IMG/VR virus record: IMGVR_UViG_3300017767_000003
Coordinates: 1-64,000 of that record
Direction: 5' to 3' (one strand)
From: a virus
DNA: 64,000 nt
The notes beneath the pieces are model-generated. The model was not told the origin of the DNA and searched no databases. It saw only the letters and a program-made list of their open reading frames with translations. Below, piece by piece: positions 1-64,000 of this stretch. The translations under genes and the position numbers were made by a program. Each line of letters begins with the position of its first letter. The stretch's first letter is position 1.

Positions 1-11
1 CAATATAAAGT

Positions 12-19
12 TATAAATA
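12..19 (+). promoter_or_regulatory. T4-type late promoter for the sheath gene
   Basis: Exact TATAAATA octamer, the T4 late promoter element read by gp55. The expected start of transcription is near base 25, leaving a leader of about 34 bases that carries an AGGAG ribosome site before the ATG at 59. Confidence 0.75.
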
Positions 20-58
20 AAACAGTAAACAACTTTTGACATTAACAGGAGAAAAAGT

Positions 59-2089
59 ATGGCATTTCAAGTATCACCAGGCGTACAGGTTAAAGAGATT
101 GACCTTACAAATGTTGTGCCTGCAGTATCCAGTACAACTGGTGCTTTCGCAGGGACATTCCAATGGGGCCCTGTTGATGAAGTAGTAACAATTTCAGACC
201 AAAAGGGACTAGTAGAGAATTTTCACGAACCTGCTAACACCAACGGAGCTGCAGAGGACTACTATTCAGCTGAAGGATTTTTAAGATATGGTTCTTCTCT
301 AAGAGTAGTTAGAATAAACTCTACAGGATTGTTTAGTGCGAATTCAGCTGGACATGGTTCAACGCTAATAAAGAATAGTGACGAATATGTTCAATCTTAC
401 CAAAGTGGTGCCTTATCAGGTACAGCAGGAAGGTGGGTAGCCCGTCACGCAGGAGTTTTAGGAAACTCCTTAAAAGTATCTGTTTGTTCAACAGCAACTG
501 CCTTCGAGACAGACAACGCTGGAACATCTACAGGAAATAACGCAGTTGGAGCGCTTTCAATAACAGGTGTTGCAAACGCAACTACATTGTTTAGAGTAAG
601 AGATATTATCACATTTGATAATCACTTAGGACAAGAATACAGAATTACCGCAAGTTCAGGTACAACTCTTACTATTGAAGCAATTAACCAACCTGCAAAC
701 ACAGGATTAACAACAGCAGTTGACGGTTCAAGTACACCAGTCAATATAAACAGGAAATGGGAGTTCCATTCTTTCTTTGATAAAGCTCCAGGCACTTCCG
801 CATCTGCAGCTGCTGTCGGTGCATCATTAGACGAATGTCACGTAGTAGTAAGTGACGAAGACGGTGTGTGGAGTGGAACTCAAAACGAAGTTCTAGAAAC
901 ATTCGGTTTCGTATCACTTGCAAGTGACGCTAAAGACGCTCAAGGTGCATCAAACTACTACAGAGACGTAATTGAAAGAAAATCAACATACGTATACTGG
1001 GCAGGTCACTCTACAGGAGATGACGGTTCACCAGTAACTGGTACTCACGATAGTGGTAATGAACACAGAACATTAGCAGAATCTTTATCAGATGGTTTCG
1101 GTGTAATGACTCTTCCAGTAAATGACACACTTTCAGGTGGTTCAAATGGTAGAATGCCAACAGCCGCTGAGAAGTTCGGTGCATGGTCAACACACTTCGG
1201 TGACGCTGAAACAGTAGATATCTCATTCTTAATCGTAGGTTCTTCAAGAACTGATAACGGTTCGGGAACAGAACAAGATATCTTAACAGATTGGACAACT
1301 TTAACAAACCAAGCGATTCTTCTTTGTGAATCTAGAAAAGATTGTATGGCAATCGTATCACCAAGAAAGAATGACGTAGTTGGAGTTTCCTCAGAATCAA
1401 CACAATCCGCAAATGTAATTGCCTCCGCTAATACTGCAACAAGTTCTTCTTATTCAGTTATGGATAGTGGTTGGTTATACATTTACGAAAGATATAACGA
1501 CAAATACTGTTGGATTCCAGGCAATGGACATACTGCAGGTCTAATGGCAAGAAGTGACTTATTAAGAGACCCATGGTTCTCACCTGCTGGTTTCTCAAGA
1601 GGTCAATACTTAGGTGTAACTAAACTTGCATTTAATCCTTCACAATCGTCTAGAGACGACTTATACAGTGCAAGGGTTAACCCAATTGTTACATTCCCAG
1701 GCCAAGGAACAGTCCTATTTGGTGACAAAACTATGTTATCAACACCTTCTGCATTCGATAGAATCAATGTAAGAAGATTGTTCATAGTCCTAGAAAAGGC
1801 AATCGCAACTGCCGCTAAAGCACAACTCTTTGAATTCAATGACGCATTCACAAGAGCACAGTTTAGAGCTGCTGTAGAACCTTTCTTAAGAGACGTGAAG
1901 AACAGACGTGGTCTTGTAGATTTCCAAGTATTATGTGACGAAACAAACAACACTGATAGTGTTATCGATAGAAATGAATTTGTATGTTCTATCTTCGTTA
2001 AACCTAACAGGTCGATTAACTTCATTACATTGAACTTTGTTGCCGCTAGAAGTGGTGTAGAGTTTAGTGAATTATACGGTGCAGTCTAA
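59..2089 (+). CDS. 18: Tail sheath protein gp18
   Basis: 676-residue protein, the size of T4 gp18, which forms the contractile sleeve around the tail tube. The N-terminus (MAFQVSPGVQVKEIDLTN) is the typical start of T4-like sheath proteins: a short strand that joins neighbouring subunits. The C-terminal third (from about residue 480) contains the conserved DPWFSPAGFSRG and KNRRGLVDF-type segments of the sheath core. The middle is Ser/Thr/Gly-rich, as in the variable surface-exposed sheath domains. An AGGAG site lies 8 bases before the ATG. It is followed 11 bases later by the tail tube gene, the standard T4 order. Confidence 0.95.
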   Translation: MAFQVSPGVQVKEIDLTNVVPAVSSTTGAFAGTFQWGPVDEVVTISDQKGLVENFHEPANTNGAAEDYYSAEGFLRYGSSLRVVRINSTGLFSANSAGHGSTLIKNSDEYVQSYQSGALSGTAGRWVARHAGVLGNSLKVSVCSTATAFETDNAGTSTGNNAVGALSITGVANATTLFRVRDIITFDNHLGQEYRITASSGTTLTIEAINQPANTGLTTAVDGSSTPVNINRKWEFHSFFDKAPGTSASAAAVGASLDECHVVVSDEDGVWSGTQNEVLETFGFVSLASDAKDAQGASNYYRDVIERKSTYVYWAGHSTGDDGSPVTGTHDSGNEHRTLAESLSDGFGVMTLPVNDTLSGGSNGRMPTAAEKFGAWSTHFGDAETVDISFLIVGSSRTDNGSGTEQDILTDWTTLTNQAILLCESRKDCMAIVSPRKNDVVGVSSESTQSANVIASANTATSSSYSVMDSGWLYIYERYNDKYCWIPGNGHTAGLMARSDLLRDPWFSPAGFSRGQYLGVTKLAFNPSQSSRDDLYSARVNPIVTFPGQGTVLFGDKTMLSTPSAFDRINVRRLFIVLEKAIATAAKAQLFEFNDAFTRAQFRAAVEPFLRDVKNRRGLVDFQVLCDETNNTDSVIDRNEFVCSIFVKPNRSINFITLNFVAARSGVEFSELYGAV

Positions 2090-2100
2090 GGGAGAAATAA

Positions 2101-2598
2101 ATGGCAACAATAGATGAATTTAAAGCGCAACTAATCGCTGGTGGCCCTAGAGCTAATAGGTTCCGAGTCTTCATACCTAGAACAGGTAATAAGATAGAGT
2201 TTCTATGTCAAGCTGCTCAGATTCCCGCTATGACTGTCGGTCAGGTCACAGTTCCATTCAGAGGAATGAACTTGAAACTTGCTGGAGACAGAACCTTTGA
2301 ACCATGGGCAGTTACTGTAATCAACGATGTTGAATTCAGTGTAAGAAATGCCCTAGAATCATGGCAGTTGGATATCAGTCAGTTAGACTCAGGTATCGGT
2401 GCGATTAATAACGATTACTTGTTATCACGAGCATTCGTTGAACAGTTAAACAAAGATGACTCAGTCCTTGCGAGATACGAATTCTTCAATATGTTCCCTC
2501 AAAATATCGGTGGTATTGAACTGAATATGGGAACTGCTGACGAAGTTGAAACTTTTGAAGTTTCATTTGACTATTCTCACTGGGAAAGAGTTATTTAA
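2101..2598 (+). CDS. 19: Tail tube protein gp19
   Basis: 165 residues, matching T4 gp19 (163). It forms the inner tail tube through which DNA passes. The N-terminal RANRFRVFIPRTG and the CQAAQIPAMTVGQV segment are hallmarks of T4-like tube proteins, and the end (VSFDYSHWERV) fits the family. A GGGAG site precedes the start. It lies directly between sheath and portal genes and is probably co-transcribed with gp18. Confidence 0.93.
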   Translation: MATIDEFKAQLIAGGPRANRFRVFIPRTGNKIEFLCQAAQIPAMTVGQVTVPFRGMNLKLAGDRTFEPWAVTVINDVEFSVRNALESWQLDISQLDSGIGAINNDYLLSRAFVEQLNKDDSVLARYEFFNMFPQNIGGIELNMGTADEVETFEVSFDYSHWERVI

Positions 2599-2627
2599 TT
2601 AAAGTGAAATACACCCTTTTAGGGGAG

Positions 2628-2635
2628 TATAAATA
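2628..2635 (+). promoter_or_regulatory. Late promoter for the portal gene
   Basis: Exact TATAAATA with five bases (TTAGT) before the ATG of gene 20. By T4 spacing (octamer ending at -6) transcription would start on the A of the ATG, so portal mRNA from this promoter would be leaderless. The AGGGGAG upstream is 13 bases from the start, too far for normal ribosome binding. Confidence 0.7.
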
Positions 2636-2640
2636 TTAGT

Positions 2641-4176
2641 ATGGAAATTTTTGGGTTTGAAATATCCCGTAAAAAGGATGAACTACGAAGCATAGAGGTG
2701 TCTAAGGCACCTTCCTTCGTCCCCCCTGTTGAAGATGACGGTACACCCGTCATTCAACAACAACCAGGCGGGTTCATATCAGGTGGAGCATATGGTTCCT
2801 ACATTGATATGGAAGGTGGTATCAAGAATGAGGTTGGTCTCATTACAAGATACCGTGAAATATCTCTAATCCCTGAGTGTGACTCAGCGATTGAAGATAT
2901 TGTTAATGAGTGTATTACATCGGATTCTCAAGACAAGATTGTATCACTCGACCTCAGAAACGTAAAACTTTCTGATAGTATCAAAAACAAGATACATGAC
3001 GAGTTTAATCATATTCTTGCCTTAATGAAGTTCAATCAGAACTCTCACGAATTATTCCGAAAATGGTACATAGATGGAAGGATATACTTCCATAAGGTCG
3101 TTGACGGCAAACGTCCGAAAGCAGGTATTGTAGACCTAAGAAACATTGACCCACTTAAAATTAAGAAGGTCAGAAATGTAATCAAAGGTAAATCGGACAA
3201 AGCAGGTGTTGACGTAATAAAACAAGTTGAAGAATTTTTTGTCTTCAACGATAAAGGTTTTGATAAATCTTCAGCGAATGACGGAACGTCCGTGAAGATT
3301 GCTCCCGAAGCAGTATCATATACTACATCGGGTTTATTAGACTACACAAAGAACGTAGTCATTGGGTATCTTCATAAAGCATTGAAGACTGCAAACCAGT
3401 TATCAATGATGGAAGACGCACTAGTTATCTATAGGATATCACGTGCACCCGAAAGAAGGATTTTCTACATTGACGTAGGTAACCTTCCAAAGGCAAAAGC
3501 AGAACAGTATTTGTCTGAGGTTATGAACAAGTATAGAAATAAACTTGTTTACAATGCAGACACAGGTGAAATCAAAGATGATAGAAAACATATGTCTATG
3601 TTGGAAGATTTTTGGTTACCTAGGAGAGAAGGTGGACGTGGGACAGAGATAACAACTTTGCCAGGCGGACAAAATCTCTCGGAGATAGAAGACATTGAAT
3701 ACTTTAAGTCGAAGTTATACAAGAGTTTAAGTATTCCAGCTTCTAGAATGGAAGCAGACGCAGGATTCAATTTGGGACGTGCGTCCGAAATCCAAAGAGA
3801 TGAACTTAAGTTTAATAAGTTCACGAATAGACTTCAAAAGAAGTTTAGTAGAGTATTTGTTGACGTTTTAAGAACTCAATTGATACTAAAAGAAATTGTA
3901 AGTGGCGAAGAATTTGACAAAATGGTCAAAGACTTCGTACAGTTTGATTATGCTAGCGATAACCACTTCGCAGAGTTGAAAGACGCTGAAATTATGCGTG
4001 AGAGACTTGAGACTTTATCAACCGTAGACGAGTATGTTGGTAAGTATTATTCTCAGGAGTTTGTACGTAAGAATATCTTAATGCAAACAGAAGAAGAAAT
4101 GAAACTTATGGACAAACAAATGGAAGACGAGGGTGGAGACGAAGAAGGTGGTGACGATGAATTTGGGGGATTTTAA
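2641..4176 (+). CDS. 20: Portal vertex protein gp20
   Basis: 511 residues, close to T4 gp20 (524). The portal is a dodecamer at the capsid vertex through which DNA is packaged and to which the tail attaches. Recognisable segments include ECDSAIEDIVNECI (about residues 79-92), the RAPERRIFYIDVGNLPKAKA region (about 269-288), a MLEDFWLPRREGGRGTEI segment and LPGGQNLSEIEDIEYF. The tail end is strongly acidic with a glycine-rich EGGDEEGGDDEFGGF end. It follows gp19 and precedes the prohead core genes, as in T4 and cyanomyophages. Confidence 0.95.
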   Translation: MEIFGFEISRKKDELRSIEVSKAPSFVPPVEDDGTPVIQQQPGGFISGGAYGSYIDMEGGIKNEVGLITRYREISLIPECDSAIEDIVNECITSDSQDKIVSLDLRNVKLSDSIKNKIHDEFNHILALMKFNQNSHELFRKWYIDGRIYFHKVVDGKRPKAGIVDLRNIDPLKIKKVRNVIKGKSDKAGVDVIKQVEEFFVFNDKGFDKSSANDGTSVKIAPEAVSYTTSGLLDYTKNVVIGYLHKALKTANQLSMMEDALVIYRISRAPERRIFYIDVGNLPKAKAEQYLSEVMNKYRNKLVYNADTGEIKDDRKHMSMLEDFWLPRREGGRGTEITTLPGGQNLSEIEDIEYFKSKLYKSLSIPASRMEADAGFNLGRASEIQRDELKFNKFTNRLQKKFSRVFVDVLRTQLILKEIVSGEEFDKMVKDFVQFDYASDNHFAELKDAEIMRERLETLSTVDEYVGKYYSQEFVRKNILMQTEEEMKLMDKQMEDEGGDEEGGDDEFGGF

Positions 4177-4179
4177 TAA

Positions 4180-4359
4180 ATGACTGAAATAGCAAAAAAG
4201 ATAGTTGACGAAATAGAACAAGGTAAGTTGCAAGACGCTAAGGATTCTATTTTTGACGGCATTAAAGAGAAAGCTGCCCAAGCAGTGGACATGAAGAGAG
4301 TGGAAGCAACGGTTGATTGGATGAAAAATGAACCTGAAGCTACAGCAGAGGAAGAGTAA
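4180..4359 (+). CDS. Small prohead-core-like protein (gp67 position)
   Basis: 59-residue acidic and lysine-rich helical protein, three bases after the portal gene and abutting the next start. Its sequence begins MTEIAKKIVDEIEQGKLQDA and ends in an acidic EPEATAEEE tail. T4 encodes the small prohead core proteins gp67 and gp68 at this exact place between genes 20 and 21, so an internal scaffold role is likely from position and charge. Sequence identity to gp67 could not be shown. A run of G (GGGGGA) upstream could act as a weak ribosome site. Confidence 0.6.
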   Translation: MTEIAKKIVDEIEQGKLQDAKDSIFDGIKEKAAQAVDMKRVEATVDWMKNEPEATAEEE

Positions 4360-4656
4360 ATGAAATCTTTTGCATCTATATCAAGAGAACTTTATGAGGC
4401 GAAATTTAAGTTGCCTAAAAAACATAAAGAACTTAAAGTAGATACAATGAAAACTGGTGGAAAGACCTACAACATTACCTATAGTAAAATGGGTAAAGAC
4501 ATTTACGCATTCGTTAATAATAATGAAACAGGGCCTTACAAGGACTTGAAGGACGCAGAAAAATCTGTGAAGGAATTATCCAAACTCTTTAAACAAATGA
4601 ATTTTGAAGGGGTAACAGAAGAGGAAATTTTCAATGAAATTAATTTCAGAGTATAA
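4360..4656 (+). CDS. Unknown basic protein in the prohead core operon (gp68 position)
   Basis: 98 residues, starting immediately after the stop of the previous gene (TAA then ATG). It is lysine-rich (KLPKKHKELKVDTMKTGG) with a compact alpha/beta look, and a C-terminal helix KDLKDAEKSVKELSKLFKQ. Its last 23 bases overlap the start of the gene 21 protease. By position it corresponds to the T4 gp68 prohead core slot, but no residue-level resemblance could be confirmed. Translation is probably coupled to both neighbours. Confidence 0.6.
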   Translation: MKSFASISRELYEAKFKLPKKHKELKVDTMKTGGKTYNITYSKMGKDIYAFVNNNETGPYKDLKDAEKSVKELSKLFKQMNFEGVTEEEIFNEINFRV

Positions 4657-5278
4657 CGAAGCAAAACCATTAATCGAATCAAAAGAAAATGGTAAAAAAG
4701 ATTACTTTATCGAAGGTGTCTTTATGCAAGCAGACATAAAGAATCGTAACGGAAGAATCTATCCCAAAGAAATCATGGCAAAAGAAGTCAATCGTTACGT
4801 AAAAGAATTCGTAAACGAACAAAGAGCATTCGGTGAGTTAGGACACCCCGAAGGGCCAACAATCAATTTAGACAAAGTATCCCACATGATTACCGAACTT
4901 CACGAAGACGGTAGTAATTGGGTAGGTAAAGCAAAAATTTTGAGCACTCCAAATGGTGAGATTGTAAAAAATCTTATCAATGACGGTGCAAAACTAGGTG
5001 TCTCTTCAAGAGGACTTGGTTCATTAGAACAAAAATCAGACGCACAGTATGTGAAGTCGGACTTTCAACTTGCAACTGCAGGTGATATTGTCGCAGACCC
5101 TTCAGCGCCAGATGCCTTCGTAGACGGTATCATGGAAGGTGTTGAGTGGATTATGGACAATGGAATCCTAAAAAGACAAGAAATGGAGTCTATGAGAGAA
5201 GTTTTAAAGAACGAAAAGCAGGTTAGACTTGAAGAAACAAAAATTAATTTATGGAAAACGTTCGTTAAGAACTTATAA
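4634..5278 (+). CDS. 21: Prohead core protease gp21
   Basis: 214 residues, the length of T4 gp21, the serine protease that cleaves scaffold and capsid proteins during head maturation. The conserved N-terminal block (EGVFMQADIKNRNGRIYP), a histidine in FGELGHPEGPTINL (likely catalytic His) and the serine in LGVSSRGLGSL (likely catalytic Ser) are present, followed by the ADPSAPDAFVDGIMEG segment. The start codon lies inside the upstream gene, a 23-base overlap. This supports coupled translation. Confidence 0.93.
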   Translation: MKLISEYNEAKPLIESKENGKKDYFIEGVFMQADIKNRNGRIYPKEIMAKEVNRYVKEFVNEQRAFGELGHPEGPTINLDKVSHMITELHEDGSNWVGKAKILSTPNGEIVKNLINDGAKLGVSSRGLGSLEQKSDAQYVKSDFQLATAGDIVADPSAPDAFVDGIMEGVEWIMDNGILKRQEMESMREVLKNEKQVRLEETKINLWKTFVKNL

Positions 5279-5280
5279 CA

Positions 5281-5288
5281 TATAAATA
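5281..5288 (+). promoter_or_regulatory. Late promoter for scaffold and capsid genes
   Basis: Exact TATAAATA two bases after the gene 21 stop. The leader to gene 22 (ATG at 5317) carries an AGGAG site. It gives separate late transcription of the abundant scaffold and major capsid proteins. Confidence 0.75.
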
Positions 5289-5316
5289 AAAAAGTAAACT
5301 CAAACAGGAGAAAAAT

Positions 5317-6681
5317 ATGGCAGAGTTAGATACAAACCAAGATGAGCTATTAGAGGCAGGACAACCTGACGCTAAAGCTGAGAAAGGTGACAAAAACCCG
5401 CCTAAGCAAGGTTCAAGTGATTCCGCTAAAATAGAAAGTGGAAAAGCTGAAGTCGTCAAACCCGAAGAAAATCCTGTTGACAAAGCTGTCGATTCTGTAG
5501 ATAAAGCAGAAGATGGAGTCAAAGAGATTTCCGCAGACCCACAACAAAAGGGTGAAGGGAAACCTGATAAGGCTGAAAAAATCAAAGAAGGCGAAGGCGC
5601 TGACGAAGAAGCAGAAGTTTCTGAAGCAGAAGAAAAAGTTCCTTCCAAGATGGAAACAATCAAAGCTATGGTCAACACAATGAAGGAAATGAATAAAGAA
5701 GACCTTCAAGGTATTTTCTCTTCTATTTCAGAAGATGAGGTTGACGAGTCTTTGACTAAGGCAGAAATCGCAAGAAACATTGTCGAACTAGTTAAAAAAC
5801 TAGATGACGAAAAGGTTCAAGAGATGTACGGCAAGATGAAAGGTGTCGAGGACGAAGAGGAAGAAGACGAAGACAAGAAGATGAAAAAAGAATCTGTTGA
5901 CGAAGAAACTTCCGAAGAACTCGAATCTAAACTTGTAGAGATTGAAATTGAAGACGACCTAAATGCAATCTCAGAAGCATTAGACTTGTCAGAAGAGAAC
6001 CGAGAAAAAGCTAAAACAATCTTTAAAGCTGCAGTATCAAGTAAAGTTGCAGAAGTTGAAAAAGGATTGAAAGAAGCTTACGAAACAGAATTACAAACCT
6101 CAGTAGATAAGGTCAAAGCCGACTTAAGTGAAGCAGTTGACAAATACTTGTCTTACGTTGCTGACGAGTGGACGAAAGAAAACGAATTAGCTATCGAGAG
6201 AGGTTTGAAAGCTGAAATGACTGAAAACTTTATTTCAGGATTGAAAACATTGTTCGTAGAACATTATGTTGACGTTCCCGAAGATAAGTATGACGTGATT
6301 GATGAGCTTTCTAATCGTCTCGATGAGATGGAAGTTAAACTTGACTCCGAAGTTCAAACAAATATGGACATCGCAGAAGAGTTGAACACTCTCAAGAGAG
6401 AAAATGTGGTAAGGGATGCGTCTTCGGACTTAACTGAATCACAGAAAGAGAAATTAGAATCACTTGCAAACGGTGTAGACTTCAATGACGAAGCTGACTT
6501 CCAAGAGAAGATTGGTGAAATCAAAGAAGCATACTTCGGTATTGAAGGTGAATCTATTTCTGAGGATACCGTAGTTGAAGAAGGAACTGGAACGCTTGAA
6601 GATGAAAACTCTTCACCTGTTATAGACCCTTCCCTTCAAAGGTATTCTGACGCAATTAGTAAACTAAAACCATTAGGTTAA
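5317..6681 (+). CDS. 22: Prohead scaffold protein gp22
   Basis: 454 residues, much longer than T4 gp22 (269). The C-terminal two thirds form a highly charged, largely helical coiled-coil protein rich in Glu, Lys and Asp, as expected for the internal scaffold that is degraded by gp21. The extra N-terminal part (about residues 1-125) is a low-complexity Ala/Glu/Lys/Pro region. Features typical of marine gp22 include TKENELAIERGLKAEMTENF (about residues 285-304) and the end SLQRYSDAISKLKPLG. Position between genes 21 and 23 makes the call firm despite low complexity. Confidence 0.92.
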   Translation: MAELDTNQDELLEAGQPDAKAEKGDKNPPKQGSSDSAKIESGKAEVVKPEENPVDKAVDSVDKAEDGVKEISADPQQKGEGKPDKAEKIKEGEGADEEAEVSEAEEKVPSKMETIKAMVNTMKEMNKEDLQGIFSSISEDEVDESLTKAEIARNIVELVKKLDDEKVQEMYGKMKGVEDEEEEDEDKKMKKESVDEETSEELESKLVEIEIEDDLNAISEALDLSEENREKAKTIFKAAVSSKVAEVEKGLKEAYETELQTSVDKVKADLSEAVDKYLSYVADEWTKENELAIERGLKAEMTENFISGLKTLFVEHYVDVPEDKYDVIDELSNRLDEMEVKLDSEVQTNMDIAEELNTLKRENVVRDASSDLTESQKEKLESLANGVDFNDEADFQEKIGEIKEAYFGIEGESISEDTVVEEGTGTLEDENSSPVIDPSLQRYSDAISKLKPLG

Positions 6682-6701
6682 TTTAAAGGAGATTAAAAAC
6701 A

Positions 6702-8015
6702 ATGTTTTTATCTGAAAACTTACAGGAAAAGTGGCAACCTATCCTAGAGCATTCTGATTTGCCAAAAATCGAAGACTCTTACAAGAAGGCTGTTACCGCA
6801 GTAATCCTAGAAAACCAAGAAAAAGCTCTTAACGAAGATAGAGTTTCTCTTGACGAAGCTGCACCTTTAAATGCTACTGGCAGTTCTGCTGTATCTAACT
6901 GGGATCCAATCCTAATTAGTCTAGTAAGACGAGCTATGCCTAACTTGGTTGCTTACGACATTTGTGGTGTTCAACCAATGACTGGGCCAACAGGACTTAT
7001 CTTTGCTATGAAAGCAAGGTATAACGACTATCCGACTCAAGGACGTGAAGGTAAAACTGAAGCTTTAGGGCTTGACGAACCTCATACTCCTTATTCGGCT
7101 GCTGCTCAGACAACTTCAGCTGGTGCATTAACAGCTGCAATCAGTGACCCATTTGACACTAGTTCGCCTTCTTATGAAGACACAACTGGTTCAGGTATGT
7201 CTACTGCAACTGCAGAAGCATTAGGTGATGTCGAAGCTTCCAACGGATTCGCTCAAATGGCTTTCACAATTGAGAAAGCTACAGTAACTGCTAAATCAAG
7301 AGCACTTAAAGCGGAATATACTTTAGAATTGGCACAAGACCTTAAAGCAATTCACGGTCTAGACGCTGAATCTGAACTCGCTAACATACTATCATCTGAA
7401 ATCCTTGCGGAAATCAACAGAGAAGTAGTAAGAAACGTTAACATACAAGCTAAAGTAGGTGCATCTGCAACTGCTTCTGCTGGTACTTTCAACTTAGATG
7501 TTGATGCTAACGGACGTTGGTCAGTTGAGAAATTCAAAGGTCTATTATTCCAAATAGAAAGAGAATCAAATGTAATCGCAAAAGAAACAAGACGTGGTAA
7601 AGGTAACTTTATCCTTTGTTCTTCTGACGTTGCATCTGCTTTATCAATGGCTGGTGTATTAGATTATACTCCTGCGCTTAACACTGACATTAACGTTGAC
7701 GATACTGGTAATACTTTTGCTGGTGTTCTAAACGGTAGAGTTAAAGTTTATATCGACCCATATGCTGGTGTTGATTACTTGACTGTCGGTTACAGAGGGT
7801 CTAACCCTTATGACGCTGGACTTTTCTATTGCCCATACGTTCCATTACAAATGGTTCGTGCCGTTGGTGAGAATACTTTCCAACCAAAAATTGGTTTCAA
7901 AACTAGATACGGAATGGTATCTAACCCATTCGTAGGTTCTACACCTGCTAATGGTCTAGCTTCTGCTGGTACAAACCAATACTACAGAAAGTTCGCAGTA
8001 TCTAACATTCTATAA
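6702..8015 (+). CDS. 23: Major capsid protein gp23
   Basis: 437 residues with the classical marine gp23 features: FLSENLQEKWQPILEHSDLP at the start, the PLNATGSSAVSNWDPIL cleavage and arm region (about 54-70), VRRAMPNLVAYDICGVQPMT and PTGLIFAMKARY, and a C-terminal LQMVRAVGENTFQPKIGFKT and RYGMVSNPF block. It forms the HK97-fold hexamers of the capsid after gp21 cleavage. An AAAGGAG site precedes the ATG. The gene ends the head operon and is followed by two strong terminators. Confidence 0.97.
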   Translation: MFLSENLQEKWQPILEHSDLPKIEDSYKKAVTAVILENQEKALNEDRVSLDEAAPLNATGSSAVSNWDPILISLVRRAMPNLVAYDICGVQPMTGPTGLIFAMKARYNDYPTQGREGKTEALGLDEPHTPYSAAAQTTSAGALTAAISDPFDTSSPSYEDTTGSGMSTATAEALGDVEASNGFAQMAFTIEKATVTAKSRALKAEYTLELAQDLKAIHGLDAESELANILSSEILAEINREVVRNVNIQAKVGASATASAGTFNLDVDANGRWSVEKFKGLLFQIERESNVIAKETRRGKGNFILCSSDVASALSMAGVLDYTPALNTDINVDDTGNTFAGVLNGRVKVYIDPYAGVDYLTVGYRGSNPYDAGLFYCPYVPLQMVRAVGENTFQPKIGFKTRYGMVSNPFVGSTPANGLASAGTNQYYRKFAVSNIL

Positions 8016-8040
8016 AGAATAGTTACTCAACCGAAATTAA

Positions 8041-8067
8041 AAACCCCAGTTCGCTGGGGTTTTTTTT
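8041..8067 (+). terminator. Intrinsic terminator after the capsid gene
   Basis: Perfect inverted repeat AAACCCCAG / CTGGGGTTT closed by a TTCG tetraloop at 8050-8053 and followed by eight T. A textbook Rho-independent terminator, 26 bases after the gene 23 stop. Confidence 0.95.
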
Positions 8068-8115
8068 GTTCTAAATAAAAGTGATACAAATCATTCGTGC
8101 AGGACGGTAGTATCT

Positions 8116-8146
8116 AAAACCCCACTTCGGTGGGGTTTTTCTTTTT
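8116..8146 (+). terminator. Second intrinsic terminator
   Basis: Inverted repeat AAAACCCCAC / GTGGGGTTTT with a TTCG loop at 8126-8129, then T5-C-T6. It is nearly the same as the terminator 75 bases upstream and probably acts as a backup stop for the very abundant capsid transcript. The sequence between the two shows no gene. Confidence 0.93.
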
Positions 8147-8195
8147 TGTGTCTCAATTGTGACAGTTGTGTGACACTTTCGTGTCTATATACTAT

Positions 8196-8315
8196 ATGGC
8201 GTATATAAAACAAATAAACAAAAGATTTCATAAATTTATGAAGTGCGGTAGACTACCCAAGGTTATCAAACTAGCAGGACTCAGTGAGTTAAAGTTAGAA
8301 TCAGAACAGTCTTAG
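8196..8315 (+). CDS. Possible 39-residue basic micropeptide
   Basis: Short open frame (MAYIKQINKRFHKFMKCGRL then PKVIKLAGLSELKLESEQS) in the 318-base gap between the capsid terminators and the next gene. It is basic at the N-terminus and acidic at the end. There is no clear ribosome site. A small hairpin (GACAC-TTTC-GTGTC, 8172-8185) and a TATACT lie just upstream. It may be real because nothing else fills the gap, but it could be chance. Confidence 0.3.
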   Translation: MAYIKQINKRFHKFMKCGRLPKVIKLAGLSELKLESEQS

Positions 8316-8334
8316 AAATTACCTAAATAGGTAT

Positions 8335-8871
8335 ATGACTACGATTAACAAATCTATACTTCAAAAGAACAACTTTAGACTTCTCATCGATAAAGTTCCA
8401 ACGGTGGAATACTTCGTGCGTACTGCAAATATTCCTGGCATATCATTCAGTGAGACTGCTGTACCAGCAGGTATAGGACTGGACGCATATTTTCCAGGCG
8501 ATAAAGTTGAATTTGAAAAGTTATCTGTATCGTTTTTGGTAGACGAAGATTTACAGAACTTCAAAGAAGTATATGATTGGATGGATTCTATTGTACCTAT
8601 ACAAGACCCGTCTAAGTACAAAACACTTGTTGGTACAACTGCAACAGCAACAAACCAGTTTTCAAGTGCAGGTAATGACCTAAGTCAATATAGCATGATT
8701 ACACTCGTACTAAATACAAATAAGAATATACCAAACAGATTCTTTAAATTTTATGACGCATTTCCAACGTCACTAAGTGGATTGGAACTTGCATCAGGAG
8801 AGAGTGGTGAAGCTGTAATATGTACAGTAGACTTTAGATTTACTTATTATGAGATAGTAACCACTAGTTAA
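8335..8871 (+). CDS. Tail-tube-fold protein (gp19 paralogue or gp3-like)
   Basis: 178 residues. The opening LQKNNFRLLIDKVPTVEYFV and the ANIPGISFSETAVPAG segment parallel the tube protein gp19 (NRFRVFIP, AAQIPAMTVGQVTVP), and the FLVDEDLQNFKEVYDWMDSI block is common in T4-like tube-related proteins of marine phages. It is most likely a tail completion or baseplate tube protein. In cyanomyophages the gene after 23 and before uvsY is often called gene 3 (tail completion and sheath stabiliser, 176 residues in T4), which fits size and place. The exact assignment is uncertain; membership of the tail structure is fairly sure. Confidence 0.65.
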   Translation: MTTINKSILQKNNFRLLIDKVPTVEYFVRTANIPGISFSETAVPAGIGLDAYFPGDKVEFEKLSVSFLVDEDLQNFKEVYDWMDSIVPIQDPSKYKTLVGTTATATNQFSSAGNDLSQYSMITLVLNTNKNIPNRFFKFYDAFPTSLSGLELASGESGEAVICTVDFRFTYYEIVTTS

Positions 8872-8893
8872 AAACACATTTTCGTGATATAAT
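8864..8893 (+). promoter_or_regulatory. Early/middle-type promoter for uvsY
   Basis: CTAGTT at 8864-8869, 18 bases, then perfect TATAAT at 8888-8893. Six bases separate TATAAT from the uvsY ATG, so the predicted transcript starts on the start codon. The -35-like element is a weak match to the CTTRYA form seen at other replication genes; the -10 and spacing match well. Confidence 0.65.
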
Positions 8894-8899
8894 TATAGT

Positions 8900-9343
8900 A
8901 TGAACTTAGAAGAGCTACGCAAAGAGTGGGCTAAGGATTGTGAAGTTGACGATATCGAACTAGATAAATCGTCTCTAGAAGTCCCCAAACTACACGCAAA
9001 ATATCAAGAATTCTTGACCGATAATATATTGGTTCTCAAGAACTTAGAATTCCAATACAATATCCTGCTTAAAAATAAGTGGTTATGGTATAACGGAAAG
9101 ATGTCTGAGGAACAAATAAAAGAACTTGGTTGGGAAGACGACCCCTTTGACGGTCTCAAAGTCATGAAGAATGATATGCAGATATGGTATAACGCTGACC
9201 AAGACTTACAAAGAATGAATGGTAAAGTGGAGTATCAAAAAATCGTTATCAACTTCTTGAAAGAGTGTATGCAAAATATCACTTGGAGACACCAAACGAT
9301 TAAGAATACAATCGACTGGCGAAAGTTTATGGCGGGACAATGA
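8900..9343 (+). CDS. uvsY: Recombination mediator UvsY
   Basis: 147 residues (T4 UvsY is 137). UvsY loads the UvsX recombinase onto gp32-coated single-stranded DNA. Diagnostic features are the N-terminal LEELRKEWAKDCEVDDIELD, the SLEVPKLHAKYQEFLTDN helix and a C-terminal ECMQNITWRHQTIKNTIDWR segment. It overlaps the following oxygenase by four bases (ATGA), so the two are co-translated. No ribosome site precedes the ATG, in line with a leaderless transcript. Confidence 0.9.
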   Translation: MNLEELRKEWAKDCEVDDIELDKSSLEVPKLHAKYQEFLTDNILVLKNLEFQYNILLKNKWLWYNGKMSEEQIKELGWEDDPFDGLKVMKNDMQIWYNADQDLQRMNGKVEYQKIVINFLKECMQNITWRHQTIKNTIDWRKFMAGQ

Positions 9344-10044
9344 TACTCAATAATTATATGTTTACAGCACCTGAATTCTTTACTAGAGAAGAAGTTGCAC
9401 AAATACATCAACATGCCAAAGGAATTCCATTAGATTTAGGACGTACAGGAAACGGACAAATGAATGACCCTGATAGGGCACCTGACTCAGTAGACATGTC
9501 CGTGGCAGCTGAAATAAGACAATCAAAGGTAAAATGGTTTCTTGGTCAAGACCCAAGGTATAGAATGCCTGACAATATCATGGAAAAGATTAATGAGATT
9601 GTTGCCCAAGGAATGGACGAGTGTGGTTGGAACTTCAATTTATCTTGGATAGAAAACTTTCAATACACAATCTACGACTACGAACCTGATTTACCTACAG
9701 GTGATTTCTATACATGGCATACAGACCATGGTGGTGAGTCAATCATGAGTATGGAAGGAATGCCAGAACACAGAAAGATTAGTATGACTATACAATTATC
9801 TGACCCTTTAGATTATGAAGGTGGTAAGTTTCAATGGTTAGAACCAAATCCACAGTTTGATAAAATTAAGTTTGGTGATAAAAAACTTGATATCGATAAA
9901 GCAGTAAGAACTTTACCATTCAGTGCACAAGCAATCGGTTCAATATGTTTATTTCCAAGTTGGTTATATCACCAAGTCACACCAGTAACGAGAGGAACTA
10001 GAGTATCAATAGTAGGTTGGTACAACGGCCCAGCATGGACTTAA
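9340..10044 (+). CDS. 2-oxoglutarate/Fe(II) oxygenase (prolyl-hydroxylase type)
   Basis: 234 residues. The double-stranded beta-helix iron site is visible: HTD in FYTWHTDHGG (about residues 126-130) and a distal histidine in SWLYHQVTPVTRGTRVSIVGW (about 207-227), whose Arg is the usual 2-oxoglutarate anchor. The motif KISMTIQLSDPLDYEGGKFQ matches the PKHD/PiuC-like subgroup common in marine T4-like phages. The target is unknown; hydroxylation of a protein, host metabolite or nucleic acid base is possible. It is sandwiched between uvsY and uvsW with overlaps on both sides. Four genes of this superfamily occur in the window. Confidence 0.85.
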   Translation: MILNNYMFTAPEFFTREEVAQIHQHAKGIPLDLGRTGNGQMNDPDRAPDSVDMSVAAEIRQSKVKWFLGQDPRYRMPDNIMEKINEIVAQGMDECGWNFNLSWIENFQYTIYDYEPDLPTGDFYTWHTDHGGESIMSMEGMPEHRKISMTIQLSDPLDYEGGKFQWLEPNPQFDKIKFGDKKLDIDKAVRTLPFSAQAIGSICLFPSWLYHQVTPVTRGTRVSIVGWYNGPAWT

Positions 10045-11438
10045 AAATTTCTAAAGTCAATGAAGTCTTTATGAAGATTTCGTGTGACGACTCAATCGCT
10101 AAAGACTTGCACGATTACTTTTCATTTAAAGTACCTAACGCAAAATTTATGCCTTCCTATAAAAATAGACGTTGGGACGGTAAAGTATATCTGTTCAGTA
10201 TCAAGACACACAAAATCTATATTGGATTACTTCCATACATTGCTGAGTTCTGTGAAGAAAGACAATACAAGTATTCGGTAGAAGAAGACGTTATTACTAA
10301 GAATGAAATTACCGAAGACGAATACAATAAGTTTATAGACCAATTAAACCTACCGTTTGAACCTAGAGATTATCAAAAGGAAGCATTTCTAAAGAGTATC
10401 GAATACGGAAGAAAGTTACTAGTATCACCGACTGCGAGTGGTAAGTCATTAATCATTTATTTACTTGCACGTTATTATAATAAAAAAACAATTGTCATTG
10501 TACCTACTACTTCTTTGGTAGAACAAATGACAAAAGATTTTCAGGAGTATGGATATGATAAAGAAATTTGCAAAATATACAGCGGGCAACCTGTATTCGA
10601 TTCAGACATTACGATTACAACTTGGCAGTCTTTATCTAAAGCACCTACTGACGTTCTTGCGAAGTTTGAAGTTGTTGTCGGAGACGAAGCCCACCTCTTC
10701 AAAGCAAACGTCCTCAAAGGAATCCTCGAAAAAATGAGAAGTACCGCAGTACGTTTTGGTACTACAGGTACGTTAGACGGTACAGAAGTCCACAGGCTAC
10801 AGTTAGAAGGACTCTTTGGGCCAGCGACTAAGGTTATATCAACTTTCGACCTTATTGAGGAAGGTACAATTGCAAGTATAGACATTGACGTTATCATATT
10901 GGAACATGAAAAAACTGCTAAGTTAAAGTATCAGGACGAAATGGATTACTTAGTAGGGAATCAAAAGAGAAATGATTTCATATGTAATCTTGTTTACTCA
11001 CTAAAAGGGAACACACTTTGTTTGTTTCAGTATGTAGAAAAACATGGATTTGTTTTATACACATTAATGAAAGAAAGAATAGATAATCTTCATTATGTTT
11101 ATGGTGGAACTGATACAAAAGATAGAGAAGAGATTAGAGGATTGGTAGAGAAACAAGATGACGCCTGTATTCTTGCGTCATATGGCACCTTCAGCACTGG
11201 TGTTAATATAAAGAAGATAGATAACATAATTTTTGCTTCGCCTTCTAAATCTAGAATACGTAACTTACAATCCATTGGACGTGGATTGAGAAAGGGTAAT
11301 GGTAAAGAAAATCTAAGACTATTTGATATCGCAGACGATTTGTGGGGAGACAACTACACATTACGTCACTTAAAAGACCGTATAAATATTTACAACGAGG
11401 AACAATTTCCTTATAACATTAAACAATTTAAATTATGA
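10035..11438 (+). CDS. uvsW: Helicase UvsW (recombination and replication switch)
   Basis: Superfamily 2 helicase. From the ATG at 10035 (MDLKISKVNEVFMKI) it is 467 residues; a longer frame from 10017 is possible but starts inside the oxygenase. Motifs in order: SPTASGKS (Walker A), GDEAH (Walker B/DEAH), TTGTLDG (motif III), and QSIGRGLRKG (motif VI). UvsW in T4 (587 residues) unwinds R-loops and branched DNA, shutting off origin replication and driving recombination. It overlaps the oxygenase by ten bases and the next gene by four. Confidence 0.93.
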   Translation: MDLKISKVNEVFMKISCDDSIAKDLHDYFSFKVPNAKFMPSYKNRRWDGKVYLFSIKTHKIYIGLLPYIAEFCEERQYKYSVEEDVITKNEITEDEYNKFIDQLNLPFEPRDYQKEAFLKSIEYGRKLLVSPTASGKSLIIYLLARYYNKKTIVIVPTTSLVEQMTKDFQEYGYDKEICKIYSGQPVFDSDITITTWQSLSKAPTDVLAKFEVVVGDEAHLFKANVLKGILEKMRSTAVRFGTTGTLDGTEVHRLQLEGLFGPATKVISTFDLIEEGTIASIDIDVIILEHEKTAKLKYQDEMDYLVGNQKRNDFICNLVYSLKGNTLCLFQYVEKHGFVLYTLMKERIDNLHYVYGGTDTKDREEIRGLVEKQDDACILASYGTFSTGVNIKKIDNIIFASPSKSRIRNLQSIGRGLRKGNGKENLRLFDIADDLWGDNYTLRHLKDRINIYNEEQFPYNIKQFKL

Positions 11439-11971
11439 ACCAACTAAATATAGATATGGATAACGTAACATCTTTAGCACCAAACAAGTATGAGGTAATC
11501 AAACTCAAGACTGGTTTAGATATAGTCGGAATGGTAAGAGATTCACAGGAAGGTATACACATTACACTTCCTATGATATGTCAATTACAATTGACTCAAA
11601 CTAATGATACCCTATCAACGTTTATTCCTTATGCACCTCTCAGTGCAGAACCGACTTTATTCATTCCCGACAATCACATTGTACATAGGAATAAACTTAA
11701 CGAGCAATTCGTTAAATACTATGACAATGCATCTGCTAGGTGGTTAGAAATGGTTGAGAACGGAACCATACCAGTTAAGTCAGGAAAAGAATATCAAGAC
11801 GATATAAAAGCATATGTGGATAGAGCAATGCAGAGTATCATGGACGCAACTGGAGGCCCAATCACACCCGAAGAACTCAGGAGATTGGAAATATTGGAAG
11901 ATGAAGATTTTGATTTAGAAACAGAGTATGAACAACATCTGATTACTAAAGGCAAAAAGATTCTTCACTAA
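11435..11971 (+). CDS. Unknown protein with a possible Sm-like N-terminal domain
   Basis: 178 residues. The first 70 residues read as a small beta-barrel (NKYEVIKLKTGLDIVGMVRD, then alternating strands ending TLFIPDNHIVHR), which resembles the layout of Sm/Hfq-like folds. The C-terminal half is helical and acidic (TPEELRRLEILEDEDFDLET). It overlaps uvsW by four bases and the next gene by one, in a tight recombination/transcription operon. No function can be assigned; the Sm-like suggestion rests on pattern only. Confidence 0.7.
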   Translation: MNQLNIDMDNVTSLAPNKYEVIKLKTGLDIVGMVRDSQEGIHITLPMICQLQLTQTNDTLSTFIPYAPLSAEPTLFIPDNHIVHRNKLNEQFVKYYDNASARWLEMVENGTIPVKSGKEYQDDIKAYVDRAMQSIMDATGGPITPEELRRLEILEDEDFDLETEYEQHLITKGKKILH

Positions 11972-12219
11972 TGGCAATTTGGTATTTAAATATGTTACAA
12001 GAAGACGAACAAGGTATGAAACAGTTCGACCATTTGTTACACCAGTATTGGAGTGACGATAAGTCGAAAAAGGCAGAGGTATATGTAACTGACCTAGGGT
12101 ATGGTTGCAGGTATTACGAAGACCATATGTGGAAGAAGGATATCGTGTATAAGAATCATTCTGAATCATATGCAGAGTCAGCTGCTGAGAATTATGTCTT
12201 AGGAATTTTACAGTTATAA
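11971..12219 (+). CDS. Conserved-looking small protein of unknown function
   Basis: 82 residues, overlapping the preceding stop by one base (TAATG). It is aromatic-rich (WYLNMLQEDEQ, DLGYGCRYYEDHMWKKD), with no membrane segment. The tight overlap shows it belongs to the uvsW operon. A late promoter octamer lies across its end. Not recognised. Confidence 0.65.
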   Translation: MAIWYLNMLQEDEQGMKQFDHLLHQYWSDDKSKKAEVYVTDLGYGCRYYEDHMWKKDIVYKNHSESYAESAAENYVLGILQL

Positions 12220-12222
12220 ATA
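12215..12222 (+). promoter_or_regulatory. Late promoter inside the end of the preceding gene
   Basis: Exact TATAAATA overlapping the last codons of the 82-residue gene. It would start transcription near 12228 and serve the small membrane-protein genes downstream. Confidence 0.65.
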
Positions 12223-12283
12223 AAACGGATTGATATAACATTCAGTTATATTGTTTCATTAACCCTGTTTATATGGAGAAACC

Positions 12284-12457
12284 ATGACCACAATTGCATA
12301 CGCAATGAAGAGCATGGTGCGAAAGGTTGACGGACTAAGAGAAAATGGCATTTATTGCCGATTCTGCGATGCAGTGCAAATGGTCACACTAATGACTCTT
12401 CCAATAGCGATACCTTTTATAATAATGTATCTTACGATACTACAGTATAGATTGTAA
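12284..12457 (+). CDS. Small single-span membrane protein
   Basis: 57 residues. The ATG at 12284 has a TGGAG site four bases upstream. The N-terminal half is polar and contains a CxxC pair (IYCRFCDA, residues 24-27); the C-terminal half (MVTLMTLPIAIPFIIMYLTI) is a clear membrane helix ending in QYRL. Not recognised. It occupies most of the otherwise empty 325-base gap before the next gene. Confidence 0.6.
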   Translation: MTTIAYAMKSMVRKVDGLRENGIYCRFCDAVQMVTLMTLPIAIPFIIMYLTILQYRL

Positions 12458-12475
12458 TCATTATATAAGCTAGCT

Positions 12476-12532
12476 TGTCGGGGCGACATAGTTAGGATAT
12501 CAGATAGAAATGATTCTGTCTAGATACTTTTT
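12476..12532 (+). other. Pair of hairpins, possible weak terminator
   Basis: Two stem-loops: TGTCG-GGG-CGACA (12476-12488) and AGATAGAA-ATGA-TTCTGTCT (12502-12521, eight pairs with one G-T). A run of five T follows the second after six bases. This may end the small membrane-protein transcript, though the gap before the T run is long for a strong terminator. Confidence 0.4.
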
Positions 12533-12545
12533 ACATTAAATTATT

Positions 12546-12809
12546 ATGAGTAAACGAAAAATCTTAGATTCTTGGAAAAGACCAATAGAAGTAGAGGACT
12601 CCGATTCCGATATAATTCCTGAACAGTTAAAGTTCCAATTCCAACCTAGAGACGCTACACCTGAACAGATTGCTAAATGGCAAGAGACGGAAGGTAAATG
12701 GTGGGCGGATAGAGCTTTATTGTTTGTTGCAATTGCGTCAGTGATACAGTTTTCTGCAATGGGTATGATGTTGTTATCCTTTTATCTGATACAACTTTCA
12801 GTTGGATAA
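12546..12809 (+). CDS. Small membrane protein upstream of gp55
   Basis: 87 residues: a polar, charged N-terminal part (KRKILDSWKRPIEVEDSDSD) and one C-terminal membrane span (LLFVAIASVIQFSAMGMMLL, about residues 58-77). No recognised domain. Its place just before the late sigma factor could be chance. No strong ribosome site is visible before the ATG. Confidence 0.6.
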   Translation: MSKRKILDSWKRPIEVEDSDSDIIPEQLKFQFQPRDATPEQIAKWQETEGKWWADRALLFVAIASVIQFSAMGMMLLSFYLIQLSVG

Positions 12810-12823
12810 ATACTAAAAACCCT

Positions 12824-12853
12824 CTTACATATTAGTAAGTATTAACATATAAT
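12824..12853 (+). promoter_or_regulatory. Early/middle-type promoter for the late sigma factor
   Basis: AAAAACCCT then CTTACA (12824-12829), an 18-base spacer and perfect TATAAT (12848-12853), with six bases to the gp55 ATG. The same layout occurs upstream of uvsX, the SleB hydrolase, gp61 and others. Predicted transcription begins on the start codon. Confidence 0.75.
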
Positions 12854-12859
12854 AGATAC

Positions 12860-13432
12860 ATGACTAAAAAAACCACTGATAAGAAACAAGCGGAACATTA
12901 CGTAAATAACAAAGAGTTTACAGCTGCCGTTGCGGAGTACAATGCGTCCGTTAAACTTGCAGAAGAAAAAGGTAAACAACCACCACGTATGACAGAATAT
13001 ATTGGTGAGTGTATTTACAAGATTGCAACCCGTTTGTCCACACGTCCAAATTTCATTAACTATACCTATAGAGATGAAATGATTTGTGACGCTATAGAAA
13101 ACTGTCTACAGTATATAAACAACTTCAACGTTGAAAAATCTAACAATGCATTCGCATACGTTACACAAATTTGTTACTATGCATTCCTAAGACGTATTCA
13201 AAAAGAAAAGAAACAAGTCTTTATCAAGCAAAAACAGATAGAAGAAGCGGGTATTACAATGGACGCTTATACTACTATTGACGGTTCTCATGACCCTACA
13301 TTTGTAAATACAAACGTAGAATGGATGCAGGAACACATGAACCACGTGGAATATGAACCACGTAAAAGTAAAAAGAAGTCAGGTAAAGCAAAAGCAAATC
13401 TTGACCAAGACTTGAGCAAAAACAACACTTAA
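12860..13432 (+). CDS. 55: Late-transcription sigma factor gp55
   Basis: 190 residues (T4 gp55 is 185). gp55 directs host RNA polymerase to TATAAATA late promoters. Family features: the N-terminal KKQAEHYVNNKEFTAAVAEY region, MTEYIGECIYKIATRLSTRP, and the sigma region 2-like core YTYRDEMICDAIENCLQYIN followed by AFAYVTQICYYAFLRRIQKE. The many TATAAATA sites in this window are its expected targets. It overlaps gp47 by one base. Confidence 0.93.
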   Translation: MTKKTTDKKQAEHYVNNKEFTAAVAEYNASVKLAEEKGKQPPRMTEYIGECIYKIATRLSTRPNFINYTYRDEMICDAIENCLQYINNFNVEKSNNAFAYVTQICYYAFLRRIQKEKKQVFIKQKQIEEAGITMDAYTTIDGSHDPTFVNTNVEWMQEHMNHVEYEPRKSKKKSGKAKANLDQDLSKNNT

Positions 13433-14499
13433 TGAAAATAGCTATTTTGAATGACACACATTGCGGTGTCAGGAACGATATGGTTGAAATGTCTGATTAT
13501 CAGGGACGTTTCTATAAAGAGATATTCTTTCCATATCTAGACCAACACGATATCAAACATATCATTCATATGGGTGATTATTTTGATAGACGAAAATTCA
13601 TAAACTTTGCGTCCATGCAAAGAAACATTGAGCACTTTGTAAAACCTATGATAGAAAGAGGTATTACAATGGACTTGATAATAGGTAACCATGATACCTA
13701 TTATAAGAACACTAACGAAGTAAACTCACCTGCCTTATTACTATACGGTCAACCTAATATCACTGTACATGAAGAACCTGTAGTTAAAGAATATGACGGT
13801 TTAGATGTTGCACTTGTTCCATGGATTAATAATGAAAACTATGCAGACAATATAGAGTTCTTTCAATCCGCACCAGCACCAATCTGTATGGGACACTTTG
13901 AAATAGAAGGTGCCATGATGAATCCTGCAATGGTATGTTCACACGGATTAAACCCAAGTTACTTGAAGAGATTTGAAAAAGTTTACAGTGGTCACTTCCA
14001 CCACAAAACAGACGTAGAGAATATACGCTACGTAGGTTCACAAATGCAATTCACTTGGTCAGATTTTGGAGACGAAAAATATTTCCATATCTTTGATACT
14101 GATACAAGAGAAATGTTACCTGTGCATAATCCACTAACAATGTTTGAAAAGGCATTCTATAATGATACCGAAGAATCTTTTGAATCGATTGCTAATGACG
14201 ATTATGAAAAGTACAGAGGAAAGTTTGTAAAGGTAATCGTAATAGAAAAGGAGAACCCATATTGGTTTGATACATTCCTAGACAAACTTCATGGTGTCAA
14301 TCCGTTACACGTATCAGTTGTAGACGATAACAAACACATGGACTTCTTTGATGATGAAGAAATAGAAAATGTTGAAGACACATTGACTATCTTATCAAAG
14401 TACGTTGAAGGTCTAGAGATACAAGGTAAGAAAAAAGAACTAGACAAAATAATGAAGTCACTGTACCATGAAGCATTGGAAGAACATAACTTTTTATGA
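13432..14499 (+). CDS. 47: Recombination endonuclease subunit gp47 (Mre11/SbcD type)
   Basis: 355 residues (T4 339). Calcineurin-like phosphoesterase motifs are complete: LNDTHCG (motif I), GDYFDRR (motif II), GNHDTYY (motif III) and YSGHFHHK (metal-binding His pair). With gp46 it resects DNA ends for recombination-dependent replication. The start overlaps the gp55 stop and the end overlaps gp46 (ATGA), so the three form one translational unit. Confidence 0.95.
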   Translation: MKIAILNDTHCGVRNDMVEMSDYQGRFYKEIFFPYLDQHDIKHIIHMGDYFDRRKFINFASMQRNIEHFVKPMIERGITMDLIIGNHDTYYKNTNEVNSPALLLYGQPNITVHEEPVVKEYDGLDVALVPWINNENYADNIEFFQSAPAPICMGHFEIEGAMMNPAMVCSHGLNPSYLKRFEKVYSGHFHHKTDVENIRYVGSQMQFTWSDFGDEKYFHIFDTDTREMLPVHNPLTMFEKAFYNDTEESFESIANDDYEKYRGKFVKVIVIEKENPYWFDTFLDKLHGVNPLHVSVVDDNKHMDFFDDEEIENVEDTLTILSKYVEGLEIQGKKKELDKIMKSLYHEALEEHNFL

Positions 14500-16211
14500 T
14501 AAATTTTAAAAAAGTAAGATACAAAAATCTATTATCAAGTGGTAACAAGTTTACCGAAATACGATTAGACAAACACCAAACGACTCTTATATTAGGTGAG
14601 AACGGCAGTGGTAAGTCTACACTTCTTGACGCTTTATGTTTTGGATTGTATGGACGTGGGTTTCGTAATCTAAAGAAAGATTTACTTATCAATAGTATCA
14701 ACGAGAAAGGTCTAGAAGTAGAGATTGAATTCTCTATTGGTACAAAACAATACAAGGTAATCCGTGGTGCAAAACCAAACAAGTTTGAATTATATCTTGA
14801 TGACGTAATGCTTAATCAAGACGCAAACGTAAGAGACTACCAAGAACACTTAGAAAAACAAATTCTGAAAATGAGTTTCCGCTCATTTACACAGGTCGCA
14901 ATATTAGGTTCTGCTAACTTTACTCCGTTCATGCAGTTGAAAGCAAAGGACAGAAGAAACTTAGTGGAAGACCTATTGGATATCTCTATATTCTCTACTA
15001 TGCAAGACATACTAAGGAAAAGGATATCAACACATCAAAATGAAATCACTGAGACTAGTCATGAAATCAATATTATGGAAGAGAGGATTCATGGATTGAA
15101 TGAGCAACTTAATGTACTACGTGAAAACCGAGAGAGTAAAATCTTAAAGTATGAATCCACAGTAGGGGAAACCCAAGATAACATTAATCAACTCATGGAG
15201 AACATAGATGAAAAGACGCAAGATGTGGTGGCGCAAGCACGACTTATCGAGGATAAAGATACTAAAGAAAATAAACTCACAGAACTTATGGACTTGGAAC
15301 GACAACTCGAAACGGCTCGTAAGAAAACAATTAGAGAAATCAAATTCTACGAAGACAATGACGAATGTCCCACCTGCGAGCAGTCCTTAGATGAAACGCA
15401 CAAGAAAGAACACATTGAACAGAAGGAGACTAAGAAGACGGAGTTGTCAACTGCTATCGAAGAAATTGAAAAACAAATCGGAGAGTGTTCAAGAAGACTT
15501 GAAGAAATAAGAGAAATTCAATCTAAGATAGAAGAGATACAGAAAAAAATAAGTCTCTTACAAACAGAAGTAGTATCCAATCAAAAGTATATTACTAAAC
15601 TGCAAAAAGAAATCGAAGACCTAAAAGGTGAAGCAACTGCAGGTTCAGATGCAGAAGATAAAATTGTAGATTCAGAAGATAAACTCGAAGTTCTTTTACA
15701 GAAGAAAGAAACACAAACAGAAACTTCTCACTACTATGATATCGCTTCAACACTTCTTAGAGACCAAGGTGTAAAACAAAAGATTATCAAACAGTATGTT
15801 CCTATTATGAACAAACTAATCAACAAATATCTAGCACAACTAGAGTTCTATGTTGGTTTTGAGATTGACGAATCTTTTGAAGAAACAATCAAATCTAGAT
15901 TCAGAGACGTATTCAAATACGATAATTTCTCTCAGGGTGAAAAGATGAGAATTGACTTATCATTACTATTCACTTGGAGAAGTATTGCAAGAATGAAAAA
16001 TAGTGTTAACACTAATTTACTTATTCTTGACGAAGTATTTGATAGTAGTTTAGATAGTGCTGGTACAGACGACTTCTTAAAACTATTGAATGGTATGCCT
16101 GAAAGAACAAACGCATTTATCATATCTCATAAAGGGGACGCATTGTATGATAAGTTCAATGACGTACTACGTTTTGAGAAATATAAGAACTTTTCAAGGG
16201 TTATGGAGTGA
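14496..16211 (+). CDS. 46: Recombination endonuclease subunit gp46 (Rad50/SbcC type)
   Basis: 571 residues (T4 560). Features in order: Walker A GENGSGKSTLLD (about residues 34-45), long coiled-coil arms, a zinc-hook CPTC at about residue 290, ABC signature FSQGEKMRIDLSLLF and Walker B LLILDEVFDSSLD. It is the ATPase partner of gp47. It overlaps gp47 by four bases. Confidence 0.95.
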   Translation: MINFKKVRYKNLLSSGNKFTEIRLDKHQTTLILGENGSGKSTLLDALCFGLYGRGFRNLKKDLLINSINEKGLEVEIEFSIGTKQYKVIRGAKPNKFELYLDDVMLNQDANVRDYQEHLEKQILKMSFRSFTQVAILGSANFTPFMQLKAKDRRNLVEDLLDISIFSTMQDILRKRISTHQNEITETSHEINIMEERIHGLNEQLNVLRENRESKILKYESTVGETQDNINQLMENIDEKTQDVVAQARLIEDKDTKENKLTELMDLERQLETARKKTIREIKFYEDNDECPTCEQSLDETHKKEHIEQKETKKTELSTAIEEIEKQIGECSRRLEEIREIQSKIEEIQKKISLLQTEVVSNQKYITKLQKEIEDLKGEATAGSDAEDKIVDSEDKLEVLLQKKETQTETSHYYDIASTLLRDQGVKQKIIKQYVPIMNKLINKYLAQLEFYVGFEIDESFEETIKSRFRDVFKYDNFSQGEKMRIDLSLLFTWRSIARMKNSVNTNLLILDEVFDSSLDSAGTDDFLKLLNGMPERTNAFIISHKGDALYDKFNDVLRFEKYKNFSRVME

Positions 16212-16217
16212 TAAATA
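16210..16217 (+). promoter_or_regulatory. Late-type promoter for the ferritin-like gene
   Basis: GATAAATA (one mismatch to the late octamer) overlapping the gp46 stop and ending four bases before the ATG at 16222. If used, the transcript would begin at or next to the start codon. Confidence 0.5.
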
Positions 16218-16221
16218 AACG

Positions 16222-17286
16222 ATGCAAATATTAAAAACAGAAACACCCAAAGAAGTACGAGACTTTCCAGCGAAAGAAGAACTAAACCCTACAGACGTTG
16301 TAGAGATATTCCAAACACCTTTAACAGGTTCTTACAATTGGGACTACACAGTCCAAGATAATCGTATCAAAAAACTATACGAACTAGGTAAGAAGTTAAA
16401 TTGGAATGTAGAAGTTGACGTTGATTGGTCACCGCCATTCAAACCAATGACATCTGAGTTCTTTGAATTCCAAGACAATCAATGGAAGAATCACGAACAA
16501 TACAAAACATTAACCCAAGAAGAAAAGGAAGAATTTCACCAAGATTTAAATTCATGGTCAGTAAGTCAATTCCTTCATGGAGAACAAGGTGCATTATTAG
16601 TTGCGTCACAATTAGCCAGTTGTGCACCCACATTCAATGCAAAACTCTATGCAGCTTCTCAGACATTTGACGAAGCACGACATGTCGAAGCTTTTAACAA
16701 ATATCTACAGACAAGACTCAAACGTTCATGGCCAATTGGCAGAAGTCTAAAAGGATTACTTGATAAAATTTTAACTGACCCACGTTGGGATTTAAAATTT
16801 ATAGGTATGCAAGTTGTCATTGAAGGTTTAGCATTAGCCGCTTTTCAAGCAAGTCGAGAAACAAGTACCGACCCTGTATACAAAGAAATGATAGGACTTA
16901 TCATTAGGGACGAAGCAAGACATGTAACTTTTGGTATCAACTATCTAACTGATTTTGTCCAAACACTTTCAGAAGAAGAACAAATAGACAGGGCAAACTT
17001 TGCCTTGGAAGCATGTACTGTAAGTAGAAATAGACTTAAACCAACTGCTGTATGGGAAAAGTATGGATTTGACGTTGATTATACATTAGACTACGAAAAA
17101 CATAATATCTTTACCTCACAATTCCAAGACATACTATTTACTAGAATCATGCCAAACCTTAAAAAGATTGGACTACTGCGTGAAGAACTTATACCTGAAT
17201 ACGAAAAGTTAGGTGTTATGGGATACGCAGAAGGTGACAGTGATTATGAAACAAGTTGGGAAGAATTATCGAAACCACTTAAGTGA
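16222..17286 (+). CDS. Ferritin-like diiron protein, candidate oxygenase
   Basis: 354 residues, four-helix-bundle diiron pattern: Glu in HGEQGALL (about residue 120), EARHVE (about 150-155), Glu in QVVIEGLAL (about 198) and RDEARHVTFG (about 230-239). The two ExxH pairs plus two lone Glu make a complete di-iron site. It is not a normal NrdB: the spacing and the surrounding sequence (LVASQLASCAPTFNAKLYAA) differ from ribonucleotide reductase R2. The sequence resembles uncharacterised bacterial ferritin-like proteins. It could be a substrate oxygenase or N-oxygenase; a divergent R2 partner for the phage NrdA cannot be ruled out. No ribosome site is visible. Confidence 0.75.
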   Translation: MQILKTETPKEVRDFPAKEELNPTDVVEIFQTPLTGSYNWDYTVQDNRIKKLYELGKKLNWNVEVDVDWSPPFKPMTSEFFEFQDNQWKNHEQYKTLTQEEKEEFHQDLNSWSVSQFLHGEQGALLVASQLASCAPTFNAKLYAASQTFDEARHVEAFNKYLQTRLKRSWPIGRSLKGLLDKILTDPRWDLKFIGMQVVIEGLALAAFQASRETSTDPVYKEMIGLIIRDEARHVTFGINYLTDFVQTLSEEEQIDRANFALEACTVSRNRLKPTAVWEKYGFDVDYTLDYEKHNIFTSQFQDILFTRIMPNLKKIGLLREELIPEYEKLGVMGYAEGDSDYETSWEELSKPLK

Positions 17287-17289
17287 AAA

Positions 17290-17297
17290 TATAAATA
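17290..17297 (+). promoter_or_regulatory. Late promoter, leaderless geometry
   Basis: Exact TATAAATA followed by GTATT and the ATG at 17303: five bases between, so the predicted transcript starts on the ATG. Confidence 0.7.
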
Positions 17298-17302
17298 GTA
17301 TT

Positions 17303-18685
17303 ATGAAGTCTTTCTCACAATTCACAGACAAAATTACCGTAACGAATCCTAAGCATGTGATTCGTGAGTTAACTGTGTCACCACACTACAAAAACAGAAA
17401 CGGATTCAATCCTTATTATGTTCTAGACATAGACGATAAAGATGTCAAAGCAACAGTAGGTGCAGGAAAGATACTTTATAAATCAGTAGAGAATCCTACA
17501 GGTGAACTTCTCAAAAAATTAGGTAATGGTAAATACTATTTTCAAGTAGAACTAGACGGTTCTGATACTCCGTATTACATTCAATCAACTAAAGCAAAAG
17601 TCAAAGCACACTTTGGAAGTAAGAGTAGAAAGGATTCAACTGCTTCTTCCAACGTGAATGAATTACTAACCGTACACTTCTTAATACACCCCGACCAAAT
17701 TCAAAATCAATTTGACTTTGAGAAATGGGTTGCAGGACAAAGTGGCGGAACAGGAGTTCTTGCAGGTTCAGGAAAAGAAGTCACCTATGAAGACATAGTT
17801 ATGTTATTAGATAAAGACGAAACTTCATTGAGAGATATTCTAATCGGAATGAACAATGCAAAAGCAGTTGCAAAAGATTTAAAAGGAAGGTCAATCAAAA
17901 ATGTATATTGGGTTCCAAGAGGTAAACCTGCAGGGATAGGTGGTAAGAATCCTTCGGACGTTATCGTTCAAACTGCAGACGGATATCAAGGATACTCTAA
18001 CAAGATATCAGGTGGTGCAGACGCTACACCTAAAATCAATACAAACTTAGTTGCATTCTATTCTAAAGTAGGAGATAAGGGACAACTTGGTAGAATTAAA
18101 TCTATGATTGATAACGCATGGGTCAAAGCGACTTCCATGATAGACCCCAAATATAAGAATGCTCACAAAGCAATCAACTCATTTAATATCAAGAAAGAAA
18201 AGTATAGTGAGTCCTCTTCACAAAGAGCATTCGCTACAATAGCAAAAGAATTCCAAAAAGATAAATTAGATTTCTATTCAAAAGATTTCTATTGGCCTTT
18301 TAGGAATGCTTTACTAGACGACTTTTCAAAATATGTTTCTTCACCAAGAAACCTACTATACTTTTTGAATACTATAGGTTACTATACATATGACGACCCT
18401 AATTCAACACCATGTCCATATAAACTATTGATAGGTAGTGAGAAGGGTTCAACAATTAAAGACGTTAGTGGAGACGACAGTTTTAGACAAATGTTAATGT
18501 CAGATAATGCTAGTGATTTTAGTAAAATAAAATCTTCGTATGACGGTAAACAACAAACGTTTAAGTTGTCTTGGCATTATAAACCTTTAAAGATTGACGC
18601 AACCATGCCAGTTGTTTTAAGAACTAGACAAGCAGGGGGTTGGTCAGGTAAATCTTTATATGTAACCAGTAGTGGAATAAAATAA
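17303..18685 (+). CDS. Unknown late protein
   Basis: 460 residues from the ATG at 17303 (MKSFSQFTDKITVTNPK); the frame is open further upstream into the diiron gene, but the late promoter fixes this start. Beginning with MKSF-type sequence is shared by several late genes here. Contents: a basic beta-rich first third, a Gly/Ser stretch, and a C-terminal part with LKIDATMPVVLRTRQAGGWS. No motif recognised. The late promoter suggests a virion or packaging-related role. Confidence 0.75.
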   Translation: MKSFSQFTDKITVTNPKHVIRELTVSPHYKNRNGFNPYYVLDIDDKDVKATVGAGKILYKSVENPTGELLKKLGNGKYYFQVELDGSDTPYYIQSTKAKVKAHFGSKSRKDSTASSNVNELLTVHFLIHPDQIQNQFDFEKWVAGQSGGTGVLAGSGKEVTYEDIVMLLDKDETSLRDILIGMNNAKAVAKDLKGRSIKNVYWVPRGKPAGIGGKNPSDVIVQTADGYQGYSNKISGGADATPKINTNLVAFYSKVGDKGQLGRIKSMIDNAWVKATSMIDPKYKNAHKAINSFNIKKEKYSESSSQRAFATIAKEFQKDKLDFYSKDFYWPFRNALLDDFSKYVSSPRNLLYFLNTIGYYTYDDPNSTPCPYKLLIGSEKGSTIKDVSGDDSFRQMLMSDNASDFSKIKSSYDGKQQTFKLSWHYKPLKIDATMPVVLRTRQAGGWSGKSLYVTSSGIK

Positions 18686-18686
18686 T

Positions 18687-19298
18687 ATGTATGAACTAGT
18701 TGAAGAGGCCGCAAAGGTCTTACGTAATCCTACTGAAAAGTTTGATTTCGATAATCCGCAAACAGACCCAAAAGAATTACAAGCAGGTCTCGTAGAAACC
18801 ATGGGAAAATATGGTGGACTTGGTTTAAGTGCTAATCAAGTCGGTGTAGACCTGAGTGTTTTTGTTATGCAAACACAGGACGAAGGAATCGTTGCATTTT
18901 TCAAGCCTGAGTTAGTTCAGATATCTCAAGAAACAGAAATGATGAAGGAAGGTTGTCTTTCTTTTCCCGACATATATATTATGCTCAAGCGACCAAAAGT
19001 AGTTGTAATGGACTACCAAACAGTTGACGGTGAAAAACGTTCAATAAAGTTAGAAGGATTGGGTGCAAGGTGTGTGCAACATGAAATAGACCACTTAAAT
19101 GGTATTATATTTTTACAACGTGCATCACAATTAAAAATAGAACGTGCTCTAAAATCAAGACCAAAAGAAAGAGCAAAGAGATTAGAATATGAACAACGCA
19201 GAGCAATCGCAGAAGCCCTACGAACCGCAAATGCTGAAAAATCTGTTGACTCCGAACGAGTGCCAACAGATAATACACTTTCACAAAACGCATCATAA
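18687..19298 (+). CDS. def: Peptide deformylase
   Basis: 203 residues. All three deformylase motifs are present: GLGLSANQVG (motif I, GxGLAAxQ type), EGCLSFP (motif II, metal Cys) and QHEIDHLNG (motif III, HExxH). It removes the formyl group from new proteins; phage versions are common in marine T4-like phages. There is a charged helical C-terminal extension (about residues 155-203) beyond the catalytic core. That extension overlaps the next gene by 110 bases in another frame. Confidence 0.95.
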   Translation: MYELVEEAAKVLRNPTEKFDFDNPQTDPKELQAGLVETMGKYGGLGLSANQVGVDLSVFVMQTQDEGIVAFFKPELVQISQETEMMKEGCLSFPDIYIMLKRPKVVVMDYQTVDGEKRSIKLEGLGARCVQHEIDHLNGIIFLQRASQLKIERALKSRPKERAKRLEYEQRRAIAEALRTANAEKSVDSERVPTDNTLSQNAS

Positions 19299-19812
19299 CT
19301 TAAGAACCGTAGGAAACGGTGCTGGTTACAAGGGTATAAGATTTTGTCATGTCCAAACACAATGGGTACGAACTCTAATAGATAGAGTTTGGATACGATT
19401 AGTTGCTCAAGTTTATAAAACCCAAGGTAAAATTGTTTATCCCGAAATGATTGGAATCAATGAATGGGTTATTGGTGGATATCAAGACCCACATTTAGAT
19501 ACTTACTCTACGCAGTCAGAACACTTACCAAACTTTGACCCCAACGAAAAACAAAGAGAGTGGACTTGTATTTTATATTTAAATGATAATTTCTCAGGTG
19601 GTGAAACTTATGTACCTAACGGAGAAACTTTTGTTCCTGAAACAGGTGCAGGATTATTGTTTCAAGGCATTTACATAGAACATGGTGTAAACAAGATACG
19701 AAGAAACCAACGACATACTCTTTCATTTTGGTTTTCCGATAATCAAGATAGGTGTATGCCTTTTCACGCAATTACTGATTTAGCACAGAATGAAGAAACA
19801 TTGAGATTATGA
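19189..19812 (+). CDS. 2-oxoglutarate/Fe(II) oxygenase, first of a tandem pair
   Basis: 207 residues from ATG 19189; a later ATG at 19231 is possible. The iron site HLDTYS (about residue 103), the strand ECTILYLND-like REWTCILYLNDNFSGGETYV and the distal IEHGVNKIRRNQRHTLSFWF (His and Arg) are clear. The N-terminal segment LLTPNECQQIIHFHKTHHNL closely parallels that of the next gene, which shows the coding truly extends into the end of the deformylase gene. Substrate unknown. It overlaps the next gene by four bases. Confidence 0.85.
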   Translation: MNNAEQSQKPYEPQMLKNLLTPNECQQIIHFHKTHHNLRTVGNGAGYKGIRFCHVQTQWVRTLIDRVWIRLVAQVYKTQGKIVYPEMIGINEWVIGGYQDPHLDTYSTQSEHLPNFDPNEKQREWTCILYLNDNFSGGETYVPNGETFVPETGAGLLFQGIYIEHGVNKIRRNQRHTLSFWFSDNQDRCMPFHAITDLAQNEETLRL

Positions 19813-20396
19813 TTGATTTTAATTTCATAACAATTCCCGAAGTAATAACATCAGAAGAAGCAAAAGAATTAATCCATTTTCATAAAACACATAAACACTT
19901 ATGTTCAGAAGATAACAATTCTCAGTATGACGGCAGAAAAATACAAATAGAAAATATCAAAACTCAATGGATTCGTGAAATCGTAAGAAGACTTGAGTAC
20001 ATGGTAATAAGTGAAGTAGGACAATATGGGTCTAAAGTCTTTCCTGAACAAGCAGAGATTATGTGTCAACCAATCGGTTCTGAGATTACACCTCATACAG
20101 ACGTATACGATTCTCAAGAAACAGGAGAACAGGTTATTCCCAAATCAGAATGGGCGGCTGTATTGTACCTTAATGATTCAGAAGACGATTATAAAGGGGG
20201 TAAACTAAGATTCACACCATGTGAATCGATACCTATGGGGTTAGAATACGAGCCCCACGCAAGAGAAATGGTCGTATTCCAAGGAATGAAATTTGAACAT
20301 TCCGTCACCAAAGTGTACCGTGGAGACAGGTACACCCTACCTATGTGGTTCACCACAGATTTTAGAGATATAAGACCCGAATTCCCAAACCCTTGA
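19809..20396 (+). CDS. 2-oxoglutarate/Fe(II) oxygenase, second of a tandem pair
   Basis: 195 residues. Iron and 2-oxoglutarate motifs: HTDVYD (about residue 96), WAAVLYLNDSEDDYKGGKLR, and the distal FEHSVTKVYRGDRYTLPMWF. The N-terminal VITSEEAKELIHFHKTHKHL and IKTQWIREIVRR match the preceding oxygenase (CHVQTQWVRTLIDR), so the two arose by duplication. Substrate unknown. It ends just before a promoter repeat. Confidence 0.85.
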   Translation: MIDFNFITIPEVITSEEAKELIHFHKTHKHLCSEDNNSQYDGRKIQIENIKTQWIREIVRRLEYMVISEVGQYGSKVFPEQAEIMCQPIGSEITPHTDVYDSQETGEQVIPKSEWAAVLYLNDSEDDYKGGKLRFTPCESIPMGLEYEPHAREMVVFQGMKFEHSVTKVYRGDRYTLPMWFTTDFRDIRPEFPNP

Positions 20397-20417
20397 TTCT
20401 AAAGGGAAAATGAGCTG

Positions 20418-20447
20418 TTGACAATGACATGCCTTTTTTGGTAGCCT
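20418..20447 (+). promoter_or_regulatory. Promoter repeat, copy 1
   Basis: TTGACA (20418-20423), 18-base spacer, TAGCCT. The surrounding AGCTGTTGACA-TGACA...TTTTTT-GTAGC...ATGAGAAA context recurs at 20605 and 23449. It reads as a host-type sigma70 promoter and precedes the 39-residue gene at 20477. Confidence 0.65.
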
Positions 20448-20476
20448 ATACCTGTAATGAGAAAAAGGAGTTCAAA

Positions 20477-20596
20477 ATGAGCTGTGGATACAGGGAGATG
20501 TTCCTTGAAAAATACTTTGAAGAAGGTATAGAGAAAGGAATGTCAGAAGAAGAGGCGGCCGCATACGCTTTGAAATGTGCGGAAGAAATGGAGTAA
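20477..20596 (+). CDS. 39-residue acidic helical protein
   Basis: Starts at ATG 20477 with an AAAAAGGAG ribosome site six bases upstream. Sequence MSCGYREMFLEKYFEEGIEK then GMSEEEAAAYALKCAEEME: a short acidic helix with two Cys. It sits between two copies of the promoter repeat and ends eight bases before the second TTGACA. The strong ribosome site makes it likely to be real. Function unknown. Confidence 0.65.
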   Translation: MSCGYREMFLEKYFEEGIEKGMSEEEAAAYALKCAEEME

Positions 20597-20604
20597 ATGA
20601 GCTG

Positions 20605-20634
20605 TTGACAGTGACAGCACTTTTTTAGTAAGCT
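20605..20634 (+). promoter_or_regulatory. Promoter repeat, copy 2
   Basis: TTGACA (20605-20610), 18-base spacer, TAAGCT (20629-20634), then six bases to the ATG of the CobT-like gene. Predicted transcription begins on the start codon; no ribosome site is present. Confidence 0.65.
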
Positions 20635-20640
20635 AGCCGT

Positions 20641-23040
20641 ATGAATGAGAAACTAACCACACAAAAAGACAACCTTGCGAGACTAATGGCGGGTGAAAAT
20701 CTGACCGTAGTCCATAAAAGGATACCTACTGCATATTTTGATGTAAAGAATAGGGTTCTTGCATGTCCTATATTTAAGAATGATATCAGTCCTGCTTTAT
20801 ATGACTTGTTTATGGGTCATGAAGTTGGACATGCATTGAACACACCTTATGAAGGTCTTCACAGTGCACTAGAAAAAAACAGAACATTAAAAGGATATCT
20901 TAACGTTATTGAGGACGTTAGGATTGAGAAAGCAATCAAGAACAAATACCCTGGCTTGAGACCTCAGTTCTTCAAAGCATACAAAGAGTTGATTCAAAGA
21001 GACTTCTTTGGAATCAAGGGTAAAGACGTAAACAAACTTTCACTAATTGATAGAATCAACCTACTTACTAAAGTGGGTTCTACTGCAGGTTGTGAGTTTA
21101 CGCCAGAAGAATTCAAGTTTGTTGAAATGGCAGAAGCATGTGTAACTTGGGAAGACGTTGTTGTCTGTGCTCAGGCAATCTATGATTGGTCTAAAGAAAA
21201 CGAACAAAGAACTCAAGAAGACCAAGCGGTCTCTACTCTTCCACAAGATGACTTTGACTTCGATGATGAAGATGAAGAAGAAGGTGAAGAGGGTGAATCA
21301 GGTGGATTTGGAGACAATGAAGAAGATGAAGAGGGTGACGATGAGTCACAGGGTTCTTCAAGTGAAGAGGGTGACTCTCTTCCTGACGCTCCTGAAACAG
21401 AAGAAGGTGAAGGTGAAGAGAGTGATGAAGAGTCAGAAGAAGAAGAAGGTGGACAAGGTGATATCTCTGCTAAACAAGGTGGTACATCTGCAAACATTCC
21501 CGAAGGTTCTCATTCTGATGATGAAGACGGTGCAAGGGAATCAATCACTGAATACAATGCACACAACAATGAAGGTGAGTTTCTAGAAGACGCTCCGATT
21601 GTTAGACAAACTATCAATCTCGGAGACTCTAAAATGTTCGGGAAAGATGGCGAAGCAGAACACATGGTTGTGTCTTCTGAGGAAATTGTCAAAGAATTCA
21701 AATCTTGGTATGAAGAAGAACATGCAGACATAGGTTTCACTATTGAAGCTGCTAACTTCTCTTACAAGAAAATCGTAGACAAAAACAAATCTCTAATCTC
21801 TCACATGGCGAAAGAATTTGAGATGAAACAGAATGCAATGAGAAGCGTTAAAGCGTTTCAAGGTAAGACTGGAAAACTTGATATGAATGCTGTTGCTAAG
21901 TATCAAGTTATGGACGATATCTTCAAGAGGGTTACTTACCTTCCTGACGGTAAAAACCATGGTGTCGTAGTTCTTCTTGATTGGAGTGGTTCTATTCATT
22001 CTTCCGTCAAAAACTTACTGGAACAATCTTTCATTCTTGCTGAGTTCTGTAAAAAGGTAAACATTCCTTACAAAGTGTATGCTTTCTCTGACCAATGGAA
22101 AACTGCTGAAAAAGAATACGGAAGAAGAGATAGTGCTTTACTTGAACTGTTTTCTAATGGTAAAAGTAAAATGACTCAAAAAGAAATGCAAACAGTGTTT
22201 GGAATTATCTACAACCAGTACATTACTGCTGAGACTAGAAACTGGAACAAGTCAGAAGAGATTCTTCAAGAATGGTTTGGTAAGTTGTTTGAAGGTAAAT
22301 CATTTTGGGGTTATGTAAATGGTTTGGACGCCCCATACAAAGTCAGACTTGGTGGAACACCACTTAACAATTCACTTCTTGCAATGAGAAAAATTCTTCC
22401 TGAGTTTAGAAATGACAATCAATTAGAGAAACTAATTCTTACAGTAATTACTGACGGGTTTTCTCATGAGAGTGACCACCTAAGAAGTGGTTACGGTATG
22501 GAAGGTTTGAAAGACCAATTGAAAGAAGGCGAAGACACTTGGGATATAGAAAAACACACTTACATTGTTGACCCTTATTCAAGAAAAACTTATGAATACA
22601 ATGTTCCTAGAAAAAATTCTAACTATAGTAGATACGAAAGAAATGACTGGGACAAAACTGCTAACCTGCTTCACTGGTTGCATGAAGAAACTGGTGTCAC
22701 GGTTACTGGATACTTTGCTCTTGACAGAAAACAAGATTTCTACGGTCTTCACAATGCATGTAATGACTTGAAAAAAGAAATCGAAAACAAGTTCGGATAC
22801 GATGACGGTTACAGAAAAACTTGGGGTCAAATCAGAAAAGAAGGTTTGGTATTCAAGACTCATGGTTACGGAAAACTTTTTGTTTGCTGTTCCTCGAACT
22901 TGAAAACTATCAATGACGAATTGTCAGATGACTTGATAGGTGCTAAGAAATCAACACTGCTATCTAACTTCAAGAAAAACAGAAGTGGCAAAGTTGGTTC
23001 AAGATTTTTAACTAATGAATTTATAAAGGAGATTGCATAA
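20641..23040 (+). CDS. CobT-like protein: HExxH motif, acidic linker and VWA domain
   Basis: 799 residues. An N-terminal region holds FMGHEVGHALNTPYEG (HExxH at about residues 60-64), as in zinc metallopeptidases. A very acidic Ser/Glu/Gly-rich linker spans about residues 200-300. A VWA domain begins near residue 440 with the MIDAS motif VVVLLDWSGSIHSS (DxSxS) and later LGGTPLNNSLLAM and ITDGF. The acidic-linker-then-VWA layout is that of CobT, the partner of the CobS AAA+ protein in cobaltochelatase. A CobS-like gene lies 480 bases downstream. Likely a MoxR/VWA-type remodelling partner; cobalamin synthesis itself is doubtful because no CobN is seen. Confidence 0.8.
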   Translation: MNEKLTTQKDNLARLMAGENLTVVHKRIPTAYFDVKNRVLACPIFKNDISPALYDLFMGHEVGHALNTPYEGLHSALEKNRTLKGYLNVIEDVRIEKAIKNKYPGLRPQFFKAYKELIQRDFFGIKGKDVNKLSLIDRINLLTKVGSTAGCEFTPEEFKFVEMAEACVTWEDVVVCAQAIYDWSKENEQRTQEDQAVSTLPQDDFDFDDEDEEEGEEGESGGFGDNEEDEEGDDESQGSSSEEGDSLPDAPETEEGEGEESDEESEEEEGGQGDISAKQGGTSANIPEGSHSDDEDGARESITEYNAHNNEGEFLEDAPIVRQTINLGDSKMFGKDGEAEHMVVSSEEIVKEFKSWYEEEHADIGFTIEAANFSYKKIVDKNKSLISHMAKEFEMKQNAMRSVKAFQGKTGKLDMNAVAKYQVMDDIFKRVTYLPDGKNHGVVVLLDWSGSIHSSVKNLLEQSFILAEFCKKVNIPYKVYAFSDQWKTAEKEYGRRDSALLELFSNGKSKMTQKEMQTVFGIIYNQYITAETRNWNKSEEILQEWFGKLFEGKSFWGYVNGLDAPYKVRLGGTPLNNSLLAMRKILPEFRNDNQLEKLILTVITDGFSHESDHLRSGYGMEGLKDQLKEGEDTWDIEKHTYIVDPYSRKTYEYNVPRKNSNYSRYERNDWDKTANLLHWLHEETGVTVTGYFALDRKQDFYGLHNACNDLKKEIENKFGYDDGYRKTWGQIRKEGLVFKTHGYGKLFVCCSSNLKTINDELSDDLIGAKKSTLLSNFKKNRSGKVGSRFLTNEFIKEIA

Positions 23041-23195
23041 TGACTTTTGAAGAATTTGTAAAACACATGTTCGTTGAGAACTGTATGGAAAGGAAAGCAT
23101 GGGGTGAGAAACCTTTTGCTGACGTGAGTGAATATTATTCGTGGGGAACTAACTCAAGTTTCCTCGTAAAACTATGGAGTGAGAAATATGCTTAA
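23040..23195 (+). CDS. 51-residue unknown protein
   Basis: ATG at 23040 overlaps the stop of the CobT-like gene (TAATG), with GGAG in AAAGGAGATTGC upstream. Sequence MTFEEFVKHMFVENCMERKA, ending FLVKLWSEKYA. It lies in the same transcript as the CobT-like gene and overlaps the next gene by eight bases. Not recognised. Confidence 0.65.
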   Translation: MTFEEFVKHMFVENCMERKAWGEKPFADVSEYYSWGTNSSFLVKLWSEKYA

Positions 23196-23445
23196 GACTA
23201 GAGACCCATTGAGGGTAGACCCAATTTACTATATCAACATTGACGGTATGAATCATTCTGCTTTCGCAGACGCTGTTATGGACGTAGGAGACCCGCCCTG
23301 CGTAGCGAATGACTGCGATAGGGTATCCAAATGTGCTGAAGAGGGTGTAGAGTGCTTCGCATTCAGGATATGGGTCAATAATGGTGGTGATTTGAACGAA
23401 AAACAGGTCAAAAAAATGGGAAAATTACTTCAACCATGCAAATAG
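23188..23445 (+). CDS. 85-residue cysteine-containing unknown protein
   Basis: Start chosen at ATG 23188 with GGAG eight bases upstream; a GTG at 23179 is less likely. Five of six Cys fall in PPCVANDCDRVSKCAEEGVE plus ECFAF and a C-terminal PCK, a spacing that could bind metal. Not recognised. It lies between the CobT-like and CobS-like genes, so it may belong to that module. Confidence 0.65.
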   Translation: MLKTRDPLRVDPIYYINIDGMNHSAFADAVMDVGDPPCVANDCDRVSKCAEEGVECFAFRIWVNNGGDLNEKQVKKMGKLLQPCK

Positions 23446-23448
23446 CTG

Positions 23449-23478
23449 TTGACAGTGACATGCATTTTTTGTTAGCAT
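23449..23478 (+). promoter_or_regulatory. Promoter repeat, copy 3
   Basis: TTGACA (23449-23454), 18-base spacer, TAGCAT (23473-23478), in the same context as copies 1 and 2. The leader that follows holds a 12-codon frame from 23485 (MMRNKLITKETI) ending on the cobS start (ATATGAG), and an AAGGAG ribosome site for cobS. Confidence 0.65.
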
Positions 23479-23519
23479 ATACACATGATGAGAAATAAAT
23501 TAATAACTAAGGAGACTAT

Positions 23520-24803
23520 ATGAGCGCATCTTATGATAAAAATGAGTCGATTTCCGTTGACGGTAAATCGTTTCATTACACGCCTGACAGGAAAGAGTTC
23601 CTAGAAGGTCTAATAGGTAAGTATCCTAATCAGACTTCCTTTACGAAGGAAGAGATTGAGACACTAGGACACGTACCTTACTGGTTGAACAATACCAAAA
23701 GGTATCCGTTCAAAACGTCCACCGACAACGGGACTATCTTCAATCTTGAAGCAGTTGTGAGTGGTTACAATGGTGGTTATGAACCTGAGACAGTGGTTCC
23801 TATCGCACCAGTTAAATCTGCCCCGATTCCTGCGGTTGCAAAACCCCAGCAGTCACCAGTCGCAATGAAGACTGAAATGGCAGATATCAACCTCTTGAAT
23901 GATAATGTAAAAATCATTCCTGAGAAAATGTCTAACTATGTTCCTTTTGGTCACTTTTCTGACGTTAAGAACATAATCAAGTCTGATATTTTCTTTCCAG
24001 TATTTGTTACTGGATTGAGTGGTAACGGTAAAACCTTAATGGTTGAACAAGTTTGTGCTCAATTGAAGAAGGAACTTTACAGGGTCAACATTACGATTGA
24101 GACTGACGAAGATGATTTAATGGGTGGTCACACTCTTGTCAATGGTAACATTGTCTACAGAGAAGGCCCTGTTATCAAGGCAATGAGAAAAGGCGCTGTC
24201 CTTCTTCTTGACGAAGTTGACTTGGGTTCAAACAAGTTGATGTGTCTTCAATCAGTTCTTGAGGGTAAAGGATACCTAATCAAGAAAACTGGTGAGTGGG
24301 TTACTCCTGCTAAAGGTTTCACTATTCTTGCTACTGCAAATACCAAAGGACAAGGTTCTGATGACGGTAAGTTTGTAGGGACTCAAATCATGAACGAAGC
24401 AATGCTTGAAAGATTTGCGGTCACAATGCAACAGGAATATCCACCTGTAGTGACTGAGAGAAAAATCCTTTCTAAGGAAATGGCTCTAAGTGGTGATGTT
24501 GATATGGACTTCTGTGAGAAGTTGGTTGACTGGGCGGACGTTATCAGAAAAACTTTCTATGAAGGTGCGATTGATGATGTTGTGACTACTAGAAGGTTGG
24601 TTCACATTGTGAATGCTTTCAGAATGTTTGGTGACAAACTCAAGTCTATTGAGATGTGCATATCTAGGTTCGATGAAGAGACTAGAATGTCTATCCTTGA
24701 CCTCTACACTAAGATTGACGCTGGTGTTAATCCTTTTGAAGAGGTTGTTGAAGAGGGTTCAGAAGAAAATTCTGAAAACCCTCTAGACGAAGTTGACTTC
24801 TAG
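23520..24803 (+). CDS. cobS: CobS-like AAA+ ATPase (MoxR family)
   Basis: 427 residues. AAA+ motifs: Walker A TGLSGNGKTLMVEQV (about residue 161), Walker B AVLLLDEVDLGSN, sensor 1 ILATANTKGQGSD, arginine-finger region EAMLERFAVTM. The N-terminal 140 residues contain a Pro/Ala/Val linker. cobS-like genes are widespread in T4-like cyanophages and other marine T4-like phages, where the original label came from similarity to cobaltochelatase. Here it is linked to a CobT-like VWA protein under the same promoter type, which argues for a two-part ATPase/VWA machine. Confidence 0.88.
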   Translation: MSASYDKNESISVDGKSFHYTPDRKEFLEGLIGKYPNQTSFTKEEIETLGHVPYWLNNTKRYPFKTSTDNGTIFNLEAVVSGYNGGYEPETVVPIAPVKSAPIPAVAKPQQSPVAMKTEMADINLLNDNVKIIPEKMSNYVPFGHFSDVKNIIKSDIFFPVFVTGLSGNGKTLMVEQVCAQLKKELYRVNITIETDEDDLMGGHTLVNGNIVYREGPVIKAMRKGAVLLLDEVDLGSNKLMCLQSVLEGKGYLIKKTGEWVTPAKGFTILATANTKGQGSDDGKFVGTQIMNEAMLERFAVTMQQEYPPVVTERKILSKEMALSGDVDMDFCEKLVDWADVIRKTFYEGAIDDVVTTRRLVHIVNAFRMFGDKLKSIEMCISRFDEETRMSILDLYTKIDAGVNPFEEVVEEGSEENSENPLDEVDF

Positions 24804-24812
24804 ACATATAAT
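24783..24812 (+). promoter_or_regulatory. Early/middle-type promoter for the DUF3310-like gene and clamp
   Basis: CTAGAC, 18 bases, perfect TATAAT (24807-24812), then six bases to ATG 24819. The -35 match is weak; the -10 and distance agree with the other members. Confidence 0.6.
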
Positions 24813-24818
24813 AATGGT

Positions 24819-25106
24819 ATGAGTATTAATTACAAATACAACGAGAGAGAACTCTTAAAGGAGTTCTCTTCGTATATAGACAAGACTTATGACCAACACT
24901 ATAGTCATAATCAATTTCAGGCGACTGAATTTATTATGGACAGTGGTCATGGTGAGGGATTTTGTATCGGGAACATTATGAAATATGCACAACGATACGG
25001 AAAAAAAGATGGGTATAACAGAGCAGACCTTTTGAAAGTAATCCACTATGGATTCCTTGCTCTAAACAATCATGATAGGAGACTAAAAAGTGATGAAGAT
25101 AAGTAA
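24819..25106 (+). CDS. DUF3310-like protein (proposed nucleotide kinase family)
   Basis: 95 residues. The C-terminal block GFCIGNIMKYAQRYGKK...NRADLLKVIHYGFLALN matches the pattern of DUF3310 proteins found in many phages, often annotated as nucleotide kinase. No P-loop is visible, so catalysis is doubtful. The end overlaps the clamp gene by about 14 bases, tying it to replication. Confidence 0.65.
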   Translation: MSINYKYNERELLKEFSSYIDKTYDQHYSHNQFQATEFIMDSGHGEGFCIGNIMKYAQRYGKKDGYNRADLLKVIHYGFLALNNHDRRLKSDEDK

Positions 25107-25758
25107 TGAAACTAAGGAAGTTCTAAAGAACTTCTCAACTATAAACTCTGGCATCAAAGTAGGTGCTGGAAACAAATTGGAGACTATCTCTAATATGAAA
25201 AATATTCTTGCAGTGGCAACGGTAAATGAATCGTTCCCTCAAGGATTTTCTGTGTATAACCTGCCTGAATTTTTGGGTGCAACGTCTTTATTTGAAGACC
25301 CCGACTTTCAATTCAACGATGCAGCTATGACTATTACGGATAACAATTCGTCAATGTCATATTTCTATGCTTCCGAAGGAATGGTAACTTCACCTGAGAA
25401 AATGATTACAATGCCAGAGGCAGAAATTGTATTCGATATCAGTAGCACACTATTGAGTGACTTGAACAAAGCGTCAAGTGTTTTGGGTGTTAGTGATTTG
25501 GTTCTTGAATCAGACGGTACAAATATATCATTGACCGTCAAGGATAAAAAGAACACGACTACAAACACGTTCAGTAGAATCGTGGGCACTGGAAATGGTG
25601 CTTCGTTCTCTATGAACTTTAAGATTGAGAACCTAAAAGTTCTTGCAGGTAACTATACAGTATCTGTATCAAGTAAAGGTATATCCCATTTCAAGAATAA
25701 GGATATTGACCTAGAGTATTTTATTGCACTGGAACCTGATTCAAAATATAGTGCCTAA
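25093..25758 (+). CDS. 45: Sliding clamp gp45
   Basis: 221 residues from ATG 25093 (T4 gp45 is 228); a GTG at 25090 is an alternative. The start MKISNETKEVLKNFSTINSG is typical of T4-like clamps, and the alternating beta pattern through to GISHFKNKDIDLEYFIALEP fits the PCNA-like ring. It tethers gp43 to DNA and, in T4, also activates late transcription with gp55 and gp33. It is followed by a structured leader and gp44. Confidence 0.92.
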   Translation: MKISNETKEVLKNFSTINSGIKVGAGNKLETISNMKNILAVATVNESFPQGFSVYNLPEFLGATSLFEDPDFQFNDAAMTITDNNSSMSYFYASEGMVTSPEKMITMPEAEIVFDISSTLLSDLNKASSVLGVSDLVLESDGTNISLTVKDKKNTTTNTFSRIVGTGNGASFSMNFKIENLKVLAGNYTVSVSSKGISHFKNKDIDLEYFIALEPDSKYSA

Positions 25759-25765
25759 AGGCATA

Positions 25766-25895
25766 TATAATAATGTGTTAGTGTTATGCCAGTCTCTGTA
25801 ATACTTTCGGGAGTGACCCCTTCTCATCACACAACTAGGGTGGGTCACGCCGTAAAATCGGTGGGGATTTTACAACCTTTTAACGAGACTAAATT
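25766..25895 (+). promoter_or_regulatory. Structured leader of gene 44 with TATAAT promoter
   Basis: A TATAAT at 25766-25771 (no clear -35) is followed by a leader of about 118 bases. Two stem-loops can be drawn: GTGACCC (25813-25819) with GGGTCAC (25842-25848), and GTAAAATC-GGTGGG-GATTTTAC (25852-25873), a perfect eight-pair stem with a six-base loop. No open frame of note is present. The start of gene 44 has only a weak GAG ribosome site. The folding suggests post-transcriptional control (T4 RegA acts on this operon) or a separate small RNA. No known riboswitch class was recognised. Confidence 0.5.
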
Positions 25896-26843
25896 ATGAA
25901 CAATGAATTTTTATTTGTAGAGAAGTATCGTCCTCAAAAGATTGACGACTGTATACTTCCAAGTGACCTGTATGCCACATTCAAAGACATAGTAGAAACG
26001 GGTGAGATACCTAATCTTATGTTGAATGGTACTGCAGGTTGTGGTAAAACAACTGTAGCGAAGGCACTTTGTAATGAACTAGGTGCAGACTTTATAGTTG
26101 TCAACGGTTCTGATGAAGGTAGATTGATTGATACCTTGAGAACCAAAATCAAAAACTTTGCGTCCACCACCAGTTTGTCTGGCGGCCCTAAAGTAGTTAT
26201 TCTAGACGAAGCAGACTACATTAGTGCCGAATCTGTGCAACCTGCTCTGCGTGGATTCATTGAAGAGTTCAGTTCTAATTGCAGGTTCATTATGACTTGT
26301 AATTTCAAGAACAGAATTATCAATCCTTTGCATTCAAGATGTACTGTGATTGACTTCAAGATTCCTAGTAGTGAAAAACCTAGACTTGCAAGTGTGTTCT
26401 TAGCAAGACTCATGGAGATATGTACGCTAGAAGAAATCAAGTTCAACAAGGACGTACTTGCTGAACTTATCATGAAATTCTTTCCCGACTTTAGACGTTG
26501 TCTAAATGAGGTTCAAAGATATGGTATCGGTGGTGAAATCGATACTGGATTACTTTCTACTCTTGCAGAAGAGAAGATTACGCCATTGATAAATACACTC
26601 AAAGAAAAGAAGTGGACTGAAATGCGTAAGTGGGTCGGTGAAAATTCTGACAATGATTTATCTGTAATGTATAGAAAGATTTTTAACGCACTCGAACATA
26701 AACTCGAACCTGCCTCAATACCTGCATGTGTTTTAATCATAGCAGACTATCAGTACAAGACTGCATTTGCAGCTGATTCTGAAATTAATTTAGTTGCATG
26801 TTTGACCGAGATTATGTCGGAGTGTAAATTTAGGAGTAAGTAA
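25896..26843 (+). CDS. 44: Clamp loader large subunit gp44
   Basis: 315 residues (T4 319). AAA+ clamp loader motifs: EKYRPQKIDDCILP, Walker A NGTAGCGKTTVAKAL (about residues 44-58), Walker B VVILDEADYIS, sensor 1 MTCNFKNRI and the SRC motif LHSRC. With gp62 it loads gp45. It overlaps the peroxiredoxin start by one base. Confidence 0.95.
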   Translation: MNNEFLFVEKYRPQKIDDCILPSDLYATFKDIVETGEIPNLMLNGTAGCGKTTVAKALCNELGADFIVVNGSDEGRLIDTLRTKIKNFASTTSLSGGPKVVILDEADYISAESVQPALRGFIEEFSSNCRFIMTCNFKNRIINPLHSRCTVIDFKIPSSEKPRLASVFLARLMEICTLEEIKFNKDVLAELIMKFFPDFRRCLNEVQRYGIGGEIDTGLLSTLAEEKITPLINTLKEKKWTEMRKWVGENSDNDLSVMYRKIFNALEHKLEPASIPACVLIIADYQYKTAFAADSEINLVACLTEIMSECKFRSK

Positions 26844-27373
26844 TGTTAGGAATGCTAACTGTAGGTGACCAATTCCCGCCTGTAAAATTAAATGGAATTG
26901 ACGCTAACAATGACTTCGTTGAAGTTCAAATCGCTGAGGGTTATACGCCACTCAAACATGAGTGGACAGTAGTTTACTTTTATCCAAAAGACTTTACTTT
27001 TATCTGTCCAACTGAGATTGCTGGTATGGACATATTAGTTGACCATGCAAACGTGATTGGTATTTCAGGTGATAATGAATTCTGTAAGTCTGCTTGGAAA
27101 CAAGCGAATGGTGTTATTAGAGAAATCAAACACACACTTGCGGCTGATTGTGGACTCAAATTATCTTCTGAACTTGGCATTGTCAATGAAGAACAAGGTG
27201 TCTGTAATCGTGCAACATTTATCTTTGATAAAGATAGAGTCATTCAACACGTATCAGTCAATGGATTATCTACTGGTAGAAATGCTCAAGAAGTTCTTAG
27301 AACTTTGAAAGCAATTCAAGCTGGTGGATTGACTGGTTGTGAATGGAACGAAGGAGACGATTTCGTTGCATGA
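26843..27373 (+). CDS. AhpC/peroxiredoxin
   Basis: 176 residues. The thioredoxin fold opens with YFYPKDFTFICPTEI, whose Cys is the peroxidatic residue (about 55). A later Cys in EEQGVCNRATFIFD and one in GGLTGCEWNEG may act in resolution. The RVIQHVSVNGLSTGRNAQEV block is typical of AhpC. It detoxifies hydrogen peroxide or organic peroxides. It is inserted between the two clamp loader genes, with one-base and four-base overlaps on its sides, so it is expressed with replication. Confidence 0.92.
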   Translation: MLGMLTVGDQFPPVKLNGIDANNDFVEVQIAEGYTPLKHEWTVVYFYPKDFTFICPTEIAGMDILVDHANVIGISGDNEFCKSAWKQANGVIREIKHTLAADCGLKLSSELGIVNEEQGVCNRATFIFDKDRVIQHVSVNGLSTGRNAQEVLRTLKAIQAGGLTGCEWNEGDDFVA

Positions 27374-27645
27374 GTGAGTTTGATGAAATAGTACAACGTC
27401 AACGAGAACTTCTCGAAGCAGAAGAGTGGGCGAAAGGAGTACATACCTTACAAATACATAGGTTGTATTCCATGTTCTATGAAACAGAAGAATCCGAAAA
27501 ATTTCTCGATAACGGTTATGTTACTGATATTACATATAACAGTGGCGTAACCATAAGAGAACAAAATGGAAAAGAGGTATACAAATTTGGAGAAGAATTG
27601 AAAGGTGAAGACCTTGTAGATTCTTTTAGAAGTCACACTGCATGA
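27370..27645 (+). CDS. Unknown protein in the clamp loader operon
   Basis: 91 residues from ATG 27370, which overlaps the peroxiredoxin stop (ATGA). N-terminal helix MSEFDEIVQRQRELLEAEEW, then a beta-rich part YVTDITYNSGVTIREQNGKE. It overlaps gp62 by four bases. Not recognised; a longer frame upstream (27343) lies inside the peroxiredoxin gene and is unlikely. Confidence 0.7.
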   Translation: MSEFDEIVQRQRELLEAEEWAKGVHTLQIHRLYSMFYETEESEKFLDNGYVTDITYNSGVTIREQNGKEVYKFGEELKGEDLVDSFRSHTA

Positions 27646-28040
27646 AGAAAACTAATCCGTTTGATTTTGTTAAATCTGTATCCCATACCAAAAAAGATAT
27701 TATGGTGGACGATATTGCTGAGAAGCAGTATGCACCATTCATAACTAATAAAGCATTATCCTATCACCAAGACGCAGTTTATTTTGCAAATGAAATGAAC
27801 ATACGTCATGGTGTAGATAACCGCCTTCAATACCTTTTTTATCTAAATATACTAAGGAAAAGACAAAGATTTTCAACTTGGTCTAAACCCTATATTAGTA
27901 AAAAGTTAGATACAATCAAGGACTACTATCAAGTAAGTAACTTAAAAGCAAAGGAATATTTGGAAGTTCTTACTGATAAGCAGGTTCGTGAATTGAAAAA
28001 AAGAATGACAAAAGGTGGCAAGGATAATGGAAAGTTATGA
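27642..28040 (+). CDS. 62: Clamp loader small subunit gp62
   Basis: 132 residues, shorter than T4 gp62 (187) but like marine T4-like versions. Characteristic: NPFDFVKSVSHTKKDIM, YAPFITNKALSYHQDAVYFA, and RLQYLFYLNILRKRQRFSTW. It partners the gp44 tetramer. It overlaps the previous gene by four bases and RegA by 14. Confidence 0.88.
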   Translation: MKKTNPFDFVKSVSHTKKDIMVDDIAEKQYAPFITNKALSYHQDAVYFANEMNIRHGVDNRLQYLFYLNILRKRQRFSTWSKPYISKKLDTIKDYYQVSNLKAKEYLEVLTDKQVRELKKRMTKGGKDNGKL

Positions 28041-28443
28041 GAATGAAGTCAAAGACTTAATTGAAGTTACATTCCCCGAAAAAGACGATTTTTTAAAGAT
28101 ACGTGAGACTCTCACTAGGATTGGTGTAGCGTCACGTAAAGAACAAGAGTTATATCAGTCTTGCCATATCCTACACAAACGTGGGAAGTATTACATAACC
28201 CACTTCAAAGAACTATTCATACTGGACGGTAAACCTAGTAACCTAGACGAGAATGATATTGGTAGAAGGAATACCATTATCAACCTTCTACAACAATGGA
28301 GCCTACTTAAAGTATTGAATCCTGACAGTATCAAAGAACCTACCGCACCTCTATCACAGATTAAAATCATTCCTTTTAAAGAGAAAAAGGAATGGATTCT
28401 CACACCTAAATACAATATCGGTAACAATAAAGCACCCGAATAG
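28027..28443 (+). CDS. regA: Translational repressor RegA
   Basis: 138 residues from ATG 28027 (an in-frame GTG at 28015 is an alternative). The KIRETLTRIGVASRKEQELY and QSCHILHKRGKYYITHFKEL blocks and the end WILTPKYNIGN match T4 RegA (122 residues), which blocks translation of early mRNAs at their start sites. It is the last gene of the clamp loader operon, as in T4. Confidence 0.92.
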   Translation: MESYENEVKDLIEVTFPEKDDFLKIRETLTRIGVASRKEQELYQSCHILHKRGKYYITHFKELFILDGKPSNLDENDIGRRNTIINLLQQWSLLKVLNPDSIKEPTAPLSQIKIIPFKEKKEWILTPKYNIGNNKAPE

Positions 28444-28450
28444 ATAAATA
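28443..28450 (+). promoter_or_regulatory. Late-type promoter
   Basis: GATAAATA overlapping the regA stop; predicted start near 28456, with an AAGGA ribosome site before the ATG at 28471. Confidence 0.5.
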
Positions 28451-28470
28451 TCCCTACAAGGATACATTAC

Positions 28471-28701
28471 ATGTTTGGATTTATTTTAACGATTTTAAAG
28501 AATATCGTGCTTAAGTTAGCAACAACTGGAGCATTCAACTTTATGATGCCGACTCTACTAAAAGTAGACAAGTGGTGTGAAGAGAAAATTGGATTAGATA
28601 TTATTAAACAAGAGCAGAGGTGGTTTGAGAAGTATCCACTGCTCAAAAAAAGAATTGAGGTTTTAGAGTCTAAAGTAGAAGACCTTCAATCTCAAAAATA
28701 A
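28471..28701 (+). CDS. Small membrane-associated protein
   Basis: 76 residues: a hydrophobic N-terminal stretch (MFGFILTILKNIVLKLATTG) and a charged helical end (KKRIEVLESKVEDLQSQK) likely to form a coiled coil. Together with the next genes it begins a run of five small membrane proteins leading into the curli cluster. Not recognised. Confidence 0.65.
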   Translation: MFGFILTILKNIVLKLATTGAFNFMMPTLLKVDKWCEEKIGLDIIKQEQRWFEKYPLLKKRIEVLESKVEDLQSQK

Positions 28702-28710
28702 GGAGAATCT

Positions 28711-28905
28711 ATGTTAAAAGCAAAACTAGATTTAGTAATGAGTTGGGTAAAATCAAGAATCGGAGAACGTACCTCATGGGACGGTGCTACGATTATAGCA
28801 ATATCAGTGTTAGTGCTCGTAGCTGCACCGATTGTTAAACTATTGGCTTGGCCCGCTTTAGCTTATGGAATTTATACTCTTTGCAAAGAAGAGAATTTAG
28901 TGTAA
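28711..28905 (+). CDS. Small membrane protein
   Basis: 64 residues with an AAGGAG site before the ATG. Two hydrophobic segments, ATIIAISVLVLVAAPIVKLL and AWPALAYGIYTL, predict one or two membrane spans. Not recognised; size and topology would fit a holin-like or envelope-modifying protein. Confidence 0.65.
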   Translation: MLKAKLDLVMSWVKSRIGERTSWDGATIIAISVLVLVAAPIVKLLAWPALAYGIYTLCKEENLV

Positions 28906-28933
28906 TAAATATAATTAAATAATGGAGAATATC

Positions 28934-29194
28934 ATGGAACTATCTACGTGGGTGATACTTTTGATTATCGCAGTACCTGTACTATTCGTTTTAAACGATA
29001 AGTATGGTTGGATTGATAGTGCAGTGGGTAAACCACCAGCACCTGCAGAAGAACCAACTTTTAAAGCGCCTTCTGCTAACAAACTTATGAAGTTTACTAA
29101 AAAAGAACTTATTGAGTTTGCGGAAAACAACAACATTGTTGTTACACCTTCCAAAACCAAGTCTGAGATTATCAAACAAATCAGAAAAAAATAA
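28934..29194 (+). CDS. Membrane-anchored protein with SAP/HeH-like tail
   Basis: 86 residues from ATG 28934 with GGAG five bases upstream; an in-frame ATG at 28922 is an alternative. One N-terminal membrane span (TWVILLIIAVPVLFVLND), a Pro/Ala linker, then MKFTKKELIEFAENNNIVVT and SKTKSEIIKQI, which has the helix-extended-helix look of SAP, HeH or Rho-N domains that bind nucleic acid. It may tether DNA or RNA to the membrane; this is inference. Confidence 0.65.
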   Translation: MELSTWVILLIIAVPVLFVLNDKYGWIDSAVGKPPAPAEEPTFKAPSANKLMKFTKKELIEFAENNNIVVTPSKTKSEIIKQIRKK

Positions 29195-29248
29195 GTATTA
29201 AGGGTGGAAATTATTCTGCCCTAAATACAACTTCCAACCGTCCATATC

Positions 29249-29256
29249 TATAAATA
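29249..29256 (+). promoter_or_regulatory. Late promoter opening the curli region
   Basis: Exact TATAAATA, then GTCGT and the ATG at 29262: five bases, so predicted leaderless. It could drive the run of overlapping genes to about 33.85 kb, so the curli-like proteins would be late products. Confidence 0.7.
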
Positions 29257-29261
29257 GTCGT

Positions 29262-29555
29262 ATGGACATATTTCAATTTTTAAGTGAAGTCGGAATCCCT
29301 ATCGGGACTGCGGTAGTGATGGCTTTCTTTATCTATCTGACCTTAAAATATATTTTTGAGTCTGTACTGGGTCAGATTTCGTCCACCGAAAACATTATAA
29401 GCATGCTCGAAACACGAGCACGTGTTATGAATAATGATATTATTAAAATAGATTTATTAGTAAGTAGTGCATTAGAACTAGCACCACCAATTGACCGTGT
29501 TGCTAGAGCAGAAAACTTTGTTGAGGATGGAAGTATAGACGCCAGACGAGACTAA
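29262..29555 (+). CDS. Small membrane protein, curli cluster
   Basis: 97 residues. One membrane span near the N-terminus (IPIGTAVVMAFFIYLTLKYI), then a helical region (STENIISMLETRARVMNNDI). It shares its design with the next gene: a short periplasmic start of the form FGFP/VGIP, one span and a cytoplasmic coiled coil, so the two are probably paralogues. Function unknown; holin-like or a curli accessory are possible. Confidence 0.65.
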   Translation: MDIFQFLSEVGIPIGTAVVMAFFIYLTLKYIFESVLGQISSTENIISMLETRARVMNNDIIKIDLLVSSALELAPPIDRVARAENFVEDGSIDARRD

Positions 29556-29559
29556 GACC

Positions 29560-29856
29560 ATGGAAAATCTTGCTCAATTAATCGCAGAGTTTGGGTTTCC
29601 AGTTGTAATGTCTATGGGTATGGGATACTTCATATGGTATGTTTGGAAATTCATTACCATTGAAGTTAAACCAGCACTCGGACGCATGTTTACAGCAAGT
29701 ATAAAATTGACTGACCAGCTAAGAATGCTAGACCAAGACATGCTTCGTCTTCAAGAAAAGGTGAACACTGTTTTGGAATATCGTGAGCGCCAAGAACTTT
29801 TGCAGGACGCAAAAGAAAAGCAGGCACTCGAAGAGGTAACAAATGAAAAGAAGTAA
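29560..29856 (+). CDS. Small membrane protein with coiled-coil tail, curli cluster
   Basis: 98 residues: span FPVVMSMGMGYFIWYVWKFI (about 13-32), then a long charged helix (RMLDQDMLRLQEKVNTVLEY, EKQALEEVTNEKK). The layout recalls YvrJ or BhlA-type small phage membrane proteins. Its last 14 bases overlap csgF, so it is translationally linked to the curli genes. Confidence 0.65.
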   Translation: MENLAQLIAEFGFPVVMSMGMGYFIWYVWKFITIEVKPALGRMFTASIKLTDQLRMLDQDMLRLQEKVNTVLEYRERQELLQDAKEKQALEEVTNEKK

Positions 29857-30334
29857 AATTTTTGGTATAACATTTGCAATGATAACACTATGTGTCATTT
29901 CTCCGACAGTACAATCAGACGAACTGGTACATAAATTTAAAAACCCCAGCTTTAGTGGCGTGGGAACTTCTGCCCATTACTTGACAATTGAGAATCAGGA
30001 GAAGTCTAGGACAGACAAGATTGCTGAGGACATTAGGGCAGCTCTTTTGAAACAGCAAAGAGAAGCAGAAAATACAGTTTTAGCCAAATTCATAAGGAAT
30101 TTGGAATCGAGAATCTATGCTCAGCTATCAAAACAGTTAGTTGAAAACATGTTCTCAAACGAAGAAGGTGCAAACTACGGAACGTTTACACTGGAAGGAA
30201 ATACAATTACTTACGAAAGGAAGAACATATGTACTGATGACGGACTATGTGACGATTGGATTGTAATGACAATTGTCGGTAGTGACGGAACTACAACAAC
30301 TATTGAAATTCCAATTGGTACTGGGGGTTTTTAG
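29843..30334 (+). CDS. csgF: CsgF-like curli assembly protein
   Basis: 163 residues. A cleavable signal peptide (about residues 1-25, ending PTVQSDE) is followed by LVHKFKNPSFSGVG, which parallels the mature N-terminus of E. coli CsgF (FRNPNFGG), the segment that plugs into the CsgG pore. A helical middle and a beta C-terminus ending TTTTIEIPIGTGGF match the CsgF layout. CsgF works at the outer membrane, linking the CsgG channel to curlin nucleation. Immediately upstream of csgG, as expected. Confidence 0.88.
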   Translation: MKRSKIFGITFAMITLCVISPTVQSDELVHKFKNPSFSGVGTSAHYLTIENQEKSRTDKIAEDIRAALLKQQREAENTVLAKFIRNLESRIYAQLSKQLVENMFSNEEGANYGTFTLEGNTITYERKNICTDDGLCDDWIVMTIVGSDGTTTTIEIPIGTGGF

Positions 30335-31242
30335 TGAAGAATCTTTTATTAGTTGGAGTGCTCGGACTCTTGCTATCTAGTTGTGCAGGGATACCGCACA
30401 TGAAAGATTCCTGTACATCTCTGATAATGAATGAGTACGGAGAATGTATTGAAGAGCCTGAAGCAATCAAACTTCCAGCATATGCATTATTATTAGATTT
30501 ACCAGCCGCTGAGGTTATGCCAGTGGTTGCTGTTTATGGGTTTAAAGACCTAACAGGACAAAGAAAAAGACAAGACGGTGTCGCAACATTTAGTACAGCA
30601 GTCAGTCAAGGAGTGACTGCAATGTTGATAGACGCACTCAAAACTGCAGGGGGTGGAAGTTGGTTCCGTGTAGTTGAAAGAGAAGGATTAGATAATCTTG
30701 TACGTGAAAGACAAATAGTCAGAAGTACAAGAGAACAATTTCAAGAAGAGGGTGAAAGTAAAGAAACTATTCAACCTCTTTTATTTGCTGGCATCATACT
30801 CGAAGGTGGAATTATAGGGTATGATACCAATATGGAAACTGGTGGCCGAGGTGCAAGAACATTAGGGATTGGACACTCGACTGCTTATCGTAGAGATACG
30901 ATTGTCGTTTCTTTAAGAGCAGTTAGTACACTTACTGGTGAAGTTCTTATGAACGTTCAGACCAAGAAGACTGTACTAAGTGTATCGCAAGGATTCGATG
31001 TATTTAAATTTGTAGATATGGATACCCAACTCATTGAAATTGAGGACGGTGTGACAGAGAATGAGTCGGTGACTTTTGCAACGAGGGCTGCTATAGAAGC
31101 TGCTGTTCTAGAAATGATTTATCAAGGACACGATAGAAAATACTGGACAATTGACGGCCGACATAGACACCCTCATAAAATAGATGGCGGTAATGAAAGA
31201 CATGCCATCGAGGAGAATAAAGACGAATATGAAAATGAATAA
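30334..31242 (+). CDS. csgG: CsgG-like curli secretion channel lipoprotein
   Basis: 302 residues, GTG start overlapping the csgF stop by one base. A lipoprotein signal with lipobox LLSSC (Cys about residue 17) and the CsgG core: VYGFKDLTGQRKRQ, FSTAVSQGVTAMLIDALKTA, WFRVVEREGLDNLVRERQIV, ILEGGIIGYDTNMETGG, and VVSLRAVSTLTGEVLMNVQT. CsgG forms a nonameric outer-membrane pore that exports unfolded curlin. There is an extra His-rich tail (GRHRHPHKIDGGNERH). Its end overlaps the first curlin-like gene. Confidence 0.93.
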   Translation: MKNLLLVGVLGLLLSSCAGIPHMKDSCTSLIMNEYGECIEEPEAIKLPAYALLLDLPAAEVMPVVAVYGFKDLTGQRKRQDGVATFSTAVSQGVTAMLIDALKTAGGGSWFRVVEREGLDNLVRERQIVRSTREQFQEEGESKETIQPLLFAGIILEGGIIGYDTNMETGGRGARTLGIGHSTAYRRDTIVVSLRAVSTLTGEVLMNVQTKKTVLSVSQGFDVFKFVDMDTQLIEIEDGVTENESVTFATRAAIEAAVLEMIYQGHDRKYWTIDGRHRHPHKIDGGNERHAIEENKDEYENE

Positions 31243-31954
31243 ACTAAAATTATGTTTAGGTTTATTGTTTGCAATGTCTGTAATGCCTCTTTTAGCTGAT
31301 GACGACAACGAAATATTTTTGCAACAATCAGGTGATACGTTAACATTAACGATTGACCAAGTTGGTTACGGAAATAAATTCGGTGGAACTATAGTAAACG
31401 GTCAGGTTGCTACTGATATGATTTTGACAGGTACAACGAATACGTTCAACCTTGACCAAATCGGTAACAGCAACCAACTATTCGGGCCTGTTGTGTTAGA
31501 TAGTTCTACCATTAATATGGTATTCACTGGTGACAGTAATATCTTTGATTGGAATATAGGCGATACTGGTGATTCTGATAACTCAAACATCAATGTCGCA
31601 GTTACAGGTAGCAGTAACACTTGGGATTATGACCAAGGTTATGCCGCTAGTGCTAACTATTTGGATTTTGATTTAACGCTAATAGGAGATTCAAACGATT
31701 TCTTTATAGACATAGATTCAGACCAAGCTAAATGGGAAATGGAAATTACTGGTGACAGTAATAACGTTGACACAAAACAACTTGACGCATCTGACCATGA
31801 ATTAAAAGTGGTTCATACGGGTGATAGTATCAATATGGATATTATTCAACAGTCAGGTACATGTGGAAATAAAACATGCCCAGGCAAGATTGACTTACAG
31901 TTGAGTTCTGATAATGCTACAGTTACAATTAACCAAAAAGATACTAACGATTAG
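31229..31954 (+). CDS. Curlin-like repeat protein 1
   Basis: 241 residues from ATG 31229, with signal peptide (LCLGLLFAMSVMPLLADDD). The mature part is made of about seven degenerate repeats around TGDSN/TGSSN-type turns: TGTTNTFNLDQIGNSN, TGDSNIFDWN, TGSSNTWDYDQG, IGDSNDFFIDID, TGDSNNVDTKQLD, TGDSINMDIIQQSG. Asn/Gln/Gly/Asp-rich strands like these are typical of curlin amyloid repeats, though more acidic than E. coli CsgA. A Cys pair (TCGNKTC) occurs near the end. It overlaps csgG by 14 bases and the FecR gene by 41. Confidence 0.8.
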   Translation: MKMNKLKLCLGLLFAMSVMPLLADDDNEIFLQQSGDTLTLTIDQVGYGNKFGGTIVNGQVATDMILTGTTNTFNLDQIGNSNQLFGPVVLDSSTINMVFTGDSNIFDWNIGDTGDSDNSNINVAVTGSSNTWDYDQGYAASANYLDFDLTLIGDSNDFFIDIDSDQAKWEMEITGDSNNVDTKQLDASDHELKVVHTGDSINMDIIQQSGTCGNKTCPGKIDLQLSSDNATVTINQKDTND

Positions 31955-33047
31955 TGCTATACTTCTGTCGTATCCCTCTTATGCGGATACGATAGGAGAC
32001 ATAGTCGAACAAACTGGTATTGGAAACATTATCAGAGAAGGTAATAAAATACCCTCTACTGATTTTCCTAGTATAAACCTCTATGACGAGGCGGAAACTG
32101 GGAATGGGAGAATGCTAATTGAGTTCTTAGACGAAGAAGAACTTGCATTAACAGAACATACACTGGTCTACATAGACGAAGTATATTATGACCCTAATCC
32201 CGACTTATCGAAAATGTCGATGAGAATGGTAATGGGTACAGCTCGTTTTGCCTCAGGTAAACTAGGTAAAATGAATAAATCGAACATTGCGATTTCTACG
32301 CCAACTGCTAACATAGCGATTAATGGCACAGATTTTACGACAACCATCGATGAACTCGGGCGAAGTCTTATTATACTTTTGCCTGACGCAAATGGTGACG
32401 CATCAGGTTCGATTACAGTTAGTAATGAATCGGGTACAGACGTAGTATTAGAAGAAGCATATCAAGCCACAATGGTATCTACTTTAAATTCATACCCAAC
32501 TGCACCTGTAGTAATAAACAATATTACATCAAGTTTGATTAATAATATGTTTATTGTGAGTCAACCCAAAGATATTTCTAGGGTGATAGAGGAGTCTGCT
32601 ACAGAATCAAATGACGGTGGTATCTTGGACGTAGACTTTTTAGAGTTTGACGGTCTTGATGCAGACGCATTGAAAGACTCAGAAGGTGAATTAGAATTTA
32701 CTGAATTAGATATAGACCTATTAGATGTTGACTTTTTACAGGACTTACTTGATATTGTAGAAGAGTTAGATAGGAAAGTAGGGATAAACAGAACTGCAGA
32801 CAGTGGTGGAAATACATTTGGAATAGAAGGTACTGCTATAGGTTTTGATAAAGACACGCAGTACAATACAATAGTTGATACAGGAAGTGGATTGGTTACG
32901 TTCTATCGTGAAGTAAACGGAACCATAAGTATTAAATTACCAGTAGACGCAATGGCACAAATAGTGACCGTAACTAACGAAAAGGAGAGTGTAATTAATA
33001 TGGGTGGCGACCAAGCAATCAATATTATTATTACACAACAAAATTAA
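31914..33047 (+). CDS. Secreted FecR-domain protein
   Basis: 377 residues. Signal peptide (KKILTISAILLSYPSYA, cut before DT). A FecR-type beta domain at about residues 80-160 is marked by MVMGTARFASGKLGKMN and NIAISTPTANIAINGTDFTT. The second half is very acidic (VDFLEFDGLDADALKDSEGE). FecR domains sense or transduce envelope signals. Here the protein lies between two curlin-like genes and lacks a visible membrane anchor, so a structural or chaperone role at the surface is possible. The start is inside the first curlin-like gene. Confidence 0.8.
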   Translation: MLQLQLTKKILTISAILLSYPSYADTIGDIVEQTGIGNIIREGNKIPSTDFPSINLYDEAETGNGRMLIEFLDEEELALTEHTLVYIDEVYYDPNPDLSKMSMRMVMGTARFASGKLGKMNKSNIAISTPTANIAINGTDFTTTIDELGRSLIILLPDANGDASGSITVSNESGTDVVLEEAYQATMVSTLNSYPTAPVVINNITSSLINNMFIVSQPKDISRVIEESATESNDGGILDVDFLEFDGLDADALKDSEGELEFTELDIDLLDVDFLQDLLDIVEELDRKVGINRTADSGGNTFGIEGTAIGFDKDTQYNTIVDTGSGLVTFYREVNGTISIKLPVDAMAQIVTVTNEKESVINMGGDQAINIIITQQN

Positions 33048-33187
33048 TGAGCCAAAAACAACAACAGCAAAGACTTAGATTTCAAGAAAAGAAAATTAAA
33101 GACCAAGCAGAAACAATTGCAGAACAACAAAAAAGAATAGAAGAGTGGATAAAACAACAACAAGACCCACGTCACAATCAAGAATGA
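33047..33187 (+). CDS. 46-residue glutamine-rich helical protein
   Basis: ATG overlaps the FecR stop by one base and its TGA overlaps the next ATG by four. Sequence MSQKQQQQRLRFQEKKIKDQ, then AETIAEQQKRIEEWIKQQQD: a polar coiled coil with about a third Gln. The tight overlaps on both sides support it as a real gene. Function unknown; no signal peptide. Confidence 0.6.
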   Translation: MSQKQQQQRLRFQEKKIKDQAETIAEQQKRIEEWIKQQQDPRHNQE

Positions 33188-33852
33188 AAATAACTGGAAC
33201 TCATTTAGGGATTGCAGTAATTTTATTGTTCTTTGTAGGACAGTGCTTTGCTGGTGACGAACATAATCATGTGCACATAGACCAAGTTGCTGACGGTGAT
33301 AATGCAAATGTTAACATTACGCAGATAGGATATGATAACCATATCGATTTTACTTTTGCACATGCTAACAACACTTTTACTCTATCCCAATCAGGGAATG
33401 GTAACTCAATCTCTTGGGTATCATACTGGGGTTCAGGAAGAACTTGGGGTGGTGATGTTGACGGTACTGGTAACACAGAAACAGTAACACAGATTGACGG
33501 TGCTACATACGGTAGACACATATGGGGTAACAATAACGAAGTTGACGTTTACCAAAATGGAACTCACGAATTCAATTTAGACATTCACGTTAATGGTGTA
33601 GAACACGAAAACTGGCAAGAAGGTTCAGGAAGTCATTACGCACACATATACTATTATCAAAATTCACATGATTCAATCACAGATATTGAACAAAAAGGAA
33701 GTGGTAGTCATCAAGCAAGAATAACACTACAAGGTTCAGAACATACTAATTTAAATCTATTACAACAAGGTTCGACTAATCAGTCATACAATATAACAAA
33801 TACCTGCCATACAGTAGGTGGTTGCAGTATAAACGTTTCTCAGGGCAACTAA
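33184..33852 (+). CDS. Curlin-like repeat protein 2
   Basis: 222 residues from ATG 33184. Signal peptide (IAVILLFFVGQCFAGDE). Repeats follow the curlin form N/S-x5-Q-x-G-x-x-N/Q: ANVNITQIGYDN, NTFTLSQSGNGN, ETVTQIDGATYG, NEVDVYQNGTHE, DSITDIEQKGSGSHQ, TNLNLLQQGSTNQS. It is closer to classical CsgA/CsgB than curlin-like protein 1 and is rich in His and Tyr. It is the last gene of the cluster and is followed by a new promoter. Confidence 0.83.
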   Translation: MKITGTHLGIAVILLFFVGQCFAGDEHNHVHIDQVADGDNANVNITQIGYDNHIDFTFAHANNTFTLSQSGNGNSISWVSYWGSGRTWGGDVDGTGNTETVTQIDGATYGRHIWGNNNEVDVYQNGTHEFNLDIHVNGVEHENWQEGSGSHYAHIYYYQNSHDSITDIEQKGSGSHQARITLQGSEHTNLNLLQQGSTNQSYNITNTCHTVGGCSINVSQGN

Positions 33853-33864
33853 ATAAAAAACCCT

Positions 33865-33894
33865 CTTATAATTACTCAAACATTGAGGTATAAT
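33865..33894 (+). promoter_or_regulatory. Early/middle-type promoter for the SleB-like hydrolase
   Basis: AAAAAACCCT then CTTATA (33865-33870), 18 bases, TATAAT (33889-33894), seven bases to ATG 33902. Nearly leaderless. Confidence 0.7.
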
Positions 33895-33901
33895 AGTGTG
33901 T

Positions 33902-34390
33902 ATGAAACTAATAAATATCTTAGTATTTTGTGCGCTTCTTTTAGGAGCTACAAAAGTGGAAGGTTTAGAACTAGAGATGGACACTCATTGTCTTGCTCAA
34001 AACATATATTTTGAAGCAGGTAATCAACCTCTTGCAGGACAGATTGCAGTTGCTAACGTAGTTTTAAATCGTGTAGAACATGATAAATTTCCCGATTCAA
34101 TTTGTGGAGTAGTTTATCAAACAAAAGAATGGCGAACCTCTTGGACAGGTAAGACCATTCCTAAATTAGGAATGTGTCAGTTCTCTTGGTTTTGTGATGG
34201 CAAATCAGACAAACCAAAAGACAGTAAAACTTGGGCGGAGAGTTTAAAACTTGCAGACGAAATACTGGACGGTCAGTATTTTGATTTGACAGAAGGTGCA
34301 ATGTGGTATCATGCGTATTATATACAACCATATTGGAGTCAGCATTTAAACGAGACAGTACAAATATCCGCACATATATTCTATAGGTAA
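33902..34390 (+). CDS. Secreted SleB/CwlJ-type cell-wall hydrolase
   Basis: 162 residues. Signal peptide (NILVFCALLLGATKVEG). Catalytic Hydrolase_2 core: LAQNIYFEAGNQPLAGQIAV (Glu in YFEAGN likely catalytic), NVVLNRVEHDKFPDSICGVV, then CQFSWFCDG and EGAMWYHAYYIQPYW. The family cuts peptidoglycan (N-acetylglucosaminidase or lytic transglycosylase activity in spore germination proteins). With a Sec signal it acts in the periplasm. It may be a second lysis enzyme beside the GH24 lysozyme, or clear the wall for curli assembly. Confidence 0.88.
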   Translation: MKLINILVFCALLLGATKVEGLELEMDTHCLAQNIYFEAGNQPLAGQIAVANVVLNRVEHDKFPDSICGVVYQTKEWRTSWTGKTIPKLGMCQFSWFCDGKSDKPKDSKTWAESLKLADEILDGQYFDLTEGAMWYHAYYIQPYWSQHLNETVQISAHIFYR

Positions 34391-34395
34391 AATCT

Positions 34396-36246
34396 ATGTA
34401 TAAATGGTGGACGGTTTTAATAACCATCGCTCTTCTAGCAGGTCTTCGTATATCAGACCCGTTTCTCATGGAGTCAATCCGACTCAACTATTTTGACTTT
34501 TTACAAACTCAAAAGGAACCTATACAGGTTGACGATATTGTATTAGTTGACATAGACGAAAAGACATTAGAAAAATACGGACAGTTCCCATTCCCTAGAG
34601 GCGTATGGGCAGACATGATAAATCAAACGTCCGAAACAAATCCTTCCGTCCTTACTGCTACATTTGCACAACCTGATAGATTCGGGGAAGACGAAGAACT
34701 TAGACAAGCATTAGGAAACAGACTTTCCCTTCTTTCTGCCTCACCAACTAATCAAAAAGATACTGGAAGTGCACCATATATTGGTATTGCAAAGTTAGGT
34801 AAAGGTGACCCTGCAAACTGGTTATACAGTTATGAGGGTATCTCTAGTCCCATACAACCCCTACAGGAGGCGGTTTACGGTGTAGGTACTGTAAGTGCTT
34901 CACCTTCTATAGACGGAACTGTACGTGCAGTTCCACTCGCTGTCATGGCGAATGGACAGATATATCCTTCTCTCGCACTAGAAACATTGAGAGTTATGAA
35001 TGGTCAACAGTCCTACAATATAAAGATTACGCCTGAGGTTGGTGTAGAATGGGTTAGGATAGGTAGACTACCACCATTAACAGTACAACCTAATGCAGAC
35101 TTTAATATTGCATTTTGGAATCAGTTTGAACGTGTCAGTGCAGTGGACAAAATCCCTGCAGATAAAATCCTTATATGGGGTCTGACTGCTTCAGGTCTGA
35201 GTAATCCAGTTTCAACCCCAATGGGTGCAATGTATCCCCATGAAGTACAAGCGAATTTAATTCAGACCGTCTTGACAGGATTCCAAATACAACGATTCTA
35301 CTATCTTGAATTTCTTGAAATTTTTCTTGTTCTGTTTTCGTCTCTAGTAATACTGGCAATGGTCTACAGACTTCCCACAGTTCTTTCGGGGATAGGGAGT
35401 CTAAGTGTCGTTGGATTGCAGGCGTATACGGGGTATTACGTTTGGATTGAGAACTTGATTTTGCTCGATGTCTTTTACTCATCAGTTGCCTCATTGTTAG
35501 TTTTTGGTCACGCATCTTTCAACAAATACTTCACTACGTATCAATTGAAAGAACAAATAAAGAAACAGTTCCAAAAATATTTATCACCTGACATGGTTGA
35601 AGAACTACAGAAAAATCCTGAACTATTGAAATTAGGTGGAGATAGAAAGGAACTTTCCTTCCTTTTTGCCGACATTGTTGGCTTCACTCCCATAAGCGAA
35701 AAGTATATGAAAGAAGATGACCCCGAAGGATTGGTTGAACTTATCAACAAATTCCTAGACGCAATGTCAAAAGTCGTTCTTGCACATGGCGGAACCATCG
35801 ACAAATATATGGGCGATTGTTTGATGGCATTTTGGAATGCCCCTTTGGATTGTCCAAACCACGCTGAAATGGCGGTTAGAAGTGCTATGGAAATTGAACT
35901 GCTTACTGAACAAATGAACAAGGAACTCAAAGAACAGGGATATGATTTACCACCCGTTGTAATTGGCACAGGAATAAATACTGGCCCATGCATCGTAGGA
36001 AACATGGGAAGTGAGGCAAGATTCGATTATTCAGTTGTCGGTGATGCAGTTAATCTAGGTGCACGTCTTGAAGTTCAAACAAGAACATTTGATACACCTA
36101 TTATCCTTTCACAATACACACTTGACCAATTGCCTGACGATATCAAAGTAAAAGAACTTGATAAAATAACTGTAAAAGGTAAAGAAGAACCTGTTACAAT
36201 TTACGCACCATACTTTAAACGCACAATTAGAAAACTAAAGAAATGA
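34396..36246 (+). CDS. CHASE2-domain class III nucleotide cyclase
   Basis: 616 residues. N-terminal span (about 5-17), a periplasmic CHASE2 sensor (about 25-300; VDIDEKTLEKYGQFPFPRGV, YGVGTVSASPSIDGTVRAVP), about three spans (305-385), then a class III cyclase domain. Catalytic set: metal Asp in FADIVGFT and IDKYMGDCLMAFW; substrate Lys in DKYMGD and Asp in DYSVVGDAVNL; transition-state Asn/Arg in NLGARLE. The Lys/Asp pair points to adenylate rather than guanylate cyclase. Predicted to raise cAMP in response to an envelope signal. Next to curli, FecR and a wall hydrolase. Confidence 0.9.
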   Translation: MYKWWTVLITIALLAGLRISDPFLMESIRLNYFDFLQTQKEPIQVDDIVLVDIDEKTLEKYGQFPFPRGVWADMINQTSETNPSVLTATFAQPDRFGEDEELRQALGNRLSLLSASPTNQKDTGSAPYIGIAKLGKGDPANWLYSYEGISSPIQPLQEAVYGVGTVSASPSIDGTVRAVPLAVMANGQIYPSLALETLRVMNGQQSYNIKITPEVGVEWVRIGRLPPLTVQPNADFNIAFWNQFERVSAVDKIPADKILIWGLTASGLSNPVSTPMGAMYPHEVQANLIQTVLTGFQIQRFYYLEFLEIFLVLFSSLVILAMVYRLPTVLSGIGSLSVVGLQAYTGYYVWIENLILLDVFYSSVASLLVFGHASFNKYFTTYQLKEQIKKQFQKYLSPDMVEELQKNPELLKLGGDRKELSFLFADIVGFTPISEKYMKEDDPEGLVELINKFLDAMSKVVLAHGGTIDKYMGDCLMAFWNAPLDCPNHAEMAVRSAMEIELLTEQMNKELKEQGYDLPPVVIGTGINTGPCIVGNMGSEARFDYSVVGDAVNLGARLEVQTRTFDTPIILSQYTLDQLPDDIKVKELDKITVKGKEEPVTIYAPYFKRTIRKLKK

Positions 36247-36461
36247 CATTCAAAGAAGTCCAAGACAAATTATATCAAAAAGAAATGACAGTAGAATATC
36301 AATCATTAACTTCAAACAAAATACACACCCTTGCCTGCACTGTAGAAAAAAAGTTTCAGACTATGGGAGATAAGATTGTAGTTATGGGCATACACGAACC
36401 TACATATCATGATATTGAAATAAATACAATTATTTCAATAAAACCCCTTGAAAAATTATAA
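36243..36461 (+). CDS. Small unknown protein after the cyclase
   Basis: 72 residues, overlapping the cyclase stop by four bases (ATGA), so co-translated. MTFKEVQDKLYQKEMTVEYQ then a compact beta pattern (THTLACTVEKKF-like, DKIVVMGIHEPTYHDIEINT). Not recognised. The linkage may be incidental. Confidence 0.65.
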   Translation: MTFKEVQDKLYQKEMTVEYQSLTSNKIHTLACTVEKKFQTMGDKIVVMGIHEPTYHDIEINTIISIKPLEKL

Positions 36462-36486
36462 TTCAGCATTATATAATGTATAAATA
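36447..36486 (+). promoter_or_regulatory. Dual early and late promoter for hsp20
   Basis: CTTGAA after AAAACCC (36447-36452), 19 bases, TATAAT (36472-36477), directly followed by an exact late TATAAATA (36479-36486). Both would read through a leader containing a hairpin (GCAATGCCC/GGGGTTGC, 36493-36513) and an AAAGGAG site into hsp20, giving expression in both phases. Confidence 0.65.
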
Positions 36487-36545
36487 CTTTTGCAATGCCC
36501 ATTAGGGGTTGCATAATATAAACTTGCTTAATAAAGGAGAAAACT

Positions 36546-36965
36546 ATGACTATCTATGACGATGTCTTCGGGAAATCATTCCCATTCGCAATCGGGTTCG
36601 ACAGAACTCTTCAACTATTAAATCGTGCAGAAAACATGCATGATTCAACAAACTACCCGCCATACAACATTATAAAAAATGACGATGAGGACTTTTCAGT
36701 TCAACTTGCAGTTGCTGGTTTTGACAAGACGGAAATCTCTGTTACTAAAGAGAAGAACCAACTTATCATTGAGGGTAAAAAGGAAGCAGACGAGGAAATA
36801 GAGTATGTCCATAAAGGACTTGCTACTCGTTCATTCAAAAGAAGTTTCACTTTAGCAGACGATATTGTAATTGATTCTGCTTGGTGTGATAACGGTATTT
36901 TGAGTGTTCAGTTGATTAGGGAAATACCCGAAGAAGACAAACCTCAAGAAATCAAAATTTCTTAA
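36546..36965 (+). CDS. hsp20: Small heat shock protein Hsp20
   Basis: 139 residues with an alpha-crystallin domain: FSVQLAVAGFDKTEISVTKE, QLIIEGKKEADEE, RSFKRSFTLADDIVIDSAWC and NGILSVQL. Hsp20 is a common gene of marine T4-like phages, thought to help fold or protect virion proteins. Length and AxVxNGVL-type motif (CDNGILSVQL) are normal. Confidence 0.93.
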   Translation: MTIYDDVFGKSFPFAIGFDRTLQLLNRAENMHDSTNYPPYNIIKNDDEDFSVQLAVAGFDKTEISVTKEKNQLIIEGKKEADEEIEYVHKGLATRSFKRSFTLADDIVIDSAWCDNGILSVQLIREIPEEDKPQEIKIS

Positions 36966-36972
36966 AAACCCA

Positions 36973-37002
36973 CTATACAGACATACGCTTGTTTAGTATA
37001 AT
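36973..37002 (+). promoter_or_regulatory. Early/middle-type promoter
   Basis: AAAAACCCA then CTATAC (36973-36978), 18 bases, TATAAT (36997-37002), six bases to ATG 37009. Predicted leaderless. Confidence 0.7.
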
Positions 37003-37008
37003 AGGTGT

Positions 37009-38145
37009 ATGTCTGTAATTCTATCTAAAGAAGATTCTCTTTACGCCTCGCAAATCTATATAGATTTCTATAATGGGTTTGACCGTATTGACGATTATCT
37101 ACGTAAAATCAAATTAGAACGTGTTGCTAATCTACCAACGTCATTGCCTGGCATGGGGCCAGAAGATGATATGTTTAGTGACTTCACAATGCACCCTCAT
37201 GACATGGAATTTGAATGTAGAGTCTTATCAAATGACCTATATGATAACTACCTAGAAATCACCACGTCTCATGCTTTAGAGAAGTCAATTCCTGGCAAGA
37301 CATTGAAGTGGGTTGTGTATGAAAAAAACACAAACAAGATTATGGGTTTTATTAGATTCGGTTCACCAACAATTAATTCTAAACCTAGAAATGTTATGTT
37401 AGGTAAACCTTTAGATACTATGTGTAAAGATACAATGAAGAGGTTCAATGATTCGGTTATTATGGGATTCACCATTGTCCCTACTCAACCATTTGGATAT
37501 AATTATCTTGGTGGTAAGTTACTTGCAGCTATATGTTGTTCACACCATGCTAGAAGAACATTAAACAAAAAATACAATACAAAATTTTGTGGTTTTGAAA
37601 CAACTTCTTTATACGGTTCGTCAAAGACTTCTTCACAGTATGACGGTATGAAACCTTTCTTAAGATTTAAAGGATTGACCGTATCAGATTTTGTGCCTTC
37701 TATTAATGACCAAAACTATAGAGACTTGAAGTATTGGTTTGAAACTAAAAATGACGGTAAACCATTAGTTCATGATGACGCTTCGTCAAGAAAAATGAAG
37801 ACTATTCAGAAACAAATTTCTACGATAAAGAACTCACTAAATATACACGACAAAGAAAAGTTAAAAGAATTCAATCAAGCATTTGAAAATGCAAAAGGTC
37901 TAACGGAACAGAAGAGACAATACTTTTCAAATTATGGTTATGAGAATGTAGTGGATTATTTAAATCTAGAAACAGACGAATTAAAGAAAGCACCCAACTA
38001 TGATAGATACGAGTTAGAAGGTGTAGTTGACTGGTGGAAAAAACTTGCTGGTAAAAGATATGACAAACTTAAATCCGAAAACAGACTCAGAACTGAACTA
38101 GAAACATGGAATGTTAATGCAGAAAACATTGACATTATCCGATAA
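37009..38145 (+). CDS. Unknown protein, tentative DUF4338/Mom-like acyltransferase fold
   Basis: 378 residues. The central part (LKWVVYEKNTNKIMGFIRFG, then VIMGFTIVPTQPFGYNYLGG, KLLAAICCSHHARRTLNKKY and GFETTSLYGSSKTSSQYDGM) resembles the core order seen in DUF4338 (DruA) and Mom-type GNAT-related proteins. The similarity is by eye and weak. The C-terminal third is basic and helical and could bind nucleic acid. It has its own early/middle promoter. Possible roles are nucleic-acid modification or interference with host functions; neither is shown. Confidence 0.65.
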   Translation: MSVILSKEDSLYASQIYIDFYNGFDRIDDYLRKIKLERVANLPTSLPGMGPEDDMFSDFTMHPHDMEFECRVLSNDLYDNYLEITTSHALEKSIPGKTLKWVVYEKNTNKIMGFIRFGSPTINSKPRNVMLGKPLDTMCKDTMKRFNDSVIMGFTIVPTQPFGYNYLGGKLLAAICCSHHARRTLNKKYNTKFCGFETTSLYGSSKTSSQYDGMKPFLRFKGLTVSDFVPSINDQNYRDLKYWFETKNDGKPLVHDDASSRKMKTIQKQISTIKNSLNIHDKEKLKEFNQAFENAKGLTEQKRQYFSNYGYENVVDYLNLETDELKKAPNYDRYELEGVVDWWKKLAGKRYDKLKSENRLRTELETWNVNAENIDIIR

Positions 38146-38150
38146 GTTAA

Positions 38151-38224
38151 GCGGAGATAGTGTAATAGCAACACGCTGTGGTTCCACCACAGAGACGATA
38201 GTGCAATCCTATCTCTCCGCTCCA
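38151..38224 (+). tRNA. tRNA-Gly (anticodon TCC), CCA encoded
   Basis: Full cloverleaf: acceptor GCGGAGA/TCTCCGC with discriminator T and encoded CCA; D stem GTGT/ACAC; anticodon stem CTGTG/CACAG with loop GTTCCAC (anticodon TCC, bases 38183-38185... read as T-C-C at 38183, 38184, 38185); T stem GATAG/CTATC. It reads GGA (and other GGN) codons. The D loop (AATAGCA) lacks the usual GG pair and the T loop (TGCAATC) has G in place of the usual second T, so the D/T loop contact is abnormal. It lies five bases after the preceding gene. Confidence 0.9.
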
Positions 38225-38232
38225 GTTTCAAT

Positions 38233-39156
38233 ATGAGTAGAAACATACCAACACAGGCAGTTGACCAATATGATTTCCTAGAACACAGAAGGAAACAAGA
38301 AGAAAAACATTGGAATAAAAAAAGTAATGAACTCAAACCTCTTGACTCGATTCTTACAGTTGAAATTAATACTACTGAGTTGTGCAACAGGACATGTGTC
38401 TTTTGTCCAAGACATGACCCAACAGTATTTCCCAACAGGAATCTCCATCTTACGATTAAAGGTGCTAGAACCATTGCAGAAGAATTAGGAGAAAATCAGT
38501 ATTCAGGTAAAATATCATTCAGTGGGTTCGGAGAAAATTTATTGAATCCAAACTTTGTAGAGATAGTTAAAGAGTTTAGATTTAATTTACCAATGGCAAC
38601 AATTGAATGTAATACAAATGGAGACAAACTTACAGAAAAGTATGTTGAAAGATTGTATAAAGCAGGACTAGATTTACTGTACATAAATTTGTATGACGGT
38701 ATAGAACAAATGACACACTTTGAAAAAATGCTAAAGAATGTCAGAGAAGATATGTATAAATTTAGAATGCATTGGGGAGACTTTGAGAAACATGGATTGA
38801 TTCTCAATAACCGTAGTGGGGTAATTGACTGGGTTGGGATAGAAGAAACAGACATTACTTCTTTGAAAGGCAAACCTTGTCATTACCCCTTCTACAAAAT
38901 GTTTGTTGATTGGAACGGTGATGTTCTATTTTGTTCAAACGATTGGGGGAGAGAACATGTTGTAGGTAACTTGCTACAGTCAACATTACATGACGTTTGG
39001 TTCAGTAAACCTATGACAAAGATTCGTAAAAGATTAATGAAAGGTGATCGAAGTCAATCACCTTGTAATAAATGCAGTGTAGACGGTTCACTGTTCGGCA
39101 AACCGTCTTTTGATTTGGTAAAAGAATATTATGAAAGTAGCAATAACAGGAAGTAG
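38233..39156 (+). CDS. Radical SAM protein with SPASM-like C-terminus
   Basis: 307 residues. The radical SAM motif CNRTCVFCPR (CxxxCxxC, about residues 51-58) binds the 4Fe-4S cluster. GFGENLLNP resembles the SAM-binding GGE-type motif. A C-terminal Cys set (KGKPCHYPFYKMFVDWNGDV, LFCSNDWG, PCNKCSVDG) matches SPASM or twitch auxiliary cluster domains. Substrate unknown: peptide, sugar or cofactor modification are all possible. Its end overlaps an SDR gene by 26 bases, suggesting a joint pathway. Confidence 0.88.
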   Translation: MSRNIPTQAVDQYDFLEHRRKQEEKHWNKKSNELKPLDSILTVEINTTELCNRTCVFCPRHDPTVFPNRNLHLTIKGARTIAEELGENQYSGKISFSGFGENLLNPNFVEIVKEFRFNLPMATIECNTNGDKLTEKYVERLYKAGLDLLYINLYDGIEQMTHFEKMLKNVREDMYKFRMHWGDFEKHGLILNNRSGVIDWVGIEETDITSLKGKPCHYPFYKMFVDWNGDVLFCSNDWGREHVVGNLLQSTLHDVWFSKPMTKIRKRLMKGDRSQSPCNKCSVDGSLFGKPSFDLVKEYYESSNNRK

Positions 39157-39697
39157 TGGTCTAGCAAAGACAATTAAAGACACACTAGAAGCAACACCAT
39201 TTAAAGGTGATACTATAGAAGTACATACACCACGTATGGAAGATATCACAATGAATGGTATGAACTGGTGGGGTTGGGCTAATGTTGACGTTTTGATTAA
39301 TTTTGCACATGACGAATTTGAACAAACAAAGATACTTCAATACGCACATGATTCTTGGGTAGATAAAGGAAACAAATATATTATTAATTTTTCTTCAAGA
39401 GCTGCTCAACCAAACATATCAAAAGGTTATCTCTATTCAGCTGCTAAAGCGTCTCTCAATCATTTAGCAAATAACCTACAATACAACTCAGATAAAAAAT
39501 ACAAAATGACAACTTTAAATCTAGGTCTTCTTAATTCACCTATGCCTAGTATCTCACGTCAAGAAGTTGCTGGACTGGTTTATAAGTTGATTACAAGTTA
39601 TCCTGAAATAGAAATAGCAGACATGACAATTCAAGCACACCATAATTATAAAGGTGTACAGGAAATGAAGTCATTTCAAAAAGGAGAATTGCATTGA
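39131..39697 (+). CDS. Short-chain dehydrogenase/reductase
   Basis: 188 residues, short for the family. Rossmann start KVAITGSSGLAKTI (TGxxGxG-type), a later NFSSRAA (catalytic Ser region) and YSAAKAS (YxxxK catalytic pair, about residues 104-108) identify it. It likely uses NAD(P)H on a carbonyl or sugar nucleotide. Overlap with the radical SAM gene implies co-translation. Confidence 0.82.
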   Translation: MKVAITGSSGLAKTIKDTLEATPFKGDTIEVHTPRMEDITMNGMNWWGWANVDVLINFAHDEFEQTKILQYAHDSWVDKGNKYIINFSSRAAQPNISKGYLYSAAKASLNHLANNLQYNSDKKYKMTTLNLGLLNSPMPSISRQEVAGLVYKLITSYPEIEIADMTIQAHHNYKGVQEMKSFQKGELH

Positions 39698-39999
39698 GTA
39701 ACAGACCACATTTAATTGGTGAAATGTATAGAGTAGTAGAGAATCCTAATCAAAGGGACGAAGAACACTATGCTATAGAAATTATAAAGGGTGAATTCAA
39801 AGACACCGTTTATCAATATGGAAAGGTGGAATTCGTAGAAGGAAAACCTGAACTAAATTTTCAGAGAACTATTAGAAGAGTTCCCGAAGGTATGGACTTG
39901 TCAGATTTAGAAAAAGACAATGACCTAAATAACCTCATGGGAGATATTCTAGTAGAACTCCTAGAAGAACAAGTCGCAAGAAGCGAGGAGAAAAAATGA
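39694..39999 (+). CDS. Unknown T4-like phage protein with TTG start
   Basis: 101 residues starting at TTG 39694, which overlaps the SDR stop (TTGA); an AAGGAG site lies seven bases upstream and supports the TTG. It is acidic with a beta-rich first half (YAIEIIKGEFKDTVYQYGKV) and a helical end (DILVELLEEQVARSEEKK). It overlaps the lysozyme gene by four bases. Not recognised. Confidence 0.7.
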   Translation: MSNRPHLIGEMYRVVENPNQRDEEHYAIEIIKGEFKDTVYQYGKVEFVEGKPELNFQRTIRRVPEGMDLSDLEKDNDLNNLMGDILVELLEEQVARSEEKK

Positions 40000-40442
40000 A
40001 CGTAGAAAGATGTAAAGAAGCGATTAAGAGGCACGAAGGTGAAGTGCTAGAAATTTATATTGACTCATTGGGATTTAAAACTCTCGGTGTTGGACATTTA
40101 TGTCAACCCGAAGACCCTGAGTACGATTGGGAAGTTGGTACTGCAGTTTCGCAAGAAGTTGTAGACGCATACTATGACTCAGACTTTGATAAACATATGG
40201 ACGAAACAGTTCATGTTATCGGAGAAGACGTTTGGTACGATTTGCCAGGCGACATTAGAGAAGTCTTGGTTAACATGTGTTTCAACTTAGGTGGAACTAG
40301 ACTGGGTAAATTCAAGAATATGTTGAATGCAGTTGAAGACCATGATTGGGAAAGAATGGCTGTTGAAATGGAAGATAGTCGTTGGTTTAAACAAGTAGGA
40401 CGCAGGAGTGTAGAACTACAAGAAACAGTTAGGAATGTATGA
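39996..40442 (+). CDS. GH24 lysozyme (T4 gp e type)
   Basis: 148 residues (T4 lysozyme 164). AIKRHEGEVLEIYIDSLGFK then TLGVGHL carries the catalytic triad Glu, Asp and Thr in T4-like spacing. MCFNLGGTRLGKFKNMLNAV and SRWFKQVGRRSVEL match the C-terminal lobe. No signal peptide, so it needs a holin to reach the wall. It overlaps the next gene by four bases. Confidence 0.92.
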   Translation: MNVERCKEAIKRHEGEVLEIYIDSLGFKTLGVGHLCQPEDPEYDWEVGTAVSQEVVDAYYDSDFDKHMDETVHVIGEDVWYDLPGDIREVLVNMCFNLGGTRLGKFKNMLNAVEDHDWERMAVEMEDSRWFKQVGRRSVELQETVRNV

Positions 40443-40675
40443 TTGATTTTCACGACAAAGTATTAAATGCGATTGTGCAACAAGCAGACGCAATGATTTC
40501 AAAACACAAAATTAATGTTGAGGTATTAACAAAGAATGCAAGTGGTGTTGCAGAACACCCTGACTTAATGAAGACAGTGGAAGATGAGTTATCTCAAATA
40601 GCACACTGGAAGGATATTAAGGACGTTGCAATCAATAACTTTGATTTTCATTCTAAAAAGAATCTTGTAGAATAG
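40439..40675 (+). CDS. Small unknown protein before DNA polymerase
   Basis: 78 residues, overlapping the lysozyme stop (ATGA). Mostly helical and acidic (HDKVLNAIVQQADAMISKHK; KTVEDELSQIAHWKDIKDVA). The gp43 promoter -35 element lies in its last codons. Not recognised. Confidence 0.6.
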   Translation: MIDFHDKVLNAIVQQADAMISKHKINVEVLTKNASGVAEHPDLMKTVEDELSQIAHWKDIKDVAINNFDFHSKKNLVE

Positions 40676-40693
40676 AACAAACTGTAGTATAAT
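40664..40693 (+). promoter_or_regulatory. Early/middle-type promoter for DNA polymerase
   Basis: CTTGTA (40664-40669), 18 bases, TATAAT (40688-40693), six bases to the gp43 ATG at 40700. Predicted leaderless. Confidence 0.72.
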
Positions 40694-40699
40694 TACAGT

Positions 40700-43198
40700 A
40701 TGGATTTTTACACTAATGTAGCACGCACACGAGACAAGATATTAGTAACAGGTTATCAAGGCAATAAGAAGGTAAAACTTCAAGTTGCCTATCGACCTAA
40801 TCACTACGTCAAATCTAAGAAAGGACAAACCGCTTATAGGTCTTTAGACGGACAACCACTTGAGGTTGTCAATCTAAATTCTATGGGTGGTGCACGTAAG
40901 TTCAGAGAACAATATGAACAAGTGGAAGGATTTGATATCCACGGTTATGACCGTTATGTCTACACTTATATTGCAGATAAGTTTCAAGGTACAATAGAAC
41001 CTAATACCAAACTCATTCGTGTCGCCTCACTTGATATTGAGTGTGAGTGTGAAGAAGGGTTTCCTGACCCTATGGAAGCGAAAGAGAAAGTCAACGCAAT
41101 CACAATCAAACCATTCGGTAAGAACTCAGTTACATTTGGACTCGGCCCATGGGACGCACCTGACAATGTTGACTATGTCGATTGTCAAGATGAAGCATTC
41201 TTACTAGAAGCATTTATAAAGTATTGGGACAAACAATCATTTGATATCATAACTGGTTGGAATGTAAACTCATTTGATATTACATATCTTTGTAATCGTA
41301 TTGATAGATTATTTGGTGACGGGTATCACAAAAAACTTTCGCCTTGGAGAATGTCAGACGTAAGAGAATTCACTCAGTATGGATATCAAAAGAATCAAGT
41401 ATACAATCTCTATGGTGTGAATGTTCTTGACTATCTTGAACTGTATAGAAAAAATACATTTATCAAACAAGAGAGTTACAAACTTGACCACATAGCACAA
41501 GTTGAACTGGGTAAAGGAAAACTAGATTATTCAGAGTACGGTTCTTTACACACATTATACAGAACTAATTATCCGTTGTTCTTAGAATACAATGTCCGTG
41601 ACGTAGAACTGATTGAAGAACTGGAAGACAAACTTGGTTTCATTGAGTTGATTCAATCAATGGCGTATACTGCTAAGTGTAATTATGCAGACACATTTGG
41701 AATGGTGAAATATTGGGAAACCATTATTTACAACTTCCTCAAGGAACAAGGAATCCAAACACCACCACAGAAATTACGTGGACAAGAAAAGACCAATAAG
41801 ATTGAGGGTGCTTACGTAAAAGAACCATTGGTTGGCGGTCATGACTGGGTTGTAAGTTTCGACTTGAACTCATTGTATCCACATATTATTATGCAGTATA
41901 ATATCTCGCCTGAGAAAATGATTAGGGGTAAGGTAGATACTTCTGTAGAAAAATTACTTACTGGTAAACAGACAATCAAAGGTGATTATGCTGTAACACC
42001 AAACGGTGCACAATTCAAAAAAGACAAACAAGGTTTTCTTCCTGAACTCATGGAACAATTCTATGACGAAAGAAAGTTATGGAAGAAGAAAATGATTGGA
42101 TATCAAATTGAACTGGAAAGTGTTTCGGATAAGAAACAACGTACAGTTTTAGAAACAAAAATCAAACGTGCGTATAACAACCAACAAGTTCGTAAGATTG
42201 CATTGAACAGTGCTTATGGTGCTCTTGCTAATCAGTGGTTTGCATTCTTTTCTGTAGACCTTGCAGAAGCAATTACGACTTCGGGTCAGTTGATTATTCA
42301 GTGGGGTGAGAAAACAATCAATGATTGGTTGAATCAAGTTCTCAAGACAGAAGACAAAGACTATGTGATTGCAATCGATACTGATTCATTGTATATCACT
42401 CTTGACGATTTAGTGAAACAAGTCTTTCCCGAAGATACACCGAAGGCAAAAATTATTGACTTCATTAATACTATCTCAGAAGATACTATTGAACCTGTAC
42501 TTGCAAAAGGATATGATAAACTTGCAAAAGATACAAATGCATTCCAACAGAAAATGCAAATGGGTCGTGAGGTAATTGCAGACAGAGGTATTTGGACTGC
42601 TAAGAAGAGATACATTCTTAACGTACATGATAACGAAGGAGTCAGACTCAGAGAACCTAAACTGAAAATGATGGGCATAGAAACTGCAAAGTCTTCTACA
42701 CCACAATGGGTTAGAGGTAAACTTACAGACGCATTTAATGTTGTCATGAATGGAACAGAACAAGACCTATGGGAGTTTGTAGAAAAAGCACGAAGAGACT
42801 TTAGAACGCTACCGCCTGAGGACGTTGCATTCCCTAGAGGTTGCCGTGGTCTCAGACAATACTCAGATAGAACAACTATCTACAGTAAAGGAACACCAAT
42901 ACATGTGAGAGGTGCATTGTTATACAATCATTTACTTACACAGAAGAATCTTGACATGAGATACGAAGTAATCAAAGAAGCAGAACAATTACATTTCTCA
43001 TATTTGACTACACCGAATCCTATCAATGAGAATGTGATATCTTTCATTGGAGCGTTACCAAAAGAATTTGACCTGCATAGATTTATTGACCATGACAAAC
43101 AGTTTGATAAAGCATTTGTTGAACCACTAAAAGCAGTCATTGGACTAGTAGGTTGGAATCCTGAACCAGTTGCAAGTTTAGATAGTTTCTTTACATAA
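40700..43198 (+). CDS. 43: Family B DNA polymerase gp43
   Basis: 832 residues (T4 898). Exonuclease motifs: LDIECEC (Exo I), ITGWNVNSFDITYLCNRI (Exo II), YNVRDVELIEEL (Exo III). Polymerase motifs: SFDLNSLYPHIIMQ (A), RKIALNSAYGALANQWF (B), AIDTDSLYI (C, DTDS). Replicates the phage genome with gp45, gp44/62 and gp41/61. The C-terminal end VASLDSFFT should hold the clamp-binding peptide. Complete, no intein or intron seen. Confidence 0.97.
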   Translation: MDFYTNVARTRDKILVTGYQGNKKVKLQVAYRPNHYVKSKKGQTAYRSLDGQPLEVVNLNSMGGARKFREQYEQVEGFDIHGYDRYVYTYIADKFQGTIEPNTKLIRVASLDIECECEEGFPDPMEAKEKVNAITIKPFGKNSVTFGLGPWDAPDNVDYVDCQDEAFLLEAFIKYWDKQSFDIITGWNVNSFDITYLCNRIDRLFGDGYHKKLSPWRMSDVREFTQYGYQKNQVYNLYGVNVLDYLELYRKNTFIKQESYKLDHIAQVELGKGKLDYSEYGSLHTLYRTNYPLFLEYNVRDVELIEELEDKLGFIELIQSMAYTAKCNYADTFGMVKYWETIIYNFLKEQGIQTPPQKLRGQEKTNKIEGAYVKEPLVGGHDWVVSFDLNSLYPHIIMQYNISPEKMIRGKVDTSVEKLLTGKQTIKGDYAVTPNGAQFKKDKQGFLPELMEQFYDERKLWKKKMIGYQIELESVSDKKQRTVLETKIKRAYNNQQVRKIALNSAYGALANQWFAFFSVDLAEAITTSGQLIIQWGEKTINDWLNQVLKTEDKDYVIAIDTDSLYITLDDLVKQVFPEDTPKAKIIDFINTISEDTIEPVLAKGYDKLAKDTNAFQQKMQMGREVIADRGIWTAKKRYILNVHDNEGVRLREPKLKMMGIETAKSSTPQWVRGKLTDAFNVVMNGTEQDLWEFVEKARRDFRTLPPEDVAFPRGCRGLRQYSDRTTIYSKGTPIHVRGALLYNHLLTQKNLDMRYEVIKEAEQLHFSYLTTPNPINENVISFIGALPKEFDLHRFIDHDKQFDKAFVEPLKAVIGLVGWNPEPVASLDSFFT

Positions 43199-43213
43199 TA
43201 AATAGACCCTTTT

Positions 43214-43221
43214 CATAAATA
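43214..43221 (+). promoter_or_regulatory. Late-type promoter for the thermonuclease
   Basis: CATAAATA with six bases to ATG 43228; one mismatch to the late octamer. Predicted start within one base of the ATG. Confidence 0.45.
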
Positions 43222-43227
43222 AAGGGT

Positions 43228-43689
43228 ATGTATGAATATAGAGCAAAAATTTTAAAAGTCATAGATGGTGACACTGTTGATGTGGATATCGACCTAGGTT
43301 TTGGCGTAGTCTTAACAGACGAAAGAGTCAGAATGATGGGCATCGATACACCCGAAAGCCGTACTAGAGATAAAGTTGAAAAAACTTTTGGTAAAGCTTC
43401 AAAGGCACGTCTGATTGAAATTTTAGGCAAAGAAACTATATTACAAACGCAAATTAATAGAAATGGCGAAGATATGAAGGGGAAGTTCGGTAGAATATTA
43501 GGTGACTTCCAAATTGAAATTGACGGTGAAACTAAACTTGCTACCCAAGTATTAGTAGAAGAGGGACATGCAGTTCCTTATTTTGGTGGTTCAAAAGAAG
43601 AGATTCGAGAACAACATATGATTAATAGAAAAAGATTAATTGACGAAGAAGTTGTAATAATGTCTTATGATAAAGCAGGAGTTCAATAA
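43228..43689 (+). CDS. Staphylococcal-nuclease-like endonuclease
   Basis: 153 residues of the SNc fold: KVIDGDTVDVDIDLGFG, VRMMGIDTPESRTRD (Arg and Asp of the active site), GKFGRILGDFQIE and VLVEEGHAVPYFGG. It cleaves DNA or RNA with calcium. No signal peptide, so it acts in the cytoplasm, perhaps in host DNA breakdown. Common in marine T4-like phages. It overlaps the next small gene by one base. Confidence 0.88.
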   Translation: MYEYRAKILKVIDGDTVDVDIDLGFGVVLTDERVRMMGIDTPESRTRDKVEKTFGKASKARLIEILGKETILQTQINRNGEDMKGKFGRILGDFQIEIDGETKLATQVLVEEGHAVPYFGGSKEEIREQHMINRKRLIDEEVVIMSYDKAGVQ

Positions 43690-43859
43690 TGTTAATTGAG
43701 TGGATGGACGTATTTTATATAACCATGATAGGTATAATATTTGCATTCATAATTCACATTGAAACAGAACTCCATACGATTAAGACTATGATTGAAGAAG
43801 TCATAAAGTTTGATGAGTCTAAAAGAATTAAAAACGGTAACGGGCATAAAAAAGATTAG
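43689..43859 (+). CDS. 56-residue membrane protein
   Basis: ATG overlaps the nuclease stop (TAATG). One membrane span VFYITMIGIIFAFIIHI (about residues 8-24), then a charged helix (TIKTMIEEVIKFDESKRI). Not recognised. The tail end lies just before the uvsX promoter. Confidence 0.55.
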   Translation: MLIEWMDVFYITMIGIIFAFIIHIETELHTIKTMIEEVIKFDESKRIKNGNGHKKD

Positions 43860-43866
43860 AAAACCC

Positions 43867-43896
43867 CTTACAGAAATTTATTATACATAGTATAAT
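43867..43896 (+). promoter_or_regulatory. Early/middle-type promoter for uvsX
   Basis: AAAACCC then CTTACA (43867-43872), 18 bases, TATAAT (43891-43896). The ATG at 43921 lies 18 bases after the predicted start and has its own GGAGAAG ribosome site, unlike the leaderless members. Confidence 0.72.
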
Positions 43897-43920
43897 AGGT
43901 ATACATTATGGAGAAGTGTT

Positions 43921-44976
43921 ATGTCATTTATTAAAGACTTAGTAAAGTCCACTGGGAACGAATACGCTAGTGTTGTTTCCGATGGCGTGGCTGCTGGAGA
44001 CGTTGACTCGTTTATTGATACGGGTTCTTATATCTTCAACGCCTTATTGAGTGGTTCACTAAAAGGTGGATTACCTAAAAACAAAATCACTGCACTTGCA
44101 GGTGAGTCTGCCACTGGTAAGACTTTCTTTGCATTGGGTATGGTCAAACAATTCTTGGAAGACCACCCTGAAGCTGCTGTGATTTACTTTGAATCAGAAT
44201 CTGCACTAACGAAAGATATGATTGAGGAAAGAGGAATCGATTCCAATCGTATAGTTATCGTGCCTGTAGTGACGGTTCAAGAATTCAGAAACCAATCGCT
44301 GAATATACTTGATAAGTATCTTGAGACAGAAGAGTCAGAACGTCCACCTATGATGTTTGTACTTGATTCTCTTGGTATGCTATCAACTACTAAAGAGATT
44401 GAAGATACTGCAGAAGGAAAAGAGACAAGAGATATGACTCGAGCACAAATTACTAAGGGTGCATTCAGAGTTCTAACTCTTAAACTTGGACGTGCAAAAG
44501 TGCCAATGATTGTAACCAATCACACTTATGACGTTATAGGTTCCATGTTCCCACAAAAAGAAATGGGTGGTGGTTCAGGTCTTAAGTATGCGGCCTCTTC
44601 AATTATATTCTTGTCAAAAAGGAAAGAGAAGGACGGTACAGAAATCATTGGTAATATCATTCATTGTAAGAATGCTAAATCAAGATTGACTGTGGAAAAC
44701 AGAATGGTAGATGTCAGACTTACATATGATAAAGGTCTTGATAGATACTATGGGTTACTTGACCTTGCACTTGCCTTTGACGTATTCAAAAAACAAGGAA
44801 CGAGAGTTCTTTTACCAACAGGTAAAACAGAATACGGTAAGTCAATCAATAACAATCCTGAAAAGTATTTTACAGAAGACGTTATGGATAAATTAGAAGA
44901 AGTAGTTAATGAGTATTTTAAGTATGGAAAATCAAGCGAGACTGGAACAGACGATTCTCAAGAATCTAGTTCTTAA
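43921..44976 (+). CDS. uvsX: RecA-like recombinase UvsX
   Basis: 351 residues (T4 391). Walker [18 protein letters not shown] (about residues 58-74), [15 protein letters not shown], Walker [12 protein letters not shown], and [20 protein letters not shown] (DNA-binding loop region) identify UvsX. It performs strand exchange with UvsY. The acidic end ([14 protein letters not shown]) overlaps gene 41 by up to 68 bases. Confidence 0.95.
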
Positions 44977-46312
44977 CGAAACATTTAGTAGAAAAGTATT
45001 ACCCTACATTAAGGGTTCGTATTTCACTGAGATGGACGAAAGGACTGTCTTCTCAGAGATATCTGATTACTTTTTAAAGTTCAACCAGCCCCCTACAACT
45101 GAGGCACTTCTCATAAATCTAGATAGTAATGAAGAGTTATCTGATAACATTCTAGGTTCAGCAAAATCAGTTGTAGCGGGGTTCGGTTCTTTTGAGGAAG
45201 ATACTCCTGTAGAATGGTTGACGGAAGAAACTGAGAAGTGGTGCCAAGACAGAGCAATCTATCTTGCACTTATGGACAGTATTGAAGTCGTAGACAAAAA
45301 GTCTCAAAGGTCTACAGGTGAGATTCCTGAATTATTGAAAGACGCCTTATCAGTTACATTTGACGCAAACGTAGGTCATAATGTATTAGAAGACTCGGAG
45401 AAAAGATTTGAGTTTTATACTACAGAAGAAGAGAAGATACCATTTGATTTGGAATACTTCAACAAAGTGACTAAGGGTGGATTACCAAACAAAACTTTGA
45501 ACATTTGTCTCGCAGGAACAGGTGTTGGTAAATCACTATTCATGTGTCACTGTGCTTCTGCTCACTTACTTATGGGTAAGAATGTATTGTACATTACCAT
45601 GGAAATGGCAGAAGAAAGAATCGCAGAAAGAATCGATTCAAACATTATGAATGTACCAATCAAAGAACTGCCTGATATGTCTAAGTCAATGTATGGTAAG
45701 AAGATTGAAAAACTAAAAGACAAAACAAAAGGTAGAGTATTCATTAAAGAATATCCTACAGCAGCTGCTCATGTTGGACACTTTAGACACTTACTACAAG
45801 AACTAGAACTCAAGAAAGATTTTAAACCCGATATAATCTATATCGATTATCTAAACATATGTGGGTCATTACGTATCAGACCTGGCGCTGGTGCAAACTC
45901 TTACACATTGGTCAAGAGTATTGCTGAAGAAATGCGTGGTCTTGCGGTTGAATATGACGTGCCCATTATGAGTGCAACACAAACTACAAGAAGTGGTTTT
46001 GGTTCTACCGATATTGGTTTAGAAGATACCTCAGAATCATTTGGATTACCTGCAACAGCAGACTTTATGTTTGCTTTGATTACGTCTGAGGAACTAGAAG
46101 AGTTAGACCAAATGGTGGTCAAACAATTGAAAAACAGATACAACGACCCTACAGTATTCAAAAGATTTGTTTTGGGTGTTGATAGAAGTCGTATGAAATT
46201 CTATGACTGTGAACAAGAAGCACAGGAAGAACTCGTTGATAGTGCAATTGCACAGGAAGACGACACGCCTGTAATGGACAGAAATGAGAAATTCAAGGAC
46301 TTTAAAATATAA
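44909..46312 (+). CDS. 41: Replicative helicase gp41 (DnaB type)
   Basis: 467 residues from ATG 44909; ATG 44924 is an alternative. Walker [15 protein letters not shown] (about residues 203-216), [19 protein letters not shown], Walker [13 protein letters not shown] and [14 protein letters not shown] fit the DnaB/gp41 family. It unwinds the fork with primase gp61. Most of its first 20 codons lie inside the end of uvsX in another frame, an unusually long overlap for this window. Confidence 0.93.
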
Positions 46313-46346
46313 AAATACCTAAATAGTAAGACAGTATGGTATTATT

Positions 46347-46523
46347 ATGGCAAAGAATTTGAAATCGCAAGAAGTTCTAGACTTACTACAACAGAAAGTT
46401 AGTTTGAAAAAGGAATTAAGACTTGCAAGAAAACAAAAAGACTCTAATGAGGTGCAACGCCTCAATGGTGCCATATCTTCTATTGACAAACACCTTAGTT
46501 CGACACCATTACAGAAATCATAA
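46347..46523 (+). CDS. 58-residue basic helical protein
   Basis: ATG at 46347: MAKNLKSQEVLDLLQQKVSL then KKELRLARKQKDSNEVQRLN. A charged coiled-coil protein without membrane span. A TTATT-type weak upstream region, no clear ribosome site. It fills the 250-base gap after gp41. Not recognised. Confidence 0.5.
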   Translation: MAKNLKSQEVLDLLQQKVSLKKELRLARKQKDSNEVQRLNGAISSIDKHLSSTPLQKS

Positions 46524-46526
46524 ATA
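46519..46526 (+). promoter_or_regulatory. Late-type promoter
   Basis: CATAAATA overlapping the stop of the preceding small gene; predicted start about 46532, with an AAAGGTGG ribosome site before ATG 46563. Confidence 0.45.
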
Positions 46527-46562
46527 GTAGACAAACACTTCAAAAGGTGGTAGCCTACTATT

Positions 46563-47768
46563 ATGGCAGTTAAAAATTTACATTTAGAACATTTAGAAGA
46601 CGAGATTATCAATAATGGTATTGATGGTGGACGTTCTGCTATCTATTTCCTTATGGAACTACGCAAAATGCTCAAGGGTAATAGTAGTTCACGTGTTAAC
46701 ATGACTGTCAAATGGGACGGTGCACCTGCTATATGGGCAGGGCCTCACCCCGAATCAGGTGAGTTCTTTGTTGCAAAGAAATCTTTATTCACCCAAAAAC
46801 AATTACACTATAAATCAGAACAAGAAATCAAAGACGCACCTGAACTTACAGGTGACCTAGAAGAAAAATTCCTTACTTCATTTAGATATCTTTCAAAAGT
46901 AGGCATGAAAGAAATTCTACAAGGTGATTTAATGTATACTAATGATAAAGGTTCTACTAAATTTGATGACGGTAAGTACATTACATTCCAACCTAATACA
47001 ATTCTATACGCAGTCAAAGAAGATTCAGACTTAGGTAAAAGGATTAAGAAATCAAAAATGGGTATCGTATTTCATACCACATACAGTGGTTCTACCATAG
47101 AAGGATTAGGTGCTAAATTTGGTGCAAATATAAGTGGACTAAAACAAGGTGACGTTTGGATAGATGACGCAACATATAAAGACGTTAGTGGTACAGGTTC
47201 AATGACTGCTAAAGAAGCAATGCATTTATCTAAGATACTAACCGCAACAGGTAAAGCATTCCATGGAATCAAGAAAAATGATTTAACTAAGTTCCAAAAA
47301 GTTATGGCAACTATGGAATCAAAAGGTGCTTCGGGGGCAACATATAAAACATATGCTAACTCACTTATACGTACAGGTGGTAAATTCAAACCAAACTCTC
47401 AAGACTACATAAACTATGTTGGTAAATATTGGGAAGAAAAAATAGTTGCAAAAGTAAAACAAGAAAAGACTAAGAATATCAAAAGAGAGATTGGACAAGA
47501 TTTAATTAAAGAATTAAATGGATTAAGAAAAATGATTGATAATCTTACTGCTTTCCAATCATATTTGGTAGAAGGTAAAATGTTAATTATCAATTGTCTT
47601 AACAGAGTTAAGGGTATAGGAACATTCAAGAAAACAAACAAGGGATTTGAAGTAGTAAATCCCGAAGGTTACGTAGCAATCGATAAAGAAGGTGGTGCTG
47701 TTAAACTGGTAGACCGTATGGAATTTGCCTATAATAACTTCACTGCACAAAAGAATTGGGATAAATAG
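46563..47768 (+). CDS. Phage protein with nucleotidyltransferase/ligase-like KxDG motif
   Basis: 401 residues. The N-terminal VNMTVKWDGAPAIWAGPHPE contains KWDG, the KxDG signature of DNA/RNA ligases and capping enzymes, followed by GEFFVAKKSLF, a strand ILQGDLMYTND (like the ligase motif III position), TFQPNTILYAV and GIVFHTTYSG. The order suggests a ligase-like fold. The usual Arg after DG is replaced by Ala-Pro. The family appears as an unknown in marine T4-like phages (I believe as DUF6267). Late expression is likely from the upstream CATAAATA. Confidence 0.72.
   Translation: MAVKNLHLEHLEDEIINNGIDGGRSAIYFLMELRKMLKGNSSSRVNMTVKWDGAPAIWAGPHPESGEFFVAKKSLFTQKQLHYKSEQEIKDAPELTGDLEEKFLTSFRYLSKVGMKEILQGDLMYTNDKGSTKFDDGKYITFQPNTILYAVKEDSDLGKRIKKSKMGIVFHTTYSGSTIEGLGAKFGANISGLKQGDVWIDDATYKDVSGTGSMTAKEAMHLSKILTATGKAFHGIKKNDLTKFQKVMATMESKGASGATYKTYANSLIRTGGKFKPNSQDYINYVGKYWEEKIVAKVKQEKTKNIKREIGQDLIKELNGLRKMIDNLTAFQSYLVEGKMLIINCLNRVKGIGTFKKTNKGFEVVNPEGYVAIDKEGGAVKLVDRMEFAYNNFTAQKNWDK
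47760..47767 (+). promoter_or_regulatory. Late-type promoter, leaderless geometry
   Basis: GATAAATA across the preceding stop, five bases before ATG 47773; predicted start on the ATG. Confidence 0.55.
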
Positions 47769-47772
47769 AAGT

Positions 47773-48609
47773 ATGTATGACGATTTAATAATAGAAGACG
47801 CAGAATACCAAGGTAAGAAGGTAAAACTGAATGACCCTATCAGAAACCCTAGTGGTAGTAAAAAGAAGTTCAAGGTCTACGTTAAGAACGATAAAGATAA
47901 TGTCGTTAAGGTTGAGTTTGGTGACCCTAATATGGAAATCAAACGTGACGACCCCAAGAGATTAAAAGCATATCGTGCTAGAATGAACTGTGATACAGAC
48001 CCAGGCCCAAAATGGAAAGCAAACTATTGGTCTTGTTGGCAATGGAGAGCAAACGCACCAGTAGATGACGATGTCAAATATGACTTTGAATATTTCTTAG
48101 GTGAAGTAGTATCAATGAAAACTAGACTGAAAATGAAACAGGCATTCAAGAAGAACAAAGCAAAGATACTAAGAGCAAGAAAGAAAGCTGCTAAGAAACC
48201 ACAACTACAGAAAGGTCAGATAGAAAAGAAAGCAGAATTACAGGCACGTAAAGCAATAGAAAAGAAAATTCTTAAAGGTAAATCCAAGAAAGATTTAGGT
48301 GTTGGTGCAAAAGCAGCCCTTGAAAAACAAATGGCGAAGAAACAAAAAGCAATCAAGAAGATTGCTATGAAGATACGTAAAGACGTAATCGCAAAAGAGA
48401 AAGCAAAAATCAAAAAGAAACTTGGGGGTGTGAATGAAGAGTTTGCATTACCAAAATATCCAGCACAAACTGATATCAAATTTAAAGAGGATGATTGGGT
48501 AATTGGTGACCCTGAAAAGGGATATGAGTATGACACCTCTAAGACTGGTGACCAAAACATGGAAATCATGAATGACTTGGTGGATAAAGAAAGGGAGACA
48601 ATGAAGTGA
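47773..48609 (+). CDS. Basic late protein with conserved phage motif
   Basis: 278 residues from ATG 47773 (MYDDLIIEDAEYQGKKVKLN). The block VEFGDPNMEIKRDDPKRLKA then YRARMNCDTDPGPKWKANYW and SCWQW recurs in many marine phage and some virus proteins of unknown role; its Cys pair may bind metal. The middle is an extreme Lys/Ala-rich helix (about residues 120-220), as in packaged internal or DNA-binding proteins. It overlaps the next gene by four bases. Confidence 0.75.
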   Translation: MYDDLIIEDAEYQGKKVKLNDPIRNPSGSKKKFKVYVKNDKDNVVKVEFGDPNMEIKRDDPKRLKAYRARMNCDTDPGPKWKANYWSCWQWRANAPVDDDVKYDFEYFLGEVVSMKTRLKMKQAFKKNKAKILRARKKAAKKPQLQKGQIEKKAELQARKAIEKKILKGKSKKDLGVGAKAALEKQMAKKQKAIKKIAMKIRKDVIAKEKAKIKKKLGGVNEEFALPKYPAQTDIKFKEDDWVIGDPEKGYEYDTSKTGDQNMEIMNDLVDKERETMK

Positions 48610-49892
48610 AATCTTTTAGGTCATTTAACGAGGCAAAAGAAAAGGGTGCTACATTTACATTTGGTAGATTCAATCCACCCACCACTGGTCACGCAAAACT
48701 AGTCAAGAAGTTGGAACAATCTTCCAAAGGTGGTTATGTGCCTTTAATTTACACTTCACATTCAAGTGACCCTAAAAAGAATCCTCTTAGTTACAAACAA
48801 AAAATTACATACCTCAAGAAGTTCTTTCCTAAGATTGGTGTTATCAATACACCTGCACGAACTATCTTTGAAATTGTAGTAGACCTACACAACAAAGGAT
48901 ATACGAATGTACGTATGGTTGTAGGTTCAGATAGAGTCAAAGAGTTTGATATGCTTGTTAAGAAGTATAACGGAAAAAAAGGAAGACACGGTTTCTACAA
49001 ATTCAATTCAATCGACATTATATCTGCTGGTGAACGTGACCCTGACGCAGATGACGTATCAGGAATGAGTGCAAGTAAAATGAGAGCACTTGCTGGTGAA
49101 GGAGACTTTGACGCATTCCAAGAAGGTGTTCCAAGTAAAAACAAAAGATTGGCACAGTCATTATATAAAGACGTTAGAACTGGTATGGGTATCAAAGAAG
49201 AAACTATACCTTGGTATATCAGAGAAGATTTGATTATGGAAGGTGTTTATGACCAAGGAATATTCAAAGCAGTATTTCTTATGGGTGGGCCAGGCAGTGG
49301 TAAATCCACAGTTGTAGATAGACTTGCACTAAAACCACTAGGTTTAAAACTTGTAAACACGGACAAAGCATTTGAAGTGGGACTAAAGAAAGCAGGTTTG
49401 GGACTTGACTTAAGAGGTGCAGACTTCTCTAAAGTTGACCCTGTACGTGCGAAAGCAAAGAAGATTACAGGTATGAATCTAGATAATTATATTGAAGGAA
49501 GACTAGGACTTATATTTGATACCACAGCTGCTAAGTCAAGCAAGATTGCAAACTATAAAAAGATGTTAGACAAACTAGGATACGATTATAAAATGGTATT
49601 CGTAAATACTTCTTTAGATAACGCACAAGCAAGAAACGATATGAGAGCAAGAAAACTACCACCTGAAATAGTAAAGGGTGATTGGGACGCCTCACAAAAA
49701 AATGCAAGTAAATTTAGAGCAATGTTCAAGAAAGATTTTGTAGAGATAACAAATAATGATGATGTTAAATCATTAGAAAAGAAAGCAGACCAGTTGTATA
49801 GTAAACTACTGACATGGACAAGTAAGTTCCCTAGTAACAAAATGGCAATGGCATGGAGAGAACAAGAACTTCTTAAAAAGAAGTCTAAATAA
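48606..49892 (+). CDS. NadR-like fusion: nucleotidyltransferase plus P-loop kinase
   Basis: 428 residues, GTG start overlapping the previous stop (GTGA) with GGGAG eight bases upstream. Domain 1 (about 10-180) is a Rossmann nucleotidyltransferase: FTFGRFNPPTTGH (TxGH motif), RMVVGSDRVKEF and SGMSASKMRAL (ISSTxxR-type). Domain 2 (about 220-400) has Walker A FLMGGPGSGKSTVVDRL. The order matches NadR (NMN adenylyltransferase then ribosylnicotinamide kinase), though the kinase part looks different. Could support NAD synthesis or modify another ligand, perhaps RNA ends. MKSF start as in other late genes. Confidence 0.8.
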   Translation: MKSFRSFNEAKEKGATFTFGRFNPPTTGHAKLVKKLEQSSKGGYVPLIYTSHSSDPKKNPLSYKQKITYLKKFFPKIGVINTPARTIFEIVVDLHNKGYTNVRMVVGSDRVKEFDMLVKKYNGKKGRHGFYKFNSIDIISAGERDPDADDVSGMSASKMRALAGEGDFDAFQEGVPSKNKRLAQSLYKDVRTGMGIKEETIPWYIREDLIMEGVYDQGIFKAVFLMGGPGSGKSTVVDRLALKPLGLKLVNTDKAFEVGLKKAGLGLDLRGADFSKVDPVRAKAKKITGMNLDNYIEGRLGLIFDTTAAKSSKIANYKKMLDKLGYDYKMVFVNTSLDNAQARNDMRARKLPPEIVKGDWDASQKNASKFRAMFKKDFVEITNNDDVKSLEKKADQLYSKLLTWTSKFPSNKMAMAWREQELLKKKSK

Positions 49893-49896
49893 ACAT

Positions 49897-50694
49897 ATGA
49901 GAGTAACAAAAACTTACAAACAATCTGAATGGTTAGTAGAAGGCCCCGAAGAAGCAGCCTCTCTTAAAGCAGACCAAGCACGTGAAGTTGAAGATTTAAA
50001 ACGAAGACACGAAGACGAAGTTGAAAATTTAAAACTGAAACACGAAAGAGAGTCGGAAAGACAATCAAAAAAAGACGAAGCAGAAGCTGAAAGAGAATCA
50101 CAACAAGAAGATACTTTACCTGATATCGAAGATTCAAAATATTTACAAGACGCTGTTGACGAAGGTAAGTTAGTTAGTAGTGTAGACAATGTACTTGATA
50201 TTATTGTTAAAAAACTTAAATCTGAAATGGGTAAAAGATATAAGAAAGATGCAAAAGACGGAATAACATTTATTAGTTCTATAGCAAAAATGGTAGGAAT
50301 TGTAGTATCTGATAAGAAACAAGGGAAAAACAGATTGTTCTTAAAACAAGGTGATGAATTAGAAGAAGGACTTTGGGACAATATCAGAAAGAAAAGAGCT
50401 CGTGGTGAAAAGATGAGAAAGAAGGGTGAAAAAGGAGCTCCAACCCAAGACCAAATTCAAAGAGCACAGGAAGACAAAGAAGAACAGGATAAAGACGTAA
50501 AAGATAAAGAAGGTACTCAACCTAAAAAGTATTACAAAGGTTTAGATAAAAAAACCAAAGAAAAAAGGGACGCACACTTCAAGAAAGGACTAACTGGGCC
50601 TGCGCCTGGCGATGAAGACGAAGATGGCGAACCTACAAAGACTAAAAAATCAGTTCATACTAAAAAGTTTGATAAAATGTTCGGAAAGAACTAA
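49897..50694 (+). CDS. Highly charged late protein with marine-phage motifs
   Basis: 265 residues. An N-terminal coiled coil of KRRHEDEVENLKLKHERESE type is followed by a compact domain (about 75-150; YLQDAVDEGKLVSSVDNVLD). Next come LWDNIRKKRARGEKMRKKGE and a tail KSVHTKKFDKMFGKN. The last two motifs recur in many unrelated marine T4-like phage proteins and may be a shared peptide signal. Unknown function; likely virion-associated from its place. Confidence 0.72.
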   Translation: MRVTKTYKQSEWLVEGPEEAASLKADQAREVEDLKRRHEDEVENLKLKHERESERQSKKDEAEAERESQQEDTLPDIEDSKYLQDAVDEGKLVSSVDNVLDIIVKKLKSEMGKRYKKDAKDGITFISSIAKMVGIVVSDKKQGKNRLFLKQGDELEEGLWDNIRKKRARGEKMRKKGEKGAPTQDQIQRAQEDKEEQDKDVKDKEGTQPKKYYKGLDKKTKEKRDAHFKKGLTGPAPGDEDEDGEPTKTKKSVHTKKFDKMFGKN

Positions 50695-50704
50695 GGATAA
50701 ATAT

Positions 50705-50746
50705 ATGTGCACATGTTGTAAATGTTGTAATTGTACATGTTGTTAG
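50705..50746 (+). CDS. Cysteine-rich 13-residue micropeptide
   Basis: The frame reads MCTCCKCCNCTCC then stop: eight Cys in 13 residues. An AAGGA site lies seven bases before the ATG, and an independent AGGGGAAAG site serves the next gene ten bases later. The Cys pattern is metallothionein-like. Codons use TGT for seven of eight Cys and ACA for both Thr, which could also be read as a tandem TGTTGT/ACATGT repeat. Real expression is unproven. Confidence 0.45.
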   Translation: MCTCCKCCNCTCC

Positions 50747-50755
50747 GGGAAAGAT

Positions 50756-51232
50756 ATGATAGGTAATAAAACAGATAACGGAGTTCATGAAATTGGGACA
50801 GACGATATACGTCTGACTTACCAACATGATACGCCTGGCCAAGACGTAGAGAATTACATAAAGGAACAAGAGAAAGCATTCCACGAAGAGAAAGATAGAA
50901 CTAAGAAACATTTCTCACAGGTATTTGGTAATCCTTTACAGGGTTATCCTCACAACGAAGCATTTGAAGTCAAAGAAATCAAAGAAAATCAAGAAGTATT
51001 TGAGAACGAAGAAGGACTTAAAAACAAAGCAGAAAAGTCAGGAATATCTCTAGGTATTCTAAAACAAGTATACAACAGGGGACTTGCCGCTTATAAAACT
51101 GGTCACAGACCAGGCGCTACTGCTCCACAATGGGCAATGGCAAGAGTCAATAGTTTTATTACCAAGGGTAAAGGTACTTGGGGTAAAGCAGACTCAGATT
51201 TAGCGGACAAAGTCAGAGGTTCAAAGAAGTAA
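50756..51232 (+). CDS. DUF5824-like phage protein
   Basis: 158 residues. The C-terminal block LKNKAEKSGISLGILKQVYN, RGLAAYKTGHRPGATAPQWA and MARVNSFITKGKGTWGKADS is the DUF5824-type motif found in many marine phage and giant-virus proteins; its role is unknown. The N-terminal part is hydrophilic and helical. An AGGGGAAAG ribosome site precedes the ATG. Confidence 0.75.
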   Translation: MIGNKTDNGVHEIGTDDIRLTYQHDTPGQDVENYIKEQEKAFHEEKDRTKKHFSQVFGNPLQGYPHNEAFEVKEIKENQEVFENEEGLKNKAEKSGISLGILKQVYNRGLAAYKTGHRPGATAPQWAMARVNSFITKGKGTWGKADSDLADKVRGSKK

Positions 51233-51251
51233 CATAATGGAGTAAGTGGTC

Positions 51252-51533
51252 ATGGTCAATGAGGACTGGTTAAGTAAACACGGAACTCATGAACAATACG
51301 TCATTAGAACGTATGATTCAACAACAGACTGGATAGATACTACCAAAAAAGAAATGGTTTATGCCCTTGCGGGCAATGGGTGGCAAATCCTGTATAAACG
51401 TGACGAAGAATATGGGACAGGTAATAAGTTAGTGCCAGGCACTAAGTTTATGTTACCTGATAATGTGAAATATAAAATTTTAAATAAGGAGAATATAGAT
51501 TCAAAGTTGGTTCTCAAGATTGAGTTTATATAA
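51252..51533 (+). CDS. Unknown 93-residue protein
   Basis: Start chosen at ATG 51252 with GGAG nine bases upstream (GTG 51246 possible). MVNEDWLSKHGTHEQYVIRT, followed by a mixed alpha/beta pattern ending in SKLVLKIEFI. No recognised domain. It lies among late genes of probable virion function. Confidence 0.65.
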   Translation: MVNEDWLSKHGTHEQYVIRTYDSTTDWIDTTKKEMVYALAGNGWQILYKRDEEYGTGNKLVPGTKFMLPDNVKYKILNKENIDSKLVLKIEFI

Positions 51534-51536
51534 ATA
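51529..51536 (+). promoter_or_regulatory. Late promoter
   Basis: Exact TATAAATA overlapping the previous stop; predicted start about 51542, three bases before ATG 51545. Confidence 0.65.
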
Positions 51537-51544
51537 AAGGTAGT

Positions 51545-51838
51545 ATGAGTAATATACAAGATTGGAAATCGGAATTAGCCAAAGTTCGTTCTTTCGTTAA
51601 GGAAGCAGCTGAACCTGTCGTTGAAGAAAAGACACAGGACGATATAATTGCGGAAGAAATTGACGCATTGTTAGAAGGTTTCGAGGAACCAATCATTGAA
51701 GACACTCAAGAATCCGATGTAAACAATAAACTTCTTGAAAAGAACATGTTAGGACGTTTAGCTAAATCATTGGACTTAAACGAAGAGAAAAAATCAATGC
51801 TTTTTAATTATTTTGAAAAGGGAGAGTTAATCCAATGA
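51545..51838 (+). CDS. Unknown acidic late protein
   Basis: 97 residues, acidic (EEIDALLEGFEEPIIEDTQE), with a helical end that resembles DNA-terminase-type or scaffold tails only in charge. It overlaps the next gene by four bases (ATGA), so the pair is co-translated. Not recognised. Confidence 0.65.
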   Translation: MSNIQDWKSELAKVRSFVKEAAEPVVEEKTQDDIIAEEIDALLEGFEEPIIEDTQESDVNNKLLEKNMLGRLAKSLDLNEEKKSMLFNYFEKGELIQ

Positions 51839-52158
51839 GCATAAACAAATTATCAAATGACTTAGTTGAAGCAACTAAGAAAGTCATGACCGCAGAAGAA
51901 GAATACAAAGAATTCTTCGCAAAGGCACTTAAGAAATTTAAGGTAAATTCACCTGCTGATTTCAAATCAGACGAAGAGAAGAAGAAGTTCTTTGATTATA
52001 TCGACAAGAATTATAAAGGTAAATCCGAAGATATCAGTAAAATGCAAGAGTGGATTGCCGCTGGTGGTGACAGACGTAGAGTAAAAGAAGGTGACTCTAG
52101 AAAAACTAAAGTCGAAGACGTGGTCAGAGGTATGTGGGAAGAGTCTGCTGGAGAGTAA
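51835..52158 (+). CDS. Unknown late protein
   Basis: 107 residues. Helical and charged: LSNDLVEATKKVMTAEEEYK, FFAKALKKFKVNSPADFKSD, and KMQEWIAAGGDRRRVKEGDS. No membrane or catalytic motif. It sits in a run of late genes with similar Lys/Glu-rich composition, which suggests internal head or core proteins. Not recognised. Confidence 0.65.
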   Translation: MSINKLSNDLVEATKKVMTAEEEYKEFFAKALKKFKVNSPADFKSDEEKKKFFDYIDKNYKGKSEDISKMQEWIAAGGDRRRVKEGDSRKTKVEDVVRGMWEESAGE

Positions 52159-52159
52159 C

Positions 52160-53482
52160 ATGCATTTTCAAGGTAATATATTCCAAGAATTAAAAGAAAA
52201 GAAAGTCTTAGATAAAGACGGAAAAGTTGACGCACTCGGCCCATACGGTAAGTCAAAACTTACTGGTATGGAAGTAAATAATTATTTCAAAAAGAACAAA
52301 GTCAAAGACGCTAAAGTCAAGAAAGCAGTAGAAGTTGCTTTAGACCTTAGTGGTGCACATTCAGTTGCAACTAAAGAAATTGCAAAGTTCTATGGTAACG
52401 CAATGCTTAAAAACAAAGACGTTATGAAAGCACTCAAATTTGCAAACGAATCATTCGTACTAAACCAAGAACTAAATCAAATCCACGAAGCATATCTAAT
52501 TGAAAAGAATTTAATGCCTGCAATACAAAAGATTGTATCAGACAAACAAGCACAGAAAGTCGGTGGAGTTATGTTAGACATGTTCACTGCAAGTGTTATT
52601 GTAAAAGCCTATGATTCAGTCAACGACTCTAACAAAGCTAAAATGGAAAAAGCAAACATAAACATTTTAGTTAAACTTGCACATAAAGTTATGGGTATGA
52701 AAGAAGACCTAGACGAAGGTAAGTATGCAAAATACTCAGACTTACTCTTAAAGAAAGCAAGAGAAATGCAAGCAATCGATAAAGCACAAAACAAGTCAAA
52801 GGTTGCGAATCCTTCACTAAATGCTCTTAAAGCAATCAACAAAGAGATTGAAAAAGAGATGAAGAAACTTGGTATCAAAGAAGAAGTTATCTCAGAAAAG
52901 ATTGTAGGAACTGGTGAATCAATCAGTAAAATCTTTAAGACTAAAGATAAGAAAGAGATTGACGGTATTGCAAATCTTATGAACATGACAAGTACCAAAG
53001 TCCTTCAATCTATGATGAAACAGAATCCAAAAGGTTTCAAAAGAATGGCTGCTAAAATGGGTGAACTACCTGCTATGGAACAAGTAGAGGAAGGTGCAGT
53101 ATCAGCCGCTCAAAGAGCTGCTATCGCAATATCCAAGAAAGAGAAAGCAGGAAAGCCTGGATATGATAAAGAAGGTAAGTCTCTTAAGAACAAGAAAGAA
53201 GAAACTATAGAAGAAGCTTCTAAAATGGCACCACCTGAACTTATCAAACGTATTGAACAAATGACTGATAGGAATGACCATAATGGTTCATTGATTGCAC
53301 TCGCAGCTGCAATGAAAGAAAAGAAAGCAGGAAAAATGTTAGAGTTGTTATCACAAATGCATAAAGCAAATGGTTCAATGAGTTCTGACATGATGGCAAT
53401 GCGTAAGGGAATCTATGATGAACTTATGAAAAAGTCTAAAAAAATGTACAAGAATCACAAAGAAATTAATGGTGCATTCTAA
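52160..53482 (+). CDS. Large Lys/Ala-rich helical late protein
   Basis: 440 residues from ATG 52160 (MHFQGNIFQELKEKKVLDKD); the frame is open upstream into the previous gene. The sequence is almost all helix, Lys/Ala/Met-rich, with internal variations on EEVISEKIVGTGESISKIFK and QMTDRNDHNGSLIALAAAMK. No known domain. Likely a virion or scaffold-type protein by place and composition. It overlaps the next gene by one base. Confidence 0.7.
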   Translation: MHFQGNIFQELKEKKVLDKDGKVDALGPYGKSKLTGMEVNNYFKKNKVKDAKVKKAVEVALDLSGAHSVATKEIAKFYGNAMLKNKDVMKALKFANESFVLNQELNQIHEAYLIEKNLMPAIQKIVSDKQAQKVGGVMLDMFTASVIVKAYDSVNDSNKAKMEKANINILVKLAHKVMGMKEDLDEGKYAKYSDLLLKKAREMQAIDKAQNKSKVANPSLNALKAINKEIEKEMKKLGIKEEVISEKIVGTGESISKIFKTKDKKEIDGIANLMNMTSTKVLQSMMKQNPKGFKRMAAKMGELPAMEQVEEGAVSAAQRAAIAISKKEKAGKPGYDKEGKSLKNKKEETIEEASKMAPPELIKRIEQMTDRNDHNGSLIALAAAMKEKKAGKMLELLSQMHKANGSMSSDMMAMRKGIYDELMKKSKKMYKNHKEINGAF

Positions 53483-54039
53483 TGTCAGATAAGAACGTAA
53501 GCTTAGACGCAAGGTATAAGTCTTTTAAAGAGAGAATCAAAAAACTTGGTTACATAAAAGACAATGCTAAAAAGGTAAACAAAGTAATCGAAAAGGTCGG
53601 TGACTTTGGTATGATGTCTGACGCAGGGAACAAGAAAGTTGCTCGTGCAGTTGCACAGAGTAAAAACGAAAAGGATTTACGAGCAAGACTAGAGAAACTC
53701 AGCAAAATGGCTGGTGGAAAATATGTCGAAGCAAGTGAAGATGAAGTTATCATGAGAGCGGTCAACGCCTTAGACTATGGTGCAAAGGGTACACAGAAAC
53801 ACGCAGATGCGAATGTTATGGTACAACTTGCGTCTATAGACGATACAGGTAAAGATACAGACGTGAGAACAGATGACATGAAAAAGACGAAAGTCAAGGC
53901 AGGTGATGCAAGTAAAGTATATAATGCTTTAATGAGTATCAAAGCGCCACTCAGGTCTAAATACTTAAACATGATGCAGAAGGACTCGAAAGGGTTCAAG
54001 AAAGCATTTGACGCTGTCTTAAAGGTAGCGAATAAATAA
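53482..54039 (+). CDS. Unknown basic late protein
   Basis: 185 residues, overlapping the previous stop by one base. Helical and Lys-rich (SFKERIKKLGYIKDNAKKVN), with MQKDSKGFKKAFDAVLK near its end, which echoes KQNPKGFKRMAAKMG in the preceding protein. The two may be related or interact. Not recognised. Confidence 0.65.
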   Translation: MSDKNVSLDARYKSFKERIKKLGYIKDNAKKVNKVIEKVGDFGMMSDAGNKKVARAVAQSKNEKDLRARLEKLSKMAGGKYVEASEDEVIMRAVNALDYGAKGTQKHADANVMVQLASIDDTGKDTDVRTDDMKKTKVKAGDASKVYNALMSIKAPLRSKYLNMMQKDSKGFKKAFDAVLKVANK

Positions 54040-54055
54040 ACGAGAGGAAATAAAA

Positions 54056-54607
54056 ATGGCACTATGGGGAGTATCAGATAGCGATGAAAGTAAACCAAAG
54101 TATCTTTCAGACGCCGATAAGAAAAACACTATTGCTAAGCCAGAAGGTTGGGTTCTTAAAAAAACTGTAGGTTCTAGAAATCTAGAAGAGATTTTGGTTG
54201 CTACTGGTGCAGACCTTGCCGTTGGTATTGGGCAGGCAGACATTACAGAAATTGATTTTGTTACAACAGCATTTGATAAATCAGATGGTGGAACATTATC
54301 AGTTAAAGTATTCTTCAACGAGAATGTGACTGTAAGTGGAACACCACAACTAACTGTTGTTAATGACAACAATGCAAACCATACATTATCGTATGCTAGT
54401 GGTTCAACCACTAACGAACTTGTATTCAGTCTTGCAATTGGAGCCGCAAACGCAGCTACAGACGCAGGTGACGTACTAAGTATTGGTGCAAACGCAATGT
54501 CGTTAAATAGTGGAACTATTGTTGACACAGCAGGTGGTGGTAACGCAACTATCACTAATGTTGCAGGAATAGGAACAGCTGCTGGAACAATAACTGTTAC
54601 AGCTTAA
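54056..54607 (+). CDS. Virion protein with Ig-like domain
   Basis: 183 residues with GAGGAAA before the ATG. The start MALWGVSDSDESKPKYLSDA and WVLKKTVGSRNLEEILVATG are typical of marine T4-like structural proteins. Residues 80-175 form an Ig-like beta domain: VKVFFNENVTVSGTPQLTVV, LSYASGSTTNELVFSLAIG, LNSGTIVDTAGGGNATI, as in bacterial surface repeats. Probably a capsid decoration or fibre-attached protein that binds surfaces. Confidence 0.72.
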   Translation: MALWGVSDSDESKPKYLSDADKKNTIAKPEGWVLKKTVGSRNLEEILVATGADLAVGIGQADITEIDFVTTAFDKSDGGTLSVKVFFNENVTVSGTPQLTVVNDNNANHTLSYASGSTTNELVFSLAIGAANAATDAGDVLSIGANAMSLNSGTIVDTAGGGNATITNVAGIGTAAGTITVTA

Positions 54608-54625
54608 CAATAAAGGGAATATATT

Positions 54626-55516
54626 ATGGCAAATTTTGATAAGTCGGGAGACGCAGAACTAGGAAACTGTGACGTATCCACACTAACTAGTGAAATGGAT
54701 AAAACCACTATGATTAGTGATGCGGAATATGACGCTCTGTGGGAAGCAAATAAGAATAGGTTTTATAAACACCAAGCGTGGCCTAATCTTTTTGGAGATG
54801 CGGAAAAGAATCCGTATGTTTGCACAGACGAAGCAGACGCTAAAGTAAAACTGAAACAGTATTTAACGGATTTCAGAACTGGATATCTTAAGGATTTAGT
54901 AGATTGTTACTTCCTTAGAGTATATGAAGGTTCTGATATTCGTGCTTTACTGTTGTTGATTGCATGTAAATTTAAAGAAGATACGAATCCGAAAACTTAT
55001 GAAGATTCGGACGCATACTTGATTAGAGAAGACGCTGACTTAAAGAAACTTTGGGAAGCTAATGGTCAATCAGGAGACTACAGAAACGATTGTATCATTA
55101 CTGATTTATCTTTGAATTTACCTTTATCAGACGGTACAACGTCAAGCTCATGGTATTATTCTTGGTATGTACAAAACACTACCTTTGAAAAAATACACAG
55201 AACAATTGGTTTAGACGGGTACAAAAAAATATTGAATCAATTTAGTGGAACCATTCAAAAGAACTGGATAAAATCAGTCTTTGACATGATGAAACAGTAT
55301 GGTGACGAGGGTACTATACCAAGAGGTTCAATGGCAGGTCAAACTGTAGAAGCAGCTCCAGTATTTGGATATGTTGACGATAACACAACACCTGCATTTA
55401 CAACAGGAATCCGACAAAATGACCCTCATTATGCGGCTTTACCCGATGACATTAAACCATGTGGTTGGCCAATAAGTTCAATAAAACTTGGTGGAAAGTA
55501 TCCACCTTATGATTAA
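54626..55516 (+). CDS. Unknown late protein, possible structural
   Basis: 296 residues. Trp/Tyr/Asp-rich (ALWEANKNRFYKHQAWPNLF, SSSWYYSWYVQNTTFEKIHR), no signal peptide or membrane span. It shares general composition and a GQSGDYRNDC-like segment with the gene at 55805 (GGSGDFRDKLG). A pair of related virion surface proteins is possible. An AAAGGGAA site precedes the ATG. Confidence 0.65.
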   Translation: MANFDKSGDAELGNCDVSTLTSEMDKTTMISDAEYDALWEANKNRFYKHQAWPNLFGDAEKNPYVCTDEADAKVKLKQYLTDFRTGYLKDLVDCYFLRVYEGSDIRALLLLIACKFKEDTNPKTYEDSDAYLIREDADLKKLWEANGQSGDYRNDCIITDLSLNLPLSDGTTSSSWYYSWYVQNTTFEKIHRTIGLDGYKKILNQFSGTIQKNWIKSVFDMMKQYGDEGTIPRGSMAGQTVEAAPVFGYVDDNTTPAFTTGIRQNDPHYAALPDDIKPCGWPISSIKLGGKYPPYD

Positions 55517-55526
55517 GAGGTAATCA

Positions 55527-55790
55527 ATGAAAATTAAAGTATTAGGTTCAGAAGCTGCTTGCGGTACATCTACTACTAATGGTTCTAACTTTGGCAGTTC
55601 AACTGTAGTTAGACTATGCAATAGTGGTGCTACAGACAGACTCGTATCAATAGAAACATCTGCAAATGCACTTATCGGTACATTCACTCTAAAAGCAAAT
55701 GGAGTTGAGTTTGTACAGAAAGACCCGTCAGATGAAATCTTTGCCGCCCACGCTTCAGTTTTAGGTGTTGGTGTTGCAATAACTACATAA
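55527..55790 (+). CDS. Small virion-like beta protein
   Basis: 87 residues, Ala/Ser/Thr/Val-rich beta pattern (MKIKVLGSEAACGTSTTNGS, STVVRLCNSGATDRLVSIET, GTFTLKANGVEFVQKDPSDE). Small proteins of this look occur as virion structural components in marine T4-like phages. An AAGAGG site precedes the ATG. Call made on composition and place. Confidence 0.62.
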   Translation: MKIKVLGSEAACGTSTTNGSNFGSSTVVRLCNSGATDRLVSIETSANALIGTFTLKANGVEFVQKDPSDEIFAAHASVLGVGVAITT

Positions 55791-55804
55791 GGTAAACATA
55801 TATT

Positions 55805-56704
55805 ATGGCGTATCAAGTTACGATGGACAGAACCCTGTCCGAAAGTGAAATAGACAGACTGGTTCAGTCTGAATTAAGTCGTAGAAAATACAATACTCGT
55901 TTCACAGAAGAATCAAACGAAGAATTTGTAACCGAATGGAAAGCTTCATTAAAAAAAGTTCAAGATAATTTTCCTAGTGGTAGATTTAGAAACATTCGTT
56001 GGCAAGACCAATCAACAGGTGACGCCTCTGTAGGTAACGCAAAAATAAATCCCGATGACCCATTAGGCCTTGAAGCACACCCTACAGAAAATACTTGCCC
56101 TATAATCTTTACTAGTTTCTGTCACCCCTGCAATTCAACAATAAACGAAGGAGACGGTGCATTGGTATCTCCAAAATACTGGTGGGGTTGTTCAGAATCA
56201 ATAACGGAACAGTTAGAAAACGACTGGAAAATTAACGGTGGAAGCGGAGACTTTAGAGACAAACTAGGTCTTACAAATCATGCAATGTGGAATGATAATC
56301 CAGCTACTGGTGAAACAAGTGCAGATATATTAAACCGTTGGAAATTATTACCGCATGAAAAAGGATTTGCCTCAGACCCTACTAAGATATCTATGGTTCC
56401 TTTAATCCAATTCTTTAAATCAATTGGTGTATCTCACCATGGACATTTCATTGTAGGTCAGAAACCTAAAGAAGTTACTGAAATGTTAGAAGTAGGTACA
56501 GAAAATAAAAAGGGTATAAAAACAATCAATGGAAAAGACAGAAGGGAAGCACCAAGTGATTTCCCTTGGCCATGGCAATATGGCATGTCAGACGTAACTG
56601 GTAATGAAAATATATTCGTTCTGTCAGGCTATTTAAATTGTGAAGACGCTATTGTCAATGGGCTTGAAATAATTCAGGATTATGGTTGGCCAGGCACAAA
56701 ATAA
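55805..56704 (+). CDS. Unknown late protein, possible structural
   Basis: 299 residues. The start YQVTMDRTLSESEIDRLVQS is helical; the rest is Trp/Cys/His-bearing (PIIFTSFCHPCNSTINEGDG, SPKYWWGCSESITEQLENDW, VSHHGHFIVGQKPKEVTEML). A CxxC (CHPC) may bind metal. No recognised domain. Place and neighbours suggest a virion component. Confidence 0.65.
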   Translation: MAYQVTMDRTLSESEIDRLVQSELSRRKYNTRFTEESNEEFVTEWKASLKKVQDNFPSGRFRNIRWQDQSTGDASVGNAKINPDDPLGLEAHPTENTCPIIFTSFCHPCNSTINEGDGALVSPKYWWGCSESITEQLENDWKINGGSGDFRDKLGLTNHAMWNDNPATGETSADILNRWKLLPHEKGFASDPTKISMVPLIQFFKSIGVSHHGHFIVGQKPKEVTEMLEVGTENKKGIKTINGKDRREAPSDFPWPWQYGMSDVTGNENIFVLSGYLNCEDAIVNGLEIIQDYGWPGTK

Positions 56705-56705
56705 G

Positions 56706-56713
56706 GATAAATA
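56706..56713 (+). promoter_or_regulatory. Late-type promoter, leaderless geometry
   Basis: GATAAATA after the previous stop with five bases (CACAT) before ATG 56719; predicted start on the ATG. Confidence 0.55.
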
Positions 56714-56718
56714 CACAT

Positions 56719-57117
56719 ATGAAAACTTTTAAAACATATCTAGTAGAAGACCTTGACCATTCATACGAAGGAATGGGTGGGGAACACAACATAGATGACG
56801 CAGAAATTAAAACAAGACTCAATGCAATTTTAGGTCACACTGCTTCTATGGAATACATAAATCCAAAAGCTGCTGTTGCACAAATGGAAGCAAAACTTGC
56901 TTTACTTGGATTGTCACATGACGGAAATATAAACGACATGGACATGAACGAAAGTGGAGAGTTTGAAATCTCTTTCAAACGTTACGGAGATATCATGGGT
57001 AAATCAGTAGATACTCCTCATGACGAAATTGAAGAAGAATCTATGAACTATACTATGAAAATCAGAACTGAGAAATTAGAATCAGGTTCATTTAAAGTAT
57101 ACGGTTCATTAGTCTAA
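56719..57117 (+). CDS. Unknown late protein
   Basis: 132 residues from ATG 56719 (MKTFKTYLVEDLDHSYEGMG), the start fixed by the late promoter; the frame is open upstream into the previous gene. The body is alpha then beta (NDMDMNESGEFEISFKRYGD, ESMNYTMKIRTEKLESGSFK). Several late proteins here begin with MK[ST]F plus a short acidic segment. Not recognised. Confidence 0.65.
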   Translation: MKTFKTYLVEDLDHSYEGMGGEHNIDDAEIKTRLNAILGHTASMEYINPKAAVAQMEAKLALLGLSHDGNINDMDMNESGEFEISFKRYGDIMGKSVDTPHDEIEEESMNYTMKIRTEKLESGSFKVYGSLV

Positions 57118-57126
57118 TCTTCTTCC

Positions 57127-57147
57127 TTACACTATATACTAGTGTAA
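57127..57147. repeat. Perfect inverted repeat before a T4-like conserved gene
   Basis: TTACACT-ATATACT-AGTGTAA: seven-pair arms around a seven-base loop, 17 bases before ATG 57164. Could be an operator, an RNA hairpin or a weak terminator (A-rich, not T-rich, sequence follows). Confidence 0.45.
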
Positions 57148-57163
57148 ACAAAAATATATTATT

Positions 57164-57535
57164 ATGAGTCTATTTGACAAACTTACAGCTAAGAACTTCG
57201 CCGCCTACGCAATAAAACACTATGATGACCCTCAGTGTGAGGACATGGAAGATTTTTATGAAGACTTACGTAGGTTCCGATACCTTAAAAGACTTCTCTT
57301 TAGATACTATCAACACGGAGAACTTAGAGAACGTCTCATGCTTAATCACCTCATTTGTATTTTCAATGTCTTTGGATATGAAGCGTCAATGAGAATGTTA
57401 AAGTTTAAAATCAAAGACCAAGGTTATTGGTCGTCAATCAAAACAATGCTTATATATCTTGGATACGTTGAAGAGGGATTTGAAGTAGAGGTTCCAATAG
57501 ACGAAACTCTTGCAATGACCCTTCGAGAGGTATAA
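57164..57535 (+). CDS. Conserved T4-like phage protein of unknown function
   Basis: 123 residues. Characteristic: MEDFYEDLRRFRYLKRLLFR, YYQHGELRERLMLNHLICIF, NVFGYEASMRMLKF. Proteins of this kind occur widely in marine T4-like phages without known role. Helical, soluble, no catalytic motif. The inverted repeat lies in its upstream region. Confidence 0.72.
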   Translation: MSLFDKLTAKNFAAYAIKHYDDPQCEDMEDFYEDLRRFRYLKRLLFRYYQHGELRERLMLNHLICIFNVFGYEASMRMLKFKIKDQGYWSSIKTMLIYLGYVEEGFEVEVPIDETLAMTLREV

Positions 57536-57538
57536 ATA
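57531..57538 (+). promoter_or_regulatory. Late promoter, leaderless geometry
   Basis: Exact TATAAATA overlapping the previous stop, then GATAT and ATG 57544: five bases. Predicted start on the ATG. Confidence 0.7.
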
Positions 57539-57543
57539 GATAT

Positions 57544-58143
57544 ATGGCCACCCGAATAATAGACACGCTAATTGTATTCCGTATACTTAAGATGTTAACA
57601 ACACCTTTCGTGAAAACGCAAGCATACAAGTTCGGTTTCATTGATAAGAACGGTAAAAGAATCACGCATAAACCCGACCCAAAGAATCCTGCAGTAAAAC
57701 TAGAAAACAAACCTACTACGTCTGATGAGAAAGCGTCACTTACACCATTACATAGATTGGTATTCAATCTAAAAAAACTTATAGAAAAAATACCATTTGG
57801 TAAATCAGCATTTGCCTCATACGCAGTAGCACTCGCATTACTCAAAGAAGAAACAAGATTAACAGAAGACCAAGCAGACGAGTTATGTGAAAAGTTTTAC
57901 AGACACTTAAAGGAGAAAAATTTAGTCACGTCTGAGACACTACAAGAAACTATAAATCTTGCAGACTTACGTGTGGGAGTCACATACAATCTTAGACTTG
58001 CCATCTATCAAAATGATAATAGATATAGACCAAAATCACCTATAAAGATTGTAGCAGAACATAGTATAGTGTATGGTGTTCCTGTTTACATAGGATTTCT
58101 AGAAGAACACAGAGTATTGGGAACAGCAGATGATGTTTATTGA
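57544..58143 (+). CDS. Conserved T4-like late protein of unknown function
   Basis: 199 residues. The start IDTLIVFRILKMLTTPFVKT then QAYKFGFIDKNGKRITHKPD is typical of a marine T4-like phage family. The middle (HRLVFNLKKLIEKIPFGKSA) is helical. No enzyme motif. A virion role is probable from the late promoter. It overlaps the PAP2 gene by 14 bases. Confidence 0.7.
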   Translation: MATRIIDTLIVFRILKMLTTPFVKTQAYKFGFIDKNGKRITHKPDPKNPAVKLENKPTTSDEKASLTPLHRLVFNLKKLIEKIPFGKSAFASYAVALALLKEETRLTEDQADELCEKFYRHLKEKNLVTSETLQETINLADLRVGVTYNLRLAIYQNDNRYRPKSPIKIVAEHSIVYGVPVYIGFLEEHRVLGTADDVY

Positions 58144-58891
58144 GGAAGTTACAAAAGTAAATGACATGGTCTTCAAACACCAAGCGGAGTTGAAGAAACC
58201 AAAATACAATAAAATAGATTTATGGGATACTGGTTGGCAGAAAATAATGACTGCACCGCCACCAGCAAACAATTCAACTGCTACGGTAGATGACATTAAG
58301 AAGATACAAGAACTTCTAAAAAATACTACCGCAATAACTAAAAGACAATACGTAGATTGTGACGAAGACGGTTCTTACTATATCAAAGCATATATGGAAC
58401 AAAATGATTTAGAGTTTAATGTTGATACGATTGAATACATGGAAGACCAGTGCAGTCCCGTTATCAAACATTACAAAAACTTCTTTAACCGACCAAGACC
58501 ATACCAATTAGCAGAAGCATTAAATATGGAATTTAAACCATATGTAACAACAACTGCAAAAAGTCCTGCATATCCAAGTGGACACGCAGTGCAGTCTAGA
58601 GTTGTTGCTAATTACTATGCAAGTAAATATCCTGACCATAGAGAAGGATTATTCAAAGGTGCATATATATGTGGTTGGGGACGAGTAGAAGCAGGTCTAC
58701 ATTATCCTTCCGATTATTCCGCAGGTATTCAACTTGCAGATGATTTAATGGGATACATGAGAGAAGATAAATTAAATGAAGATGCACCAGTGAACGCAAC
58801 AGGGCCAGGCATTGCAATGCCACCCACAATGAGAAAGAAAAGGAAACAAGACAAAAGATTTTTTGAGCTTTGGACTAGAAAACCAAAATAA
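58130..58891 (+). CDS. PAP2-type phosphatase
   Basis: 253 residues (ATG 58130 or 58133). PAP2 motifs: KNFFNRPRPYQ (motif 1, KxxxxxxRP), YPSGHAVQS (motif 2, PSGH), and WGRVEAGLHYPSDYSAG (motif 3, SRxxxxxHxxxD form with Gly for Ser). No membrane span, so more like soluble acid phosphatases or haloperoxidases. Substrate unknown. It overlaps the preceding gene by 14 bases. Confidence 0.85.
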   Translation: MMFIEEVTKVNDMVFKHQAELKKPKYNKIDLWDTGWQKIMTAPPPANNSTATVDDIKKIQELLKNTTAITKRQYVDCDEDGSYYIKAYMEQNDLEFNVDTIEYMEDQCSPVIKHYKNFFNRPRPYQLAEALNMEFKPYVTTTAKSPAYPSGHAVQSRVVANYYASKYPDHREGLFKGAYICGWGRVEAGLHYPSDYSAGIQLADDLMGYMREDKLNEDAPVNATGPGIAMPPTMRKKRKQDKRFFELWTRKPK

Positions 58892-58894
58892 ATT

Positions 58895-59707
58895 ATGAAA
58901 TTTCTAAACTATTTGGCATTAGCCACCAGTCTAATGATAGCAGGTATCGCCGCCTATTTTTCAGTAATAGGTATGGGGATTATATTTGCTGGTGCGTATA
59001 TGTCCACGATAGTCATGATGAGTGCACTAGAATTTGGTAAGATAGTCACAGCGGCTTATGTTCATTTGTTTTGGAATCAATTGAACTATATGAAATATTA
59101 TCTTGCATTTTCAGTATTTGTTCTCATGTTGATTACCTCACTGGGTATATTTGGTTTCCTATCTAAAGCAAACATAGAACAAACACTACAGGGTGATTCA
59201 TACTCACTAGAAATGTCTATCATAGAGAAAAGACTTGACGCAAAAAACAACGAATTACAGAGACTGGAAGATAGGATTGCAAACCTAGATAACATTATTG
59301 CAACTGCTAGACCTCAAGATAGAAACTATATTGATAGACGACAGAAAGAAGAACGACAAGAAATCGGAAATGATATTGACACAGTCGTAGATGATATAGT
59401 ACAATTGAATGAAGAGAAATTACCTTTTCAAAGATTGCAGTTAGAACAAGAAGGGGAGATTGGGCCAATTAAGTACGTTGCAGAAATGTTATACGGACAA
59501 GACGAGGCACAAAACTATTTGGACAATGCGGTAAGGTGGGTAATCATTGCATTGATATTTGTATTTGACCCTCTCGCACTATTGTTGTTAATAACTGCTA
59601 CGAGTTTGATAGCAAATTATAAAGCGCCAGAACAACCTAGAATTGTTGTTAGAGTGCCGAAAAAAAACCTAAATAAAACTACATTCTTAGGAGATAGAAA
59701 TGAGTGA
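58895..59707 (+). CDS. Multi-span membrane protein with coiled-coil loop
   Basis: 270 residues. Three N-terminal spans (about 5-25, 27-50, 70-92: LALATSLMIAGIAAYFSVIG, AFSVFVLMLITSLGIFGF), a long coiled coil (about 105-185: EKRLDAKNNELQRLEDRIAN), and a C-terminal span (VIIALIFVFDPLALLLLITA). This design recurs in marine T4-like phages as an unknown. Overlaps the next gene by eight bases. Possibly an envelope or lysis-timing factor. Confidence 0.7.
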   Translation: MKFLNYLALATSLMIAGIAAYFSVIGMGIIFAGAYMSTIVMMSALEFGKIVTAAYVHLFWNQLNYMKYYLAFSVFVLMLITSLGIFGFLSKANIEQTLQGDSYSLEMSIIEKRLDAKNNELQRLEDRIANLDNIIATARPQDRNYIDRRQKEERQEIGNDIDTVVDDIVQLNEEKLPFQRLQLEQEGEIGPIKYVAEMLYGQDEAQNYLDNAVRWVIIALIFVFDPLALLLLITATSLIANYKAPEQPRIVVRVPKKNLNKTTFLGDRNE

Positions 59708-59942
59708 TAGAAAAGCAGAAGACTTTCCACTAGTAAAACCTGACCTAGGGCCATCACCTAAAACTGATAAAAACAGTGAAGGGTACAAACTTATGATGAA
59801 ATCATATGAAGGTGCTATGGTAGAGTACAATGAAAAACTAGAGAAATGGTTAGCAGGAGAAGAAGTCGCAGGGATTGACTACCATGTCGTGCCTGACGGT
59901 GAAGGCGGAACTAAAGAAGAACCTCTAGAAGATTCTGAATAA
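59700..59942 (+). CDS. Small acidic unknown protein
   Basis: 80 residues, AGGAGA site before the ATG inside the end of the membrane protein gene. Acidic with Pro (DFPLVKPDLGPSPKTDKNSE) and Gly near the end. Not recognised. Confidence 0.62.
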   Translation: MSDRKAEDFPLVKPDLGPSPKTDKNSEGYKLMMKSYEGAMVEYNEKLEKWLAGEEVAGIDYHVVPDGEGGTKEEPLEDSE

Positions 59943-59947
59943 AACAC

Positions 59948-59977
59948 CTTGTTCAAACCATATCTATCTAGTATAAT
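59948..59977 (+). promoter_or_regulatory. Early/middle-type promoter for primase and NrdA
   Basis: AAAACAC then CTTGTT (59948-59953), 18 bases, TATAAT (59972-59977), eight bases to ATG 59986. Near-leaderless. Confidence 0.7.
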
Positions 59978-59985
59978 GGCTAGAC

Positions 59986-61011
59986 ATGATATGGTTAGAA
60001 CGCAAATATTTGTCTATGGTGGCATCGAGACTCGATGTCTGCAAGTGGAAGAACGATAAGACACTAAATCACAGGTGTCCCTATTGTGGTGATTCACAAA
60101 AGAATAAACACAAGGCAAGGGGATATCACTTTCAGGTAGACCAAAACTTTATATACAAATGTCACAATTGTGGCAAGTCTACTTCGTCCGTCCACTTCTT
60201 AAAAGACCACTTTCCTGATATCCACAGAGAATATCTGAAAGAATATCTACAGGAAAAAGGCGGTAAAGTTAAAGTCAAGAAACAGAAAATGCCAAGTGCA
60301 AACGACTTTAAGTTTAAAAGTAAGAACATTCTAAATACGACTAGGGACGATTTGTCAGCAGTCGCTGTTCGTGCATGGGAAAAGACGGAATCAAGAGAAT
60401 ACCTTCAAGACCGACAGTTAGACGACTCTATTATCAGAGAACTATGGTATGTTACTCAAGCACAAAGTCTGTCTTTCTTAAGTAGTAAGTACAGAAATAG
60501 AGAATTAGGCAAAGACCCTAGAATAGTTTTCCCATTTTATTCAGAGAATGGTGAATTGATTGGTGTAAGTGGCAGGGCAATCAACGACACGCCCTTGAGA
60601 TACTTAACCATGAGATTCGTAGATGACGTACCACTCATCTACAACATCAACAATGTGGACAAGTCAAAGACAATCTATGTCACAGAAGGGCCGATAGATA
60701 GTCTATTCCTACCTAACTCTATAGCAGTTGGCGGTAGTGATTTTAAAAAGATACAAAATCTAAAAGAGAATGCAATAATAATTTATGATAACGAACCACG
60801 AAACACTGAGATAGTTAAAAAGATTGACGAGGTTATTGACCTCGGATTTACCGTATGTATTTGGGGTGATAAAAGAGTCGAAGGACTCAAAGATATTAAT
60901 GATATGATAATGAACGGCATGACACAAAATGAAATCGTGGAAGTTATAAACTCTTGCACTTATTCAGGCCTTTCTGCTAAACTTAAGTTACAGGAGTATA
61001 AAAAAACATGA
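59986..61011 (+). CDS. 61: DNA primase gp61
   Basis: 341 residues (T4 342). Zinc ribbon CPYCGDSQ...YKCHNCGKSTS (CxxC pairs, about residues 26-57), then a Toprim core: IVFPFYSENGELIGVSGRAI, TIYVTEGPIDSLFLPNSIAV and IIIYDNEPRNTEIV. It makes RNA primers with gp41. Overlaps nrdA by four bases. Confidence 0.93.
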   Translation: MIWLERKYLSMVASRLDVCKWKNDKTLNHRCPYCGDSQKNKHKARGYHFQVDQNFIYKCHNCGKSTSSVHFLKDHFPDIHREYLKEYLQEKGGKVKVKKQKMPSANDFKFKSKNILNTTRDDLSAVAVRAWEKTESREYLQDRQLDDSIIRELWYVTQAQSLSFLSSKYRNRELGKDPRIVFPFYSENGELIGVSGRAINDTPLRYLTMRFVDDVPLIYNINNVDKSKTIYVTEGPIDSLFLPNSIAVGGSDFKKIQNLKENAIIIYDNEPRNTEIVKKIDEVIDLGFTVCIWGDKRVEGLKDINDMIMNGMTQNEIVEVINSCTYSGLSAKLKLQEYKKT

Positions 61012-63350
61012 CACATGACAATGGAGATATTAAGGTAGTAAAGAGCGATGGTTCACGTGTAGAAATTAATCTAGAAAAAATTCATGTTATGGTTACAGCC
61101 GCTTGTAAAAACGTTACAGGTGTTTCTGAATCATTAGTTGAAATGAATAGTGGTCTTCAATTCTATGACGGAATCACAACCAAGGACATTCAGAGTATCC
61201 TTATTAGGTCAGCCTCAGATTTGATTTCATTACAAAGTCCTAACTATCAGTTTGTAGCGTCTAGACTTTTATTGTTTGCACTACAGAAACAAGTTTTTGG
61301 AACTAAATGGAAAGACGGTAAAGACATATATCCTAGACTGTATGATATGATTGGAAAGAACATAGAGCAAGGTGTTTACACCAAAGAGATTCTAAAACAT
61401 TATACAGAAGAAGAAATCGATACGTGCAATAGTTATATAAGACACCAAAGAGATTTTGATTTTACTTATGCAGGTTTACAACAGATAGTAGACAAGTATC
61501 TTGTACAAGATAGAAGTACAGGTGAACTGTATGAGACACCACAGTTTATGTATATGATGATTGCTATGACATTGTTTCAAAAATACAATGGTCATGGTGA
61601 GAAGAACAGGTTATGGTATGTAAAGAATTACTATGACGCAATTTCTACATTTAAGATTAATATTCCTACACCTATTATGGCAGGTGTAAGGACACCACTC
61701 AAACAATTTGCAAGTTGTGTATTGGTTGACAGTGACGATTCTCTTGATTCTATTTTCTCAAGTGATATGGCGATTGGAAAATATGTAGCACAACGTGCTG
61801 GTATTGGTATCAACGCAGGACGTATCAGAGGATTAGGTGCAAAGATTCGTGGTGGTGAAGTACAACACACAGGAGTTATACCATTCCTCAAGAAGTTTGA
61901 ATCTACAGTTCGTTGTTGTACACAAAACGGTGTAAGAGGTGGGAGTGCAACAGTACACTTTCCTATCTGGCACCAAGAGATTAACGATATTATTGTTCTC
62001 AAGAATAACAAGGGAACAGAAGACAATAGAGTTAGGAAACTAGACTACTCTATTCAAATGAGTGAACTCTTTTATCAGAGATTCCTCAAAAACGAGGACA
62101 TTACATTGTTCTCACCACACGTTGTAGAAGGTCTATATGACGCATTTGGAACGCCTGAGTTTGACGAATTGTACGAGAAGTATGAACGTGCAACTAGTAT
62201 TCCAAAGACTAAGGTAAATGCTAGAGAATTGATAACAGATTTACTAAAAGAAAGAGCAGAGACTGGCAGAATCTATATCATGAATATAGACCACTGCAAC
62301 ACACATAGTGCTTTCCTTGACAAAGTGAACATGAGTAATCTTTGTCAGGAAATCACTCTACCTACAAAACCTATACAATCTATTGACGATTATAAAGGTG
62401 AGATTGCATTGTGTATTTTAAGTGCAGTCAACGTAGGTATTGTTAAGTTGGACGAGATAGAACACTTATGTGACCTATCAGTCAGAGCACTTGACGAATT
62501 GATTGACTATCAAGAATACCCTGTGAAAGCCGCTGAGATATCAACAATCAAGAGAAGAAGTCTTGGTATAGGATATATTGGTCTCGCACATTATCTTGCA
62601 AAGAACAAAGCACAATATGGAAGTGAAGAATCTTTACAGTTAATCCATGAACTAACAGAAGAGTTTCAATATTCACTTATCAAAGCGTCTATTAACGTTG
62701 CAAAAGAGAAGGGTAAGAATGATTGGCACCATAAAACTAAGTATGCGAAGGGCATATTACCCATAGATACGTACAAAAAGGACGTGGACGACCTAGTAAC
62801 TATAAAGTATAAGAAAGACTGGGAGGCGCTACGTGGCGAAGTCCTAGAACATGGTATGAGACATTCTACACTTAGTGCACAAATGCCTAGTGAATCGTCT
62901 AGTGTTGTATCAAATGCGACAAATGGTATTGAACCACCTAGAGACCACTTGTCAGTTAAGAAGAGTAAGAAGGGAACACTTAAACAGGTTGTACCTCAGT
63001 ATACACAACTCAAGAACTTCTATACATTGCTATGGGATATGAAAGATAATCTTGGATATATCAAAGTAGTTGCAGTTATGCAAAAGTTCTTTGACCAAGG
63101 TATTAGTGGTAACTGGTCATACAACCCTGAGAACTATGAAAATGGTGAAGTTCCTGTGTCTGTTATGGCAAATGACTTGCTCAATACATATAAATATGGG
63201 TGGAAAACTTCTTACTACCATAATACTATGGACGGTAAAGAAGAAGACGTTGTGAAAGAAGAATTGCCTTCCGCAGTAGATGACGCAGCTAATGTAATGA
63301 GTGGGCATGACCCATTCGATGAAGAGGATTGTGACGCTTGTGCCATATAG
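61008..63350 (+). CDS. nrdA: Class Ia ribonucleotide reductase large subunit
   Basis: 780 residues. N-terminal ATP-cone (KVVKSDGSRVEINLEKIHVM). Catalytic set: Cys in FASCVLVDSDD (about residue 236), NLCQE in SNLCQEITLPT (N-x-C-x-E), Cys in IALCILSAVNVG, and the C-terminal redox pair CDACAI. GRIRGLGAKIRGGEVQHTG and MPSESSSVVSNATNGIEPPR are standard. It makes dNDPs and needs an R2 (NrdB) partner; the gene next in line is an oxygenase, not nrdB. Complete allosteric and catalytic residues suggest a working enzyme. Confidence 0.95.
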   Translation: MTHDNGDIKVVKSDGSRVEINLEKIHVMVTAACKNVTGVSESLVEMNSGLQFYDGITTKDIQSILIRSASDLISLQSPNYQFVASRLLLFALQKQVFGTKWKDGKDIYPRLYDMIGKNIEQGVYTKEILKHYTEEEIDTCNSYIRHQRDFDFTYAGLQQIVDKYLVQDRSTGELYETPQFMYMMIAMTLFQKYNGHGEKNRLWYVKNYYDAISTFKINIPTPIMAGVRTPLKQFASCVLVDSDDSLDSIFSSDMAIGKYVAQRAGIGINAGRIRGLGAKIRGGEVQHTGVIPFLKKFESTVRCCTQNGVRGGSATVHFPIWHQEINDIIVLKNNKGTEDNRVRKLDYSIQMSELFYQRFLKNEDITLFSPHVVEGLYDAFGTPEFDELYEKYERATSIPKTKVNARELITDLLKERAETGRIYIMNIDHCNTHSAFLDKVNMSNLCQEITLPTKPIQSIDDYKGEIALCILSAVNVGIVKLDEIEHLCDLSVRALDELIDYQEYPVKAAEISTIKRRSLGIGYIGLAHYLAKNKAQYGSEESLQLIHELTEEFQYSLIKASINVAKEKGKNDWHHKTKYAKGILPIDTYKKDVDDLVTIKYKKDWEALRGEVLEHGMRHSTLSAQMPSESSSVVSNATNGIEPPRDHLSVKKSKKGTLKQVVPQYTQLKNFYTLLWDMKDNLGYIKVVAVMQKFFDQGISGNWSYNPENYENGEVPVSVMANDLLNTYKYGWKTSYYHNTMDGKEEDVVKEELPSAVDDAANVMSGHDPFDEEDCDACAI

Positions 63351-64000
63351 AGTAACATATAAAGACGGCCCGAATTACGGGAAAGACGCACACGGATTTA
63401 TGAATGACGATACAGTCAAACTCATAAAAGACCGTTACTTAGTCTTACGTAATGTTATACCAAAAGAAATAACAGATTTTGCATTAGATACATGGAAAAC
63501 AATTGAACCATGGCCTGACGCATACGCAGCTGTCTTTGACGAAGAATTAGAACCAATACCAAATAGTCCTGTTTCTTCACACAATACTTCTAGAGGTGGA
63601 CATACCACACCTATGGGAGTTGCAATGCATAGGTGGTTACATAAAGAATTAGATAAAAGACTTGATATAGAGTTGGAACAAACTTATTCTTTCACTAGAA
63701 AATATGATAGAGGTGCATATCTAAGAGCACATTCTGATAGACCCTCATGTGAAATAAGTGCCACTATCTGTTTAGGATATCAATCAGATAATGACAAACC
63801 ATGGAAAATATGGTTAGATAACACTAGGAACTGGGTGGATACATCTAGTGACCCTGCAATGAATGAAAACAAAGTCTTTGAACAAACTCAAGGCATTCTT
63901 ATTAGAAAAAGAAAGAATGCTATTGATGTAGACTTAGAAGTTGGAGATATCCTCTTGTATCATGGCCCAAATGTGGTACACTGGCGAGATACTTTTATGG
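63331..64000 (+). CDS. 2-oxoglutarate/Fe(II) oxygenase, truncated by window end
   Basis: At least 223 residues, open at the right edge. Start uncertain: GTG 63331 (after GAGG), GTG 63340, or ATG 63400, the first two inside nrdA. Iron and 2-oxoglutarate site: LRAHSDRPSCEISATICLGY (HxD) and LLYHGPNVVHWRDTF (distal His and Arg). A different subgroup from the other three oxygenases in this window. Substrate unknown. The GTG starts overlap nrdA by 11-20 bases. Confidence 0.78.
   Translation, partial: MTLVPYRVTYKDGPNYGKDAHGFMNDDTVKLIKDRYLVLRNVIPKEITDFALDTWKTIEPWPDAYAAVFDEELEPIPNSPVSSHNTSRGGHTTPMGVAMHRWLHKELDKRLDIELEQTYSFTRKYDRGAYLRAHSDRPSCEISATICLGYQSDNDKPWKIWLDNTRNWVDTSSDPAMNENKVFEQTQGILIRKRKNAIDVDLEVGDILLYHGPNVVHWRDTFM

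Follow-up and report, generated by a model that had tools for sequence, protein, structure and literature searches.

Fixed promoter-to-ATG spacing in two promoter classes suggests leaderless mRNAs in a clade of T4-like phages

The 64-kb stretch of DNA analysed here (the window), from an uncultured group of marine T4-like phages, contained promoters of two classes that very probably set the transcription start (+1) on the A of the start codon and thereby yield leaderless mRNA. In the late class, the octamer NATAAATA would be recognised by RNA polymerase carrying the phage sigma factor gp55, and the ATG follows 5 bases past the octamer. In the sigma70-type class, the putative promoter is TATAAT, often with a TTGACA-like -35 element or an AAAACCC box, and the ATG follows 6 bases past the hexamer. 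Since such promoters would place +1 on the A of the ATG, the primary transcript is predicted to begin with 5'-AUG and to be translated as a leaderless mRNA. At the level of sequence, the exact spacing, the enrichment, the conservation, the start-site signature and the depletion of SD motifs are all firm; from them we infer that RNA 5' ends lie at the ATG and that ribosomes use them.

An earlier note on this DNA had named 19 starts with their promoter-to-ATG distances (d). Inspection of 40 bases upstream of each confirmed every distance, and all 15 close sites were present (Table 1). The octamers were also as described at the other late sites but not at 43228, where CATAAATA stood in place of TATAAATA or GATAAATA; a further octamer, AATAAATA, lay 23 bases upstream of the ATG. 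The weakest late site was 16222, with a G at -1. The window held a further site at 51545 (octamer, d=8), and the same record beyond it had sites at 77555 (TATAAT, d=6) and 70193 (octamer, d=4). The late sigma factor gp55 (phrog_234, 2.5e-59) and gp44 (Gp44_lid domain) were both encoded in the window.

Table 1. Promoter-to-ATG sites, AAAACCC boxes and SD-leadered contrast cases in the window
Feature	Position	Strand	Remark
Late octamer TATAAATA + 5 bases + ATG of gp20 (portal), phrog_213	2628..2643	+	
Late octamer TATAAATA + 5 bases + ATG, phrog_2496 gene, MKSFSQF N-terminus	17290..17305	+	family with 32 putative leaderless sites
Late octamer TATAAATA + 5 bases + ATG, phrog_18771 gene	29249..29264	+	family with 20 sites
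Late octamer GATAAATA + 5 bases + ATG	47760..47775	+	octamer overlaps upstream stop codon
Late octamer GATAAATA + 5 bases + ATG, MKTFKTY N-terminus, no PHROG match	56706..56721	+	
Late octamer TATAAATA + 5 bases + ATG, phrog_18642 gene	57531..57546	+	family with 25 sites
Late octamer GATAAATA + 4 bases + ATG	16210..16224	+	octamer overlaps upstream stop codon
Late octamer CATAAATA + 6 bases + ATG, endonuclease gene	43214..43230	+	
TATAAT + 6 bases + ATG of uvsY	8888..8902	+	N-terminus matches HTVC008M UvsY
TATAAT + 6 bases + ATG of gp55 (late sigma factor)	12848..12862	+	family with 30 sites
TATAAT + 6 bases + ATG, phrog_480 gene	24807..24821	+	family with 9 sites
TATAAT + 6 bases + ATG, phrog_19197 / DruA-domain gene	36997..37011	+	
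TATAAT + 6 bases + ATG of gp43 (DNA polymerase)	40688..40702	+	
TATAAT + 7 bases + ATG, endolysin gene	33889..33904	+	
TATAAT + 8 bases + ATG of gp61 (primase)	59972..59988	+	
AAAACCC box of gp55 promoter	12816..12822	+	upstream of TATAAT
AAAACCC box	24775..24781	+	
AAAACCC box	33857..33863	+	
AAAACCC box	36965..36971	+	
AAAACCC box, SD-leadered uvsX promoter	43860..43866	+	
SD-leadered contrast, gp22 (scaffold): late octamer and ATG separated by 28 bases that include AGGAGA	5281..5319	+	
SD-leadered contrast, gp18 (sheath): late octamer (12-19) and ATG separated by 39 bases that include AGGAGA	12..61	+	

The spacing was surveyed across the window and 399 related loci, counting distinct contexts followed by an ORF that opens with ATG and spans 60 codons or more. 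Such an ORF stood at d=5 in 209 of the 1138 NATAAATA contexts, with 24 at the runner-up distance, and at d=6 in 147 of the 3687 TATAAT contexts, although these counts were not independent because the loci overlap and share kinship. Motif frequencies were therefore not equal at other distances, the contrary outcome named in the earlier note; there were single-base peaks at d=5 and d=6. Within the window itself, among ATG-opened ORFs of at least 40 codons at d=0-39, 6/20 followed the octamer at d=5 and 6/17 followed TATAAT at d=6. The sites were spread over 61 gene families, HTVC008M included, with 211 late sites (37 families) and 146 TATAAT sites (27 families). At some sites the leader might be ultra-short (1-3 bases) rather than absent, a reading that overlaps with leaderless expression and is compatible with it. 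The TATAAT contexts at d=7 (58) and d=8 (35) exceeded most distances, and 33902 and 59986 in the window have d=7 and d=8, respectively. However, the late class fell from its peak to 15 at d=4 and 24 at d=6, and we regard ultra-short leaders as unlikely.

Signatures independent of the spacing also place the predicted +1 on the A of the ATG. T or C occupied -1 at 97% of the 214 late sites and at 85% of the 155 TATAAT sites, compared with 43% of 492 SD-led starts. Moreover, SD-leadered late promoters had a purine in 80% of 205 cases at the offset that matches the A of the leaderless ATG, and in 49-74% at neighbouring offsets. Start codons (ATG/GTG/TTG) numbered 166/2/0 at late d=5 sites versus 271/46/72 at d=16-45, and 120/4/8 at TATAAT d=6 sites versus 463/124/175. 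SD motifs were found at 15/166 (9%) late d=5 sites versus 81/133 (61%) at d=16-30, and at 7/120 (6%) TATAAT d=6 sites versus 71/221 (32%). In agreement with the claim that ribosome sites were missing, 14 of the 15 window sites lacked AGGA, GGAG and GAGG in -16..-5; the exception, 56719, had an AGGA that lay before the predicted +1 and overlapped the octamer. The starts of gp20, UvsY and gp43 were within 0-2 residues of those of their orthologues in HTVC008M, Mosig and Melnitz, which were mostly SD-led. Open in-frame GTG/TTG extensions existed upstream of some starts (17213, 33896, 47725 and 56686).

These signatures bear on the possibility that the motifs are minor internal promoters and that translation of the genes relies mostly on polycistronic read-through mRNA, with coupling to the upstream gene. 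Read-through might add mRNA at 6 of the 15 sites, which were only 4-16 bases from the upstream gene, and the octamers at 16222, 47773 and 57544 overlapped the stop codon of the gene before them. Nevertheless, the exact spacing, the near-exclusive ATG of the late class and the -1 pyrimidine would be unexpected inside a long mRNA, gp20, UvsY and gp55 were preceded by gaps of 28-50 bases, and SD motifs were absent where re-initiation would benefit from them. Read-through as the main source is thus quite unlikely.

The TATAAT sites carried additional promoter elements. Namely, TTGACA (at least 5/6 match) was present at 41 of 155 TATAAT-d6 sites with spacers of 17 (17 sites), 18 (23) and 16 (1), and it did not occur at spacers of 14, 15 or 19-21 in the scanned range of 14-21. 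An AAAACCC box located 29-31 bases upstream marked some of the clade's TATAAT promoters and looks unreported; none of the 274, 273 and 158 TATAATs of HTVC008M, Mosig and Melnitz, respectively, had it. The -35 element and/or the box accompanied 80/144 d6 sites versus 94/1777 TATAATs without an ATG within 50 bases. In the window's own record, TTGACA at spacer 16-18 was found at only 3 of 92 TATAATs and the box at 7.

Unstructured A/U-rich regions can aid initiation without an SD motif, and TATAAATA and TATAAT near the ATG could accordingly be A/U-rich translation signals in a longer leader instead of promoters. This reading is very unlikely given that the -35 element at spacer 16-18 or the box occurred far above background and that the same octamer stood 16-45 bases ahead of SD-led genes at 205 sites. 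Furthermore, scrambled A/T motifs gave no comparable peak, the largest being 55/3698 (ATATTA, d=2), with the exception of NTAAATAA (81 at d=4), whose matches, displaced by one base, overlap the sites already counted.

A motif scan against shuffled controls, proposed in the earlier note, found both fixed-spacing patterns enriched in the window. ATAAATAN5ATG had 6 matches versus 0.65 expected and TATAATN6ATG had 7 versus 1.06. Two of the TATAATN6ATG matches were weak: 28910 was directly upstream of an in-frame SD-led ATG at 28934, and the ORF downstream of 53920 had only 35 codons. In 12 uncultured records, the late pattern had 93 matches versus 3 for the reversed pattern, and TATAAT-N6-ATG, which was noisier, had 74 versus 27. 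Despite an AT-rich genome and short motifs, chance or base composition can practically be dismissed, as 0/100 dinucleotide shuffles reached either window count, the reversed late pattern was so rare, and T4, with similar GC, had late-pattern matches at gene starts in 0/2 cases.

Other genes kept SD leaders. As the earlier note had stated, the leadered starts at 59, 5317, 36546 and 43921 carried AGGAGA or GGAGA. Leaderless transcription was strongly supported by the comparative sequence data for both promoter classes, but the earlier note's "systematic" goes too far because the sheath, scaffold, major capsid and other late genes were SD-leadered. Since the same promoters also drive SD-leadered genes, these phages would follow a mixed strategy. 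A bimodal distribution of leader lengths (with a gap from 0 to ~15 bases) was rejected for the uncultured loci taken together, since d=6-15 was just below d=16-45; such a gap does fit T4, S-PM2 and Syn9, in which octamers at less than 12 bases were few or absent.

The spacing was conserved in gp43 even where the hexamer varied. In a sample of the window and 22 loci chosen of 80, all 23 clade genes had a -10-like hexamer at d=6 (18 TATAAT, 4 TATACT and 1 TATCAT). The gp43 tree separated the window's clade from HTVC008M, Mosig and Melnitz (100/100), although the order of these isolates was unsure because of long branches. A single gain of TATAAT-d6 on this tree was rejected: strict TATAAT requires 6 changes because the hexamer of some members, while keeping its distance, is TATACT or TATCAT. 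The TATAAT d=6 peak was absent in a group of loci with distant portals.

The suggestion that translation was adapted to the host was not borne out. Host matching was rejected, as 400 kb (two contigs) of one SAR11 genome (G002) had 5 TATAAT-ATG cases at d=6 and no peak. None was found at d=6 in 73 kb from four SAR11 loci, and four SAR11 genomes had a weak excess of TATAAT-N6-ATG (36, 44, 43 and 32 versus 26, 32, 29 and 28 reversed). The 12 uncultured records had no psbA, whereas S-PM2 and Syn9 carry it. Core genes of pelagimyophages are described as including bS21, peptide deformylase and aspartyl/asparaginyl beta-hydroxylase in the part of PMC7029224 consulted. Peptide deformylase was present in the window (PF01327 at 18687-19298), and bS21 was not found in the window's own incomplete record (G000, an 80.8-kb fragment). 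All 5 related uncultured records of at least 120 kb had bS21 and 0/7 shorter ones did. Among records of at least 120 kb with at least 6 late-pattern matches, 7/7 examined encoded it (G007-G011, HTVC008M and Mosig). T4, S-PM2, Syn9 and C48C1 lacked bS21 and each had at most one late-pattern match at a gene start; Melnitz was intermediate, with bS21 and 3 late-pattern gene starts. One speculative and rather doubtful explanation is that the phage remodels host ribosomes, with viral bS21 shifting start selection to favour 5'-AUG phage mRNAs over SD-led host mRNAs. Common descent could explain the co-occurrence equally well.

Leaderless phage transcripts as such are already known: PMC5312081, as far as its consulted text goes, calls phage transcripts "often leaderless". 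However, the AR9 leaders given there are 26-491 bases long, and AR9 is therefore no parallel. Within a partial coverage of the literature, no report of start-codon-aimed promoters in T4-like phages was found in the consulted portions of PMC5312081, PMC2984593, PMC9004378, PMC7892664, PMC2704228, PMC5607370, PMC7029224 and PMC2988020. According to the portion of PMC7029224 consulted, an attempt to predict the middle and late promoters of pelagimyophages "was unsuccessful", possibly because these promoters leave no leader. If our reading is right, host-type and phage-type promoters in one T4-like lineage both begin transcription of a set of genes directly at the start codon. This would bear on how start codons and promoters are called in the genomes of marine phages, and it makes an exact base-level prediction for the cultured isolates HTVC008M and Mosig.

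Among these relatives, the pelagimyophage HTVC008M had largely the same gene order as the window, and the CsgF and guanylate-cyclase proteins of the window were common to HTVC008M and the methylophage Melnitz. ATAAATAN5ATG matches fell on annotated CDS starts in 9/9 cases in HTVC008M, 7/8 in Mosig, also a pelagimyophage, and 3/4 in Melnitz. However, the TATAAT d=6 peak was absent in HTVC008M (2/55) and Mosig (2/32), and likewise in Melnitz (100 kb each of Mosig and Melnitz scanned), unlike in the window's clade.

T4 late promoters are described as having an 8-base TATA box that precedes the start site by about one helical turn (PMC2988020, part consulted). The window resembles T4, whose late system is gp55/gp33/gp45, in the octamer NATAAATA and in encoding a gp55 homologue. 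The spacing is different: the octamer was followed by an ATG-opened ORF at d=5 in 0/18, 0/14 and 0/18 cases in T4 (50 kb scanned) and the cyanobacterial phages S-PM2 (50 kb) and Syn9 (100 kb), where nearly all such ORFs were at least 12 bases past the octamer. Together these three phages had 0/5 late-pattern matches at gene starts, and the claim that the trait is unusual among T4-like phages thus holds for the late class. A transcription start-site study of Syn9 reportedly exists. TATAAT-N6-ATG outnumbered its reversed pattern in S-PM2 (5 versus 0) and T4 (8 versus 2), and none of the 6 T4 matches examined out of 8 was a gene start.

For bacteria, a TATAAT-like signal lying about 10 bases ahead of the start has reportedly served to predict leaderless mRNAs. 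The window's promoters are similar in their fixed -10 distance, which would place +1 on the ATG, in the scarcity of SD motifs and in the use of AUG. They are different in that the trait belongs to a phage and involves two promoter classes, one of which is of the phage-sigma type.

In the window, the promoter motif and its distance d from the start codon (the bases between motif end and ATG), as claimed in the earlier note, were confirmed at all 15 starts by printing the bases upstream of each. The wording of the motifs also held, except at 43228, where the octamer reads CATAAATA. In the proposed shuffle control, both spaced patterns outnumbered every one of 100 dinucleotide shuffles. The late octamer overlapped the stop codon of the upstream gene in three places (see table), so that stop, promoter and next start fit within about 16 bases.

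Five scans of viral_contigs supplied 399 loci; in these and the window, the spacing was followed using ATG-opened ORFs of at least 60 codons. An ORF stood at d=5 from NATAAATA in 209 of 1138 contexts (next distance, 24) and at d=6 from TATAAT in 147 of 3687 contexts, with 58 at d=7 and 35 at d=8. With ORFs of 40 codons and d 0-39, seven groups of loci defined by query and identity were counted separately; in each, the late motif had its maximum at d=5. For TATAAT, d=6 topped the other distances in four groups (19, 43, 34 and 37); it was raised yet below d=39 in the primase group (20 vs 28) and the near-portal group (7 vs 8), and the distant-portal group (3) showed no rise. The sites were contained in 61 gene families, and for gp43 a -10-like hexamer at d=6 was kept in 23 of 23 sampled clade members.

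The full virus record had 80,753 bases, 64,000 of them in the window, whose T4-like gene order largely matched that of the pelagimyophage HTVC008M. Among named records, those most similar in major capsid protein were the methylophage Melnitz (67.5%), HTVC008M (65.2%) and the pelagimyophage Mosig (64.0%), and the CsgF and cyclase genes of the window were also present in HTVC008M and Melnitz. In a gp43 tree, the window and 22 uncultured loci formed one clade (100/100), separate from the seven named phages included. The psbA gene was found in none of 12 uncultured records; S-PM2 and Syn9 carry it.

Whole-record counts of ATAAATAN5ATG against its reversed pattern were 93 vs 3 in the 12 uncultured records, 9 vs 1 in HTVC008M, 8 vs 0 in Mosig and 4 vs 0 in Melnitz; other named phages gave 2 vs 0 (T4), 2 vs 1 (S-PM2), 1 vs 1 (Syn9 and C48C1) and 0 vs 0 (DLP6). 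According to the records' own annotation, the matches were CDS starts in HTVC008M (9/9), Mosig (7/8), Melnitz (3/4) and C48C1 (1/1), and in none of those from T4 (0/2), S-PM2 (0/2) and Syn9 (0/1). The DNA end protector gene started with this pattern in HTVC008M and Mosig; in Melnitz an unnamed gene adjoining the head completion gene started with it. Ribosomal protein bS21 was encoded in all seven examined records of at least 120 kb with at least six late-pattern matches (the uncultured G007-G011, HTVC008M and Mosig), and also in Melnitz.

The TATAAT peak at d=6 was absent from the SAR11 genome examined (5 sites in 400 kb). Thus, the trait does not simply reproduce how host genes are built, as far as that genome goes; the window's phage may have a different host. 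The spacing is genuine, strong, conserved and tied to a lineage.

By convention, the final base of TATAAT is -7. The T4 late box is placed about one turn upstream of +1 in a passage of PMC2988020. The A of ATG would therefore be +1 at d=6 and d=5, respectively. RNA polymerase favours start sites in which a -1 pyrimidine precedes a +1 purine; T or C made up 97% of -1 bases in the late class (214 sites) and 85% in the TATAAT class (155 sites), vs 43% at 492 starts led by a Shine-Dalgarno (SD) motif. At SD-leadered late promoters, the offset matching the leaderless A of ATG held a purine in 80%, adjacent offsets in 49-74%. TTGACA matches upstream of TATAAT sites had spacers of 17 (17 sites), 18 (23) or 16 (1), with none elsewhere in 14-21. 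The start codon was ATG in 166/168 late-class and 120/132 TATAAT-class starts, and SD motifs were depleted in both classes. For gp20, UvsY and gp43, the ATG agreed with orthologue starts, and most orthologues had an SD leader. The -1 base, the TTGACA spacer and the start codon and SD tests all agree with a predicted +1 on the ATG. Judged from sequence, predicted leaderless transcription accounts best for all the spacing signatures, more firmly in the late class than in the TATAAT class. No report of this arrangement in T4-like phages was found in the literature searched, and a passage of PMC7029224 describes late-promoter prediction in pelagimyophages as having failed.

Of 70 families, the 40 largest were compared, and 33 of these were wholly leaderless or wholly SD-leadered. 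Genes were identified via N-terminal sequence compared with the window's own gp22, gp18, gp23 and gp20. The first three, which encode abundant virion proteins, combined the late octamer with an SD leader at 50, 24 and 11 sites, respectively, and were never leaderless; gp20 used both arrangements, with 15 leaderless and 17 SD-leadered sites. Leaderless genes may yield smaller product amounts. An MK(S/T)F..F-like N-terminus, which we take to resemble the T4 capsid targeting sequence, was found in 30/201 leaderless late proteins vs 0/199 SD-leadered ones.

Features of the window, with coordinates or start positions
Feature	Position	Remark
T4-like genes		gp18 sheath, gp20 portal, gp22, gp23, UvsY, gp55, peptidase, gp44, gp43, UvsX, gp61, NrdA
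AAA protein		at CobS position
CsgF (curli secretion) and CHASE2-guanylate cyclase	29843-30334 and 34396-36246	CsgF and a cyclase also in HTVC008M and Melnitz
Single two-domain protein	48606-49892	cytidylyltransferase-like and AAA/Zeta-toxin-like kinase domains
Predicted leaderless gene	37009-38145	DruA (Druantia) domain match, 34.7 bits
Late octamer overlapping upstream stop	16210-16217, 47760-47768, 57531-57538	
Late genes linked to MK(S/T)F..F-like N-terminus	17303, 56719	starts
AAAACCC box	12816, 24775, 33857, 36440, 36965, 43860	starts

Directly upstream of the -35 position lay a further conserved element, the AAAACCC box; the overall consensus was AAAACCC(T/C)CTTGACA, 17 bases, TATAAT. 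Of 3745 TATAAT contexts, AACCC started 29 bases upstream in 30, 30 bases upstream in 88 and 31 bases upstream in 21 (other offsets, 0-9). The first ATG after the box (n=128) peaked at d=6 (37) and d=7 (25) and clustered again at d=11-13 (27). The box accompanied 7/92 TATAATs of the window's record, 1/60 in C48C1 (50 kb) and 2/866 in the SAR11 stretch, and was absent from the examined parts of HTVC008M, Mosig, Melnitz, T4, S-PM2, Syn9 and DLP6. Among the records examined, it was almost limited to the window's clade. The AAAACCC box is a candidate target for a phage transcription activator, comparable to MotA in T4.
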